Virus record (IMG/VR): IMGVR_UViG_3300035199_001173
Location: 1 to 42,284 of that record
DNA: 42,284 nucleotides
Source of the DNA: a virus
Reading direction: 5' to 3' (one strand)
Below, piece after piece: positions 1 through 42,284 of the stretch (positions are counted from its first letter, which is position 1; every line of letters begins with the position of its first letter). The notes below the pieces were generated by a model. The model did no database searches, had not been told where the DNA came from, and saw only the letters and a program-made list of their open reading frames with translations. The position numbers and the translations under genes are program-made.

Positions 1-1272
1 TTACCGCGCATTTGCATATTCCTCGCACGTGGTGCGATCAAAAGTGAAACTGATGAGATATTCGCGTGGGAAAAGCAGGTACGTGTCTACATAGGTTGCA
101 CCTGCTTGAAGGAATGCAAGATGGGTGGGGGAGAGGCAAATTGACCTTAAGCGTGCATCGTAAAACTCATACATTTTTTCTGTCAGGACTGTGTCATTCG
201 CGAAGTCTTCCGGTGGGAAAGTATAAATTTGCTGCCTTACTGAGTCAGTAACTCTTCCTTCCACAATGAAGGAGGGATTGTTGTACTCACGTTTCAAATA
301 TTCTGCATTTGATGTTTGAAGGAGAGATTCAAGATCTGAAACCGCAAGTTGTCCGTTGGCGGCCGCGATGGTCGCTGGAAACTGTGTCGCGCAGGTTTCT
401 CTATTCAGCATGTAGGACCCGAGTTCCGTTTCATCGAGAGCCAAGAACTGCACTTGAACCACTATGCCCGCGGCCAGGAGGCTGTTGATCTGAGGTAGTT
501 CGCAATATTGGCTAACCTTGTCGGCATCAGGATCGTCCAGTACTGAACGAATGCCTTCTTGCGCGTAGAAGACTTTGCGCAAGGTGATGCCCATTGCTTC
601 TGATCTGGCAAAGCCCAATCCTTTTGCATCACGTCCAGAAGGTTCGCTAGCTTCCGCAAGCCGTACGATGCCTTCCAAGAGAGGGGTTTTGTTGGGATCT
701 TGAGCTGCGTCGAGGAAGGTCTGTTCTGCGGCTTCCCAGTTGATGGAAGTGCTAGAGATCGAAAGCTGGTTGGCTTCCTGCGTAATTTTGAAAGTCAGAA
801 AAAGGATAGAAAGCCCGATAGCAATACCGGCTGCAACACCAATGATGTATTGAGCATTGCGCGGGCCCGAGGGCTCTATTGCCTTCTTAAAGAACAACAC
901 AAGATTGACGAGGGGGACGATTCCCATCCAGGCATGGCGACCGTGCCCAAATGCACTGACTGAACGGCCATGCGAAATGACACCGAGCAGGTATCCAATA
1001 GCGGCGAAGCTGAAGACCTCCGCACAAAGCATAAGCCAAACGAGCCCGTGTTCGTTGGCTCCATTTGCGGCCAAATGCAAAAAGGCAATAAGTCTGTAAG
1101 CAAGAATGATGAGTGTGAAGTAGACAAAGTAGAGCAGTCGACGGAGCGTCCAGACGCTTTTTTGTCGTCTTCCAAGAGCGATGAGAAAGCCGACAAGTAG
1201 GACGGCATAGGGCGCGAGGCGACTAATCTGTGGGTCTGAAACCAGCTCTACAGCTAACTCTTCAATTGACAT
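1..1272 (-). CDS. Multi-TM protein with two C-terminal two-Cys repeats (paralogue A)
   Basis: Protein of 423 aa if started at ATG 1272 (MSIEEL), which has GGAG about 6 nt upstream; a TTG 12 nt earlier is less likely. The first ~160 residues hold about five hydrophobic segments (roughly 20-34, 46-66, 78-99, 113-128, 139-160), including a GHGRHAWMGIVPLVN stretch. Two degenerate copies of the repeat shared by the next six genes follow, each with a Cys after a helix and a Cys at the end (SQYC/ETC and SIC/TTC). It ends CEEYANAR, the family C-terminus. It is last in the minus-strand cluster, 36 nt after its neighbour. It alone has a membrane domain in place of the signal peptide, so it may anchor or sense for the secreted paralogues (inference). 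Function unknown. Confidence 0.8.
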   Translation of the reverse strand: MSIEELAVELVSDPQISRLAPYAVLLVGFLIALGRRQKSVWTLRRLLYFVYFTLIILAYRLIAFLHLAANGANEHGLVWLMLCAEVFSFAAIGYLLGVISHGRSVSAFGHGRHAWMGIVPLVNLVLFFKKAIEPSGPRNAQYIIGVAAGIAIGLSILFLTFKITQEANQLSISSTSINWEAAEQTFLDAAQDPNKTPLLEGIVRLAEASEPSGRDAKGLGFARSEAMGITLRKVFYAQEGIRSVLDDPDADKVSQYCELPQINSLLAAGIVVQVQFLALDETELGSYMLNRETCATQFPATIAAANGQLAVSDLESLLQTSNAEYLKREYNNPSFIVEGRVTDSVRQQIYTFPPEDFANDTVLTEKMYEFYDARLRSICLSPTHLAFLQAGATYVDTYLLFPREYLISFTFDRTTCEEYANAR

Positions 1273-1308
1273 AAAGGTCTCCAACTCGATGGGCCAGACG
1301 TGGATGGT

Positions 1309-2376
1309 TTAATCGGCTACAGGCAATGCCTCGCAGGCGGGCTTGTCTACGGTGACAGAACCTAGAGATTTTCCCTCTGGCTGCTTATAGGAAAATACAA
1401 TCGTTGCGCCTGCCTTTATCAGAGGTCCATAGAGCATCGAGAGACATACAGTGCTGGTTTGGTGCAGCCGAAGGGGTGCCAACATGATGGTTCCTTCCGG
1501 TGGCACATGAACTGTGTAGCGAAGGGTTGTATCGGTGCTCTCTGCTTTCACGATGGTGAGTTTCTCATTAACCTGCCTTGGAAACTCTTCCTCCGTTAGT
1601 TCCTGAAGATAGCTCTCCAGACTTTGCGACTGAAGAACCACATCTGCGGCAGGTGTTTCGCATATCTCCTGATTGAGAACGATAATCGCAAGTTCCTCTC
1701 CGCTGGGTTCTATATAGAGAAACTCAAGTGTCGCCCCGGTATCAATGAGCGGCCCTACGACCTCAGAGCTGCAGAATTCTTCCAGAAGCTCAAAACGCGA
1801 GACGCCAAGCTTAAACGGGACGTTGGTATCGACTTGGTAGGTGTAACGTAAGGTCTTTCCCTCAGCCTGGGCACTGACGAGAGATTCCGGTGCATTTGGG
1901 TTCGTCGGCGACACAATAGGTGTGAAGTCTCTCAAAAGCGTCTCTACGCTTTGGGTTTCAAGCAGTACGGCCATTGCAGGCATTTCGCAGATCTTTTGAT
2001 CAACCGTGATGAGGGCAAGTTCCTCCCCGTCAGGGCGGACATAGAGGGTCTCTACTGTCGCACCTGCATTGATCAGCGGAAAATTTAGGCCATCTGCATC
2101 ACAGTGCGCCTGTAGATGTGAATATCTCACTTTGTTGGTAAAAAAGGGTTTGTCGCCATCAACCTCAAGCGTAAGCCGCATGGTTTTGCCCGCAGCCTCA
2201 AACTTGGTGGCAGTTGCATGCTTGCCCGAGCGGTAGGGCGAGAACGTAGCAACCAGACCTTGAAGGAATTCTTCGATGTCTTCCTCGGCAATTGGTTCTG
2301 CCGCGCGGAGCGGTGAAGACAACGTGGTGCCCAGCAGCAAGACTACACATAAGCGCACGAGTGAATTATTGCGCAT
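1309..2376 (-). CDS. Secreted three-repeat two-Cys protein (paralogue B)
   Basis: The start is ATG 2376 (MRNNSLVRLC, 355 aa). It begins a clear signal peptide (MRNNS...SSPLRAAE) and lies inside the stop region of the upstream gene (11-nt overlap). A longer in-frame start would lie inside the neighbour's coding region. After cleavage there are three ~105-residue repeats, each with the pattern LR-x-T-x-V, Cys, GA-x-x-E, (R/E)P-x-GE-x-L, VD-x-x-x-C. All three keep both cysteines. The C-terminus is ACEALPVAD rather than the family CEAYANAQ, and the next gene is separated by 36 nt instead of overlapping. Probably periplasmic; I cannot assign a function or name a family with certainty. Confidence 0.85.
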   Translation of the reverse strand: MRNNSLVRLCVVLLLGTTLSSPLRAAEPIAEEDIEEFLQGLVATFSPYRSGKHATATKFEAAGKTMRLTLEVDGDKPFFTNKVRYSHLQAHCDADGLNFPLINAGATVETLYVRPDGEELALITVDQKICEMPAMAVLLETQSVETLLRDFTPIVSPTNPNAPESLVSAQAEGKTLRYTYQVDTNVPFKLGVSRFELLEEFCSSEVVGPLIDTGATLEFLYIEPSGEELAIIVLNQEICETPAADVVLQSQSLESYLQELTEEEFPRQVNEKLTIVKAESTDTTLRYTVHVPPEGTIMLAPLRLHQTSTVCLSMLYGPLIKAGATIVFSYKQPEGKSLGSVTVDKPACEALPVAD

Positions 2377-3091
2377 TTGCTCTCGCTTTGCAGGCTGCTT
2401 CATCTACCGCAAGCAGAGCCAACACCTCCCCATTTGGACGACGGTAGAAACTCTCTAATACCGCACCCTCTTGCAAAAGGAAGAGAAGCGACCCTTCAGC
2501 ACATGCTTCATCCATGAGGTGCGTGCGTTTCTCCGTTTGGGAGAATGCTGCCCCGTCTCTAACCTCATATGTAATCCGCAAAACATTGCCGGTTACATCG
2601 GCTGCAATCGAGGTCTCGTCTTCTGATATGGGGCCAAACGTAAGCTGAGCTGTGAGAGTGCGAAGAAGCGTTTCTACACTAAGTGGGCCGGTGGCCTCTT
2701 CCGGAGGGGCTGGCTTCGCGCCGCTATGTATATCGCATGCGGCAAGGTCAACGGCGATGAGCCCTGGCTCTTCTCCATTCGTGTGCGTGAAAAGAAATTC
2801 AAAGACAGCACCTGTGGCCAGTCTCTCTGGCTTGCTGCAGAATTGATCCAACATGGATTTTCGGACGACGCGAAGCGAGAAGAGCGATTCATTCTCGACC
2901 CGGTAGGTTATGCGTGTGGTGTTGCCTACTCTTTCTATATTCGTCTTCACCACAACTTCCTCTGCGCTTATCTGGGAATCATCGCTGTTTGCGGCCGACG
3001 CTTGTGCGTGCAGGCCGAGCGCGAGCGAGAAGAAGAGAAAGGCGATGAGGGCGTGGCGTGGGCGTGCTGACATTTTACTGGTCATTTGCAT
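2366..3091 (-). CDS. Secreted two-repeat two-Cys protein (paralogue C)
   Basis: Start candidates are ATG 3091 (MQMTSKM), 3085 (MTSKM) and 3073 (MSARP). All give a signal peptide with core ALIAFLFFSLALG and an HAQASA-like cleavage site. I report the longest; 3085 has the better GAGG spacing. The 3' end of the upstream gene overlaps the start. Two repeats follow: the first (Cys pair DQFC/AACD) is shorter in the Cys-to-GA segment, the second (DEAC/AACK) is typical with RRPNGEVLALLAVDEAAC. It ends ACKARANAQ, whose last codons contain the next gene's ATG. Expected to be soluble in the periplasm; role unknown. A long upstream in-frame extension is discarded because it would overlap paralogue D by more than 300 nt. 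Confidence 0.82.
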   Translation of the reverse strand: MQMTSKMSARPRHALIAFLFFSLALGLHAQASAANSDDSQISAEEVVVKTNIERVGNTTRITYRVENESLFSLRVVRKSMLDQFCSKPERLATGAVFEFLFTHTNGEEPGLIAVDLAACDIHSGAKPAPPEEATGPLSVETLLRTLTAQLTFGPISEDETSIAADVTGNVLRITYEVRDGAAFSQTEKRTHLMDEACAEGSLLFLLQEGAVLESFYRRPNGEVLALLAVDEAACKARANAQ

Positions 3092-3827
3092 ATTCCTCGC
3101 AGGCAGTATCATCAATGGTGAACCTGCCCAAATCTTCACCGTCCGGGCGGACAAAGACATACTCAAAGGCAGCACCGTCTTCGATGAGGCTGCGATAAAG
3201 GGCCAGCCTGCATGCTTGTGCTGCATAGAAGCTATACGCTTGTGCGTGCGCGAGGGACCCCTCTTTGTTGTAACGGATGGTGGTCTGCAATTTTGACCCG
3301 ACGACATCGTGCGCAATGACAGTGACGGCGCTGTTGGGAGCTGACGTCGGGATGTCGAGGGCCATGTCTTGAAGCACCAGTTGGACGTCTTGTGCAGAAG
3401 AGCCAGCTTCACAGGATGCCCGGTCAACGGTCACAAGCAGGAGCTCCTCTCCATCGGTGCGGATAAAGTGATCCTCCAGTGTTGCCCCGGCATTAATGAG
3501 TGCGCGCGATGGCTCGTCTGTAGCGCAGTGTATTTTCAAACGGGTATACCGTACCCGATTTCGATAGAAGGGAGTGTCTGCCTCACTTTGATAGGTGAGG
3601 CGCAGGGTTGAACCCTGTGCTTCCACTTTGGTTATGAGCGTATACTGATCAACGCGACGGGGCGTGGTCATGCCGGAAACCATGATTTGAAGCGTCTTTT
3701 CTATATCACCGCTAGCCTCTATGGCCTCCGTGATGCCTTCTGTTACTTCTGTCGCCTGGAGCGGAGATGCGATCATCGCGCCCAGCAGAATGGCCGCGCA
3801 TAGGCGTGTGAGGGGGTTATTGAGCAT
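3075..3827 (-). CDS. Secreted two-repeat two-Cys protein (paralogue D)
   Basis: The 250-aa product starts at ATG 3827 (MLNNPLTRLC). This overlaps the stop of the upstream paralogue by 11 nt and sits behind a GCGAGG ribosome-binding site encoded by that gene's CEAYANAQ tail. Signal peptide ends near SPLQATE. Two repeats follow: the first has Cys pair KIHC/RASC and IRTDGEELLLVTVD, the second has AQAC/DTAC and VRPDGEDLGRFTID. It ends CEEYANDQ. Overlap, co-orientation and shared signal peptide indicate translational coupling in one transcript with its paralogues. Function unknown. Confidence 0.85.
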   Translation of the reverse strand: MLNNPLTRLCAAILLGAMIASPLQATEVTEGITEAIEASGDIEKTLQIMVSGMTTPRRVDQYTLITKVEAQGSTLRLTYQSEADTPFYRNRVRYTRLKIHCATDEPSRALINAGATLEDHFIRTDGEELLLVTVDRASCEAGSSAQDVQLVLQDMALDIPTSAPNSAVTVIAHDVVGSKLQTTIRYNKEGSLAHAQAYSFYAAQACRLALYRSLIEDGAAFEYVFVRPDGEDLGRFTIDDTACEEYANDQ

Positions 3828-5259
3828 TCGCATATGCCTCGCAGGCTGCCTGGTCAATACTGATGAGGCCCAATTCTTGACCTTCAGGACGGGTAAAGAA
3901 ATGTTCAAAGATGGCCCCGTTTTCGATGAGCGCTGAAGACAGATCACTGGTGCAGCTCTTCTCTAGACGAACCAAACGCCTCTCATTCAGGTGCAAGTGT
4001 GCGGCGTCCGCCACGTGATAGGTGGTGCGCAAGGCCAGGTCACGAACACCGGCCCCGATAAGAGAAAGGTTGGCTGTAACAGCTTTTGGCCTCGCAATTC
4101 GTGCAAGCTCAAGAAGCATGGCCTCAACGAGATGTGGTGCGAGCGCGCGTTCCTCTCTGATAGCTTGTACGGTCTGTTGTGCTTCGCATGTCAGCAGGTC
4201 AACGAGAAAACTGCCAAGCGCGTCTCCATCGGGACGTGCATAGACGATCTCATATGCAGCCCCGCCCTTGAAAAGCTCGAGATAATCGTCGGACTTACAT
4301 AAAGCCGCCGCCCAGGCCATTTGTTTGGAGGCCAGGTTGATAGGGACACCCTCTCTAAGGTGATTGCTGACGAGCAAAACATTGCCGTCGACTTTCGCAG
4401 AGACGATTGCCTCATCGTCCGACGACGGCCCGAGTGGGAACCGATCTGCCAGGTCTTGAAGGTGGTATTTCAAATCTTGGGAGCGTAGGCCGCGCCCTCC
4501 AGGGAGGGGACGCCCTTCCACATAAGCCTCCAACATCTTCTGATCAATTGTGACCAGGCCGAGCACCTCACCGTTTGGACGGCTGTAGAAATATTCCAAC
4601 ACCGCTCCGGCTTCGATGAACCTGCGAACGCCTGCTTCTTTCAGAGTTTGTTCTACTTGGCCGGTAAAAACCTCTTCGAGATCAAAGAGGAAGGGGCCGT
4701 CGAAATGGTAGGAGGTCCGCAATGTTGTGCCGCGTGCGCGAGCGCCGATGATCGTGTAATGCTCATTGACGCGCTCGCGTTTCCTATTTGCCGCCCAATT
4801 TTGCAAAGTACGCCCTATATACCCTGTCGTTAAAGCTTGGATGGCAACGGGTTCTCCAGCGGCATGTGCTTCACATTCCGTCTGACTGACAGTGGATACT
4901 CCTAGGGTTTCGCCATTGGGGCGGCTGTAGAAGTTCTCAAACGCCGCACCTTCCTGAAAGAGGTTGAGCAATGCGTCGCCGGTACACAATTCTTTTACAA
5001 GAAAACGGTGTTTTGCCAGCAACGAGAAGGGGACCTCATCTTTCACGCGATGGTTAAAACGCAGGGTGTTGCCATTCGCTTCAACAGAGGTTGTGACCTC
5101 ATCGCCTGTTGTCGGACCTAGAGAAAACTGGTCCGCGAGGTCTTGAAGTCGCTCTTCTACGCTTTGTGTGCTTTCAGCCCCCGCCGCCTGGAGCGGAGAC
5201 GAGATTATCGCGCTCAGCAGTATGACTGCGCATAAGCGCATGAGGGAATTATTGCGCAT
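3817..5259 (-). CDS. Secreted four-repeat protein (paralogue E), one repeat lacking both Cys
   Basis: Longest secreted member (480 aa). It starts at ATG 5259 (MRNNSLMRLC) with a signal peptide ending SSPLQAAG. Four repeats: 1 (KELC/TEC), 2 (no cysteine at either position; ends TIDQKMLEAY), 3 (AALC/LTC) and 4 (KSC/AAC). Repeat 2 closely resembles repeat 3 of the next paralogue (YFYSRPNGEVLG versus YHYSRPNGELLG), which also lacks both cysteines. The upstream gene ends AWDAFSNAQ, so the usual GAGG box before this start is lost; only a weaker GGGA remains 11 nt upstream. Ends CEAYANAQ, supplying the site for paralogue D. Periplasmic location inferred; function unknown. Confidence 0.85.
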   Translation of the reverse strand: MRNNSLMRLCAVILLSAIISSPLQAAGAESTQSVEERLQDLADQFSLGPTTGDEVTTSVEANGNTLRFNHRVKDEVPFSLLAKHRFLVKELCTGDALLNLFQEGAAFENFYSRPNGETLGVSTVSQTECEAHAAGEPVAIQALTTGYIGRTLQNWAANRKRERVNEHYTIIGARARGTTLRTSYHFDGPFLFDLEEVFTGQVEQTLKEAGVRRFIEAGAVLEYFYSRPNGEVLGLVTIDQKMLEAYVEGRPLPGGRGLRSQDLKYHLQDLADRFPLGPSSDDEAIVSAKVDGNVLLVSNHLREGVPINLASKQMAWAAALCKSDDYLELFKGGAAYEIVYARPDGDALGSFLVDLLTCEAQQTVQAIREERALAPHLVEAMLLELARIARPKAVTANLSLIGAGVRDLALRTTYHVADAAHLHLNERRLVRLEKSCTSDLSSALIENGAIFEHFFTRPEGQELGLISIDQAACEAYANAQ

Positions 5260-6319
5260 TTGAAAACGCGTCCCATGCCTTTTGATCAATTGTGACGATT
5301 CCCAGAAGCTCACCATTAGGGCGGCTGTAGTGATACTCCAGCAAAGCACCGGATTTGAGGAGAGTGCGCAATTGTTGGCTCTTGAAACCGTGTATCATAT
5401 GGACGTTGTATTTTTCTTCCAAGCTGAACGGGTACCCGTCTTCGTGCTGATAGAGGGAGCGCAGGGTGGTTCCGTCCGCTTTTGCCCCAAGGAAAAGCGT
5501 CGCGTTGTCTAGGCGTTGTTCAGGAGCAGCGTTTGCTATGGCCAGCAGCCGATTGGCTAGATCTTCCACATCCGTTAGTACGCCCGCTGCGGGATATGTT
5601 TTGCACGCCTGATGGTCAAGGCGGACAACACCCAATGGGTTGCCGTTGGGGCGTGTGAATACGTATTCCATCACACCGCCGTTTTTCATAGCCGTTACAA
5701 ACGTGTTGTTGGTGCATGTTTCTTCTGTAAGCACCAAACGCCTGTCTTCAAGAGAAAAGCCAGCGCCCTCTGAAACATGGAAAAAGCTACGTAATGTGTT
5801 ACCGCTGGCACTTGCCCTCACACGGGCGAGGCTTGCTGCAAGCTGAACCGGCTGGGTATTGAGAGCTAGATTATGTAGGAAACTCTCAAGCTGTCGGGGT
5901 GTGAGAGTGCGGCCTGCCTCCATCGCTTGCGACGCAGCAACAGCCTCGCACATACGCAGATCGACAATGACGACCCCTAATTGCTCCCCACTCGGGCGAC
6001 TGAAGGAATTTTCAAAGACGGCGCCTTCCTTGAAAAGGTTGAGCAAGACATCCGTGCTACACCATCTAAAAGCCAATTTCGCGCGCGTCATGGTGGCAGA
6101 AAAGGGACCGGCATCCAGGACTTGATATGTGAAACGCAAACTTTTGCCGCGTGATGTGATGGAGGTCGTCGTCAGCCCGTTGGCTGTTTCCCCAACTGGA
6201 AGGCGCTCTGCCAGCATTTGGAGCTGGTCTTCTATGGGCACTGCCGCTTGGAGTGGCAAAGACACCGTCACGCCCAACAGCATGATGGCGCATAGGCGTG
6301 TGCGGGAGTTATTGAACAT
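5249..6319 (-). CDS. Secreted three-repeat protein (paralogue F)
   Basis: 356 aa from ATG 6319 (MFNNSRTRLC), overlapping the stop of paralogue G by 11 nt. Signal peptide with core AIMLLGVTV ends at LPLQAAV. Three repeats: 1 (RWC/RMC, SRPSGEQLGVVIVD), 2 (ETC/QAC, TRPNGNPLGVVRLD) and 3 (no cysteines, YSRPNGELLGIVTIDQKAWDAF). Repeats 1 and 2 resemble the two repeats of paralogue G in the same order, suggesting F arose from a G-like ancestor plus an E2-type repeat (inference from the sequences). The Trp-Asp replacing Cys-Glu at the C-terminus weakens the downstream gene's ribosome-binding site. Confidence 0.85.
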   Translation of the reverse strand: MFNNSRTRLCAIMLLGVTVSLPLQAAVPIEDQLQMLAERLPVGETANGLTTTSITSRGKSLRFTYQVLDAGPFSATMTRAKLAFRWCSTDVLLNLFKEGAVFENSFSRPSGEQLGVVIVDLRMCEAVAASQAMEAGRTLTPRQLESFLHNLALNTQPVQLAASLARVRASASGNTLRSFFHVSEGAGFSLEDRRLVLTEETCTNNTFVTAMKNGGVMEYVFTRPNGNPLGVVRLDHQACKTYPAAGVLTDVEDLANRLLAIANAAPEQRLDNATLFLGAKADGTTLRSLYQHEDGYPFSLEEKYNVHMIHGFKSQQLRTLLKSGALLEYHYSRPNGELLGIVTIDQKAWDAFSNAQ

Positions 6320-7136
6320 TTGTATATGCCTCGCAGGCCTCCCGGTGGAGCCTGACCATGCCGAGTTCTTCTCCATCGGGACGGGTGAAGGAGGTATCAA
6401 AAACGACACCCTCTGCCATAAGGGCAAAGAACATGGGAGTGGTACAGATGCTTTCAGAAAGAGAGCGACGTCTGCCATTCAGGGAGAAGCGGGCACCGCC
6501 CGTCACATGAATGATTCTGTTTAAGGTTTTCCCACTGGCCGTGGTCGTCATGCCGGAAAACTCTGCATTTGTTTTTTGCCCTGCATTGTCAGCAAGATTT
6601 TGAACGACGCTTTCGACAAGGTGCGGCGGAATTGGACGGCCGGCCGCGAAGGCATCAATGGCCTGAAAAGCCTCACACGCCGTTTTGTCGACTTTGATGA
6701 ACCCCAGTTCCGCGCCATTGGGGGTCCGGTATGTATTTTCGAAAACCGCGCCTCTGTTGAAAAGGTCGAGCAACGTTTCCTTGCTGCACCAATTCTGGGC
6801 CAAACCAGCGCTCAACATGTTTCTTGAGAAGTTTGCGCTGTCTTCAACCTGATGATTGAAACGCAACCTATTGCCATTTGATGTGATGGAGGTTGTCGTC
6901 ATGCCATTGGATTTTTCCCCCCGTGGAAAACGCTCCGCCAGCACCAGAAGTATTTCCGCCACGCTATGGTTGCTTGCGGCTCCCGCCGCTTGAACAGGCT
7001 GCAAGGGCATAAGGGTCACGAGCGTGAGCACTAAGAGAAGCTGGAAAAAGGCGTGTCCAATTTGGGGGCCAACCATGTGGGTGCGAATTGGAACCATCGA
7101 CCGCAAACGAAAACCAAACACTAACCTGTTGAACAT
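6309..7136 (-). CDS. Secreted two-repeat two-Cys protein (paralogue G, first of the cluster)
   Basis: 275 aa. The start at ATG 7136 (MFNRLVFG) has GGGGTGG just upstream and resembles the MFNN start of paralogue F. Inner starts (MVPIRTH, MVGPQIG) would give a more standard signal peptide ending PVQAAG, so the start is uncertain. Two repeats follow: NWC...TACEAF and SIC...EACEAY. Each carries a (T/R)PNG or RPDGEELG core. It ends CEAYTNVQ, whose codons carry GAGG and the ATG of paralogue F. As the first gene of a minus-strand run divergent from the DNA polymerase, its promoter should lie in 7137-7334, where I see no convincing -35/-10 pair. Confidence 0.8.
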   Translation of the reverse strand: MFNRLVFGFRLRSMVPIRTHMVGPQIGHAFFQLLLVLTLVTLMPLQPVQAAGAASNHSVAEILLVLAERFPRGEKSNGMTTTSITSNGNRLRFNHQVEDSANFSRNMLSAGLAQNWCSKETLLDLFNRGAVFENTYRTPNGAELGFIKVDKTACEAFQAIDAFAAGRPIPPHLVESVVQNLADNAGQKTNAEFSGMTTTASGKTLNRIIHVTGGARFSLNGRRRSLSESICTTPMFFALMAEGVVFDTSFTRPDGEELGMVRLHREACEAYTNVQ

Positions 7137-7220
7137 TCGCCACCCCTGACTTTTTACACCGACACAACCAAGCCTGAGCCTACTCGGGTAACCAATACTA
7201 TAGCGATCATTTTAGCGATT

Positions 7221-7246
7221 GCCACCAGACCTTTAGGTGCGGTGGC
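7221..7246. promoter_or_regulatory. Long dyad in the divergent intergenic region
   Basis: Between the minus-strand repeat cluster and the polymerase lies GCCACC AG ACCT TT AGGT GC GGTGGC. The outer 6-bp and inner 4-bp stems are perfect, broken by one 2x2 mismatch and closed by TT. Just before it are two TAGCGAT copies (7201-7207 and about 7213-7219). No T-tract follows on either strand, so it does not look like a standard terminator. It could be an operator or an mRNA leader structure for the polymerase transcript. Confidence 0.45.
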
Positions 7247-7334
7247 CAGGTTGCATGCGGCTCGCGTCTACACCCACGCGTGTGTGAGCCCCCACATTTT
7301 CTTTCCCACACCCGACCTCACAAAGGAGCGCCCT

Positions 7335-9134
7335 TTGACGCGTTATATTTTCGATCTGGAAAGCAATGGCTTTCTGGACAAGATGGACATTGTCCACTGT
7401 TTAGTACTGGGCAATGTCGAGACCGGCGCCGTGCATCGCTTTACCCAGACAGGGGACCTGAGTGAGGGCGCCACAATTACCGACGGTCTGGAGATGCTGG
7501 CCACGGCTGATGAAGTGATCGGTCACAACATCATCAAGTTTGATATTCCGGCACTGCAAAAACTCTATCCCTGGTTTCACCCCCAGGGACGCGTGACCGA
7601 CACGCTGGTTCTCTCTCGTCTTATCTGGACCGACCTGAAAGACCTGGACAGTGCCATGCTGCGCGCAGGCAAAGTGGACACGCACCTGTTTGGCTCCCAC
7701 AGTTTAAAAGCCTGGGGCCAGCGCTTGGGCAATGCCAAGGGGGACTTTGCCGGCCCCTGGGATGCCTTTACCGAAGAGATGCTCACCTATTGTGTGCAGG
7801 ACGTGGGCCTGACCCGCACGCTTTACGACCGCATTCTTTCCAAAAACTATTCTCCGGCCGCTATACGGCTGGAGCACCAGGTTGCCGAAATCTGCTGGCA
7901 GATTGAAAAGGCGGGCTTCACGTTTGACGCAGAAAAAGCCATCGCATTGAACGCAGAGCTGATGCAGCGCCGTTCGCAGATTGAGGAGGGCCTTCGAGAT
8001 ATTTTTCCACCCCTTCGCACTGTCACGCTCTTCACCCCCAAAGCCAACAATAAGAAATATGGCTATGTGAAAGGGCAGACCGTTGAGAAAGTCTCCTACG
8101 AGGAGTTTAACCCGGGCTCGCGCCAACAGGTGGCCAAGCGGTTAATGGCACTGGGTTGGGAGCCGACCGAGTGGACGAACACCGGGCTCCCCCAGATTGA
8201 TGATGAGGTGCTGCGCGAGATCAAGAACATTCCTCAAGCAGCACTGCTGGCAGAATATTTCATGCTGCAAAAGCGCATTGGCCAGCTGAGCGAGGGCAAG
8301 AATGCCTGGACGAAGCTTTACAACCCCGCCACGCGCGCATTGCACGGGAGCATCAACCCCATGGGCACGGTGACGGGCCGTGCCTCCCACGCGCATCCCA
8401 ATATTGCGCAAGTGCCAGCGAGCCGCGCTCCCTATGGCACGGAGTGTCGATCGCTCTTTACCGTGCGCGAGGGCGAGGTGCTGGTGGGCACAGACATGGC
8501 AGGGCTGGAGCTGCGCTGCTTGGCCCACTATATGGCGAAATATGACAAGGGTGCCTATGCCAAGCTTGTGGTGGACGGCGACCCCCACACCGAAAACCAG
8601 CGGGCGGCCGGCCTGCCCACAAGGGACCACGCCAAGACCTTCATCTATGCCTTTCTCTATGGAGCAGGGAACGAAAAGCTGGGCAGCCTTGTGGGCAAGG
8701 GGGCAGGGGCTGGCAAAGTGCTGCGCACGCGCTTCCTGAAAAAGACCCCGGCGCTGAGAATGCTGACCGACAGTGTAAAGCGCAAAGCCAAGATCGCCAA
8801 AACCCTGACCGGGCTTGATGGCCGCACGCTGCATGTGCGCTCTGCTCATTCTGCGCTCAACACGCTTTTGCAAAATGCCGGAGCGCTGCTGTGTAAACGC
8901 TGGATGGTGGAGCTGGTGGACCTGTTGAGTGACCAGGGGCTGACGCTCGGCGAAGACTATCGCATCTGCGCCTGGGTGCATGACGAACTGCAAATCGCCA
9001 CCGACCCAAAACACACCAAAATCCTGGAACGTGCCGCACCAGAAGCAGCCGCGCGGGCAGGCGCATTTTTCAACATGCGCGTGCCGATCACCGCGAACGC
9101 ATCCGTTGGCAAAACCTGGGCACAAACGCACTAA
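7335..9134 (+). CDS. T7-family phage DNA polymerase (family A) with 3'-5' exonuclease
   Basis: 599 aa, replicative DNA polymerase of podovirus type, alignable by eye with T7 gp5 along its length. N-terminal exonuclease: D7-x-E9 in FDLESNG, then GHNIIKFDIPAL and DTLVLSRLIWTDLKD, which match T7 closely. Polymerase motifs: A with D387 in GTDMAGLELRCLAHY; B with R430 and K434 in RDHAKTFIYAFLYGAG; C with D550-E551 in WVHDELQ. The start is TTG 7335, preceded by AAAGGAG at optimal spacing; a GTG at 7242 lacks such a site and adds 31 residues absent from relatives. T7-like enzymes use a host thioredoxin processivity factor; the thioredoxin-binding insertion seems short here. Catalytic residues are all present, so the gene looks functional. 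Confidence 0.96.
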   Translation: MTRYIFDLESNGFLDKMDIVHCLVLGNVETGAVHRFTQTGDLSEGATITDGLEMLATADEVIGHNIIKFDIPALQKLYPWFHPQGRVTDTLVLSRLIWTDLKDLDSAMLRAGKVDTHLFGSHSLKAWGQRLGNAKGDFAGPWDAFTEEMLTYCVQDVGLTRTLYDRILSKNYSPAAIRLEHQVAEICWQIEKAGFTFDAEKAIALNAELMQRRSQIEEGLRDIFPPLRTVTLFTPKANNKKYGYVKGQTVEKVSYEEFNPGSRQQVAKRLMALGWEPTEWTNTGLPQIDDEVLREIKNIPQAALLAEYFMLQKRIGQLSEGKNAWTKLYNPATRALHGSINPMGTVTGRASHAHPNIAQVPASRAPYGTECRSLFTVREGEVLVGTDMAGLELRCLAHYMAKYDKGAYAKLVVDGDPHTENQRAAGLPTRDHAKTFIYAFLYGAGNEKLGSLVGKGAGAGKVLRTRFLKKTPALRMLTDSVKRKAKIAKTLTGLDGRTLHVRSAHSALNTLLQNAGALLCKRWMVELVDLLSDQGLTLGEDYRICAWVHDELQIATDPKHTKILERAAPEAAARAGAFFNMRVPITANASVGKTWAQTH

Positions 9135-9277
9135 ATCTCCGTGGTCTGGCGCTGAACACGTCAAAAACCCGCCCCTCTAAGGTGCCGCATCCTGGATCGC
9201 TTGTCCCGGGCCCAAAAAATGACACCCCATCCCAGACAAAAAGACACCCGGTCCCAGCAAGAAAATGGGTAAGCCCC

Positions 9278-9310
9278 GAAATCTTTGCCGAAATCTTTGC
9301 CGAAATCTTC
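9278..9310 (+). repeat. 12-bp tandem repeat before a small phage gene
   Basis: Three near-perfect copies of (GC)CGAAATCTTT(G) run head to tail just upstream of the ribosome-binding site of the 9332 gene. The period is 12 bp. They may be transcription-factor half-sites or simple slippage products. Confidence 0.6.
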
Positions 9311-9331
9311 CCCGCAACAAAAGGAAATGAC

Positions 9332-9535
9332 ATGCCAAAATTTAAGGTGGTGATAGAGCGTACCGTCACGGTGACGCACCAGATGGATGTAAATGCTGCG
9401 AGTGAAGAAGATGCGGCGACCATTGCCCTGGATGTGAGCGCGACGCTGGACGAAGAACAATTCAGCGGCATTGATGACCGGGTTGAAGAAGATATGGCAA
9501 TGGTGCTGCACCCTGCGCGCGAACGATTGCATTAG
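9332..9535 (+). CDS. Small DpnD/PcfM-like phage protein
   Basis: 67 aa, start ATG 9332 (MPKFKVVIERTVTV) chosen because AAAGGA lies 6-7 nt upstream; the longer in-frame reading has no such site and runs through the 12-bp repeat. The beta-hairpin start followed by VNAASEEDAATIAL resembles the DpnD/PcfM-like family of small phage and mobile-element proteins, whose function is poorly known. No catalytic motif. It ends MAMVLHPARERLH, and a diverged copy of this C-terminal coding segment recurs at 10143-10178 beyond the next gene. It lies about 200 nt behind the polymerase and is probably co-transcribed. Confidence 0.75.
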   Translation: MPKFKVVIERTVTVTHQMDVNAASEEDAATIALDVSATLDEEQFSGIDDRVEEDMAMVLHPARERLH

Positions 9536-9683
9536 GGGGGAGAGCAACCTTTCGACACCTCTTGGAGACCTTGCGGTTTTTAATCTCAAATGACAGGGTG
9601 CTGTCACACCGCAGGGGTGTGTGAGGACCAGGTTTCACGTGAGGTTATGTCTTAAGTGAAATCGACAGGGATGGATTAGGACA

Positions 9684-10124
9684 GTGGCGTTTCAGCTCAA
9701 ACCGTTTTTCTCACGCGGCTTCAGGAACAGGGAGACAAGAGCGTGGATTGGCGTCTCTCTATCTGCGCTTGCCTGTGCGTTGGTTTTTACCGTCGCCGGG
9801 TGGGAGCGATCTTCGTCAGGTGGAACCGATCTGCGGTTTTTCTTTCCGCTTGCAGCGTTGGTTGGCGGCATCATTGCGGGGTCGTTTACAGCGGTCCTCT
9901 TCGGCCGCATGGGTGCTAAGGGTTGGCTCCGGGCAGCACTCGGCGCCTTTCTATCAACATTACTTGGCAGCGCGATTACAGGAACGTTTTTAATACCGGT
10001 AATCGGCACCATTTTTGGTCCCCCCATCCTCTTCGCACTCTTTTTTGTAGAGCCTGCTTTGGGTGCCTTGTGGGTGGCCTGCTTTGTCGTGACACATCTG
10101 GTGGCCCGCAGCGCCGCTGAATAG
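9684..10124 (+). CDS. Four-TM inner-membrane protein (cargo gene)
   Basis: 146 aa from GTG 9684, with TTAGGA about 5 nt upstream. Four hydrophobic segments: about 22-40 (IGVSLSALACALVFTVAGW), 51-70 (FFFPLAALVGGIIAGSFTAVL), 79-99 (AALGAFLSTLLGSAITGTFL) and 101-138 (IGTIFGPPILFALFF / ALGALWVACFVVTHLV). Glycine-rich helices; no charged catalytic motif. I do not recognise the family. It sits between the intact DpnD-like gene and a decayed second copy of that gene's 3' end, so it looks inserted. Confidence 0.75.
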   Translation: MAFQLKPFFSRGFRNRETRAWIGVSLSALACALVFTVAGWERSSSGGTDLRFFFPLAALVGGIIAGSFTAVLFGRMGAKGWLRAALGAFLSTLLGSAITGTFLIPVIGTIFGPPILFALFFVEPALGALWVACFVVTHLVARSAAE

Positions 10125-10135
10125 TGGCAAGCGAT

Positions 10136-10187
10136 GAGCGCGATGGTGCTGCATCCCCTATGCGAACGCATGCATTGCGAGACTTCA
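10136..10187 (+). pseudogene. Decayed second copy of the DpnD-like gene 3' end
   Basis: Reading from 10143, the frame gives MVLHPLCERMHCE, against MVLHPARERLH and stop at 9500-9535. Over 36 aligned bases 26 are identical, starting with an 11-base exact block (ATGGTGCTGCA). The stop codon of the intact gene (TAG) reads TGC here. No gene starts from it. It is best read as the remnant of a 3' end separated from its gene by the 9684-10124 insertion, or as a copy brought in with it. Confidence 0.65.
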
Positions 10188-10480
10188 TCCGCCATCCCGT
10201 GCGCTCATCCAGCGAATGAATACATCGTTTCGTTAGCGGCACAACATCGCGTGTTTGTTTTGTAATCGGAGCTGCGGTTCCTGCAACCTAGGTTGGCTTC
10301 AGCGCATTGCACCGTTGACATTCAAAAGGTAGAATACAATCATTAGTATACATAGTATTTGAGGGTTGATTTCTACAAAGACTAATTGGAAATGGTTAGA
10401 TCAATGAGAAATGTGTCAGCCAAGATTTCAAAATTTGTTCTGGCCCTCAAGCGCGCATCCAAATTGGGTGGGGATATGCT
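10188..10480. other. AT-rich intergenic stretch with possible promoter
   Basis: About 290 bp without a credible gene. A consensus -35 hexamer TTGACA lies at 10315-10320; the region after it is AT-rich (TAGAATACAATCATTAGTATAC), but no -10 hexamer falls at the ideal 17-bp spacing. It probably carries the promoter of the 10481-11855 gene pair. Confidence 0.35.
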
Positions 10481-11233
10481 GTGACGGACGAAAGCACAGA
10501 CGATGAGAATAAGTCCGCATCGGTATTCGATGTGGCGGATCGTTGGATGATCCTAATTTTGGGAATCATCCTGATTTCAGTTGTCGGTTTTTTCTTTGTG
10601 TATATTCAGAAGCTGGGTCTATTGGATTTTCCAATCGCAGGTGGTCATGGAGCTGCTGGCGACAAGGATTACAACTATTTCCGTCAGGCGTTAGAATTTC
10701 GAGAGCGGCGTTTGATCGTGGCTCTTACTTTTCGAACCTTTCTCACGAGCTTCGGTTTTATCGTCGGTCTGGTTTTATCGGTGATTGGTGGATTGTTCGT
10801 TCTTAGGAAAGCCGTTGCTGAATTTAGTGCGACTTTCGATACAGGTGATGGCGCTGCTGCCCGCCCTGTGCCAACCGAGAGTGGGATCGAACGTGCCAAG
10901 GGCTCTGTTGTGACAAATTCACCGGGCATCGTATTCATGATCGGTGGTGTACTTGTGATGATCATCACTCAGTATGTAGCCATTCCCATTGGCGCTCCGG
11001 AAGTGTTTCCCGATCAGGCCTATATAGAATGTAGTACGCAAGCTGAAGAGGAAGGAACGTGCCTTATTGCTGGGCGCTCGGAACAGCAAGACGTAGATAA
11101 CTTATCAGAAGCAGTTAAAGTTGTTCAGCGGATACAGGCAGCCTGTGCCAAAGACCCGGAAAACGAAAATTGCCGTGACCTAGAAGGGCGCCTTGAAGAG
11201 CTTGTGTTCAGATTCAACCAATTGGCGGAGTGA
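10481..11233 (+). CDS. Three-TM membrane protein, first of a two-gene unit
   Basis: 250 aa from GTG 10481. The acidic N-terminus is followed by a first TM segment (about 23-45, WMILILGIILISVVGFFFVYI), a second (about 87-108, FLTSFGFIVGLVLSVIGGLFVL) and a third (about 145-168, SPGIVFMIGGVLVMIITQYV). A ~75-residue C-terminal domain then carries four Cys (ECSTQ, GTC, AAC, ENC), likely periplasmic and disulfide-bonded. The SPGIVF...TM core resembles SPGLLFVILGVGLG in the 21471-21845 protein, which also partners a secreted protein, so the two pairs may be distant versions of one module. The ribosome-binding site is a weak GGGG. Function unknown. Confidence 0.75.
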   Translation: MTDESTDDENKSASVFDVADRWMILILGIILISVVGFFFVYIQKLGLLDFPIAGGHGAAGDKDYNYFRQALEFRERRLIVALTFRTFLTSFGFIVGLVLSVIGGLFVLRKAVAEFSATFDTGDGAAARPVPTESGIERAKGSVVTNSPGIVFMIGGVLVMIITQYVAIPIGAPEVFPDQAYIECSTQAEEEGTCLIAGRSEQQDVDNLSEAVKVVQRIQAACAKDPENENCRDLEGRLEELVFRFNQLAE

Positions 11234-11234
11234 C

Positions 11235-11855
11235 ATGGTATTAGAGAAAAAATTATTAGGGTGGATCATTGCGTTGGCCCTCTTTGCTCCCCTTGTGATA
11301 GCCACCCCTCCGCTCGCAAACGAAAAACCAGAGTGCCAGAAATTTGATGGGCACATCGAGGAGAAGCTCAGCCGAGATGACGGCTATAGGAAGCTAGTGC
11401 TGTTAGCCGATAAACTGAACTACGCAAATGGTTATCGATGCGGGTATCGGCGGGCGAAGGATGATCAGAACTTTGCCACTTTGTTGCAGGCCCAAAACTC
11501 ATCTACCTTAAACGGCTCGCCGAGGAACATAGGCAATAGCACATTTATGGAGGGTCTCTTAGATTTGTTGAAAGACCGTGGGGTTAGGGAAGAGCTGCTA
11601 AATGGTCTCCGTGAGGAGCTACTCAGCGATCGAGTTCAATCGAACTGGATAGCCCATGACCTAACTCTCGATGGATTGGATGGTCAAACGCGATATAATG
11701 TAGAACAGAGATTATTGGACAGTCAGAGTTCTCCTCTAGTCGTTCCAATGCAAGAAGGTGGGCAATTAGTCAGTCCAGATCAGGGACAGTTTGAAATTCC
11801 CGGACCTTTGCGTGGAGGAGGGGCCGGGATGCCAGGCGGTGCTCCTCTTCAGTAG
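11235..11855 (+). CDS. Secreted protein, partner of the upstream membrane protein
   Basis: 206 aa from ATG 11235, one base after the TGA of the preceding gene, with GGAG overlapping that stop; translation is probably coupled. Signal peptide (LLGWIIALALFAPLVIATPPLA) followed by a mature domain beginning EKPECQKFDGHIEE, helical and rich in Arg/Glu, with two Cys near the start (PEC, RCGYRR). The C-terminus is Gly/Pro-rich (PGPLRGGGAGMPGG). I do not recognise the family. Confidence 0.75.
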   Translation: MVLEKKLLGWIIALALFAPLVIATPPLANEKPECQKFDGHIEEKLSRDDGYRKLVLLADKLNYANGYRCGYRRAKDDQNFATLLQAQNSSTLNGSPRNIGNSTFMEGLLDLLKDRGVREELLNGLREELLSDRVQSNWIAHDLTLDGLDGQTRYNVEQRLLDSQSSPLVVPMQEGGQLVSPDQGQFEIPGPLRGGGAGMPGGAPLQ

Positions 11856-11870
11856 ATTTCCTAAAGATGA

Positions 11871-11910
11871 AGAGGCCACAGAACTCATTGATTTGAGTCC
11901 CATGGCCTCT
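11871..11910. terminator. Nested hairpin between convergent genes
   Basis: AGAGGCCA (11871-11878) pairs with TGGCCTCT (11903-11910), and inside it ACTCA pairs with TGAGT. It lies in the 72-bp gap between the convergent 11855 and 11928 stops, so it is placed to end transcription from both sides. No T-tract follows, which lowers confidence. Confidence 0.5.
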
Positions 11911-11927
11911 CAGTTGGTTATGTCCCG

Positions 11928-13052
11928 CTAGTCAAATATCGAAGATGCGTCGGACAGATTCCATTTGAAGGCGGCAAGGCCACGTACGTCATCATCTTCA
12001 TTGTCGGCATCGGATCGCCCACCAGTGGACGCAACGAGCCACAAATTTTCCGACAGCCGATATTCAAACGAAACGCCGTACTGAGCGTAGCTGTCGCTCG
12101 GCATGTTGACTGGGTCTGTGAACGTGTACCCGGCCTCAAGGTTGATGGCCGAACGATCCCCAAGCTTGTGCCTCCAGCGGGCACCGACATACCCGGCATC
12201 TTGGTTGAAAAAACCACCGGCCTTACTCACCGCCAACTGATCGACTGTATAACGCGCGTGGGTGATGACCTGACCATCCTTGCCTGAGACGGGAAAAGCC
12301 CAGGAGGCATAGGCGCCGAATGAGTTTTCCTCCAGGCCGGTGAGGTTCGTTCCACCGTCCGCCCAAGCGTAGGCAAGTCCGATGTCCAGGGCTTGGGCAT
12401 TCCAATAATCTCTGCGCCAGTCCTTGTAGCAGGTTTCCTTCATTTCCTTACGGGCCGCATCTTCAATCAGTTTTCTAGCCGCCGGTGTGGCTTCATTGGG
12501 TTTGAGTCTCTGTTGTGCATCGACCGCAGCGTTTGCTACTCGCAGTGAACAACCTATATTGGTTTTCCATGGGTCCCCATTGTCAAGTACATTCCATCTA
12601 AGGCTAGCAGCATATCGATCTGCATCGTTAGTGCTCTCGCCACGTGCACCTACGAGAGATACTTCCATATTGGACAGGGCTCTCACGAAATTGTCACTAT
12701 TGTATTGGCTGTTAGTTACGGAATCGCCAGCTAGCAAGAGGTAAGGTACAAAGGCAATACTAACGGTACTTTTTAGCTTCCCGTTTTCATCGAAAGCGCT
12801 CCTGAAGTCTGTAACAAACTCTTTTGCGGTTCGAGGTCGTAGGGCGGTGTCCGCTGCAACTCCAATCAACGCTAAGGCCGGAGCGTCCGGTACGAGAAAG
12901 TCAAGTCTTCCGTCCTCTTGGCTTCCTTCGGGAGTCTGATCCGTTGCGGCCTGCTGCCCGTCGCTCTGTAAAGGCACCGGGTCAGAATAAGCTGCCGAAT
13001 TGAAGAGACAGAATACCGAAGTGAAGAGTACAAATTTGCTAAAGTGTTTCAT
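11928..13052 (-). CDS. Outer-membrane beta-barrel-like protein
   Basis: 374 aa with a signal peptide (MKHFSKFVLFTSVFCLFNSAAYS). The mature part has alternating strands of barrel type: YAASLRWNVLD, ALDIGLAYAWADGG, SFGAYASWAFPV, QVITHARYTVDQL, AGYVGARWRHKLG, SAINLEAGYTFTDP, YAQYGVSFEYRLS, LWLVASTGGRSD, LAAFKWNLSD. A helical insert (about 175-205) carries two Cys (GC, ETC). It resembles small porin or autotransporter-like barrels but I cannot name the family. It is 6 nt downstream of the 13059 gene, so the two form an operon on the minus strand. Confidence 0.75.
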   Translation of the reverse strand: MKHFSKFVLFTSVFCLFNSAAYSDPVPLQSDGQQAATDQTPEGSQEDGRLDFLVPDAPALALIGVAADTALRPRTAKEFVTDFRSAFDENGKLKSTVSIAFVPYLLLAGDSVTNSQYNSDNFVRALSNMEVSLVGARGESTNDADRYAASLRWNVLDNGDPWKTNIGCSLRVANAAVDAQQRLKPNEATPAARKLIEDAARKEMKETCYKDWRRDYWNAQALDIGLAYAWADGGTNLTGLEENSFGAYASWAFPVSGKDGQVITHARYTVDQLAVSKAGGFFNQDAGYVGARWRHKLGDRSAINLEAGYTFTDPVNMPSDSYAQYGVSFEYRLSENLWLVASTGGRSDADNEDDDVRGLAAFKWNLSDASSIFD

Positions 13053-13058
13053 GGTGCC

Positions 13059-13436
13059 TCACTCGAAAGTAACCAAAAAGAGGATGCTTTTTGCTTGGTT
13101 AAATTTGCCAGCTTGAGAGACCGATTTGGTCCTATCTCCTTGAGAAACTGTCAGAGTTGCGGCGTAGCTTTGTCCGTCGGCTTCACCGGCGGAGATGAAT
13201 GCTCCATCAATTTTGAGTAAAGTGTTACGTAGAGAAGCAACATCATCAGGCATCTGGCGAGTAATGCGATCTTCTTTCCCTTCATCTTTTTCCAACTCGC
13301 GGACAACATTCCAGTCTTGATCGTATAGCGTGAAACGGAAAGCTCCCTTCTGTTTCTGGCCCTTCAGTATAGTGATGGAGACAAGGTCACCTCCCGGAAT
13401 TAGTGGGAAGGTGAGCCTCTCGTCTTCTTCAAACAT
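13059..13436 (-). CDS. Hypothetical protein upstream of the beta-barrel gene
   Basis: 125 aa from ATG 13436 (MFEEDERLTF), chosen because GGGAGGAAA lies just upstream; the 13-residue longer reading has no such site. No signal peptide or TM segment. Predicted mostly beta: LVSITILKG, AFRFTLYDQDW, SYAATLTVSQG, SILFLVTFE, so possibly a beta-sandwich. It precedes the outer-membrane-like gene by 6 nt in the same operon. Family not recognised. Confidence 0.75.
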   Translation of the reverse strand: MFEEDERLTFPLIPGGDLVSITILKGQKQKGAFRFTLYDQDWNVVRELEKDEGKEDRITRQMPDDVASLRNTLLKIDGAFISAGEADGQSYAATLTVSQGDRTKSVSQAGKFNQAKSILFLVTFE

Positions 13437-13555
13437 CCAAATTTCCTCCCGTTGATAGGGCGGGCGGGTGACCATTCTTGCGGGCCCCCTTATCCGCCTT
13501 GAACATCCGTCCCCGGATGTATCGAGAGAAAACCCTAAGCATCGTTAAGTATAAA

Positions 13556-13600
13556 GTAAAACGAATCTTTCGTTTCAGTTTTGTTTTACCTTCGTTTTAT
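13556..13600. promoter_or_regulatory. Cluster of interlocking inverted repeats (possible operators)
   Basis: In the divergent gap between the 13059 operon and the exonuclease gene: TAAAACGAA (13557-13565) and its inverse TTCGTTTTA (13591-13599); AAACGAA-TCT-TTCGTTT (13559-13575); and GTAAAAC (13556-13562) facing GTTTTAC (13583-13589). The stretch is AT-rich within a GC-balanced region. Three half-sites in this pattern fit cooperative repressor binding at a divergent promoter. No reliable -35/-10 pair is visible. Confidence 0.5.
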
Positions 13601-13707
13601 ATTTGTTCTGATGACTGACGATCGTAGAGATAGTCAGTAGCACTGACGCTTCGTGCACGCCAAGCGCTGCACAACCAACCAATCCAAAACAACAAAAGAG
13701 AAAATAG

Positions 13708-14472
13708 ATGACAGTAACATTGTTACTGGACGCGGATATTATCGCGTTCAGGGCCTGTACCATGGCCGAGGTCGAGACCGAATGGGACTTTGATCAGTGG
13801 ACGTTAGACTGCGACCACACCCAAGCCAAAAAAGCTTTCGAAGACACCGTCGACGCGCTGATGGATCAGGCGGGCGCGGACGCCTGTATTCACGCGCTGA
13901 CGGGGCCAGAGAACTTTCGCTACACGGTTGCCCCCACCTACAAAAGCAACCGGGCGAAGGGGCGCAAGCCCCTGGGCTTTGCCGCCTTTAAGGACTGGAT
14001 CCGCGAAACCTACACCGTGAAAGAAACCCCGGCGCTGGAAGGCGACGATGTGTTGGGCATTCTCATGACCCATCCCACCATGGTGCCCGGCACAAAAGTG
14101 CTCTGGTCTGACGATAAGGACCTGAAGCAGATCCCAGGTCTTCATCTGCAAGACAGGCAGGTGGTGGACGTGTCGGTGGCTGAGGCCGACCGCTTTTTCT
14201 ACACCCAGGCGCTCACCGGCGATCCGACCGACGGCTTTAAAGGCTGTCCGGGTGTGGGCGCGGTGAAGGCGGGCAAACTGCTCGACCCCATTCCAACCGG
14301 TACCAGTGCGGCGACCTGCGCCGCCATGTGGCCGGTGATTGTTGAGAGCTACCAGAGAGCCGGACTGAGCGAGGGCGACGCGCTGACCCAGGCGCGGCTC
14401 GCCCGCATTCTCCGGCACACAGACTATGACTTCAAATCCAAAAAGGTGAAGCTTTGGACCCCAACTCTGTAG
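13708..14472 (+). CDS. Phage 5'-3' exonuclease (T7 gp6-like, FEN/PIN fold)
   Basis: 254 aa. The motifs follow phage 5'-nucleases: an N-terminal LLLDADIIAFRA metal site, the basic arch YKSNRAKGRK, EGDDVLGIL, the acidic WSDDKDLKQIPG, then the DPTDGFKGCPGVGAVKAGKLL helix-hairpin-helix element that grips duplex DNA. In T7 the enzyme degrades host DNA and removes primers. AAGAG lies upstream of the ATG. The last 19 nt overlap the dNMP kinase gene, so the replication/nucleotide genes 13708-17274 form one tightly packed operon. All expected acidic residues appear present. Confidence 0.92.
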   Translation: MTVTLLLDADIIAFRACTMAEVETEWDFDQWTLDCDHTQAKKAFEDTVDALMDQAGADACIHALTGPENFRYTVAPTYKSNRAKGRKPLGFAAFKDWIRETYTVKETPALEGDDVLGILMTHPTMVPGTKVLWSDDKDLKQIPGLHLQDRQVVDVSVAEADRFFYTQALTGDPTDGFKGCPGVGAVKAGKLLDPIPTGTSAATCAAMWPVIVESYQRAGLSEGDALTQARLARILRHTDYDFKSKKVKLWTPTL

Positions 14473-15140
14473 ACCCCCAAAAGTCCCGAGACCCCAAGAA
14501 GATCGCCAACGCTATTGAGAGATGGCCCGAGGGCACGCCCAAGCTTGTGAGTGTCTTCTCGCCGGTAATGCAGTCTGGCAAAAGTGAAGTCGCCCGCGTG
14601 CTGGTGGAAGAGTTTGGCTTCACCCACCTGTCTTTTGCAACACCGGTCAAGCGCATGGTCGCCGTGGTGCTGGAAGAGCTTGGCTATTCCGACATGCTGG
14701 TTCGCCACCTGCTCTCTGAGGGCAAAGAAGACCGGCTGGTGCTGTTTGATATTTTGAGAGCCGCAGGCGAGAGCGGCGCGGGTGATGTCACTGCGCGCAC
14801 CATGATGCAGTCTCTGGGCACAGACTGGGGACGCGAGCTTGTGCACCCTTCGCTCTGGGTCCGGCCCTTTGACCGCAAGCTGCTGGACGCCATCACGCTC
14901 GGCAATTCTGTCGTGGTGGATGATATGCGCTTCCCCAATGAATATGACTATGTCGCCACCCGCGGCGGCGTGCTGGTGGAGGTCACAAGACCAAACGTCC
15001 ACCCGACCAACCGGCACCGCTCCGAAGGCCAGCTGCGCGGCCGGCCACGGCACCACGCCATCGTCAATGAGGGAAGCCTCAACGACCTGAAAAACAAAGC
15101 CCGCCGCATTATCACCAAAAAGGGAGACGCTCATGTTTGA
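14454..15140 (+). CDS. Phage deoxynucleoside monophosphate kinase
   Basis: 228 aa from TTG 14454, with AAGGTG 6 nt upstream and a 19-nt overlap with the exonuclease gene. It phosphorylates dNMPs from degraded host DNA for phage dNTP synthesis. The P-loop is SPVMQSGKSEVA (about 35-46). Then FTHLSFATPVKRMV, the lid/nucleotide-binding MMQSLGTDWGRELV, VVVDDMRFPNEYDYVATRGG and VEVTRP follow in the order typical of phage dNMP kinases (the DxRFxNE signature). It overlaps the RNR start by 8 nt. A more internal start cannot be excluded, as the first ~30 residues are not conserved-looking. Confidence 0.9.
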   Translation: MDPNSVDPQKSRDPKKIANAIERWPEGTPKLVSVFSPVMQSGKSEVARVLVEEFGFTHLSFATPVKRMVAVVLEELGYSDMLVRHLLSEGKEDRLVLFDILRAAGESGAGDVTARTMMQSLGTDWGRELVHPSLWVRPFDRKLLDAITLGNSVVVDDMRFPNEYDYVATRGGVLVEVTRPNVHPTNRHRSEGQLRGRPRHHAIVNEGSLNDLKNKARRIITKKGDAHV

Positions 15141-17274
15141 GACGCCACCGACCTCTATGACAGCTCCTGGGATTGCCTCTCCACCAACTGCTTCTCCTGC
15201 CGCTTCTCTCGCCAATGCGCGCTCCAATTCGGGCACTCCGTCCTTTCGCGCGCAGCTGGTGACCCGCCGCACCTATAACCGGCCGCTCAACCCAGAAGGC
15301 ACAGAGTTTGAAACCTGGGAACAAACGGTCGATAGGGTGATCCGCCACCAGACCTGGCTTTGGGTGCGCGCACGCGGTGAAACATTGACCGACGCGCAAT
15401 ATGCAGAGCTGAACGAGCTGCGCCAGCACATGTATGACCGCAAGCTCTGCGTCTCTGGCCGCACGCTTTGGCTGGGGGGCACAGACATTGCCCAGCGGCG
15501 CGAGGCAACCCAGTTCAACTGTTCCTTCGCCCGTGTAGAAACAGTGCATGACGTGGTGGACGCGTTCTGGCTGCTGCTGCAGGGATGTGGTGTGGGCTTT
15601 GAGCCAGTGCCGGGCACGCTGAACGGTTTTGCCTGTGCGCCTGAGATTGAAGTCATCCGCTCTACCAGAGGCCCAACGGAGAAAGGCCGGGAGGACAATC
15701 AAGCCATTGATGTGCAGATGAGTGAAGAGGGCTGCGACGGGGGCGAGACCCGCGCGCACATTATTCAAGTGGGTGACAGCGCGTCTGCCTGGGCGAAGGC
15801 CGTGGGCAAGATCATGGCGTTTAAAGGCAATGTGGACCGGCTGGTGTTGGACTTTAGCGAGATCCGCGGCGGGGGCGGGCGCCTGTCTGAATATGGCTGG
15901 ATCAGCTCTGGCGATGAAACGCTGCACAAGGCGCTGCTGGCGATTTGCGAAATTCTAAAACGCCGCCAGGGCGAGCTGCTGACCCGTATGGACATTCTTG
16001 ATGTGATGAACTGGCTGGGCACGGCCCTTTCCAGCCGCCGGTCGGCTGAGATTGCCACTATGCCCTTTACCGATCCGGAAGCCGAAGCCTTTGCCTATGC
16101 CAAGAAGGATCACTTTCCCGACAACCCGCAACGCGCGCAGAGCAACAATTCGCTCGTGTTTTGGCATGCGCCTTCCAAATTGGAATTAAAGGGCATTTTT
16201 CAAATGATGCTGGAGGCGGGCGGTTCTGAACCTGGGTTCCTGAACGGGGTGGAAGCGAAGCGTCGCGCCCCCTGGTTTAAAGGCGTGAACCCGTGCGCGG
16301 AAATTTTGCTCGGCAATAAAAGCTTTTGCAATCTGGTGGAAGTGGACGTGGGCAAGTTTGCTGATGCAAATGAAGAAGCGGATGCGGGCCTTACCCGCGC
16401 CCTGCAACTGGCAGCCCGGGCAAACTATCGCCAGACCTGCGTCAACCTGAAGGACGAAGTGCTGCAGGAAACCTGGCACGAGCTGAACAGCTTTTTGCGC
16501 CTGTGCGGCGTGGGGCTGACGGGCATTGTGAAATATCTCGATGAGCGGGGCCAAGGTAGCAATCTGAGCGAAAGTGGCCAATTGCTGGAGCTGATGCGCT
16601 TTCAGGCACAGACCGCTGCCAATGACATGGCGATGGAGCTGGGTCTGCCTTTCCCCCAAGCGGTGACGACGGTGAAGCCCAGCGGCACCCTGTCTAAAAT
16701 TATGGATACGACCGAAGGGGTGCATCGCCCACTTGGCAAATACATCTTCAACAATATCAACTTCTCCACCCACGACCCGATTGTGGGGCTGTTGCGCGCG
16801 GCGAACTATCGCATCATCAAAAATCCCTATGATGCCTCCGGCGTGATCATCACCATTCCCCATGCGTACGAAGATGTGCGCTTTAGCAAGGTGGCACTGG
16901 ATGATGGGCGCATTGTGGAAGTAAACCAGGAAAGCGCTTTGGACCAGCTGAAGCGCTACCAATTATTGATGACCCATTATGTGGATCACAATTGTTCGGT
17001 GACCGTGAGCTATAGCCCGGAAGAAGTGCCTGAGATTGTGGACTGGCTGCACGCCAACTGGGGAGATTTTGTCGGCGTGTCCTGGCTCTTGCGCAATGAC
17101 CCAACAAAGACGGCAGCAGATTTGGGCTACCCCTACCTGCCGCAAGAAGTGGTGAGCGAAGAAGCTTTTGCTGATTACGTCAAGACGCTTCTGCCTGTGG
17201 ACATTGATCAGGCGGGCAGCCTGGACGAACTGGAAGATGAGGAATGCGCTGGCGGCGTGTGCCCGGTCCGGTAG
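15133..17274 (+). CDS. nrdJ: Adenosylcobalamin-dependent class II ribonucleotide reductase
   Basis: 713 aa, monomeric ribonucleoside-triphosphate reductase type as in Lactobacillus leichmannii. It makes deoxynucleotides using a thiyl radical generated by coenzyme B12. All key residues are visible: C130 in FNCSF and C399 in SFCNL (the redox pair), C388 in NPCAEI (radical Cys) with E390, and C705/C710 in the C-terminal ECAGGVC (re-reducing pair, Cx4C). GCGVGFEPVPG and STRGPTEKGRED are family signatures. AGGGAGA precedes the ATG and the gene overlaps the dNMP kinase by 8 nt. A B12-dependent RNR is the hallmark of cobavirus-type roseophages. The last 58 bases recur, decayed, at 18056-18113. Confidence 0.96.
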   Translation: MFETPPTSMTAPGIASPPTASPAASLANARSNSGTPSFRAQLVTRRTYNRPLNPEGTEFETWEQTVDRVIRHQTWLWVRARGETLTDAQYAELNELRQHMYDRKLCVSGRTLWLGGTDIAQRREATQFNCSFARVETVHDVVDAFWLLLQGCGVGFEPVPGTLNGFACAPEIEVIRSTRGPTEKGREDNQAIDVQMSEEGCDGGETRAHIIQVGDSASAWAKAVGKIMAFKGNVDRLVLDFSEIRGGGGRLSEYGWISSGDETLHKALLAICEILKRRQGELLTRMDILDVMNWLGTALSSRRSAEIATMPFTDPEAEAFAYAKKDHFPDNPQRAQSNNSLVFWHAPSKLELKGIFQMMLEAGGSEPGFLNGVEAKRRAPWFKGVNPCAEILLGNKSFCNLVEVDVGKFADANEEADAGLTRALQLAARANYRQTCVNLKDEVLQETWHELNSFLRLCGVGLTGIVKYLDERGQGSNLSESGQLLELMRFQAQTAANDMAMELGLPFPQAVTTVKPSGTLSKIMDTTEGVHRPLGKYIFNNINFSTHDPIVGLLRAANYRIIKNPYDASGVIITIPHAYEDVRFSKVALDDGRIVEVNQESALDQLKRYQLLMTHYVDHNCSVTVSYSPEEVPEIVDWLHANWGDFVGVSWLLRNDPTKTAADLGYPYLPQEVVSEEAFADYVKTLLPVDIDQAGSLDELEDEECAGGVCPVR

Positions 17275-17292
17275 GGCGCTCCAAACCAAAAC

Positions 17293-17330
17293 TGTCACCC
17301 CGGACGCCTTTGGCGAGCCGGGGTGCTATT
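17293..17330. repeat. REP-like palindrome, partial unit
   Basis: TGTCACCCCGG-ACGCCTTTGGCGAG-CCGGGGTG directly after the RNR stop. It is an imperfect stem-loop whose loop itself holds GCCTTTGGC. It matches the left arm of the larger units at 17696 and 17850. On position it may end RNR transcription. Confidence 0.7.
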
Positions 17331-17354
17331 GAGTTGGTCCCCGGGCTTTTGTTG

Positions 17355-17615
17355 TCAGGTGTGACTGACGACATACCCGACAAGGTTTCCATTCAGCGTG
17401 TAACTCTGTCTAGCGGCCCAGCCATGTTTGTTGAGAGCACCATGTACCTGATCACGGTTGAGGTGCTTATCGCGGGACTTTTTGTTGCAGGTTATGATCA
17501 TCACTTCCTGCTTGCCTTCAGAGTTTTTGGCTAGCCAGTTCCGAAGCTCTTGCTCAGAAGAGACTTTTATCCGCTTCAAATTTGGTCTGGTCACAGCGCG
17601 CGATCCTTTCAGCAT
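17355..17615 (-). CDS. Small conserved hypothetical protein (KxxSRDKH type)
   Basis: 86 aa, basic, predicted alpha/beta, with motifs SSEQELRNWLAKNSEGKQEV, MIITCNKKSRDKHL and AARQSYTLNGNLVGYVV. From memory this resembles a short protein family common in alphaproteobacteria with no known function. The start ATG 17615 (MLKGSRAV) has AAAGAG upstream; an internal start is possible. It lies between the intact RNR gene and the decayed copy of the RNR tail, flanked by REP units, so it looks like inserted host DNA. Confidence 0.6.
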   Translation of the reverse strand: MLKGSRAVTRPNLKRIKVSSEQELRNWLAKNSEGKQEVMIITCNKKSRDKHLNRDQVHGALNKHGWAARQSYTLNGNLVGYVVSHT

Positions 17616-17695
17616 TTAGCTCTTTATACGACAACACGGCCATTGGAACAAAAATGTCCGAGGGTCCATCGGTCAGCATGCCTGCCAATAGAAAC

Positions 17696-17960
17696 TGTCA
17701 CCCCGGACGCCTTTGGCGAGCAGGGGTCCATTCTACCTCAGCGATTGACGAAAGAGCCTATGGATTCCGCATCAAGTGCGGGATGACATTTGGGTGTGGG
17801 CTTTTGAGTGCGGGTAATCTTTCACGCTGGCGTCCCTCCAAATAGAAGTTGTCACCCCGGACGCCTTTGGCGAGCCGGGGGCCATTCTGCCCATGCGACT
17901 GACGAAAGAGCCTGTGGATCCCGCATCAAGTGCGGGATGACAACAGAGTGTGGAGTTGGC
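17696..17960. repeat. Two REP-like units in tandem
   Basis: Units begin at 17696 and 17850. Each has TGTCACCCCGGACGCC...GGGG(T/G)CCATTCT, a spacer containing GACGAAAGAGCCT, then a second palindrome TCCCGCATCAAGTGCGGGATGACA (its first arm is mutated in unit 1). A GT-rich spacer with TAATCTTTCACGCTGGCGTC follows. The same composite unit recurs at 23226-23630. These are intergenic palindromic repeats, not CRISPR. Confidence 0.8.
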
Positions 17961-18055
17961 GCTGGTTCGTCACCCAAAGAAAAAGGCCACCGCCAAGGTT
18001 GGCTCTTTAAAGTCAGATTCCGGATGATTTCACGGCGGAAGAGAATGGTGGCCGC

Positions 18056-18113
18056 CAGCCTGGACGAACTGGAAGATGAGGAATGAGCCGGTGGCGTCGA
18101 CCCAGTGTGGTGA
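18056..18113 (+). pseudogene. Decayed second copy of the RNR C-terminal tail
   Basis: Thirty bases (18056-18085) are identical to 17217-17246 and encode SLDELEDEE. The next 28 bases align without gaps at 17 of 28 positions: ECAGGVCPVR-stop becomes E-stop-AGGVDPVW-stop. Both redox cysteines are lost (TGC to TGA, TGC to GAC) while the frame and terminal stop position are kept. Upstream of 18056 no further RNR similarity is seen. It marks the far edge of an ~0.8-kb segment inserted behind RNR. Confidence 0.8.
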
Positions 18114-18291
18114 GGCAATCGCTCCCCCCGATAGCTTATTGAATTGCGAGTGTGACCTAGACGCCTTGGCTGATGGAGACTTTGGCGCTTCTGTGCTGGT
18201 CAATCAAATGGCAACAGACCGCAATGAGTACGGCGATCTCCGAGACTGCTATCAGCGGCTTGTTGAGTGGACGTTGAGGGACGACACCTAG
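18076..18291 (+). CDS. Possible small protein after the RNR-tail remnant
   Basis: A 71-aa frame (MRNEPVAS...YQRLVEWTLRDDT), acidic, with no signal peptide or motif I recognise. The ATG falls inside the duplicated RNR tail in another frame and its GGAAGATGAG context is only a fair ribosome-binding site. The C-terminal half (MATDRNEYGDLRDCYQRLVEW) looks more protein-like than the first half. It may be a remnant of the phage gene that once followed RNR. Weakly supported. Confidence 0.3.
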   Translation: MRNEPVASTQCGEAIAPPDSLLNCECDLDALADGDFGASVLVNQMATDRNEYGDLRDCYQRLVEWTLRDDT

Positions 18292-18344
18292 TCAATCATC
18301 CAAATAGGAGGGGATCTGGAAACTGTAGTGATTGGGGTAATGCT

Positions 18345-19802
18345 TTATTGTACTGAAGGTAGCACACTGCACGTAAGCGTTTCTGTTGGTTTGTCATGTA
18401 TAGGTCTGTCACATTTGATTGGACACTCATTTGGCATATCCCCAACAGGCCGAACGCCACTGATTGACATGTTGGGGATGCTTCCGGCGTTGCAAAGCTG
18501 AGACCATGACAAGCGAGAGTCTGTTATCGTTAGGTTTTGAATATTCATGTCGGAAAAAACGATGTCGTTGGATGGGTCTATGTACGCCTGGTAGAATTCC
18601 ACGTCAGTAGCTGAACCTATTGAAAACAGAGACGGTCCAATTATGTATGAGTTCCAGATATCGATCGTGGCAGAATGGCTACCGGAAAGATCTGTTTTAT
18701 ACAACACGCTGCCGTAGATACCCAGATGCAAGCGGGGAGCGGTAATCTCTGATCTGTAAGAAAGTGAATCCTCAATCACGACCTCGACAGTCTCAGAGGT
18801 GATTTCTGTGTGCCCGATGTAACTGTCCTCAACAGAAAGGTAGTTCAAACTGCCGCCTAGAAAATCGCTGGAGACGATAGACCCTTCAGAAATGAACATA
18901 GTGTTGAATTTGGGCTGGTTGAGTATCAGCTCGTGCATGATGCTCGACTTAACGGCAACGGTTGGAGTGCGCGGTGAGTTCAATCTAATGAAATTGGAGT
19001 CTTCGTTTTGAGTCAGCGTTGGTGCACTGACAAGCCAGGTCAGTATAGCACCTTGCGAATTCTGATTTGTGGTGGTTTCATTATTGAAGTTCTGAAGTCC
19101 GTCAACTTGAAAGTCGACAAGTGCGCTCGACATGCTGGTTATGATATCTACCGATTGTGGAGTGAGGAAGCGATAGCTTGCGCGAAAAGGGGCAGTGTCT
19201 TGGAAAAGTTCCTCATCCTGCAGGAATCTATAGGGGATTAGAGCTTCTTCTAGTGTATCAGACTCACTCTCGAGCGGCTCTTCTACGGGGTTAGGCAAGC
19301 TCTTCAATAGTTTGTCATGGGTGAATTGGAAGTAGTAGGCAGATCGTTGAAGCTTTATCGGTATGTCTTGTGGCTCAATCGCTTTCATGAAAATGTTGTC
19401 CTGAACCTGGGATAGTCCGACCATCACAATCTCAGCTGAGGAAAGGTTATGTTGCGCGCTGGCTTGGCTAAGTAACACTTTGTTCTGGTCGCGCACGGTC
19501 TCCAACGATTGTTGGGTCAAAATCAAGGTGTAGATGGCCAAGCACGTTCCTACTAGGCCACCTCCGGCAAGAAGTGCTGTGCGCTTCCACCAAACGGAAT
19601 AGATCCAGTGGGCGAGGGCAGACATTGCATCTGATTTTTGATCCTCGTGTTCTTCGTTGCTGAATGACTGCCATACATTGAGAAACATCGGGACAAACCG
19701 ATGCTCTTGCGCAATGAGCTTTCTGCTTAGCTCTTCTTGATTTATGCGCAGCTCTTCCAGTTGTTGTTGAAGGAGTTTGTTTTGATCAGCCCGATCCGCC
19801 AT
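18345..19802 (-). CDS. Coiled-coil, single-TM protein with beta-rich C-terminal domain
   Basis: 485 aa from ATG 19802 (MADRADQ; GGGGAAAG upstream), preferred over GTG six codons earlier. Residues ~5-40 form a coiled coil rich in Gln/Glu/Leu; a TM segment lies near 76-98 (TALLAGGGLVGTCLAIYTLIL); about 110-200 is helical. From ~290 onwards short strands repeat in ladder style (FISEGSIVSSDFLGGSLNYLSVEDSYIGHTEI split into steps), suggesting a pentapeptide-like or beta-helix domain. The C-terminal 60 residues hold five Cys (LCN, NECP, IKCD, LTCS). Probably anchored in the inner membrane; function unknown. It stands alone, 200 nt from the next minus-strand gene. Confidence 0.75.
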   Translation of the reverse strand: MADRADQNKLLQQQLEELRINQEELSRKLIAQEHRFVPMFLNVWQSFSNEEHEDQKSDAMSALAHWIYSVWWKRTALLAGGGLVGTCLAIYTLILTQQSLETVRDQNKVLLSQASAQHNLSSAEIVMVGLSQVQDNIFMKAIEPQDIPIKLQRSAYYFQFTHDKLLKSLPNPVEEPLESESDTLEEALIPYRFLQDEELFQDTAPFRASYRFLTPQSVDIITSMSSALVDFQVDGLQNFNNETTTNQNSQGAILTWLVSAPTLTQNEDSNFIRLNSPRTPTVAVKSSIMHELILNQPKFNTMFISEGSIVSSDFLGGSLNYLSVEDSYIGHTEITSETVEVVIEDSLSYRSEITAPRLHLGIYGSVLYKTDLSGSHSATIDIWNSYIIGPSLFSIGSATDVEFYQAYIDPSNDIVFSDMNIQNLTITDSRLSWSQLCNAGSIPNMSISGVRPVGDMPNECPIKCDRPIHDKPTETLTCSVLPSVQ

Positions 19803-20003
19803 TTCTTTCCCCGTATTCACACAAAGAACAACTGCCAGTTTAGCTTGTTTTGTGGGTTAGGGAAGTGATTGGAATTGGCGATTAGGGTGCTGTTTTTTCT
19901 ATTGTTCGTGAACCTGTCAGGGCGGGTCGGGTGCATCAATGACCACAATGCGCTTTCCGCCGAGTACGAGCGGGAGTGCCTGTAGGTGTTGACCGGGAAC
20001 AGG

Positions 20004-20852
20004 CTAGTAGTAGATTGCTTCTTCTTCACCGATGCCAGCCTTGGATGCATCTTCTGAGTACATTTCTGTCGGGACCGATCTGTTGCAGTTGTTCTTCAGA
20101 TGGTCGCGGATAGCCCACAAGGCCTGTTTGGTCATCTCTGATTTGTATACTATTCGAGCCAGTCCAAAGCTCTCAATGTTGTCATCGAAATGCAGCCCGA
20201 TACCACGACTTGGCTGGAATAGCCCCTTTTGTGGATCGTGTGGAAAGTCTCGCCGTCGATACACGATACGAAACTCATTCTCTGGGCGGTAAGCACGCCT
20301 TTTGGCAAAAGCTGGATGCGGCAATTTCTCGCCGCCTGCCAACCAGTCTCCAAAGTCCACATGCCCATAATATTCAACGGGACCATAGCCGAATGGTTTC
20401 ACGTGCTGCCTGTCGACTCTTTTGTAAGTGGTGTATGACTTTCGAAGTATGGCTTCCATGAGTTGTTTTTTGTCGAAAACGACAAAAACTCCGTCGTCAG
20501 CATAAGCGTTCCACATCGTTTCGTTTGGGGAGCCATCGTCGGAGTCATACCAACACGAAGCGAAATATTCTGATGCCTCACGGTTTATTTGTGTGAGGGT
20601 ATCGGAACACTGTTGCCCTACTGTTTCTCGCTTCGTTCCATCGCTTAGCAACCAGCGAAACTGAAAATCAGGGTACCGGCACTCGTGATTGTCATCGAAG
20701 TTCTCGACATTTGGTACTGCGATGATGTTTCTCAAGACCAACATGCAGTACTTGGCGAGAGTTAGGTATCGAGCAATGTATTTAGGATCACCACTGGCTT
20801 CCGGCGGGGGACAAATTTTAGGAGCTTGTATGAGAGGTGCTTGGTCTGTCAT
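20004..20852 (-). CDS. DUF2971-like protein
   Basis: 282 aa, soluble. The order of motifs fits the DUF2971 family: an early YPDFQFRWLLSDG, then INREASEYFASCWYDSDDGSPNET and MWNAYADDGVFVVFDKKQL, and later KRRAYRPENEFRIVYRR. These match the family's pattern of (S/A)-C-W, E-x-x-x-MW-x-x-Y and E-x-E-x-R. Members are widespread in mobile and variable loci; no reaction is established. The start is ATG 20852 with a weak AAAG upstream. It is 74 nt downstream of the 20927 operon and could be read through from it. Confidence 0.7.
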   Translation of the reverse strand: MTDQAPLIQAPKICPPPEASGDPKYIARYLTLAKYCMLVLRNIIAVPNVENFDDNHECRYPDFQFRWLLSDGTKRETVGQQCSDTLTQINREASEYFASCWYDSDDGSPNETMWNAYADDGVFVVFDKKQLMEAILRKSYTTYKRVDRQHVKPFGYGPVEYYGHVDFGDWLAGGEKLPHPAFAKRRAYRPENEFRIVYRRRDFPHDPQKGLFQPSRGIGLHFDDNIESFGLARIVYKSEMTKQALWAIRDHLKNNCNRSVPTEMYSEDASKAGIGEEEAIYY

Positions 20853-20926
20853 TGCTACGGTTTCTTTCAGTTACCGCCTGTAACCGCTACATTGACACGA
20901 TATTCTTGACCCGGTCGTCATTAACA

Positions 20927-21478
20927 TCAGAACGAATGCCTTAGAATAACTCCTTGGCCGAGCTGATAGGGTTGGTGAACATCGGAGCCTTCTGAACGGA
21001 ACTCTTGTCGGATTTCTTCTATTAGAAAGTCTTCTTCTAGCCTGGGCCATACGTCGCCGTCGCTGCCGTCGGGCAGCAGGTAAGTAAGGCCGATGGTGTA
21101 AGGGTGTGTGACAAATATGGTCGACAGCCTCTCCACTGCCGCTGTGTGCAGGTCACTTCCTTTAGGAGATGTGTTTCTGACCAACATGAATTGATCCGCG
21201 GCTTCTTGGGTGTTCTTTAGCTTGAAGTTTGCCTCCGCTAGCATAAATATCTCGTTTGCTGAAGCCGCTTCGGTGGGGCGGTCGGCAGTTATCTGAAGGA
21301 CTTTCTCCCATTGCTCGTTTTTGTACGCTTCCACCAATTTGTCCGACTGCGGTAGCTGCAGCTGCTGTGTCTCGTACCTTGGTCCCTGCAATAGCTCAGA
21401 AACTTCATCTGCCGTTGCACTTACTGCAAGCAGGCTTAAAACGAAAACAATAAGTGTGGATGCCTTGAGCTTAGCCAT
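20927..21478 (-). CDS. Secreted protein in the endonuclease I operon
   Basis: 183 aa from ATG 21478 (MAKLKASTLIVFVLSLLAVSATA), a good signal peptide; the longer frame would lie over the neighbour. The ATG is inside the upstream stop (8-nt overlap), with GGGGTG about 8 nt before it. The mature protein is helical with a TPR-like stretch (LVEAYKNEQWEKVLQITADRPTEAASANEIFMLAEANFKLKNTQEAADQF spread over about 50-100). No Cys. Probably a periplasmic scaffold-type protein coupled to its two upstream partners. The exact role is unknown. Confidence 0.75.
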   Translation of the reverse strand: MAKLKASTLIVFVLSLLAVSATADEVSELLQGPRYETQQLQLPQSDKLVEAYKNEQWEKVLQITADRPTEAASANEIFMLAEANFKLKNTQEAADQFMLVRNTSPKGSDLHTAAVERLSTIFVTHPYTIGLTYLLPDGSDGDVWPRLEEDFLIEEIRQEFRSEGSDVHQPYQLGQGVILRHSF

Positions 21479-21845
21479 TGTCGTCGCACCCCGCTTTTGT
21501 AATTGGATCGCACGAAAGGTCAGGAATAGTTGCAGGGAGCCTGATGGGTTCATTCGCATTTGTGGATGGTCTGCTGGTCTGCACAAATGTGTTAAACTCG
21601 ACACCTAAAGGTTTGTCGACAGTGATTGCCCAGGCACCCAATCCAACACCCAGGATAACAAACAATAGCCCCGGGGAAGCGCTTTCGAGCGCAACTTTCA
21701 TGCCTTGCCCGTCGGAAGCAAACCTAAAGTCTCCCTTGATGCCCTTTACAAGAGTATCGTGCCCGAGTTTTACAACCAAATAGGCGAGCACCAGTGCGGT
21801 CAGACGAATTAGTGCTGCAGCAATTATGCCGATTGTGATTTCCAT
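21471..21845 (-). CDS. Two-TM membrane protein in the endonuclease I operon
   Basis: 124 aa. TM1 about 4-25 (IGIIAAALIRLTALVLAYLVV), TM2 about 56-75 (SPGLLFVILGVGLGAWAI), then a tail with two Cys (LSCDP, AGCDD). It lies 6 nt after the endonuclease stop and overlaps the next gene by 8 nt, so the three are one operon. The SPG-x-x-F second helix resembles the third TM of the 10481 protein, which also precedes a secreted protein. Function unknown. Confidence 0.72.
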   Translation of the reverse strand: MEITIGIIAAALIRLTALVLAYLVVKLGHDTLVKGIKGDFRFASDGQGMKVALESASPGLLFVILGVGLGAWAITVDKPLGVEFNTFVQTSRPSTNANEPIRLPATIPDLSCDPITKAGCDDNG

Positions 21846-21851
21846 TTGGGT

Positions 21852-22547
21852 TTAGTCCTGTATCCACGGATTGCTGTTGCCTTGAACGGCCTCAATTCTT
21901 TCGTCTCGGAGGATCTCCCAGTCAGAAACCGGATCAGCGTCGTTCCATTCCCTGAACATCGCTAGTTCCTCTTCAGGAATAAAGACACCATGCTTCCAGT
22001 TCATGTAGAGCCAGATACGGGCAACGTCGCCGCGGTCTTCTGCGGCAGGGTAGAATGTGCCTTTGGCGTCTTCGATCATGCATGCACCGAAATCGCTGGT
22101 TTCCTCCGGAAGCACCCCGTACCTATCATCAGTTCGTAACGCGTTGACCTGGCCTACTGAAGGCACGAGGTTGTGGAGATCAAACAATATCTCCCGGGCA
22201 GGCGCACTGTTCGCTTGGCAATAACTTTTCCCATGATCCATATAGCAGGCCATCTGCTTTGCCGGCGTCAATGCACCAGGAACGACGTGCTCCCACTCCA
22301 GGACAAACATACGGTTCCGGTACTTGTCTGACGGTTCATAGCCGCACGCTTCGTGCGTAACTGTGCCTGAGCCACTGTTGTTGTTCTTGCTGGTCATTTC
22401 ACAGTTGCAATAGAAGGTCTCAGTCTGGTCGAAGTACACCAGATCAGAAGTCCTGTTCTTGGCCGCACTCCAACTTGTGGCTATATCAAGTGCATAGGCT
22501 GGCATTGGGATTAGAGCGAAGGCTAGTATGACTGCGATAATTTTCAT
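21852..22547 (-). CDS. Secreted endonuclease I (EndA/NucM family)
   Basis: 231 aa from ATG 22547 (MKIIAVILAFALIPMPAYA), with GGGGAG upstream; this gives a clean signal peptide, unlike the 24-residue extension. Non-specific periplasmic/extracellular endonuclease. Motifs of the His-Me finger family are present: EWEHVVP, DLHNLVPSVGQVN (catalytic/metal region) and RGDVARIWLYMN. Several Cys (YCNC, EAC, MAC, YC, AC) suggest disulfides. Length is typical. It leads an operon with a TM protein and a secreted protein, an arrangement I do not know from characterised endA loci. It may destroy foreign DNA in the periplasm (inference). Confidence 0.9.
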   Translation of the reverse strand: MKIIAVILAFALIPMPAYALDIATSWSAAKNRTSDLVYFDQTETFYCNCEMTSKNNNSGSGTVTHEACGYEPSDKYRNRMFVLEWEHVVPGALTPAKQMACYMDHGKSYCQANSAPAREILFDLHNLVPSVGQVNALRTDDRYGVLPEETSDFGACMIEDAKGTFYPAAEDRGDVARIWLYMNWKHGVFIPEEELAMFREWNDADPVSDWEILRDERIEAVQGNSNPWIQD

Positions 22548-22657
22548 GTGAAGCTCCCCAATTGTTCTTGAGATGATCTTAGTGATCCGCTCCAAAATGT
22601 GGAGTCTCAATTTCACCATAGTGTCTTGGGTGCTTGTGATTGGGATGACGGTGGGAA

Positions 22658-22679
22658 GGGGGCTTTGATGCCTGCCCCC
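22658..22679. terminator. Strong GC hairpin in the divergent gap
   Basis: GGGGGC (22658-22663) pairs with GCCCCC (22674-22679) around a 10-nt loop between the divergent endonuclease I and phosphatase genes. No T-tract follows on either strand, so it may be a leader structure or a boundary element instead of a terminator. Confidence 0.3.
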
Positions 22680-22769
22680 TCACGTAATAAACAAGATGGT
22701 TTGATCTGATCCATCGCTCCCCTATATAGAACGCGTACGTGCCGACAGTTTTTCATCAAAGGTAAGGCG

Positions 22770-23225
22770 ATGGAGTTCTATGTATTTGATCTGGACGGCA
22801 CGCTGGCGTTGATCCATCACCGCCAACACATGGTGCGTGACGGGAACCGGGACTGGGATGGCTTCTACGCTGCGTGTGTTGATGATGATCCCCACGCGCC
22901 CGTCATCCGTGTCTTTCAGGATCTTTTGGCGTCCGGCGCTGCCATTGAAATCTGGTCCGGGCGCTCTGCCGTGGTGGAAGACGAGACGGTGGCCTGGCTC
23001 ACCCGCGAACTGGGCGTTGTCAGTGCAGAAGACATTCGCGCCATGTTGCGCATGAGGCCGGACAAAGACTACACCCCCGACCATGAGCTGAAACTGTCCT
23101 GGCTGAACGAGACCCGCGCGGCAGGACGCCACGTGCTCATGGTGTTTGATGACCGCCAGAAGGTGGTGGACATGTGGCGGAGCGAGGGGGTGACCTGTGC
23201 GCAGGTCGCGCCCGGTGATTTTTAG
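22770..23225 (+). CDS. Phage HAD-family phosphatase (PNK 3'-phosphatase-like)
   Basis: 151 aa. HAD motif I is FDLDGTL (D7, D9), motif II is the Ser in IWSGRS, the Lys of motif III is in HELKLSWL, and motif IV is VFDDRQKVVDMWR. The tail VTCAQVAPGDF is typical of stand-alone phage proteins resembling the phosphatase domain of T4 polynucleotide kinase. Likely role: removal of 3' phosphates from nicked nucleic acid or nucleotides, in keeping with the nucleotide-metabolism genes 13708-17274 on the same strand. AAGGTAAGG precedes the ATG. A REP unit starts directly after the stop. Confidence 0.88.
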   Translation: MEFYVFDLDGTLALIHHRQHMVRDGNRDWDGFYAACVDDDPHAPVIRVFQDLLASGAAIEIWSGRSAVVEDETVAWLTRELGVVSAEDIRAMLRMRPDKDYTPDHELKLSWLNETRAAGRHVLMVFDDRQKVVDMWRSEGVTCAQVAPGDF

Positions 23226-23630
23226 GCTGGGGTCCATTCTGCTTATGCGTTTGACGAAAGAGCCTGTGGATCCCGCATCAAGTGCGGGATGACAACTGAG
23301 TGTGGGTTTTTGGGTGTGGGTAATCTTTCACGCTGGCGCCTCCCAAAAACAAAAACCTGTCACCCCGGGCTCGACCCGGGGTCCACTCTACAGATGAATT
23401 CGACGAGATGGCCTATGGATCCCGCATCAAGTGCGGGATGACAACAGAGGGTGGATTTTTGGGTGTGGGTAATCTTTCACGCTGGCGTCTCCCAAAAACA
23501 AAAACCTGTCACCCCGGGCTCGACCCGGGGTCCATTCTGCTTATGCGTTTGACGAAGGAGCCTATGGATCCCGCATCAAGCATGTCCTCGGGCTTGACCC
23601 GTGGATGCGGGATGACAGCAGAGCGCGGGG
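23226..23630. repeat. Array of three REP-like units
   Basis: Units run from about 23226 (left arm missing), 23358 and 23507, with a period of ~150 bp. Each has TGTCACCCCGGGCTCGACC...GGGGTCCA, a spacer with GACGA(A/G), TCCCGCATCAAGTGCGGGATGACA and the TAATCTTTCACGCTGGCG spacer. In the third unit the second palindrome is interrupted by an inserted GTCCTCGGGCTTGACCCG, giving a larger nested dyad. They resemble the 17696-17960 pair but carry GGCTCGACC in place of ACGCCTTTGGCGAG. No gene lies in this stretch. Confidence 0.8.
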
Positions 23631-23643
23631 CAGGTGCATGCCA

Positions 23644-24036
23644 TCACTTGCGGGACAGCTGGCCTTTGGTGGTTTCGATTGTGAAGTCGCAATAGCCATC
23701 CAAACCCAGAGCGTCTTGCAGTTGAGTTGTGCTTTCCAAAAACTCGACATAGCGGGCGCTGTTGATATCGCGCTCATATTCAAAAATGGCACGCAGAACA
23801 TCATCTACCTTTGGCATCCCCGTGGTGGCATCACAGTCTTGCATGATGAGCCCGAAATAGGCGCCCTGACGTTTTGTATCCTCCGTCGCATCGACATAGA
23901 GCTTGGCAATATGCGGCGGAAGTTCCGGTTCTTCGCTGCCCGTGCTGCCCGTTTCGCGCGCGGTACTCGGGGCACTCAGAAGGGTTGCAACCAAGATGGA
24001 TGCTGCGGCAAAGACCAAAGACGTTTTCAATTTCAT
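23644..24036 (-). CDS. Small secreted protein
   Basis: 130 aa with a signal peptide (MKLKTSLVFAAASILVATLLSAPSTA). The mature part begins acidic (TGSTGSEEPELPP) and then is helical with two Cys (MQDCDA, GYCDF), probably forming a disulfide: IAKLYVDATEDTKRQGAYFGL, VLRAIFEYERDINSARYVEFLE. AAGGGAA lies just before the ATG. It is divergent from luxR. Family not recognised. Confidence 0.72.
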   Translation of the reverse strand: MKLKTSLVFAAASILVATLLSAPSTARETGSTGSEEPELPPHIAKLYVDATEDTKRQGAYFGLIMQDCDATTGMPKVDDVLRAIFEYERDINSARYVEFLESTTQLQDALGLDGYCDFTIETTKGQLSRK

Positions 24037-24391
24037 TTCCCTTTGACGAGGACGCTAAAAGATCTAGCGCCATGTAACAACTGTCAGGTGCCACCGCGTT
24101 GGCGTGTATGCATCGGTCTGCCAGCCCTTTGCGCCCCTTACATGCCGCGCAAGTTGCAACCTAAGGGTGTAATTTGATTAGACCTAAAGGAATAGTCCGC
24201 TTGTTTCCGTGCTGCAATCTTCACTAAAAGAACCATTTTTGTTCGATCAATGTTCGTGATTGCCCAAGCACTGCACCACCCGGTGGAAATGAGGTTGCAA
24301 CCCGCAGTTGGTGTTGGGCCGCCCTCAAAACCATATACTGGAATTGAGCGTTTATGCAGATTCTATGAGTACGAGTTGAAGGGGGCGGGCC
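24037..24391. other. Intergenic region upstream of luxR
   Basis: 355 bp without a credible gene. Two copies of the palindrome GTTGCAAC lie 141 bp apart (24153-24160 and 24294-24301) and could be regulator sites. It should hold the luxR promoter and that of the divergent secreted protein; no confident -35/-10 pair is seen. Confidence 0.3.
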
Positions 24392-25102
24392 ATGTTGTCA
24401 CGACTGACGATGGAGTTTGTTGCCACTGCCGAACGCGTTGCCACTGAAACCGAGTTGGTAAAAGCCTTCGAAGGATTGCTGCAAGAGATTGGCATTTCCC
24501 AATATTTCCTGGGCGAAGTGAGCGGTGTCCTGCCCGACGAAGTCTTACGATATGGCAATTGGAATGATGAGTGGGTCAAACGCTACATAGAGCAGGACTA
24601 CCACTACGTAGATGCGATCGTCGCGAAGGCGAAATCAACGCCAAAAGCGTTTGGGTGGGAGACGGTGAGGGAGGAAGGTTTCCTCAGTGGCCCCTCAAAA
24701 AAAGTCATGGATGAAGCCGGGGAGTTTGGCATTCAGGCCGGATATTCCGTGCCCGTGTTTCAGGCAAATGGCTATCTGGCGGTGGCGTCGTTTGGCTCTG
24801 GTCGCCAGGCGCCAGACCAGCGGACGCGGGCAGCGCTGCAGCTGGCAACAGTCTATTTTCATGCGCGGCTTCTGGCGTTCAGAGACACCTATCTTCCCTG
24901 CCGCGAAATGCTGACGCCGCGCCAACGCGAGTGCTTGCACTGGGTTGGAGCCGGAAAGTCTGATTGGGAGATAGGCGAGATCCTAAATATTGCTGAAGCG
25001 ACGGTGCACTCTCATGTCGAGAATGCCAAGCGTCTCTACAAAGTTCCCACGCGAATCCAAGCGTTTGTAGAGGCCTGCCGCAACAGGGAACTCCGGCTCT
25101 GA
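24392..25102 (+). CDS. luxR: LuxR-type acyl-homoserine-lactone receptor/regulator
   Basis: 236 aa. The N-terminal autoinducer-binding domain carries W61, Y65, D74 and W89 at the spacing of TraR W57/Y61/D70/W85; the Pro after the Asp is Ala. G-rich SVPVFQANGYLAVASFGS follows. The C-terminal GerE-type helix-turn-helix is LTPRQRECLHWVGAGKSDWEIGEIL and ATVHSHVENAKRLYKV (about 172-220), with the conserved Glu, Gly and the recognition helix. It should bind an AHL and act at the palindrome 25109-25126 between it and luxI. It has a G-rich ribosome-binding region (AAGGGGGCGGG). The gene is intact. Confidence 0.92.
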   Translation: MLSRLTMEFVATAERVATETELVKAFEGLLQEIGISQYFLGEVSGVLPDEVLRYGNWNDEWVKRYIEQDYHYVDAIVAKAKSTPKAFGWETVREEGFLSGPSKKVMDEAGEFGIQAGYSVPVFQANGYLAVASFGSGRQAPDQRTRAALQLATVYFHARLLAFRDTYLPCREMLTPRQRECLHWVGAGKSDWEIGEILNIAEATVHSHVENAKRLYKVPTRIQAFVEACRNRELRL

Positions 25103-25108
25103 GCGTCA

Positions 25109-25126
25109 ATCATCTGATCAGATGAT
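25109..25126. promoter_or_regulatory. Putative lux box: perfect 18-bp palindrome upstream of luxI
   Basis: ATCATCTGATCAGATGAT is a perfect inverted repeat starting 7 bp after the luxR stop and 60 bp before the luxI start. LuxR family regulators bind 18-20 bp palindromes at this position, so it is the natural operator for AHL-dependent luxI activation. Eleven bases of its right half (ATCAGATGATC) recur on the minus strand near 27771-27783. Confidence 0.75.
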
Positions 25127-25186
25127 CGACCCCACGGGGCCAAACTGAGACCTTTTTGTCAGGATCAAATCAGACAAGGAACAGTC

Positions 25187-25864
25187 ATGCTGTGCATCGT
25201 CACCCAACAAAATGCCTTCCTGTATAAAGACCAACTGGAGCAAATGTATCGGCTCAGGCATCGGGTGCTGGTCGATATTGCAGGCTGGGAAGAAATACGT
25301 CAGCCAGACGGTCGCGAGATCGATCAGTTTGACAATGAACTCACGACCTATTTCCTGGTGCTGGGCGAGGACGGCAATGTTGAAGGGTCGCTTCGCATGC
25401 AGCCCACACTGGCGCCAACCCTGACCTCAGATGTATTTGCAAACATTTGCGACATGGAAGGGGTGCCGAGGTCTGAACGTCTCTACGATTGCTCGCGGGT
25501 CATCGCCGCGCCCGAAGTGTCTCAGATTGGCGGACAACCTTCATGGGTCACCTCAGAACTTCATTCTGGAATGTTTGAGTTTGGTCTGGCGCTGGGCCTG
25601 GAAGGGCTCACCTGTGTTCTGGAAGTGAAATGGTTGCACTATATGAAGCGATGGAACTGGGATGTGCGCCCCTTGGGCTTGCCAGATAGCGTCAGCGAAG
25701 GCGGCAGCGTTGCAGCCTGCATTCACACAACTGAGACAATGCTCGAAATGCTTCGTGAGACCCGAGGTCTGAAAGGTCCAGTGATCACACCAGGTGATCT
25801 GGGATTGATCAGGGCCAATCATGAGCTCATTCATGCCACACGTTTGAACAAGCTTGCTGCCTAG
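25187..25864 (+). CDS. luxI: LuxI-type acyl-homoserine-lactone synthase
   Basis: 225 aa. It makes an AHL signal from S-adenosylmethionine and an acyl donor. The canonical residues fall almost exactly in place: R24, W34, D46 and D49 (canonical D45/D48), R70 in GSLRMQPT, F84, D101 (usually Glu) and R104 in SRVIAAP. Position 28 is Leu where Phe is usual, a conservative change also found in divergent synthases. The C-terminal WLHYMKRWNWDVRPLG part shapes acyl-chain choice, so chain length cannot be predicted. AAGGAA precedes the ATG. A candidate lux box lies 60 bp upstream, suggesting positive autoregulation. It is followed by phyH after 33 nt. Confidence 0.93.
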   Translation: MLCIVTQQNAFLYKDQLEQMYRLRHRVLVDIAGWEEIRQPDGREIDQFDNELTTYFLVLGEDGNVEGSLRMQPTLAPTLTSDVFANICDMEGVPRSERLYDCSRVIAAPEVSQIGGQPSWVTSELHSGMFEFGLALGLEGLTCVLEVKWLHYMKRWNWDVRPLGLPDSVSEGGSVAACIHTTETMLEMLRETRGLKGPVITPGDLGLIRANHELIHATRLNKLAA

Positions 25865-25897
25865 GCGCCGATAACACAGATAGAAGAGGGATGAACC

Positions 25898-26764
25898 ATG
25901 TCTATTCCGACACTGAGCGCGGCTGCCGAAACGCCACTGATACTTGAGAAATTAAACCAAGAAGGGTGTGTTGTTCTGACGTCTCTTCTAAGCGAGGCGG
26001 ATGTTCAATCCTATCGCGACGACCTTGTGCCGATTTTGCAGACGTCCTTTTTTGGGGATGGCGGGTTTGTGGGACGGCAAACAAAACGACTGGGCGGCTT
26101 GTTCAAGAAGTCGGAGATGGCCCAAAAGGCAGCGCTTGATGCCACCATTCTTGAGATCGTAGAAGGTGTTCTCGGCCCGAATTGCGAACGCTTTCAGATA
26201 AACCTTACGCAGGCAACAGAGATACATCCCGGCGAGCCGGATCAATATCTTCATGCAGATGAGGGGCTCTTTGATTTCTGTAAAATAAAGGGGGAGCGCA
26301 TGTTGAATGTCATGTGGGCTCTCACACCTTTTGACAAACAAACCGGTGGCACCCGGGTGGTGCCAGGAAGCCATCTCTGGCCGGCAGATCGTGTGCCGCT
26401 CGATTCCGAAATAGAGACTGCCGTCATGGCACCGGGGTCCGTCTTGATCTGGCTTGGGTCATTGCTTCATGCAGGTGGCGCAAACCATTCGGACGCGCCA
26501 AGGCTTGGAACCATCATCAGCTACAATCTGGGATGGTTGCGCCAGGCCGAAAATCAATCTCTGACCTATCCACCAGAAGTGGCGCGGGCGTTTCCCGACG
26601 CTCTTCAGGACTTGATTGGCTATTCAGTGCATCGACCAAATGTAGGGCTCGTGGAAAACAATGATCCCAAACGTTTGTTCGGCGAGGACGGGGCCGGGCT
26701 GATCCAGCCACGTGATTTCCTGACACCGGAGGGAGAGGGAATTCTCGCAGATCTCGAAGCATAA
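25898..26764 (+). CDS. Phytanoyl-CoA dioxygenase family protein (PhyH)
   Basis: 288 aa Fe(II)/2-oxoglutarate oxygenase. The metal triad is H119-x-D121 in QYLHADEGLF and H191 in SLLHAGGANHS; R202 in PRLGTIISYN should bind 2-oxoglutarate. TGGTRVVPGSH is a family signature. GAAGAGGG lies upstream, 33 nt after luxI, so it is in the luxI operon and probably AHL-controlled. luxR-luxI-phyH synteny is, as I recall, known from sphingomonads and relatives, where the role of PhyH is unsettled. It could modify the signal's acyl chain or make a quorum-controlled metabolite. Confidence 0.9.
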   Translation: MSIPTLSAAAETPLILEKLNQEGCVVLTSLLSEADVQSYRDDLVPILQTSFFGDGGFVGRQTKRLGGLFKKSEMAQKAALDATILEIVEGVLGPNCERFQINLTQATEIHPGEPDQYLHADEGLFDFCKIKGERMLNVMWALTPFDKQTGGTRVVPGSHLWPADRVPLDSEIETAVMAPGSVLIWLGSLLHAGGANHSDAPRLGTIISYNLGWLRQAENQSLTYPPEVARAFPDALQDLIGYSVHRPNVGLVENNDPKRLFGEDGAGLIQPRDFLTPEGEGILADLEA

Positions 26765-26847
26765 AACCTCGTATGAGGCTGAAGCTGAGGACGGGTTTAT
26801 TCACCACGCGGCGTCCTCAGATGCGCACTATGACATTGAGAGGCACC

Positions 26848-27033
26848 ATGGTTCAGAAAAATGGAATTGAGACAGATGAGATAGATAAGTTGGATGAGGC
26901 GGAGAAACAAAAGCGGGAGGTTCATGTGCATTTCCTGAAACTTCTCAAGGAAGAAGCAAAACGCTTTGAGGACCCGCTGCTCATCTATCTTTACGACATG
27001 GTTATCCACCGAACGACCAATGAGCCTGACTGA
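26848..27033 (+). CDS. Small acidic helical protein
   Basis: 61 aa from ATG 26848 (MVQKNGIETDEIDKLDE), chosen because GAGAGG lies 4-5 nt upstream; an in-frame start at 26773 has no such site. Charged coiled-coil-like sequence EIDKLDEAEKQKREVHVHFLKLLKEEAKRF, ending in a short hydrophobic part (PLLIYLYDMVIHRT). No recognised family. It lies between phyH and a structured leader and could be a small phage gene or a tail-end gene of the quorum-sensing operon. Confidence 0.55.
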   Translation: MVQKNGIETDEIDKLDEAEKQKREVHVHFLKLLKEEAKRFEDPLLIYLYDMVIHRTTNEPD

Positions 27034-27120
27034 GCCTGACCGAGGGTGACGCATTCCTGACTGGGATATAGGTCGGACGCACACAACCTCACGCTTACTA
27101 ACGATCCCTCGCCCTGAAGA

Positions 27121-27210
27121 CTGTCAAAGACAGTGTCTCGAAGGGGAGGGCCTGGTTGGAGATGGCGCTACCGCGCCCCCTCACCATGAGGCTGTAACTC
27201 GGCCTCCCCC
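27121..27210 (+). ncRNA. Structured leader or small RNA with four nested stems
   Basis: CTGTC-AAA-GACAG (27121-27133) stands first. An outer stem then pairs GGGGAGG(G)CC (27143-27152) with GGCCTCCCC (27201-27209). Inside it are two perfect hairpins: GGCGC-TACC-GCGCC (27164-27177) and CCTCA-CCA-TGAGG (27179-27191). It ends 37 nt before the start of the 27247 gene. It could be a 5' leader, an RNA-processing site or an independent small RNA. It does not match a B12 or other riboswitch consensus I know. Confidence 0.45.
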
Positions 27211-27246
27211 TATACCAACTCCCGACAATGATAGAAGGAAATCTAC

Positions 27247-27567
27247 ATGCACCTAATTCGTGAATATTTTGCCACGTTCCGCCTGGCTTTTTTTGGGCCA
27301 CGCACCTTTCGCGATATTGAAACCGCGATCACAGCCCTTGTGGAACAATTGCGCGACCTGGCCGTCGACAAAACGCTGGAGTGCCATCTGCACGCCAAAG
27401 CCGCAGAAGAGCTGAACGACATGTCGATGGCCGCTGCAGAAGACGCCACCCATGCGGATGGACTGGCCGCAAACATTGCCGATCATCTGGCAAGTGTCGT
27501 GGCGGAAGAAGAAGCCGCAGCAAAGGCTGGCATGGCCACCGAGAAGCCGTCTCATCATCTCACCTGA
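27247..27567 (+). CDS. Small helical protein, probably phage-derived
   Basis: 106 aa; GAAGGAAA lies 6-7 nt before the ATG. The N-terminus MHLIREYFATFRLAFFGPRTFRDIETAI may be amphipathic and membrane-associated. The rest is Ala/Glu-rich helix (AKAAEELNDMSMAAAEDATHADGLAANIADHLASVVAEEEAA, residues about 55-97) resembling small coiled-coil phage proteins. No known domain. It is preceded by the structured region 27121-27210 and followed by a small TM protein gene. Confidence 0.65.
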   Translation: MHLIREYFATFRLAFFGPRTFRDIETAITALVEQLRDLAVDKTLECHLHAKAAEELNDMSMAAAEDATHADGLAANIADHLASVVAEEEAAAKAGMATEKPSHHLT

Positions 27568-27647
27568 GATGTGTGCCCAACACCAAGCAGGCACCCAAGC
27601 AGACACCCCACACCTGGACATATAATCAGTGATGAGGAGAGGCGCGT

Positions 27648-27782
27648 ATGGGCTTTTCCAATCTGCCATTTTCCAATCTAGACGTGTTGCTGATCACAGT
27701 CGTCACTGTTAGCGCACTGGTGGCGCTGGTGCTGTGGCTAAGCATGCGATCACGCGGGCCCCACGATGATCTGATCATCTGA
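27648..27782 (+). CDS. 44-aa single-TM protein
   Basis: MGFSNLPFSNLDVL starts at ATG 27648 with GAGGAGAGG about 5-12 nt upstream, a strong ribosome-binding site. One TM helix (about 13-33, VLLITVVTVSALVALVLWLSM) is followed by a short basic/acidic tail RSRGPHDDLII. Its last codons overlap the dyad GATGATCTGATCATC. A terminator follows 34 nt later, so this is the end of the 26848-27782 transcript. Small one-TM proteins in this place in phages are often of unknown function; a holin role is possible but unsupported. Confidence 0.6.
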   Translation: MGFSNLPFSNLDVLLITVVTVSALVALVLWLSMRSRGPHDDLII

Positions 27783-27815
27783 TTGTCTGGAGCACGACGC
27801 ATAAGAGTGAAAGAG

Positions 27816-27838
27816 AAGGGGACTAACGTCCCCTTTTT
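27816..27838 (+). terminator. Rho-independent terminator
   Basis: An 8-bp stem AAGGGGAC/GTCCCCTT with TAAC loop is followed by a run of five T that includes the last two stem bases. It closes the plus-strand run of small genes ending at 27782. Confidence 0.8.
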
Positions 27839-27949
27839 GTCTGACGGAAAGACGGCGTGTGGTTCAATTACTGCTTGAGTGGGACGTGGGGTTTAAAGGT
27901 ATAGTGAGAGAGAAGTTTTGACTTGATCAAGCAACTGCCAAAGGTTCCC

Positions 27950-28450
27950 ATGCGTTTTCCAAAATTCATTCTCCAGGCCTTCGTTCTTGTCACGCTCGCG
28001 ATGGCACTCGCCCCCATGAGCGCACATGCTGTGGAGAATTTTGGTGAAGATCGGACAGGCGTCATCAGCGATGAGGTTGCCTCGGCATTCCTTCAGGAAG
28101 CGTTGAGAAGGCTTGAGCTGGCAACCTGCGAGAATGATCAACCGTGTGCCCCTGCAACGCAGGCGGAAATTCAAAATCCGCCAATCACCCTCAAGGACAC
28201 CCGCGCAGCGCTGGTAACCAGCATGCAATCAGCTGTTGTAAGCTGGTGTGGACTGGACCATCGCCGAAGCCTGTTTCCCCTGCTTGCTCACCGCCGGGAC
28301 GTCAAAAGATATGGTGCCAGACAAATCAACCTTATGGCTCTTGTGCATAGCGATCTTATGCAGCGGCAGATGCAAGGCTACCAGGAGTCCGGGGAAGAAT
28401 GCCCAGCAGACATGAAGGTAGATTTGGATAGCCAGCTGCCGAAACTTTAG
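27950..28450 (+). CDS. Secreted protein with Cys-rich mature part
   Basis: 166 aa from ATG 27950 (MRFPKFILQ), with AAAGGTT upstream; a TTG nine codons earlier is less likely. Signal peptide ends PMSAHAV. The mature protein is helical (SDEVASAFLQEALRRLELATC, TRAALVTSMQSAVVSWCGL, INLMALVHSDLMQRQM) with four Cys (ATC, QPC, SWC, EEC), probably two disulfides. Its stop overlaps that of the convergent hydrolase gene by 4 nt, leaving no room for a terminator. Family not recognised. Confidence 0.75.
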   Translation: MRFPKFILQAFVLVTLAMALAPMSAHAVENFGEDRTGVISDEVASAFLQEALRRLELATCENDQPCAPATQAEIQNPPITLKDTRAALVTSMQSAVVSWCGLDHRRSLFPLLAHRRDVKRYGARQINLMALVHSDLMQRQMQGYQESGEECPADMKVDLDSQLPKL

Positions 28451-29808
28451 GGCTCCCGCATAAGGCTAAGCGCCTTGCGCAGATCTGTGACCCAAGGCGA
28501 TGGCGCGTCCCCGTCTTTTTGTTTCCAATAGTGCGTGTGGCGGAACCGGGAAAAGTCCTGGTGGCCGATGTCTTTGACACCCGGGCCAAACCACGGGGCG
28601 ACAGGCCCCGAAATGGGATCACCCAGCACGATCTTGTGCTCAAAATAGATGTTGGTCCAAATGGTGGCGCCAAAGACCGCCGCGTGATGGGGCACGCGGG
28701 TGGGCTCACCCAGCGGATAGGAGAAGGTGCGCTCACCTTTCCATTCTTCAAAGACAGGGGGCGAGGTGGGCAGGTCCCGACGCCTCTTCTGTTCAATAAA
28801 TTCCTCTGGTTTGCGTGTCAGCAGTACGTCTGCCTTGCTCAGCGGTGAGCCAAGTGTGATGAGGTCGCTGACCAACCAGACCGGCTTATCGGCGGTCGCC
28901 AACACCCTCCAATAGGCCTTCTGTGCTTCGCGATAATTCTCATAGAGAGGGTTGTAGGCCGTGTCATCAGGATCTCTGGTCGGCGCGTCGGTAAGTTCTC
29001 GGGCAGCCTTCTCCAGGGCGTTCAATGCGGGCATGGCATCACCATTTGCCGCGTGCGCGCTCTCAAACTGCGCCCTCTGGATGCGTGCCCATGCATGAGT
29101 GAGCACGTCATAGGCAATGACGGAGCCCAGCGAGTGGCCAACCATGACGATGCGATCATACTTGCCCGTCTCAGATAGTTTTGTCAGCAGCTCAACACCG
29201 GCTTCACGAATTTTCTGTCGCGTTTCAACATTTGTAGGTGAGGGCTCGAGATAGCGTGCGGCATCCCCCGCGGTTGGTACGACGAACCAGCCAAGCAGGG
29301 TACTGACGACGGCTGCGATGACGGCGACGGCCGGGTGTAGGAATGCAAGCGCAAAAAGCAAGATCAGAAGGGTGATGACAACCGACCCGAAGACCCACAA
29401 TGAGTGCAATCGAGGGGGCACAGCGCGGGGCCACCGCAGGAACAGGGGTTTCAGCCAAAAAAGAAGATGGCCCAGTTTGTTTCCCTGCATGAGATGGGCC
29501 CAGTAGAACTCGTAAAAATCCATACGCCGGGTTTGGTCCTGCCCGGTGGGCGCGGCAAGGGTGGTGACGCGCCGAAGTTCAAAATTCCCGGTGAGCCCGT
29601 CAGGCTTTGAAAACACGTCCGTCTTGTTGATCTGTTCAAGATGAGGGTCGCGCGTCCAAACAGTTTTGACAAAGTCCCAGAGCGTCATCATGGGCTTTTG
29701 CTCGCCCATGCCATGCACCAGGATCACGCAGGTTTTTGGGTCCTTGGGGGGAGAGGCCACAGTGGAAGGCGTTGAGGAAGACCCAGGTGTTTCATCCGTA
29801 TTGCTCAT
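28447..29808 (-). CDS. Membrane-associated alpha/beta hydrolase (lipase-like)
   Basis: 453 aa from ATG 29808 (MSNTDETPG), with GGGGAAG 8 nt upstream. Longer readings run into the antisense of the EPQ repeats and are rejected. CVILVHGMGEQKP (about 25-37) forms the oxyanion-hole region and MVGHSLGSVIAYD (around 215) carries the nucleophile Ser. The His may be in the C-terminal GHQDFSRFRHTHYW. A two-helix hydrophobic hairpin (about 130-180, LWVFGSVVITLLILLFALAF / VAVIAAVVSTLLGWFVV) sits between these, so the enzyme is probably tied to the inner membrane with a cytoplasmic active site. The substrate is unknown; family members resemble lipases or esterases. Confidence 0.85.
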   Translation of the reverse strand: MSNTDETPGSSSTPSTVASPPKDPKTCVILVHGMGEQKPMMTLWDFVKTVWTRDPHLEQINKTDVFSKPDGLTGNFELRRVTTLAAPTGQDQTRRMDFYEFYWAHLMQGNKLGHLLFWLKPLFLRWPRAVPPRLHSLWVFGSVVITLLILLFALAFLHPAVAVIAAVVSTLLGWFVVPTAGDAARYLEPSPTNVETRQKIREAGVELLTKLSETGKYDRIVMVGHSLGSVIAYDVLTHAWARIQRAQFESAHAANGDAMPALNALEKAARELTDAPTRDPDDTAYNPLYENYREAQKAYWRVLATADKPVWLVSDLITLGSPLSKADVLLTRKPEEFIEQKRRRDLPTSPPVFEEWKGERTFSYPLGEPTRVPHHAAVFGATIWTNIYFEHKIVLGDPISGPVAPWFGPGVKDIGHQDFSRFRHTHYWKQKDGDAPSPWVTDLRKALSLMREP

Positions 29809-30045
29809 ATCAGTACTTCCCCATCCCATAATCGAGCGCTGGACAAGCTGTGAATACAACACTTGCTCGCCCCCTTTTTGCCGGGCATAGTATAATGATA
29901 ATACCATTTTACACATAAAGCGATCGCGTCCAAACTCAATATCATCAGAGCTGGGTGAGGAGTATTGAGGAGTATTCGTCCAGCGAATGCGATTGTCTAG
30001 GAGGGGTGATGGGGACCACGAAAAACGACGTTGGGAGCGCACGCT

Positions 30046-31167
30046 ATGAGTGAGAACCAACCTAAGAAGGGTGAAGGCGGAGAACCACAAGAACCACAAG
30101 AACCACAAGAACCACAAGAACCACAAGAACCACAAGAACCACAAGAACCACAAGAACCACAAGAACCACAAGAACCACAAGCTCCGCCGGACGACCTCAC
30201 GAAAAACCTGGACTATCACCGGCGCTGTTACCAAACAGGGGTTGTGGCGACAGTCATCATCGCGATCGGGGCTGTACAGTTTTTGCTCGCAACAGATGCA
30301 AGCAGGGGGGTTGATTCATTCAGCTCCATGTTTGGTGAGGAAGAAACAAGTGGCACCACAGAGCTTACACCAGATCAAACACTTGTTTTGCAGGCCGCAA
30401 AGAGTAAGGCGCGTGAAGACAATGAAAAAGAAAAGGTGATTATAGAAACTCTTGATAGGCGGATTGAAGCCGGGCAGCAATTCAAGGTGTTTGCTGAAAC
30501 AAACCAAGGTGCCGGGAGCCAACCGAACAATCAAGATGGTGGATTGGTCTACAGCATACCAGCTGAGGTTGATTTCTGGTTGGACGCCAGTCTGGAAAAT
30601 CAAAAAGAGATGAGCATTCGTCTGGCTCAGCTTGGCATTTATGAAGCGACAAGTCGTCCGGAAGACATAGGGGCGCGGGCCGCGACCGACATTTTGGACA
30701 CTTTGAAGTCTCCGACACGCCTCAGAGATCGCGACCTCGGGGTTTACGTGGAGCAAATTGATTTCCTTAAATCTGCGGATGAAGATCAGCGCAGCGCCAT
30801 TCAGGGCAGGATCGATAACAACAATGATCTGATTGTTAAAATTGACGAAATCCTCGAAAATTTCGGTTCACAGGCTTCAGAAGGGCAAGGGGCGAGGGCT
30901 GCTGCGCTCATCATCCGTCAGGTCGGCGCGTTGGGGCTTGCTATCTTTCTGATTCAAATACTCCTGACACTGACGAGATATCACGCGCGTATGGCCGACC
31001 ATTATCGCGGGCTCATCAGCGCTATTGCTCTTTCGGGCTACAACACTGACGCAATCAAAATCGTTGCACCGTTGGCATCAGCCAGTGTTGACTTTGGCAA
31101 AATTCCTCAAAGCGTGTTGGAAAAGGCCATCGATAGTTTACGTGATGCTGCAACCTCCCGTCGCTAG
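30046..31167 (+). CDS. Two-TM protein with N-terminal (EPQ)11 repeat
   Basis: 373 aa from ATG 30046 (MSENQPKKG; GGGAG upstream), preferred over the start at 30031. An N-terminal tract of eleven Glu-Pro-Gln triplets (about 13-45) is encoded by a perfect 9-bp tandem repeat. TM1 about 66-84 (VVATVIIAIGAVQFLLA); a long helical periplasmic region; TM2 about 296-315 (ALIIRQVGALGLAIFLIQILLTL); then the cytoplasmic YHARMADHYRGLISAIALSGYNTDAI. It leads a plus-strand set with two secreted paralogues. The EPQ tract would be an extended cytoplasmic arm. Function unknown. Confidence 0.8.
   Translation: MSENQPKKGEGGEPQEPQEPQEPQEPQEPQEPQEPQEPQEPQEPQAPPDDLTKNLDYHRRCYQTGVVATVIIAIGAVQFLLATDASRGVDSFSSMFGEEETSGTTELTPDQTLVLQAAKSKAREDNEKEKVIIETLDRRIEAGQQFKVFAETNQGAGSQPNNQDGGLVYSIPAEVDFWLDASLENQKEMSIRLAQLGIYEATSRPEDIGARAATDILDTLKSPTRLRDRDLGVYVEQIDFLKSADEDQRSAIQGRIDNNNDLIVKIDEILENFGSQASEGQGARAAALIIRQVGALGLAIFLIQILLTLTRYHARMADHYRGLISAIALSGYNTDAIKIVAPLASASVDFGKIPQSVLEKAIDSLRDAATSRR
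30082..30180 (+). repeat. 9-bp tandem repeat, 11 perfect copies
   Basis: GAACCACAA is repeated eleven times without a mismatch, encoding Glu-Pro-Gln. The unit is three codons, so copy-number change alters protein length but not frame. The lack of synonymous drift implies recent slippage. Confidence 0.95.
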
Positions 31168-31219
31168 AGAGCGTGGCGGCGCTCGGGTGTGCTTTAAAAA
31201 ATTGAATGGAATGGTGGAT

Positions 31220-31984
31220 ATGACAATGAAAAATGTCTTTTTGTTCTGGGGGGTGGTCAGCCTTTTCCTGTCAAATGGGGCATATGCTTCGCAGGTGGAC
31301 CGTGACCAGGAACAGATCGACTACGCAGTTAGTGTTGTGAATGGACTTTGCCTGCGGGGGACAGCCTTAGAAGTCAGCGCAGATGTCGAAGGGAATGTCA
31401 CGCTTCAGCATTATATGCCTGGCGCAGTGGCGAGCGTGAGTGACAATATACGTGAGACCTATGGGTCTATGGAGGCAATAGGCGCAACGCTGCGAACCAT
31501 TGGGGATGTGAGGGTACGAGAATGCATGTCCATTCACTTGGGGAGGATCATCAACGCTGTTTTTGAGCTGAACCCTCCCGTGGCGACGCAACAGTTTAGT
31601 GGGGGCGAGAGCATTGAGGGAGCCCTAAAGTTGGGCATTGTGCCCGGCACCATTCGGAAAAGTGCTCGTGTTACAGGTAAAGAAGGACTGCGGTACTTTA
31701 GTTTTGAGCTTGTGGCGCCTGCGGAAGTTGTCGTTTACCTGGAACAAACATCGCGATGCCTGAGCTGGCAACTCCTCACTGAGGGTGGAAGCATATTGGA
31801 AGAGGAAGACGGGTGTCCTGCCAGGCGTAATCAATTGCCCGCATTTCTAGGCTCAGGGCGCGATCAACTCGAGACATATCTTGTGCCGGGGCGATATTAC
31901 ATTTCGGTCGCAGCTGAAGAAGCGCAGGAAGCGTCTTCCTATCAAATGACTATCCTAGCGACCGCTGTTTCCAGCAGCGACTAG
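31220..31984 (+). CDS. Secreted protein with PPC-like C-terminal domain (first of a pair)
   Basis: 254 aa from ATG 31220 (MTMKNVFLFWGVVSLFLSNGAYAS); ATG 31226 (MKNVF) is equally possible given GGTGG spacing. After the signal peptide, an N-terminal domain has GLCLRGTALEV and NVTLQHYMPGAV, then RIINAVFELNPP. The C-terminal ~110 residues (LRYFSFELVAPAEVVVYLEQ...GRYYISVAAEE) resemble the beta-sandwich PPC domain of secreted bacterial proteins. It is followed after 8 nt by a clear paralogue. Likely periplasmic or exported; function unknown. Confidence 0.75.
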   Translation: MTMKNVFLFWGVVSLFLSNGAYASQVDRDQEQIDYAVSVVNGLCLRGTALEVSADVEGNVTLQHYMPGAVASVSDNIRETYGSMEAIGATLRTIGDVRVRECMSIHLGRIINAVFELNPPVATQQFSGGESIEGALKLGIVPGTIRKSARVTGKEGLRYFSFELVAPAEVVVYLEQTSRCLSWQLLTEGGSILEEEDGCPARRNQLPAFLGSGRDQLETYLVPGRYYISVAAEEAQEASSYQMTILATAVSSSD

Positions 31985-31992
31985 GTCAAGCC

Positions 31993-32691
31993 ATGAGACA
32001 AACCATATGTATAATATGTGTACTTTTGCTCAGCTGCATGGGCAGCAAGAGTGCATCTGCTACGGAACCGAATATGGGGGCAGCGCTTCTGTGGATCAAA
32101 GGCAAGTGTCCTGACGGAAACCCAATTGAGATCGGGAATCGAAATAATGGCAATATTGCATTAACGCGCTACCTACCTGGATTAAAGGTACAGGCCCTTT
32201 TGATCAATGTCGCGGGCGTCGCAGCAGACGATGGATTACTAGATCCGCTAAAGGAGATGGAGTATCCCGGTACTTGTATTGCCGACAAGTTTCAGCGGCT
32301 CGTGAATGCCTTCTACGCAGATCACCCCGCCGCGCTTGAAAGTGGCCCACTGCTCTCTTCAGGTAGTACCTATCTGGGAAATCTACCAAGTCATATCTGG
32401 CGCGGTGCGACTATCAGCCATGGAGAAGAAAGATATGGCTTCAATGTGCAGGGAACGAAAAACGTAGAGATCCGATTGCGACACTTGTCCGGGTGCGTGA
32501 GGCTTAAACTAGTAGGTCCATCAAGCAATACATTATTGAGTAGAAAATATTGTTCTACAAACAACAATGCACCCGTAGAACTGCAATTGAAACTGGGCGT
32601 GCATACGCTGTACATTGAGCATGCAGATGAGGTAAATGACGCAGCCGCTACCTACCTGTTGGAAATTGGGGTCACGACAGAAGGGGGCTGA
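31993..32691 (+). CDS. Secreted protein with PPC-like C-terminal domain (second of a pair)
   Basis: 232 aa with a signal peptide (MRQTICIICVLLLSCMGSKSASA). If LLLSC were a lipobox it could be a lipoprotein. Domain order follows the upstream gene: GKCPDGNPIEI / NIALTRYLPGLK / RLVNAFYADHP, then ERYGFNVQGTKNVEIRLRHLSGCVRLKLVG and LGVHTLYIEHADE. Identity with the neighbour is low but spread along the whole length, so this is an old tandem duplication. AGGTCA precedes the ATG. The pair probably works with the upstream EPQ membrane protein. Confidence 0.75.
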   Translation: MRQTICIICVLLLSCMGSKSASATEPNMGAALLWIKGKCPDGNPIEIGNRNNGNIALTRYLPGLKVQALLINVAGVAADDGLLDPLKEMEYPGTCIADKFQRLVNAFYADHPAALESGPLLSSGSTYLGNLPSHIWRGATISHGEERYGFNVQGTKNVEIRLRHLSGCVRLKLVGPSSNTLLSRKYCSTNNNAPVELQLKLGVHTLYIEHADEVNDAAATYLLEIGVTTEGG

Positions 32692-32759
32692 GGCTAAGTC
32701 CAAATACCGTGTTGAACTGGCGCGGGTAGAGCTATTTTGTGGCCGCAAAGGGTGGCTAC

Positions 32760-33011
32760 TCACCGGCGCGGCACCAACCAGGCACCAAGAAGGCCCAGCA
32801 AGAAAGAGAGCCCTAGAATGATTGCGATCTCAACTTTCTCGTCAGTTGTTTCGCTCACCATCAGGCCGTATGTCGTGAGTATACCAACGGCTGCCAATAG
32901 GACCCCAAGCGCTCGGAGGAGTGGATGAAACCGACCAAAAAGCAGCCAAGGTGCCGCGATGGCAACGAGGATAAAGGAAGCATTTTCGGCCAAGATGTAA
33001 ACTAGGGTCAT
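32760..33011 (-). CDS. Small three-TM membrane protein
   Basis: 83 aa from ATG 33011 (MTLVYILAENASF). Three hydrophobic segments: FILVAIAAPWLLF, LLRALGVLLAAVGILTTYGLMV and IAIILGLSFLLGLLGAWLV. It ends in PRR. The only weak point is a poor ribosome-binding site (GTGAG). Convergent with the 31993 gene. Family not recognised. Confidence 0.65.
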   Translation of the reverse strand: MTLVYILAENASFILVAIAAPWLLFGRFHPLLRALGVLLAAVGILTTYGLMVSETTDEKVEIAIILGLSFLLGLLGAWLVPRR

Positions 33012-33354
33012 TGCACACTCACTTTGCGCCGTCCGTCGCGATTGAAGAGACTGCAATATAGCAAAATATCAGTTCCAGTATAGTGGCCGCCCCAGTAGCG
33101 CTTGCAAGCCCCTGCCCACATCCCAAAAACCCGACCCTTAAAGAGGGTCCTCAAGAAAAGCCCCCGATAGTGCCCCGTACAGAAAGCTGCTCTCGGCATG
33201 CTGTTTGGCCTGGCCAGATACTTTAGGGACACGTGAGGGATACTTGAGCGTGTCCCTTCCACTCCCTCTCCCATATTTAAATCGTGAAAGACCATGAGGT
33301 TTCCTCCACCCGAGGGTGCCCCTTCGTCTTTCCCAGTAGAGAAAGACGTCGTCA
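33012..33354. other. Region before the virion genes, with two hairpins
   Basis: About 340 bp without a credible gene. GACCCT-TAAAG-AGGGTC (33133-33149) is followed on the minus strand by GGGTTTTT, so it would act as a terminator in that direction. GGGACACG (33226-33233) pairs with CGTGTCCC (33249-33256) across a 15-nt loop, about 100 bp before the tail-fiber start, and may be part of the late-gene control region. A minus-strand 115-codon frame across both hairpins looks non-coding. Confidence 0.45.
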
Positions 33355-34263
33355 ATGGCCCTAGAGACTGCGGGTTATCTGTCGGATTTGGTGATCACCA
33401 ACCCCCCGGCAAATGACCCTCTCGCGCAAGCCGCGGATCATTTGAGGCTCATTAAAGCCTCCCTCAAAACCACCTTCCCAAACCTTAACGCAGCTGTAAC
33501 GGCATCGCCGGCAGATCTCAATCTAACGGCAACCCTAGCGACAGACCTGGCAGGCAAGCTGAGCCTGACCGGCGGCACGATGACCGGGGACCTGATCATT
33601 GATGGCGCGGACGCTGATTTGGATGTGGTGCAAGGCCGCGTCAAACAGGCGGGCCATGACGTGATGCCCATCGGCACCGTGATCCATTGGTATGGCGACA
33701 TTGCCAACAAGCCGACAGGCTTTGTTGTTGCAGATGGCCTGGTTCATAACGGTCAGCCGACGCCCGATCTACGCAGTGTCTTTCTGCGGGGGACGAATGG
33801 AACCGGCGTGTCGACGGCGACCGGTGGTAGTGACGCTCAGACCACGTCTTCCGAAGGCAATCATACTCATACGGGTACAGCTGCGAATGCGGGTAGTCAC
33901 TCCCATGGGGGGACGTCTGGAGCAACAGCGCTGACGGCTGCTCAGATCCCGGCCCATACCCACTTTATTGCCGCAAACGAAAACAATACCGGCACAACCA
34001 TTGATGCCAACGCTCAACTGAAATTTGGTTGGCCCTTTGGCAATGAAGACAGCGCTTATCAGCTGCGTTCATCTAATCTCGCCGCGACCATGTACAAGAC
34101 GTCAAGTGTTGGCTCGGGCCAGGGGCACACCCACACCATTGCTACTGCAGCTGCGGGTACCCACTCACATACAGTCTCGGTTGACCCTGATGGAGCGCAC
34201 ACCCACACAATTGACAACCGTCCAGTCTTTGCAGAACTCCACATTTTGATCCGTGTCTACTAG
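33355..34263 (+). CDS. Phage tail fiber/collar protein with HxH motifs
   Basis: 302 aa. The N-terminus (ETAGYLSDLVITNPPANDPLAQAADHLRLIK, split by positions 4-34) is typical of podovirus fibers that attach to the tail. A collar-like part follows: PIGTVIHWYGDIANKPTGFVVADG and PDLRSVFLRGTN. The C-terminal half holds six HxH motifs (NHTHT, SHSHG, AHTHF, GHTHT, THSHT, AHTHT); in the T4 gp37 tip such motifs bind iron along a trimeric needle. It should be trimeric and bind the host surface. Ribosome-binding site weak. First of the virion operon. Confidence 0.9.
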   Translation: MALETAGYLSDLVITNPPANDPLAQAADHLRLIKASLKTTFPNLNAAVTASPADLNLTATLATDLAGKLSLTGGTMTGDLIIDGADADLDVVQGRVKQAGHDVMPIGTVIHWYGDIANKPTGFVVADGLVHNGQPTPDLRSVFLRGTNGTGVSTATGGSDAQTTSSEGNHTHTGTAANAGSHSHGGTSGATALTAAQIPAHTHFIAANENNTGTTIDANAQLKFGWPFGNEDSAYQLRSSNLAATMYKTSSVGSGQGHTHTIATAAAGTHSHTVSVDPDGAHTHTIDNRPVFAELHILIRVY

Positions 34264-34277
34264 AGAGGAGATGCTTC

Positions 34278-35903
34278 ATGCCTATCCTCCCCGTTCGGAA
34301 TCTGTCCGAACACGGAATGCTGAAAGACATAAACCCTTATGACTTGCCTTTAAGTGCATTCAGCGGCGGCAATAATGTCCGCTTTGATCAGGGCAAAGTG
34401 ATGCGCGCTCCGGTGTTTCGCGCCATCGTGGACGGTACCGCACAGGCCGATCCACAGTTTGTTTATGGAGTGCGTCCAGCCCAAGGCTACGACTTTGTGC
34501 TGATCGGCGGGGCCGATGGCACCATCTCGCGCTATTCATCCGGTGCTGAGACCGATGTCACCCGCGCGAGCCACACGCCCAATGTGGTGAACACGCCGTG
34601 GACTGGCGCTTTTCACGGTGAGGGAACTTACCTCAACCGGGTGGACATGGTGCCGCAATATCTGGGGCCGACCGACACGCAGTTTGCCGACCTGCCAAAC
34701 TGGACTGCCACCTGGCGCACAAAAGTACTGCGCGTTTATGGTGACTTTCTGGTGGCCATTAATGTGCAAAAGGGCGCGGTGGCCTTTCCCAATATGGTGA
34801 AATGGTCTGACCTGACGCTGGCGGGCGTGCCGCCAGGCTCCTGGGATGAAACGGACCTGGCAACCTCTGCTGGCGAGAATATCTTGAACTCGCTGGACAG
34901 CCCGCTGCTTGATGGGGTGACGCTGCGCGACAGCCTGATCCTCTATGCAGAAACCCAGGTCTGGCGCATGACTTTTGTGCCCAATTCGCCTTTCATTTTC
35001 GACTTCCGCCTTCTGTTTGATGATGGCGGGGCGTTGAACACGAATTGTGTGGTGGAAGTGGATGGCCGACACTATGTGTTTGGCAATAATGACATCTATG
35101 TTCATGACGGCACAACGAAACGCTCCATCGCGGATGGGCGCGTCAGGGATTTTGTCTATCGCAACATCAACGCCTCAAGAGGCGAACAATGTTTTGCAGC
35201 TCATAATCCAGGGCTAAATGAGATCACCTTTGCCTTTGTCTCAGCTGATGAGGATACCTATTGGAAAGCGCCGACCCGGTGCAACCGTGGCGTTGTGTAC
35301 AATTACATTAATGACACGTGGAGCATTGTCGATCTTCCCAATGTTGGCGCCATGTCGGCCGCCAATGTGGAAAACGTTACCACCTATGCGCAGGTGCCGG
35401 TGACGACGACCCATGAGTTGATCGGTGGGACATATGCTGACTTGTCGGATGGTTTTAAGACCCACGTCATTTCCGTCAGCTCCCCCTTGGCAAGCGAAGG
35501 TTTGAGCCAAGGAAAGCTCCACGGGATCGATCTCGCAGACAAAGGCAACCTGACGTTTCCCTTTGATGTAGAAACGGCAAGTCCTGCCTGGGCAGAGCGC
35601 ATTGGAGTGGATCTGGATGTGAGCACACGGGCGGAACTGCGCCAATATAAAGTGTGCAGCAGGCTCTATCCGCAGGTGACCGTATTCCGCAGCATTCCAA
35701 CCCAGATTGAAGTGGGTGGGGCACTGACGGCAACGGGGCCCATTACCTGGTTGCCCAAACAAGGCTTCGACCCGGCGTCTGACTATAAGGTCGACGTGCG
35801 CGCAGGCGGGCGCTATCTGGCCTTCCGCTTCTCCGTCGATGCGATCTCCGATTTTGAATTGTCAGGCTATGACCTGGAACTCAAATCGGGCGGGAGTAGA
35901 TAG
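34278..35903 (+). CDS. Podovirus tail/structural protein (gp10-like)
   Basis: 541 aa. The opening NPYDLPLSAFSGGNNVRFDQGKVMRAPVFR is a recurrent start among podovirus head-tail structural proteins. The body is beta-rich with repeated strand pairs (FVLIGGADGTISRYSSG, VLRVYGDFLVAINVQKG, HYVFGNNDIYVHDGTTKRSI, GVVYNYINDTWSIVDLP), consistent with a beta-propeller-like tail or packaged-DNA stabilisation component. GAGGAG precedes the ATG, 14 nt after the fiber gene. The stop is directly followed by the next ATG. Length is normal for the family and there is no disruption. Confidence 0.82.
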   Translation: MPILPVRNLSEHGMLKDINPYDLPLSAFSGGNNVRFDQGKVMRAPVFRAIVDGTAQADPQFVYGVRPAQGYDFVLIGGADGTISRYSSGAETDVTRASHTPNVVNTPWTGAFHGEGTYLNRVDMVPQYLGPTDTQFADLPNWTATWRTKVLRVYGDFLVAINVQKGAVAFPNMVKWSDLTLAGVPPGSWDETDLATSAGENILNSLDSPLLDGVTLRDSLILYAETQVWRMTFVPNSPFIFDFRLLFDDGGALNTNCVVEVDGRHYVFGNNDIYVHDGTTKRSIADGRVRDFVYRNINASRGEQCFAAHNPGLNEITFAFVSADEDTYWKAPTRCNRGVVYNYINDTWSIVDLPNVGAMSAANVENVTTYAQVPVTTTHELIGGTYADLSDGFKTHVISVSSPLASEGLSQGKLHGIDLADKGNLTFPFDVETASPAWAERIGVDLDVSTRAELRQYKVCSRLYPQVTVFRSIPTQIEVGGALTATGPITWLPKQGFDPASDYKVDVRAGGRYLAFRFSVDAISDFELSGYDLELKSGGSR

Positions 35904-36179
35904 ATGGCCCTCAATACACGCACCGACATGGTGTTGAACCCCTATCGGATGACATCACGCCCGACACTCGACAATTCGCAGGCCCAGTGGGTCGATGAAG
36001 AATTGAAACGGATTGAACTGTTTCTGGAGCAGGTCTATGAGGCCATGCCCCAAGTGGCTGATGCCGCTCCTGATAACCCCAAGCGCGGCATGATCCGCTA
36101 CGCGACGTCTCCGTGGAACCCGCTGGGTTCCGGAGACGCTTGGGTGTTTTTCAATGGAACGGTCTGGGTCGCGCAGTAG
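35904..36179 (+). CDS. Small phage structural protein
   Basis: 91 aa starting at the base after the previous stop, with GGGAG upstream inside that gene. KRIELFLEQVYEAMPQV is helical, then PKRGMIRYATSPWNPLGSGDAWVFFNGTVWVAQ forms a small beta tip of a kind seen in short phage tail-associated proteins. It probably assembles with the 34278 protein, to which it is coupled. No enzyme motif. Confidence 0.8.
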   Translation: MALNTRTDMVLNPYRMTSRPTLDNSQAQWVDEELKRIELFLEQVYEAMPQVADAAPDNPKRGMIRYATSPWNPLGSGDAWVFFNGTVWVAQ

Positions 36180-36195
36180 GGGATGGAGCGGCTGC

Positions 36196-36534
36196 ATGGT
36201 TCAAGATCATACGTCTCTCAAGGCGGCGCCTGCTGAGTTGGGAAAAGAAGTCCAGGTGAAAACATCTGACTTCACGCTTTACACCGAAGCGTTTCGGGGG
36301 CTGACGTTCATTCATTGTGATGTGCATGTGCCCTGGAGCCTTTGCGTAAAGCGGGCGCTGGGTGAGGCCTTTGAGGCTTTGCGCGCCCGTCTTCAAACCG
36401 ATCTTTATGCGCTCCATGAACCACTCGATCACAAACACAAGAAATTTTTATCTCTCTACGGCTTCAAGCCGCAGGCCATTTGGCCGCGGGCGGAGAAGCC
36501 CTATGTCATTTATGTAAGGAAACAGAATGGGTGA
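36196..36534 (+). CDS. Small virion-operon protein, possibly degenerate GNAT fold
   Basis: 112 aa from ATG 36196 (MVQDHTSLK), with GGAG 8 nt upstream. DFTLYTEAFRGLTFIHCDVHVPWS followed by LGEAFEALRARLQTDLYAL and HKKFLSLYGFKPQAIWPRAEKPYVIYVRK matches the strand-helix-strand order of small phage acetyltransferase-like proteins near the tail genes, including the closing F-x-x-x-GF strand. A CoA-binding R-x-x-G-x-G/A loop is not visible, so any activity is doubtful. It overlaps the next gene by 8 nt. Confidence 0.65.
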   Translation: MVQDHTSLKAAPAELGKEVQVKTSDFTLYTEAFRGLTFIHCDVHVPWSLCVKRALGEAFEALRARLQTDLYALHEPLDHKHKKFLSLYGFKPQAIWPRAEKPYVIYVRKQNG

Positions 36535-37642
36535 CGTTCTTAAGACGTTTTTTGGTGGGAGTGAAAATTCTTCGCAATCCACTCAGAGCTCTGGCCCATG
36601 GGGCCCACAGCAGGAATTCCTCACCGAGGGGTTTGGCGAAGCACGCAACATTTACAACGACCAAAAAGGCACGCCTTTCTATGAGGGAGATCTTTATGCC
36701 GGGTTGAATGATCGTCAAAATCAGGGGCTTGATGCGCTGTCTGGTTGGGGGCAGGGCACAGGTCAGAACCTGGCGGGTGCGACATCCAATGCAGCCTTGT
36801 CGGGCTTGTCCAACACTCAAGGTCTCTATGATTTTCTCAATAATACGTTGAGCGGCAATCAGTCCATTGGCAATAGCCAGACCAACCAGAACCTGAGCAA
36901 TCAGGGCAGTGATCTTCTCTCTCAAGGCTCGGCGGGCTTGTCTCGTGCGACAGAAAATGGCACGGCGTCTAACCTTGCTGCTGCTCAGTCTTATGTGAAC
37001 AGCGATTTGCTCAATTCACAAATTGACGCGGTGGGCGATGATATTTCTCGTAACTTGAATGAGAACACGCTGACGTCCCTTAACCGGGGTGCCTCGATTG
37101 GTGGCAATCTCAACTCGTCACGAGCCGGGCTTGAAACCTACGAAGCTTTTGACGATGCACAAGACGAGCTGGCACGCGCCTCCGTCGATCTGCGTTCCAA
37201 CGCCTACAATAATGGGTTGGCACTGGCCGAGCAGGGCAGAGCCACTGACATTAACGCAGGTCTCAACACGCTGTCGACAGGTGCTGGTCTGATTGGGGAT
37301 GCGAACGCCAACAAGCAGTTTGATGTGAACTCCACCTTGAATGCGAGTGGCCAGTTGAACGGCGCTCTGGGTCTTGCCACCAATCAGGCAACAGCAGGCG
37401 CGGCCCTTGGCACAGATGCCGCCAATAACATTTTCAATGCCGGGTCCGTGCAACAGGCCGACGCCCAAGGACGCCTGGATGAAGCCTTCCAGCAATGGTC
37501 TGGCAATGACACACGCGCCTCTGATCTGTTGAACCGCTACTGGAATATTGTCGGTCGTCCGATCACGGAATCTCAAGGTCAGAGCACGTCTCACGGCGAA
37601 AGCAATGACGCGGTATTCAAGAAATTGGGTAGCCCCTTTTAA
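36527..37642 (+). CDS. Phage virion protein, Gln/Asn/Ser-rich helical
   Basis: 371 aa; AAGGAAA precedes the ATG, which overlaps the previous stop by 8 nt. The N-terminus GPWGPQQEFLTEGFGEARNIY and FYEGDLYAGLNDRQNQGLDAL are typical of podovirus internal or tail proteins. The body is low-complexity helical with many Asn, Gln, Ser and Gly, such as SNTQGLYDFLNNTLSGNQS, and no Cys. The C-terminus has YWNIVGRPITESQGQ. Likely an internal virion or DNA-ejection protein. I cannot name an exact homologue. Confidence 0.75.
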   Translation: MGDVLKTFFGGSENSSQSTQSSGPWGPQQEFLTEGFGEARNIYNDQKGTPFYEGDLYAGLNDRQNQGLDALSGWGQGTGQNLAGATSNAALSGLSNTQGLYDFLNNTLSGNQSIGNSQTNQNLSNQGSDLLSQGSAGLSRATENGTASNLAAAQSYVNSDLLNSQIDAVGDDISRNLNENTLTSLNRGASIGGNLNSSRAGLETYEAFDDAQDELARASVDLRSNAYNNGLALAEQGRATDINAGLNTLSTGAGLIGDANANKQFDVNSTLNASGQLNGALGLATNQATAGAALGTDAANNIFNAGSVQQADAQGRLDEAFQQWSGNDTRASDLLNRYWNIVGRPITESQGQSTSHGESNDAVFKKLGSPF

Positions 37643-37654
37643 AGGAAGTCAATC

Positions 37655-39232
37655 ATGGTTGTTCCACTAATTGCAGCGGCTCCAGTAGTTGCTGCCGCCG
37701 CTGCCCCAGCCGTTGCCGGTGTTGCCGCAGCGGGTGCCGCTGCAGCAGGTGCTGCTGCGGCGGGCGCCGCTGCAGGTGCGATAGGTGCCGGGGTCGCAGG
37801 CGCCGCAGGCGCAGCTGGTGCTCTGGGTGCTGGTGCTCTAGGTGCTGGTGCCGCGGGTGCCGCCGGCGCTTTAGGGGCAGGTGCTGCCGGTGCTGCCGGT
37901 GCTGCCGGTGCTGCCGGTGCTGCCGGTGCTGTAGGTGCCTTAGGTCCAATTGCGGCAGGGGCTATTCCCGCTGCTGCTCCTATTGCTGCTGCTCCTATTG
38001 CCGCTGCTGCTCCTATTGCCGCCGCTGCTCCCGTTACAGCTGGCGCTCCCCTTGCTGCAGCTGCTCCGGCTGCCGCAGCTGGCGCTCCTGCCACAGCTGC
38101 CGCCGCGCTTCCGGCGACGACGGCTCTTCCCACAACGGCAACGCTGCCGGGTGCCGCCGCATCATCGCCTCTTGGCGCGGCAACAGCAGCTCCCCAAGGC
38201 GCTGTTGCCGGTGCTCCGCAGGCGGCAAGCCTTCCGCAATTGCCGTCCGCTGGTGGTGCTGGCGTCACGCCGAGTGCAAGCCCTGTTGAAGGAGCGTTGA
38301 ATTCTGCTGGTGAAGGATTGCAAAGCTTCCTTGATGCGCCCATAGAGAGCCTGGAAAATATGGGGCAGCAGTTTATGCAGGATCTGAAAAGTGATCCGAT
38401 GAAAACGCTCTCTCAATTTGGGTCAGGTGGTGACGACAGTAAAGCGTCGCGGCCAGGAGGTAGCGGAGTGATAAGCGCCTTGGCGCCCATTCCGCCCGCG
38501 AACCCGGTATCATCGCCGACACCTGTGAGCAGCGGACTTCAGTTGCCAACAGCATCAAGTGCACCCCCCATGCGCATGAACCGGCGGGATGTGACGCAAC
38601 TCTCAACAACGTCAACCTTTGAGCCCATTCCGCAAACGAACTCATTTTCGCGTCGACCAGGTGCTGCACAGGCGAACGTGTCTCCGGGGCAGAGCTTCCG
38701 GCCAACGCCGGTACAGCAACCAGGCGTCAGGCAGCCGGGCACTGGTGGCGACTTCTCTTTCGGTCGTTTTGTGGATGGTTTGTCAACAGGTCCTGAGCAG
38801 GGTCTTCTGGGACGTCTTGGCAATGGTCTTGAATTAGGGACCAATCAGAGCACCGACGTCTCACAGTTTCTGAGAGGGTTTGGTCAGAATCGGGACGATA
38901 CAATTCTTGGGCGGATCAACACCGGACGTGATTTTGCCGAGAATGACATTTCGTTGTTTGGCAATGCCGGAGGCGAAAAATCTCCAGACCAGGCACAGTC
39001 TATTTTTCAGGGCCAAGAGCAGGAAGAAGAGACACGGCGAGTGCGCCCGCCAGCACAGCAGGCCCCGGCTTTACAGGGCGGCGTACCCGCAGGCGACAAT
39101 GAGCAAGATTACCTTGCTTGGAAAGCCGCACAGCAACGCGGCCCAGGTGGTAGCGCGTCAGGCCCACGACCTGGTTCCTTCGGCCGTCCGCGCTTCAGCC
39201 CAGGTGTCAGCAGTGCGGGAAGCCGGTATTAG
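37655..39232 (+). CDS. Ala/Gly-rich phage virion protein (probable ejection protein)
   Basis: 525 aa with AAAGGAAG before the ATG. Residues 1 to ~205 are almost only Ala, Gly, Pro, Val, Ile and Leu, in AAGAAG and PIAAAAP patterns able to form tightly packed helices or a membrane-spanning bundle. Part of it is encoded by five perfect 9-bp repeats at 37880-37924. The rest is polar and disordered-looking (PTPVSSGLQLPTASSAPP, FSRRPGAAQANVSPGQSF). The C-terminus is FGRPRFSPGVSSAGSRY. A role in forming a channel during DNA ejection is inference. The 3' end recurs in decayed form near 40130-40192. Confidence 0.75.
   Translation: MVVPLIAAAPVVAAAAAPAVAGVAAAGAAAAGAAAAGAAAGAIGAGVAGAAGAAGALGAGALGAGAAGAAGALGAGAAGAAGAAGAAGAAGAVGALGPIAAGAIPAAAPIAAAPIAAAAPIAAAAPVTAGAPLAAAAPAAAAGAPATAAAALPATTALPTTATLPGAAASSPLGAATAAPQGAVAGAPQAASLPQLPSAGGAGVTPSASPVEGALNSAGEGLQSFLDAPIESLENMGQQFMQDLKSDPMKTLSQFGSGGDDSKASRPGGSGVISALAPIPPANPVSSPTPVSSGLQLPTASSAPPMRMNRRDVTQLSTTSTFEPIPQTNSFSRRPGAAQANVSPGQSFRPTPVQQPGVRQPGTGGDFSFGRFVDGLSTGPEQGLLGRLGNGLELGTNQSTDVSQFLRGFGQNRDDTILGRINTGRDFAENDISLFGNAGGEKSPDQAQSIFQGQEQEEETRRVRPPAQQAPALQGGVPAGDNEQDYLAWKAAQQRGPGGSASGPRPGSFGRPRFSPGVSSAGSRY
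37880..37924 (+). repeat. 9-bp tandem repeat, five perfect copies
   Basis: GGTGCTGCC repeated five times encodes Ala-Gly-Ala triplets within the Ala-rich virion protein, with looser copies on both sides. It is in frame, so length changes are tolerated. Confidence 0.85.
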
Positions 39233-39448
39233 GGGAGGACGGAGCGTCCTCTCCCATATGAGGTGGTGAGGGTCGCCTCTGGCCACCGGTAGAATAGCTG
39301 GGCACGTATTTGTGTTCGCTGTTTGAGCCGGTGCTTATGTCGCTATGGCCATCCTTCGGGGTGGCCTTTTCGTGCCACCGATCAGTGGCGACACACTGCG
39401 GAGCATGACCGGGATGCAAGCACCCCGGCATACTCATCTGAAACAGCT

Positions 39449-39919
39449 TTAGTTTCGCGGAGGATGGTAGGCGCATACGATCTGGTTGCCCATTGGAACG
39501 TAATGCCAAATCTTCGTTGGCCCCGCCGGGACCTTCCCTTCGATGATCCCGTTCAACGGCCCTGTCATTCCCACTCTGCTACCACAGAAATCGTTGAGGG
39601 CTGTCTCGCTGCAAGCCCAATGTGGTTCGCGAACTTGGTCGCTGCCCCATCGTCCCCTCTGGCAATGGCGTTCGTTTCGCGGCTCCTCGACAAATGGCTT
39701 TCCGCCACCCTGCGCTCGAAAAGATAGGATCGATGTCGCCCAGTCGCGCATGTTGCTCTGCTTGCCTAAGGTGTCTTCTAAATCTGCTTTGGTAACGTGC
39801 TGATGGCCAGACACGGTTGGTAGTGGCACCGGCTGCGGATGTGGATTTGGATGAGCCGACGCAGCAGTTGCTCCCACGGCAGCACACAGAGATATCATTG
39901 CCAGAATTGAATTTCTCAT
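39449..39919 (-). CDS. Secreted protein inserted among virion genes
   Basis: 156 aa with a strong ribosome-binding site (GGGAGGGAC) and signal peptide (MRNSILAMISLCAAVGATAASA). The mature start is His/Pro-rich (HPNPHPQPVPLP), then a small domain with Arg-rich and Cys motifs: ERHCQRGRWGSDQVREPHWACSE, NDFCGSRVGM, NQIVCAY. Four Cys suggest two disulfides. Its strand is opposite to all flanking phage genes. It lies between the intact Ala-rich virion gene and a decayed copy of that gene's 3' end. Family not recognised. Confidence 0.75.
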   Translation of the reverse strand: MRNSILAMISLCAAVGATAASAHPNPHPQPVPLPTVSGHQHVTKADLEDTLGKQSNMRDWATSILSFRAQGGGKPFVEEPRNERHCQRGRWGSDQVREPHWACSETALNDFCGSRVGMTGPLNGIIEGKVPAGPTKIWHYVPMGNQIVCAYHPPRN

Positions 39920-40129
39920 TTGTCCCTCCCATTAGAAATTTCCGAACTCACGATACATTCAATGAATAAAACCATAGTTTTGGTTTGGGCGCAAAACCCT
40001 GCCAAAATCAAGGGAACCGGGCTTAAGTCCAGGGCGGAAACGCTGGCTTGGGGCGACGTTCTGGCTAGGTCTGGTCAGGGTGGTGCTGATGCCGCCTAGG
40101 CAGTGATTGTCTCGATCCTGCTTTTTGCG

Positions 40130-40209
40130 TCTTGATCATTCGGGCGTCCGCGCTTCAGCCCTGGTGTCGCCAGCGCAGGAAGACGGTATTGGGGAAAGGG
40201 CGTGGCGCT
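40130..40209 (+). pseudogene. Decayed second copy of the Ala-rich virion gene 3' end
   Basis: In frame it reads FGRPRFSPGVASAGRRYWGK, against FGRPRFSPGVSSAGSRY-stop at 39178-39232. About 84% of ~50 bases match, including 17 identical bases CGTCCGCGCTTCAGCCC. The stop TAG is TGG here. Both copies are followed by GGGGA and a GC-rich inverted repeat (39235-39256; GGAAAGGG/CCCTTTCC near 40193-40221), so the duplication runs past the stop. Beyond it the virion operon resumes at 40282. Confidence 0.75.
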
Positions 40210-40281
40210 CTCACCCCTTTCCAAATATAGACGTCCTCAAAGCCAGACTCCCCAACAAGCCAAACTTCTCAATAAGAAAGA

Positions 40282-41547
40282 ATGATCATGTTGTCTCCTG
40301 ACCAGTTTCCGGGTGGGCGTGCGCCTGCACGCGTGGCCGATGATGGCCTGCGGTCCTCGCATGTCGATGAGGTCATTGCCCCTCAGGAAAATGCTCTCGG
40401 CTCTTTACACCGGCGCTCCCGCCGGGATGAGGTTGAGCTGTCAGAGAGCTACCGGGCGTCTCTGGCGTTTCAACGTCAGCAACAAGAAGCCGTTGCACAA
40501 GAGCAGGCAAGATGGGCGCAATGGGAAGATGAGGCGGAACTGCGGCGCGCGGCCTCCGCCGCGACACGCCCCCGGGGTGAAGCCGTTAGACCCAGCACAT
40601 CGGCGGAGCCAGGGTCGGGTGTTTGGGACAGTCTCTCATCGTCCTTCACGCATCAAATGCCAGCAAAGTTTTCAGACGCGCTGGGGGATGGTCTAAATCA
40701 GTTGGGATATCCACGATTGGGCGCTTTTGCTGATGACAACCGGCGCAACCTGGAACGTGACAGAGACCGTCTATATCAACGGCCCGACGATGCTCCCACG
40801 GATGTGGTTGGGGCTTTGGGCGATGGCAACTTTTCCGGCGCCGCCAAAGGCATTTTGTACAATGGTACCGACAATATGGGTGCGACAGTTCCAGCGATTG
40901 CGACAGGCATCGCCAAACGAGCGCCGGTTATTGCAGCCGTAGGCGCTACAGCGAATTTTGCGACGAAGCTGTCTGACCTGCGAGCCGAAAGACGTGCCAA
41001 GGGGCTGGATGATACGCTCTCTGCGTTGGATTACGCCAACGCGGCAACCCAGGTGCTTATCGATGTTTTCCCTTATGGAGAGAAGACTGTAGGGAGCGCC
41101 TATCGGACCCTGAAGGAGATCGGTCCTGCAGACGTGGCGAAGATTGCAAAGGCTGTAGGTCTGGATGCGACCACGGAAGGTGTGAAAGAGATTATGCAGT
41201 CTGGCTTGACCATGTTGGGTACAGCTTATGAGGGAGGAAACTATACTCCAACCGAGATTGTTAAGCGGTTCGCAAACGAATTTCTCACAGGGGGACCGAC
41301 CAGAGTGGCACCCGCCATTGGTGCACGGGTTGTCCCGCCCGCAGTGAGATCAGCAAGAGATGGAGCCGTAGAGGTTACAGCGCGTGCAACAGAGGGTGTT
41401 GCCCTTGATCCACATCTGAATTTTCCGTTCCCCCTTGAACACCCGAGTGGGAATGCCCTTCCATCGCCCCGACAATCTGCTGCGCCGCGTGCTTCCAAGC
41501 CTCAGCAAAGTAGACGACCGACACGATCTCATCAAAACCAGCACTAG
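40282..41547 (+). CDS. Phage internal/polyvalent-type virion protein, possibly truncated
   Basis: 421 aa; MIMLSPDQF or MLSPDQF (40288) start. A charged coiled region (YRASLAFQRQQQEAVAQEQARWAQWEDEAELRRA) is followed by a hydrophobic middle (ATVPAIATGIAKRAPVIAAVGATANFATKLSDL). Then ERRAKGLDDTLSALDYANAATQVLIDVFPYGEKT and TTEGVKEIMQSG resemble a domain found in very large internal virion or polyvalent proteins of phages. Here the chain ends soon after (SRRPTRSHQNQH), so the gene may be a shortened version. It follows the decayed copy at 40130-40209. Confidence 0.65.
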   Translation: MIMLSPDQFPGGRAPARVADDGLRSSHVDEVIAPQENALGSLHRRSRRDEVELSESYRASLAFQRQQQEAVAQEQARWAQWEDEAELRRAASAATRPRGEAVRPSTSAEPGSGVWDSLSSSFTHQMPAKFSDALGDGLNQLGYPRLGAFADDNRRNLERDRDRLYQRPDDAPTDVVGALGDGNFSGAAKGILYNGTDNMGATVPAIATGIAKRAPVIAAVGATANFATKLSDLRAERRAKGLDDTLSALDYANAATQVLIDVFPYGEKTVGSAYRTLKEIGPADVAKIAKAVGLDATTEGVKEIMQSGLTMLGTAYEGGNYTPTEIVKRFANEFLTGGPTRVAPAIGARVVPPAVRSARDGAVEVTARATEGVALDPHLNFPFPLEHPSGNALPSPRQSAAPRASKPQQSRRPTRSHQNQH

Positions 41548-41662
41548 TCCTCAGAAGTGTGTCCTCACGAAACTTGTGATTTCGACTAGGAAACACCATA
41601 TTTATCTCTAGCTATTGAGTGTCGCGTCGTCTCCATTATTGGCACACGACGAAGGAGCATGC

Positions 41663-41761
41663 GTGACGAGCGACGCAGACATGAACTGGTGGCGGGGCGT
41701 CAGGATTGGTCTTTTGGTGAATGGAGAAACAGGTGGCATCACAGCCCAGATCACAACCTGA
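41663..41761 (+). CDS. Possible 32-aa leader peptide
   Basis: GTG 41663 has a near-perfect AAGGAG site 6 nt upstream (41651-41656), better than that of the next gene. The product is TSDADMNWWRGVRIGLLV plus a short polar tail. It overlaps the 41721 gene by 41 nt in another frame, so it could couple translation to that gene. Too short for certainty. Confidence 0.35.
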   Translation: MTSDADMNWWRGVRIGLLVNGETGGITAQITT

Positions 41762-41957
41762 GTGGGTGCAAAAACTCTGGGACAAGTTTCCGGCCTTGAA
41801 AACTATTTTTGGAGCGGTGGTCGCAGGCGTTAAAGCGTTTATTGCGTCTTACTGGTCGTCCCGATTTCACAAGGGCGTTGTGCTTGTTGCTACAATTGCT
41901 GGTCTGGTCCCTTTTGCCATTATTTTTGTAGGAATCCTGGTTGCCTTGACGCAGTGA
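41721..41957 (+). CDS. Small single-TM protein, first tandem copy
   Basis: 78 aa starting MEKQVASQPRSQPEWVQKLWDKFP. A possible amphipathic segment (ALKTIFGAVVAGVKAFIASYW) is followed by a TM helix (about 53-75, VVLVATIAGLVPFAIIFVGILVAL). The paralogue begins one base after its stop and has an almost identical N-terminus, so the two arose by tandem duplication. Function unknown; a membrane role at the end of the virion operon (for example in lysis) is possible but unsupported. Confidence 0.7.
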   Translation: MEKQVASQPRSQPEWVQKLWDKFPALKTIFGAVVAGVKAFIASYWSSRFHKGVVLVATIAGLVPFAIIFVGILVALTQ

Positions 41958-42284
41958 ATGGAGAAACAGGTGGCATCACGCCCCAGATTAGAACCTGAGA
42001 GAGTTCAAAACCACTGGGACAGGTTTCCAGTTTTAACGACAGGCATTGGATGGATCGTCAAAGGTGGGAAGTTGTTCATGGCCGGTGCCAGAGCGATCTC
42101 GGCGGGCATTGATGCTGTTGATGTTCGGATTGATGTGGTCGTTAAAGCAGTTGTTGCTTTCGTGAAGACGGATATGTTTGACAGGTGGCTGATGCCGGTC
42201 TTTTTTCTCTTCGGCGCAATTGTTGGCGCGACATTGTTCCTAGTTGTTTTTGCTGGAGAGATCGCACGATCTGTTTTTCTTTAG
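41958..42284 (+). CDS. Small membrane protein, second tandem copy
   Basis: 108 aa, starting directly after the TGA of the first copy (TGA-ATG). The N-terminus MEKQVASRPRLEPERVQNHWDRFP matches the first copy. It then diverges: GIGWIVKGGKLFMAGARAISAGIDAVDVRIDVVVKAVVAFVK and a C-terminal TM helix (LMPVFFLFGAIVGATLFLVVFA). Twenty-six bases around the start codon (41954-41979) are identical to 41717-41742. The start probably relies on coupling with the first copy. The frame closes at the last base of the window. Confidence 0.7.
   Translation: MEKQVASRPRLEPERVQNHWDRFPVLTTGIGWIVKGGKLFMAGARAISAGIDAVDVRIDVVVKAVVAFVKTDMFDRWLMPVFFLFGAIVGATLFLVVFAGEIARSVFL

Follow-up and report, generated by a model that had tools for sequence, protein, structure and literature searches.

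The first 7,136 nucleotides of a virus-filed record (IMG/VR record IMGVR_UViG_3300035199_001173, analysed over positions 1 to 42,284 as a 42,284-nt stretch termed the window) carry seven consecutive minus-strand genes, which encode 18 copies of one domain belonging to the AspS/PA3611 fold superfamily. This assignment of the domain is firm, while the function proposed for it is tentative. The repeat is therefore not a new fold, and what is new is the appearance of a known fold family as a poly-domain array. The array is best read, with a probability of about 0.38, as a set of poly-domain periplasmic binders carried as host-derived cargo by a probably temperate phage, whose domain cavities would hold envelope peptides and in this way change the envelope of the lysogen.

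The genes are transcribed from g7 to g1 and contain 2, 3, 4, 2, 2, 3 and 2 domains, respectively. This matches the first-pass annotation, which had counted six secreted proteins followed by one transmembrane protein with two repeats. Each of g2 to g7 begins with a signal-peptide-like hydrophobic segment. The 275-residue g7 product (6309..7136) harbors domains at 6654-6989 and 6312-6647, and that of g6 (5249..6319, 356 aa) harbors three, at 5927-6262, 5582-5917 and 5252-5581, the last of which lacks both cysteines. The largest secreted protein, g5 (3817..5259, 480 aa), is constructed from four domains at 4852-5187, 4510-4845 (without cysteines), 4165-4500 and 3820-4155. It is followed by g4 (3075..3827, 250 aa; 3390-3725 and 3078-3389), g3 (2366..3085, 239 aa; 2714-3049 and 2369-2704) and g2 (1309..2376, 355 aa; 1966-2301, 1639-1965 and 1312-1638). 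The membrane protein g1 (1..1284), starting at TTG 1284 or ATG 1272, possesses four hydrophobic segments ahead of its two repeats (355-741 and 4-354). The starts of g6, g5, g4, g3 and g2 are placed inside the open frames, at 6319, 5259, 3827, 3085 and 2376, which corrects an earlier listing.

At all five junctions between secreted genes the downstream start lies 11 nt inside the preceding gene. The g7/g6 overlap, in which ATG and TAA share one 11-nt word, occupies 6309..6319 on the minus strand, and the others are found at 5249-5259, 3817-3827, 3075-3085 and 2366-2376. The stop codon of g1 falls at positions 1-3 and the same motif, read from the sequence, recurs on that strand at 1..11, where one more gene probably begins. 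More than seven genes are therefore likely in the cluster, which would continue beyond the edge of the record. At the other end, the intergenic region between g7 and the divergent polA (7137..7241) is a probable promoter region with one -35/-10-like match at 7225-7197.

The earlier description of the cluster as about 18 copies of one periplasmic two-cysteine repeat holds up well, given that profiles built by leaving out one gene at a time recovered 18/18 repeats with i-Evalues from 8.4e-31 to 2.4e-4 in a search space of 2000 sequences, while the best value among the controls (20 shuffles and one reversal per gene) was 9.6. Identity to the reference repeat lies at 16-46%, and synonymous sites among the repeats are judged to be saturated. 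Both cysteines are present in 16 repeats and neither in two (g5r2 and g6r3), with no repeat retaining a single one; the two cysteine-less copies are sisters in the repeat tree (98/81), and therefore represent one loss rather than two. The tree requires four label changes, shows long branches for g1r1 and g1r2, and is compatible with a single origin of the 18 repeats. Positional sister groups in this tree, together with the 11-nt gene overlaps, indicate from the sequence that the array has grown by tandem duplication.

The AlphaFold2 model of the repeat (pLDDT 92.9) runs helix, three strands, two helices, two strands and helix, and the model of mature g6 shows three modules one after another (pLDDT 87.6). 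A Foldseek search with the repeat model retrieved 3npd (5.8e-7), 6i2v (3.4e-6) and 4ftf (1.6e-5). VIA gave Z scores of 13.9, 13.5, 12.2 and 8.9 for four pilotin/PA3611 entries, the scores of 12-14 spanning 103-106 residues in three entries, and 4.9 for the following row; neither VIA rows with Z below 5 nor Foldseek rows of low coverage obtained with the three-domain model (e.g., CidA/CidB) were taken into account. In profile comparison, repeat profile A1 matched PA3611 at E 1.9e-5 and AspS only at 0.21-0.22. The identity to the PA3611 and pilotin structures amounts to 12-15%, so the relation lies at the level of fold. The cysteine pair of the repeats, predicted to form a bond joining helix 2 and helix 4, sits at the place of the AspS/PA3611 disulfide; the order of elements and the disulfide correspond to those of AspS in PMC3542185, and the element order also matches that around the EpsS cavity in PMC6532946. 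The Pfam family QSregVF (PF13652, cut-off 23.8 bits) scored 23.8 bits against g6 and 15.8 against g7, and gave no row for the other five proteins; in the genome search the g6 site reached 15.4 bits, under the cut-off, and 2/18 single repeats were matched, with a best E of 0.008.

PA3611 of Pseudomonas aeruginosa (PDB 3npd), the best profile and Foldseek match, shares with the repeats the fold, the cysteine pair and export without a lipobox, but it is one domain in one gene, in contrast with 18 domains in seven linked genes of a virus record. The AspS/EpsS/GspS-beta pilotins (PDB 4ftf, 6i2v and 5zdh; Pfam T2SSS_2) have the topology in common with the array, as well as cysteines paired between helices 2 and 4, whereas each of them is an outer-membrane lipoprotein with one domain and a tie to GspD, and the array proteins carry domains in tandem without a lipobox. 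The first-pass annotation had recognized no characterized system here. This stands for the build, which is not described in the Pfam, PHROGs, NCBIfam or PADLOC scans or in the literature searched, but not for the repeat itself, which is recognizable as the AspS/EpsS and PA3611 (QSregVF) fold: profile, Foldseek and VIA all provide a confident match to a characterized family at the fold level, not at that of function.

Relatives nearer than AspS or PA3611 were found among alphaproteobacterial chromosomal proteins, to which the array is related by sequence. They commonly consist of a four-helix membrane part and one domain, and g1 is homologous to such proteins along its whole length (21-25% identity, e.g., at loci L170, L179 and L187), with the same N-terminal part followed by the domain. 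They differ from the array in being usually single chromosomal genes with one domain; the largest expansions seen have two to four domains, and small ones occur at L174, L191, L193/L200 and L196. One alphaproteobacterial protein (L145/L173) acts as a bridge, matching both profile A1 (E 3.3e-11) and Pfam T2SSS_2 (1.3e-6), the AspS family. A cysteine pair 28-52 residues apart was present in 43/43 chromosomal domains scored, a tally made on fuller sequence and with a looser spacing rule. The relatives are sporadic (9/385 and 13/297 genomes); a small sample of six alphaproteobacterial genomes, which proves little, contained none. Pfam and NCBIfam scans gave the membrane-plus-domain family no name, and seven loci inspected by eye displayed unrelated contexts with no conserved neighbors, no recognizable type II secretion (T2SS) genes and no functional clue.

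Among the virus records examined, the domain appears to be confined to this one. It was absent from the eight other virus records searched whole (0/8) and from 50 polA-related loci (0/50), and named phages yielded nothing credible, only three rows at E 0.2-0.8. Five viral-contig scans, which detect only near-exact peptides and overlook remote relatives, confirmed none; BFVD searched by Foldseek gave none at E <= 0.001, and a plasmid search and a genome-contig peptide scan were empty, all of which proves little.

Within the record, the phage genes follow one another as polA, FEN, kinase, RNR and tail, with blocks of host-like genes interspersed among them. A virion protein is about 32% identical to those of podoviruses of Pseudomonas and other hosts. 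LuxR and LuxI are encoded beside phage genes, as in Phaeobacter prophages, for which PMC13345283 describes their use in lysogeny control, and this fits a temperate phage. The phage is probably temperate; the genes identified include no integrase or phage repressor, and the record ends are missing.

Under the preferred reading, the operon, with seven or more genes, would deliver six proteins to the periplasm and anchor one in the inner membrane. As in AspS-type pilotins, a short peptide or helix from an envelope protein would be lodged in the cavity that each domain has above its sheet, flanked by helices 2 and 4. With cavity residues that vary from copy to copy, the set may recognize several targets or different forms of a single one, and the tandem domains would confer avidity. 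The cargo would thereby alter the lysogen envelope, most plausibly via binding of envelope or surface-appendage components, which might, for instance, hinder competing phages, perhaps by exclusion. The codon usage of the array, nearer to that of the accessory genes than to that of the phage core genes, also speaks for this reading. The surface-defence, exclusion or adhesion role suggested in the first-pass annotation is a candidate function. The strong variation between copies had been taken at first as the sign of a diversifying binding surface. The columns that correspond to the floor of the EpsS cavity do vary more than random columns (P 0.022, from four positions in a weak alignment), but this is a hint only and could also come from ordinary divergence.

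The array might instead be cargo from the host that has no role specific to the phage, or the phage might lie within bacterial DNA or have been misjoined to it, so that the genes would be an ordinary, fast-duplicating alphaproteobacterial envelope family. We consider this unlikely, although it deserves serious attention: the codon usage of the array correlates at 0.93 with accessory genes and at 0.77 with phage core genes, the relatives are chromosomal and sporadic with small expansions of their own, and polA and FEN are separated by 4.6 kb with host-like genes between them, compared with about 250 bp in another virus locus (L025). A misjoin, however, would have to have occurred several times to produce the alternating blocks, and the array directly adjoins polA. 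It is very improbable that the proteins are secreted effectors or adhesins that act on eukaryotic surfaces, the kind of activity reported for PA3611 with bronchial epithelial cells. PA3611 gives the best match by sequence and ranks among the top ones by structure, and an integrin-linked activity is reported for it in PMC8860233; nevertheless the relation is one of fold, the array proteins have no evident export route past the periplasm, and the primary role of PA3611 is itself unsettled, a periplasmic one being suggested in PMC3542185.

The pilotin fold also raises the question of secretins. True pilotins or secretin chaperones of the T2SS would account for the fold and the cysteine pair, with AspS matched by profile at E 0.21 only. 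None of the six exported proteins (0/6), read directly, has a lipobox cysteine after the signal peptide, and GspD exceeded its cut-off in 5/23 carriers and 5/23 non-carriers. This comparison of 46 genomes concerns chromosomal relatives only; 23 of 25 distinct carrier genomes were used (G557 and G813 were left out), and the 23 non-carriers were hand-picked among the matches listed rather than random. Owing to the missing lipobox and the missing GspD link, which sets the chromosomal carriers apart from AspS-type pilotins, a T2SS-pilotin role of the array is unlikely; together with the scattered contexts of the relatives, this leaves true pilotins and secretin chaperones disfavored, as the least credible of the proposals.

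Superinfection exclusion aimed at secretins, in which pilotin mimics would bind the C-termini of host pilus or secretion secretins, stop their assembly and block pilus-using phages, is somewhat less improbable than the effector proposal, yet still doubtful. It draws on the fold of secretin-binding pilotins and on the podovirus-like virion protein. Phages are also known to block type IV pili through Tip, Aqs1 and Zip, which PMC11656802 describes as small proteins with PilB or PilZ as their targets; they would possibly share with the array the purpose of excluding pilus-using phages, and are set apart from it by that description. At least one secretin match occurred in 21/23 carrier genomes, but equally in 21/23 non-carriers. 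A lipoprotein signal is lacking, and three of the four cavity-floor positions are hydrophobic in just 50-67% of copies (56, 67 and 50% for the equivalents of EpsS Ile48, Tyr73 and Ile91, against 100% for Tyr89, in a weak alignment). A bolder form of the binder proposal, to which we give little credence, and slightly less than to secretin-targeted exclusion, would make the array a set of diversified multivalent periplasmic traps: before secretins or other envelope machines assemble, the traps would seize their exposed C-terminal peptides, which a g1-type member would then retain at the inner membrane, and cavities varying between domains would serve different pili and secretion channels, shutting out rival phages. 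None of the seven proteins matched a PADLOC family at E up to 1, an absence from the library that is compatible with a defence or exclusion role.

So far the AspS/PA3611 fold has been described in proteins with a single domain, and the two roles reported for these differ greatly: one is that of a secretin pilotin, the other that of a secreted protein acting on epithelial cells. In the phage array the fold serves as a module that has been duplicated, and a membrane-anchored alphaproteobacterial family has it on a smaller scale; together these point to a module of general use for binding peptides in the Gram-negative envelope. Each variant poses a concrete ligand question, and phage exclusion might here take a new route through the periplasm.

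Quorum-sensing control of the array, an idea arising from the Pfam name QSregVF and the presence of luxR/luxI, was not supported. No lux-box-like palindrome lies in the intergenic region upstream of g7, and none of the copies of the luxR-luxI palindrome with up to three mismatches is located there; the two in the window are at 25110 and 27767, and the best palindrome of the window, at 25105-25130, is found between luxR and luxI.

The first 7,136 bases of the 42,284-base virus record are occupied by seven minus-strand genes, transcribed in the order g7 to g1, which together harbor 18 copies of a repeat of approximately 110 residues. Six of the encoded proteins (g7 to g2) possess signal-peptide-like starts and carry 2, 3, 4, 2, 2, and 3 repeats, respectively, while g1 is constructed from four hydrophobic segments and 2 repeats. 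The number, order, and motifs proposed in the first-pass annotation were all borne out. Profiles made without the tested gene recovered 18/18 repeats (i-Evalue 8.4e-31 to 2.4e-4), with a best i-Evalue of 9.6 among shuffled and reversed control genes.

The AlphaFold2 model of a single repeat, obtained with an 18-row alignment (pLDDT 92.9), comprises helices at residues 10-20, 56-67, 71-78, and 102-111 and strands at 24-27, 30-38, 41-48, 82-88, and 94-100. The top solved structures retrieved by Foldseek were PA3611 of P. aeruginosa (3npd, 5.8e-7) and the type II secretion pilotins EpsS (6i2v, 3.4e-6) and AspS (4ftf, 1.6e-5), and the AspS-GspD complex 5zdh was matched at 1.2e-2; VIA-align assigned Z scores of 13.5, 13.9, 12.2, and 8.9 to 3npd, 6i2v, 4ftf, and 5zdh, the following entry reaching 4.9. 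In profile searches by sequence, the repeat hit PA3611 with an E value of 1.9e-5, compared with 0.21 for AspS, and g6 lies exactly at the cut-off of Pfam QSregVF, the same place falling below it in the genome search. According to PMC3542185, AspS displays the element order of our model, PA3611 is its closest structure, and its Cys74-Cys111 bond, which joins helices 2 and 4, is retained in PA3611; the equivalent positions of the array repeats are likewise Cys (68 and 105 in reference-repeat numbering). Both Cys are present in 16/18 repeats and neither in 2/18, namely the second repeat of g5 (g5r2) and the third of g6 (g6r3), which are sisters in the repeat tree, so that their joint Cys loss is a single event. 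Mature g6 was modelled as three modules in succession (pLDDT 87.6, pTM 0.61).

Between g7 and g2, the ATG of each following gene stands 11 nt inside the gene upstream at all five junctions, so that start and stop share one ATG-N5-TAA word, preceded by GAGG (3/5), GAGA, or GGGA within codons of the second Cys region. The g2/g1 junction differs, with a gap of 24 nt to TTG and 36 nt to ATG. Because the overlap word recurs at the end of g1 (1-11), the array very likely extends past the contig edge. A single clade for all 18 repeats was not recovered in the tree, which has few columns and long branches; the groupings were the first repeats of g5, g6, and g7 (99/76), g5r4 with g6r2, g7r2, and g1r1 (98/94), g5r2 with g6r3 (98/81), and g2r1 with g4r1 (96/94), which argue for growth by duplication of both whole genes and domains.

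Relatives were counted with a profile of the array repeat at E <= 0.001, six genomes tried first at E <= 1 having yielded none (0/6). Matches occurred in 9/385 genomes from the Alphaproteobacteria, the class to which Rhodobium orientis belongs, in 17/398 genomes sampled across the phylum, mostly as PA3611-like proteins of about 150 residues, in 13/297 genomes of one order, and in 3/17, 2/23, and 1/1 genomes of smaller groups. The stronger alphaproteobacterial matches commonly share the layout of g1 (21-25% identity), in which four membrane helices precede the repeat region, but carry a single domain, and one chromosomal protein (L145/L173) bridges the repeat profile and Pfam T2SSS_2 (E 1.3e-6, over the cut-off). 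Chromosomal expansions are modest: two loci (L174 and L191) have two domains each, an exported protein of 509 residues (L196/L198) has two clear domains and a weaker one, and adjacent tandem membrane-plus-domain genes (L193/L200) hold three domains, the second gene fusing two units. The latter pair (L200, 6319-9098) is an array in the making. The domain was absent from all virus records examined, although the contig scans among these searches needed near-exact peptides and could miss distant relatives. Searches of open-licence papers on QSregVF/PA3611, pilotins, and phage exclusion brought up no tandem array of the domain.

The phage genes of the record are polA (7242-9134), those for a FEN-like exonuclease, a dNMP kinase, and a ribonucleotide reductase (13708-17274), and, at 33355-37642, those for tail, virion, and ejection proteins. 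Viral-contig relatives of polA are at most 49% identical and the virion protein (34278-35903) shares about 32% identity with Pseudomonas podoviruses, which points to a far-off phage lineage. Host-like genes sit between these core genes in two blocks (9684-13475 and 18345-32691), rich in genes for exported or membrane proteins and also encoding endonuclease I and DUF2971, with codon usage unlike the core; polA and FEN are 4.6 kb apart here, in contrast with about 250 bp in another virus locus (L025). The array resembles the accessory genes in codon usage (r 0.93; GC3 0.55 and 0.56) more than the phage core (r 0.77; GC3 0.66). The record may alternatively represent a phage embedded in, or misjoined to, bacterial DNA. 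In our best reading, the array encodes poly-domain periplasmic binders, acquired by the phage from an alphaproteobacterial envelope family and then multiplied. Within the second block, a short tandem repeat (30040-30190) can be read on both strands: the plus-strand frame at 30031-31167 gives EPQ repeats, and the overlapping start of the minus-strand frame at 28447-30234 gives FLW repeats.

A strict pilotin role is not supported, since the exported array proteins have no lipobox and GspD exceeded the cut-off in 5/23 genomes carrying chromosomal relatives versus 5/23 hand-picked non-carriers. The fold does provide a cavity, which in EpsS is modelled as accepting a secretin helix (PMC6532946). 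In variability, the repeat columns that correspond to the cavity floor stand 7th, 1st, 70th, and 22nd of 112 and exceed random structured columns (P 0.022), which would loosely fit copies with different ligands. The array may serve exclusion through interference with pilus or secretion machines; PADLOC returned no match for its proteins.

The nearest proteins to the LuxI of the record come from Hyphomicrobiales and other Alphaproteobacteria (identity up to 40%); given this and the alphaproteobacterial character of g1, the host is probably an alphaproteobacterium. The luxI gene adjoins luxR and a PhyH dioxygenase gene (24392-26764, +), and the luxR-luxI gap holds the best 20-bp palindrome of the window (25105-25130); prophage-borne LuxI/LuxR is described for Phaeobacter (PMC13345283). 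The palindrome upstream of luxI, an autoinducer synthase gene, appears again with 3 mismatches at 27767-27782, about 140 bp upstream of a small exported-protein gene (27923-28450), a possible second quorum-sensing target.

Follow-up and report, generated by a model that had tools for sequence, protein, structure and literature searches.

Gene ends repeated downstream of three phage genes

The window analyzed here is an entire 42,284-base IMG/VR virus record (IMGVR_UViG_3300035199_001173). Its T7-like backbone includes a family A polymerase, a 5'-3' exonuclease, a dNMP kinase, and a class II ribonucleotide reductase (RNR), and the backbone proteins are 47 to 64% identical to those of marine roseobacter phages and other T7-like phages. 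A virion block of the LUZ24/SU10 type lies at 33.4 to 39.2 kb, and between it and the backbone are found bacterial-type genes (LuxR, LuxI, and PhyH among them) and chromosomal-type repeats. Comparison with phage loci returned matches to the backbone genes only. The window held no recognizable gene for a primase, an RNA polymerase, a portal, a capsid, or a terminase, and tRNA and Rfam searches gave no result.

The ends of three phage genes, comprising their last 12 to 20 codons, recur 0.64 to 0.96 kb downstream in the same orientation. The features of these sites, with two backbone and virion genes for context, are as follows.

7242-9134, plus strand: family A DNA polymerase of the T7-like backbone (context); PF00476, 47 to 49% identical to T7-like phages
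9332-9535, plus strand: DpnD-like small phage gene, intact copy; an open reading frame (ORF) with weak PHROG matches (best E value, 0.007)
9497-9533, plus strand: intact DpnD-like 3' end (proposed imported end); 76% identical over 37 nt to 10140-10176
9536-10139, no strand: cassette 1; ORF at 9684-10124 (plus strand), 146 amino acids (aa), with hydrophobic stretches
10140-10176, plus strand: displaced second copy of the DpnD-like 3' end, dead and without its stop codon; z = 6.7, score equaled by 6 of 1,111 control ends
15133-17274, plus strand: class II (B12-dependent) RNR, intact; PF02867, PF17975, phrog_367; best relative 64% identical
17213-17277, plus strand: intact RNR 3' end (proposed imported end), encoding CAGGVCPVR; 65 nt, 80% identical to 18052-18116
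17278-18051, no strand: cassette 2; ORF at 17355-17615 (minus strand), 86 aa; three chromosomal-type repeats at 17279-17330, 17676-17799, and 17830-17953
18052-18116, plus strand: displaced second copy of the RNR 3' end, now dead; z = 18, both Cys codons lost (TGC to TGA and TGC to GAC)
34278-35903, plus strand: virion structural gene of the LUZ24/SU10 type (context); phrog_3287, with LUZ24-like and other podovirus matches
37655-39232, plus strand: Ala-rich virion-region gene, intact; an ORF matching no family, preceded by a DNA-ejection-like gene
39179-39255, plus strand: intact Ala-rich 3' end with the hairpin after the gene (proposed imported end); aligns to 40139-40216
39256-40138, no strand: cassette 3; ORF at 39449-39919 (minus strand), 156 aa, with a signal-peptide-like start
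40139-40216, plus strand: displaced second copy of the Ala-rich 3' end, now dead, its stop changed to TGG, with its own hairpin; z = 19

A preliminary description of this DNA had reported three pairs with a common layout, and alignment recovered all of them where it had placed them, with refined limits. Its statement that each segment holds one non-phage gene needs amendment at RNR, where the gene in question is the 86-aa minus-strand ORF, lying beside the three chromosomal-type repeats. The 146-aa protein of cassette 1, whose ORF stops 16 nt ahead of the displaced copy, had no match in Pfam or PHROG, and a family search with the 156-aa ORF of cassette 3 likewise gave none. Further cargo follows the displaced copies of the DpnD-like and RNR ends, ahead of the next phage gene.

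The pairs were scored against dinucleotide shuffles of the 2.5 kb downstream. Alignment scores were 38 for the DpnD-like pair (shuffle maximum, 28; z = 6.7), 82 for RNR (maximum, 33; z = 18.0), and 87 for the Ala-rich gene (maximum, 36; z = 19.1). Among 1,111 control gene ends from related phage loci, a score of at least 60 was reached by none and a score of at least 38 by six. The RNR and Ala-rich pairs are beyond chance, since neither shuffles nor control ends reached their scores, and to that extent the earlier argument against coincidence holds. The DpnD-like pair is the weakest of the three, with a chance rate for its score of ~0.5% per gene; its separation from chance appears marginal, resting mainly on its position exactly on the gene end, and alone it would be unconvincing. 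Elsewhere on the plus strand of the window, gene ends do not recur comparably, and the strong minus-strand matches in the same scan were tandem paralogues at 1 to 7.1 kb. The three segments held no other pieces of the target genes, only the last 12 to 20 codons being duplicated. No 5'-end displacement was found within the window, and there was no convincing homology between the cassettes and the DNA past the displaced copies.

Divergence and decay of the paired ends

Pooled over the pairs, mismatches by codon position numbered 6/48, 4/49, and 17/49, an excess at third positions relative to the others (17/49 versus 10/97; Fisher p = 6e-4). Coding constraint therefore acted on both copies while they diverged, making them two lineages of each gene. 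This bias rules out duplication followed by decay, and a second copy of the whole gene was rejected as well, there being no further remnant in the segments. The downstream copies are all dead: in that of RNR, neither Cys codon of the C-terminal CAGGVC motif survives, and those of the DpnD-like and Ala-rich genes are without their stops.

The RNR pair opens at its left edge with an exact block of 30 nt (p = 0.001), followed by 11 mismatches in 31 nt. The block sits in a stretch that is variable among RNR relatives, and the pair diverges precisely in the tail, CxGGxCPxR, that those relatives conserve; a crossover inside the block would explain both observations. The exact blocks in the other two pairs measure 17 and 11 nt and are not significant (p = 0.21 for the DpnD-like pair and 0.35 for the Ala-rich pair). 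In the Ala-rich pair, a core of 56 nt (39179-39234 and 40139-40194) is 86% identical, with weaker similarity continuing through a hairpin to 39255 and 40216; the hairpin is present in each copy, with a stem sequence that differs between the two.

The same layout in related phages

Scans of IMG/VR and GTDB for a near relative of the window found none, the best RNR being 64% and the best polymerase 49% identical; the RNR matches in GTDB were ~30% identical and for the most part from Firmicutes. For the tail, Ala-rich, and DNA-ejection genes, no relatives usable as uninserted sites were found. Without a close relative, the scans thus gave no uninserted allele of the window itself, and the comparisons below draw on more distant phages.

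Apart from the window, just two IMG/VR contigs contain its 26-nt repeat core, and a pattern shifted along the repeat recovered only one of these. One of the two, IMGVR_UViG_3300035199_001025 (G001), carries SU10-type portal, terminase, scaffold, and capsid genes interrupted by bacterial cargo. There, the intact gene ahead of the terminase is followed by a DUF7662-HNH gene and then by the phage gene's last 50 nt again (50 nt, 88% identity, z = 21), whereas SU10 has a small gene directly ahead of its terminase without such an insert. This pair does not show the third-position bias. Homologues of the HNH protein are located in restriction or moron loci; it was therefore not counted as a homing enzyme and may be plain cargo.

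In two T7-like relatives with identical primase-helicase genes (L077 and L092), the next gene downstream encodes a nuclease of 170 aa that matches endonuclease, endonuclease VII, and HNH families in PHROG, and beyond it the primase-helicase's own end recurs as a displaced copy (GPACSLKYDMNTGRMIEVTIEPL*). Uninserted alleles are available for this site. That of L087 agrees with the displaced end at 63/72 nt and with the intact end at 44/72, and that of L076 agrees at 61/72 and 42/72; moreover, an 18-nt flank of L087 is also present after the displaced end. As the uninserted alleles match both the displaced end and its flank, the insertion in this phage group brings a new end and displaces the native one. 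Two other relatives, L080 and L098, are slightly closer to the intact end (56 and 54) than to the displaced end (53 and 49) and may resemble the donor lineage. A further relative, L088, carries Endonuclease_7 cargo behind the same primase-helicase gene and a displaced end that matches relatives, its score of 43 being no higher than the maximum of the protein-level null, also 43. At the same position L081 has an HNH-AP2 gene, behind which no displaced end was detected.

The recurrence of this trace beside genes for DNA-cutting enzymes in distantly related phages indicates that the layout is real. The earlier proposal that cargo arrives with a new 3' end and pushes the old one downstream agrees with the codon bias and dead copies in the window and with the uninserted alleles in the relatives. 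The search for uninserted relatives that it called for succeeded at the T7-like primase-helicase, where displaced end and flank both match, but yielded none for the window's own sites.

Origin of the displaced ends

We consider it probable that each site is an insertion scar with a swapped gene end; the event may have been the repair of a nuclease-initiated break from a cargo-bearing relative. The parts of this reading differ in strength. The gene-end swap itself is likely to have taken place at the window's sites, given the coding-type divergence and dead copies there and the uninserted alleles in relatives, whereas initiation of these particular insertions by a nuclease is a more tentative suggestion that may well prove wrong. 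Under this scheme, the incoming DNA would derive from a related phage lineage and would consist of a functional but diverged last ~40 to 60 nt of the gene followed by cargo; at the Ala-rich site it would have brought the hairpin as well. Joining to the resident gene ~40 to 60 nt ahead of the stop, or ~40 to 70 nt over all the cases, would give the gene a new end without disrupting it; the native end, stranded beyond the cargo, would decay. A double-strand break made by a free-standing (homing-like) endonuclease would start the event, with repair from the cargo-bearing relative. The nuclease that acted in the window would have been lost, replaced by other cargo, or supplied in trans. Recombination through short homology without a nuclease would produce an identical scar.

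Two observations favor a break close to the end of the gene, with repair from a relative that carried cargo. The first is the narrow range of remnant lengths, with homology starting 39 nt before the stop in the DpnD-like gene, 53 nt in G001, 54 nt in the Ala-rich gene, 62 nt in RNR, and ~72 nt in L077. The second is the presence of nucleases in relatives. The same observations bear on the main rival, in which DNA from a related phage with cargo behind the same gene joins by homology within that gene on the left and by microhomology on the right, so that the sites reflect ordinary moron acquisition with no special enzyme. Such homology-facilitated illegitimate recombination has been described in bacteria (PMC3240628). 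It would account for cassettes in which no enzyme was found, for target sites without a common motif, and for coding-type divergence, which suits a diverged donor. However, if right junctions fell at random, remnants in genes of 0.2 to 2.1 kb should differ widely in length, whereas those observed all start 39 to 72 nt before the stop; moreover, in relatives the cargo is a nuclease. We regard this route as a serious but less probable explanation.

Integrative elements that enter gene 3' ends offer another precedent. At icd, e14 and phage 21 bring a 3' coding end of their own and displace the native end; like other elements of this kind, they use an integrase and one fixed site. The window would share with them the supply of an alternative end and the displacement of the native end, and its geometry is exactly of the e14 type. 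Site-specific elements that had attachment cores in the last codons of each gene, relied on an integrase supplied in trans, and were later reduced would also suit the exact 30-nt block at the left edge of the RNR pair and the integrase encoded by one T7-like relative. Against this, integrase and resolvase profiles had no match anywhere in the window, as the preliminary description had said of the segments; HNH, GIY-YIG, and LAGLIDADG_3 profiles had none in its six frames. The three or four sites are unrelated, comparison of the target sites revealed no common motif, the four cores share no k-mer beyond chance, and the core is significant in only one of three pairs. With neither a recombinase match nor a common core, a single site-specific recombinase is unlikely, and the single tRNA-style element proposed earlier is not supported; elements of the e14/icd type in general appear improbable here.

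Tandem duplication of a gene end together with the next gene (X-Y-Xend-Y'), with the cargo then decayed or replaced, is largely refuted. One such event is visible behind 5387-6040 of G001, where the duplication includes 24 nt of the preceding gene's end, but in the window the cassettes and flanks share no homology that would place cargo copies on both sides of a displaced end, and coding-type divergence would be unexpected in a noncoding copy. Remnants of a second, related provirus, with genes deleted save for their last codons, are about equally remote, if not slightly more so: bacterial cargo and chromosomal repeats do interrupt the backbone, and two lineages would be consistent with divergence of the coding type, but three independent deletions would be required, each ending 39 to 62 nt before a stop and right behind the matching intact gene, and a search of the segments for other remnants found none. 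Reverse-transcribed gene ends would leave the position right behind the parent gene unexplained, and a de Bruijn assembly error would require exact overlaps at three unrelated junctions.

The closest described counterpart is found in fungal mitochondria, and the earlier statement that no described system has this signature must be withdrawn. In Allomyces and Glomus, mobile ORFs are associated with a C-terminal duplication downstream of the insert in four genes, atp6, atp9, cox2, and nad3; the foreign C terminus completes the gene and the native one is displaced downstream, by ~1 kb in atp6 (Beaudet et al. 2013, PMC3630166). The window resembles this system in having a second gene-end copy past the insert and in the involvement of several genes of one genome; the organism and the cargo differ, and the fungal inserts encode endonucleases, whereas the window's three cassettes contain no recognizable one. 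Genes for phage free-standing homing endonucleases lie beside essential genes and spread by break repair with flanking sequence (PMC2988022, PMC10448857), and HEG islands have been proposed to take other cargo along with their nuclease genes (PMC10448857); keyword searches of the two papers turned up no description of a displaced gene end. The nuclease genes behind the primase-helicase in L077, L088, and L081 fit this pattern, but no nuclease was found in the window. The insertion of single bacterial-type genes between phage genes also recalls morons, which, unlike the present cases, are not usually defined by a displaced end of the preceding gene. A limited search of the open-access literature found no description of the trace in phages. 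New here are the occurrence of such a trace in phages, its appearance several times over in a single phage-derived genome, and cargo in which no enzyme is recognizable; the remaining puzzle is the occurrence of three insertions of ordinary bacterial cargo, with no recognizable enzyme, in one such genome.

It has long been asked how phages acquire single foreign genes between essential ones while leaving the latter intact. We speculate, as an unlikely but searchable generalization, that phages may acquire genes by a cargo-indifferent process in which incoming DNA lands on, and takes the place of, the last 40 to 70 nt of an essential gene, endonuclease genes being one passenger among several and displaced ends a general scar. 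Such a scar can be read: it shows where the insertion occurred and, given uninserted relatives, which end is native, and it can be sought in any phage collection. The primase-helicase of L077 and L092, set against that of L087, opens the model to direct laboratory test.

Displaced gene ends in T7-like relatives

The T7-like relatives L077 and L088 have a primase-helicase gene, then an endonuclease gene and then the displaced gene end, a second copy of the last codons of the phage gene stranded downstream of the cargo.

L077 1909-2421: endonuclease gene behind the primase-helicase gene
L088 5894-6385: endonuclease gene behind the primase-helicase gene
L088 6378-6608: cargo ORF of 76 aa with the C-terminus KYDMNTGRMIEVTMEEL*
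L086 6367-6645: small ORF with a copy of the zinc-ribbon N-terminus of primase at its end

The two endonucleases differ and have the C-terminus LEQTNHE* in common, as if nucleases, too, swapped gene ends among themselves. The displaced primase end serves as the C-terminus of the 76-aa ORF in L088, and a 94-aa ORF in L077 likewise takes it as its own C-terminus. In L086, a second copy of the zinc-ribbon N-terminus lies ~0.6 kb after the one that ends the small ORF; the latter is possibly a displaced 5' end.

Chromosomal-type repeats and the contigs that have them

Window 17279-17953 and 23226-23637: chromosomal-type repeats with CHPGLDPGS as part of their translation
G001, L103 4023-6040: tandem duplication of the tail-fibre gene

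Only two other IMG/VR contigs have these repeats. One, L099, has genes resembling those of a gene transfer agent. Contig G001 (L100; IMGVR_UViG_3300035199_001025), which also has the repeat, is a phage contig whose SU10-type head genes are broken up by bacterial cargo, including a GGDEF protein and tandem paralogues. It may be the complementary portion of a phage or provirus of the window's kind. Its tail-fibre duplication also copied the final 24 nt (MAEGQEY*) of the gene in front, and the fibre gene therefore now terminates in its neighbor's last codons.

Tandem array and quorum-sensing genes of the window

Window 1-7136, minus strand: diverged proteins that look secreted, encoded in a tandem array
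Window 24392-26764: adjacent genes for a LuxR-type regulator, a LuxI-type acyl-homoserine-lactone synthase and a PhyH dioxygenase

A repeated unit of ~345 nt underlies the array; the one array protein tested had no family match. The LuxR-type and LuxI-type genes, which adjoin each other and the PhyH gene on this phage-derived contig, form a complete quorum-sensing pair, which is unusual for a virus record.
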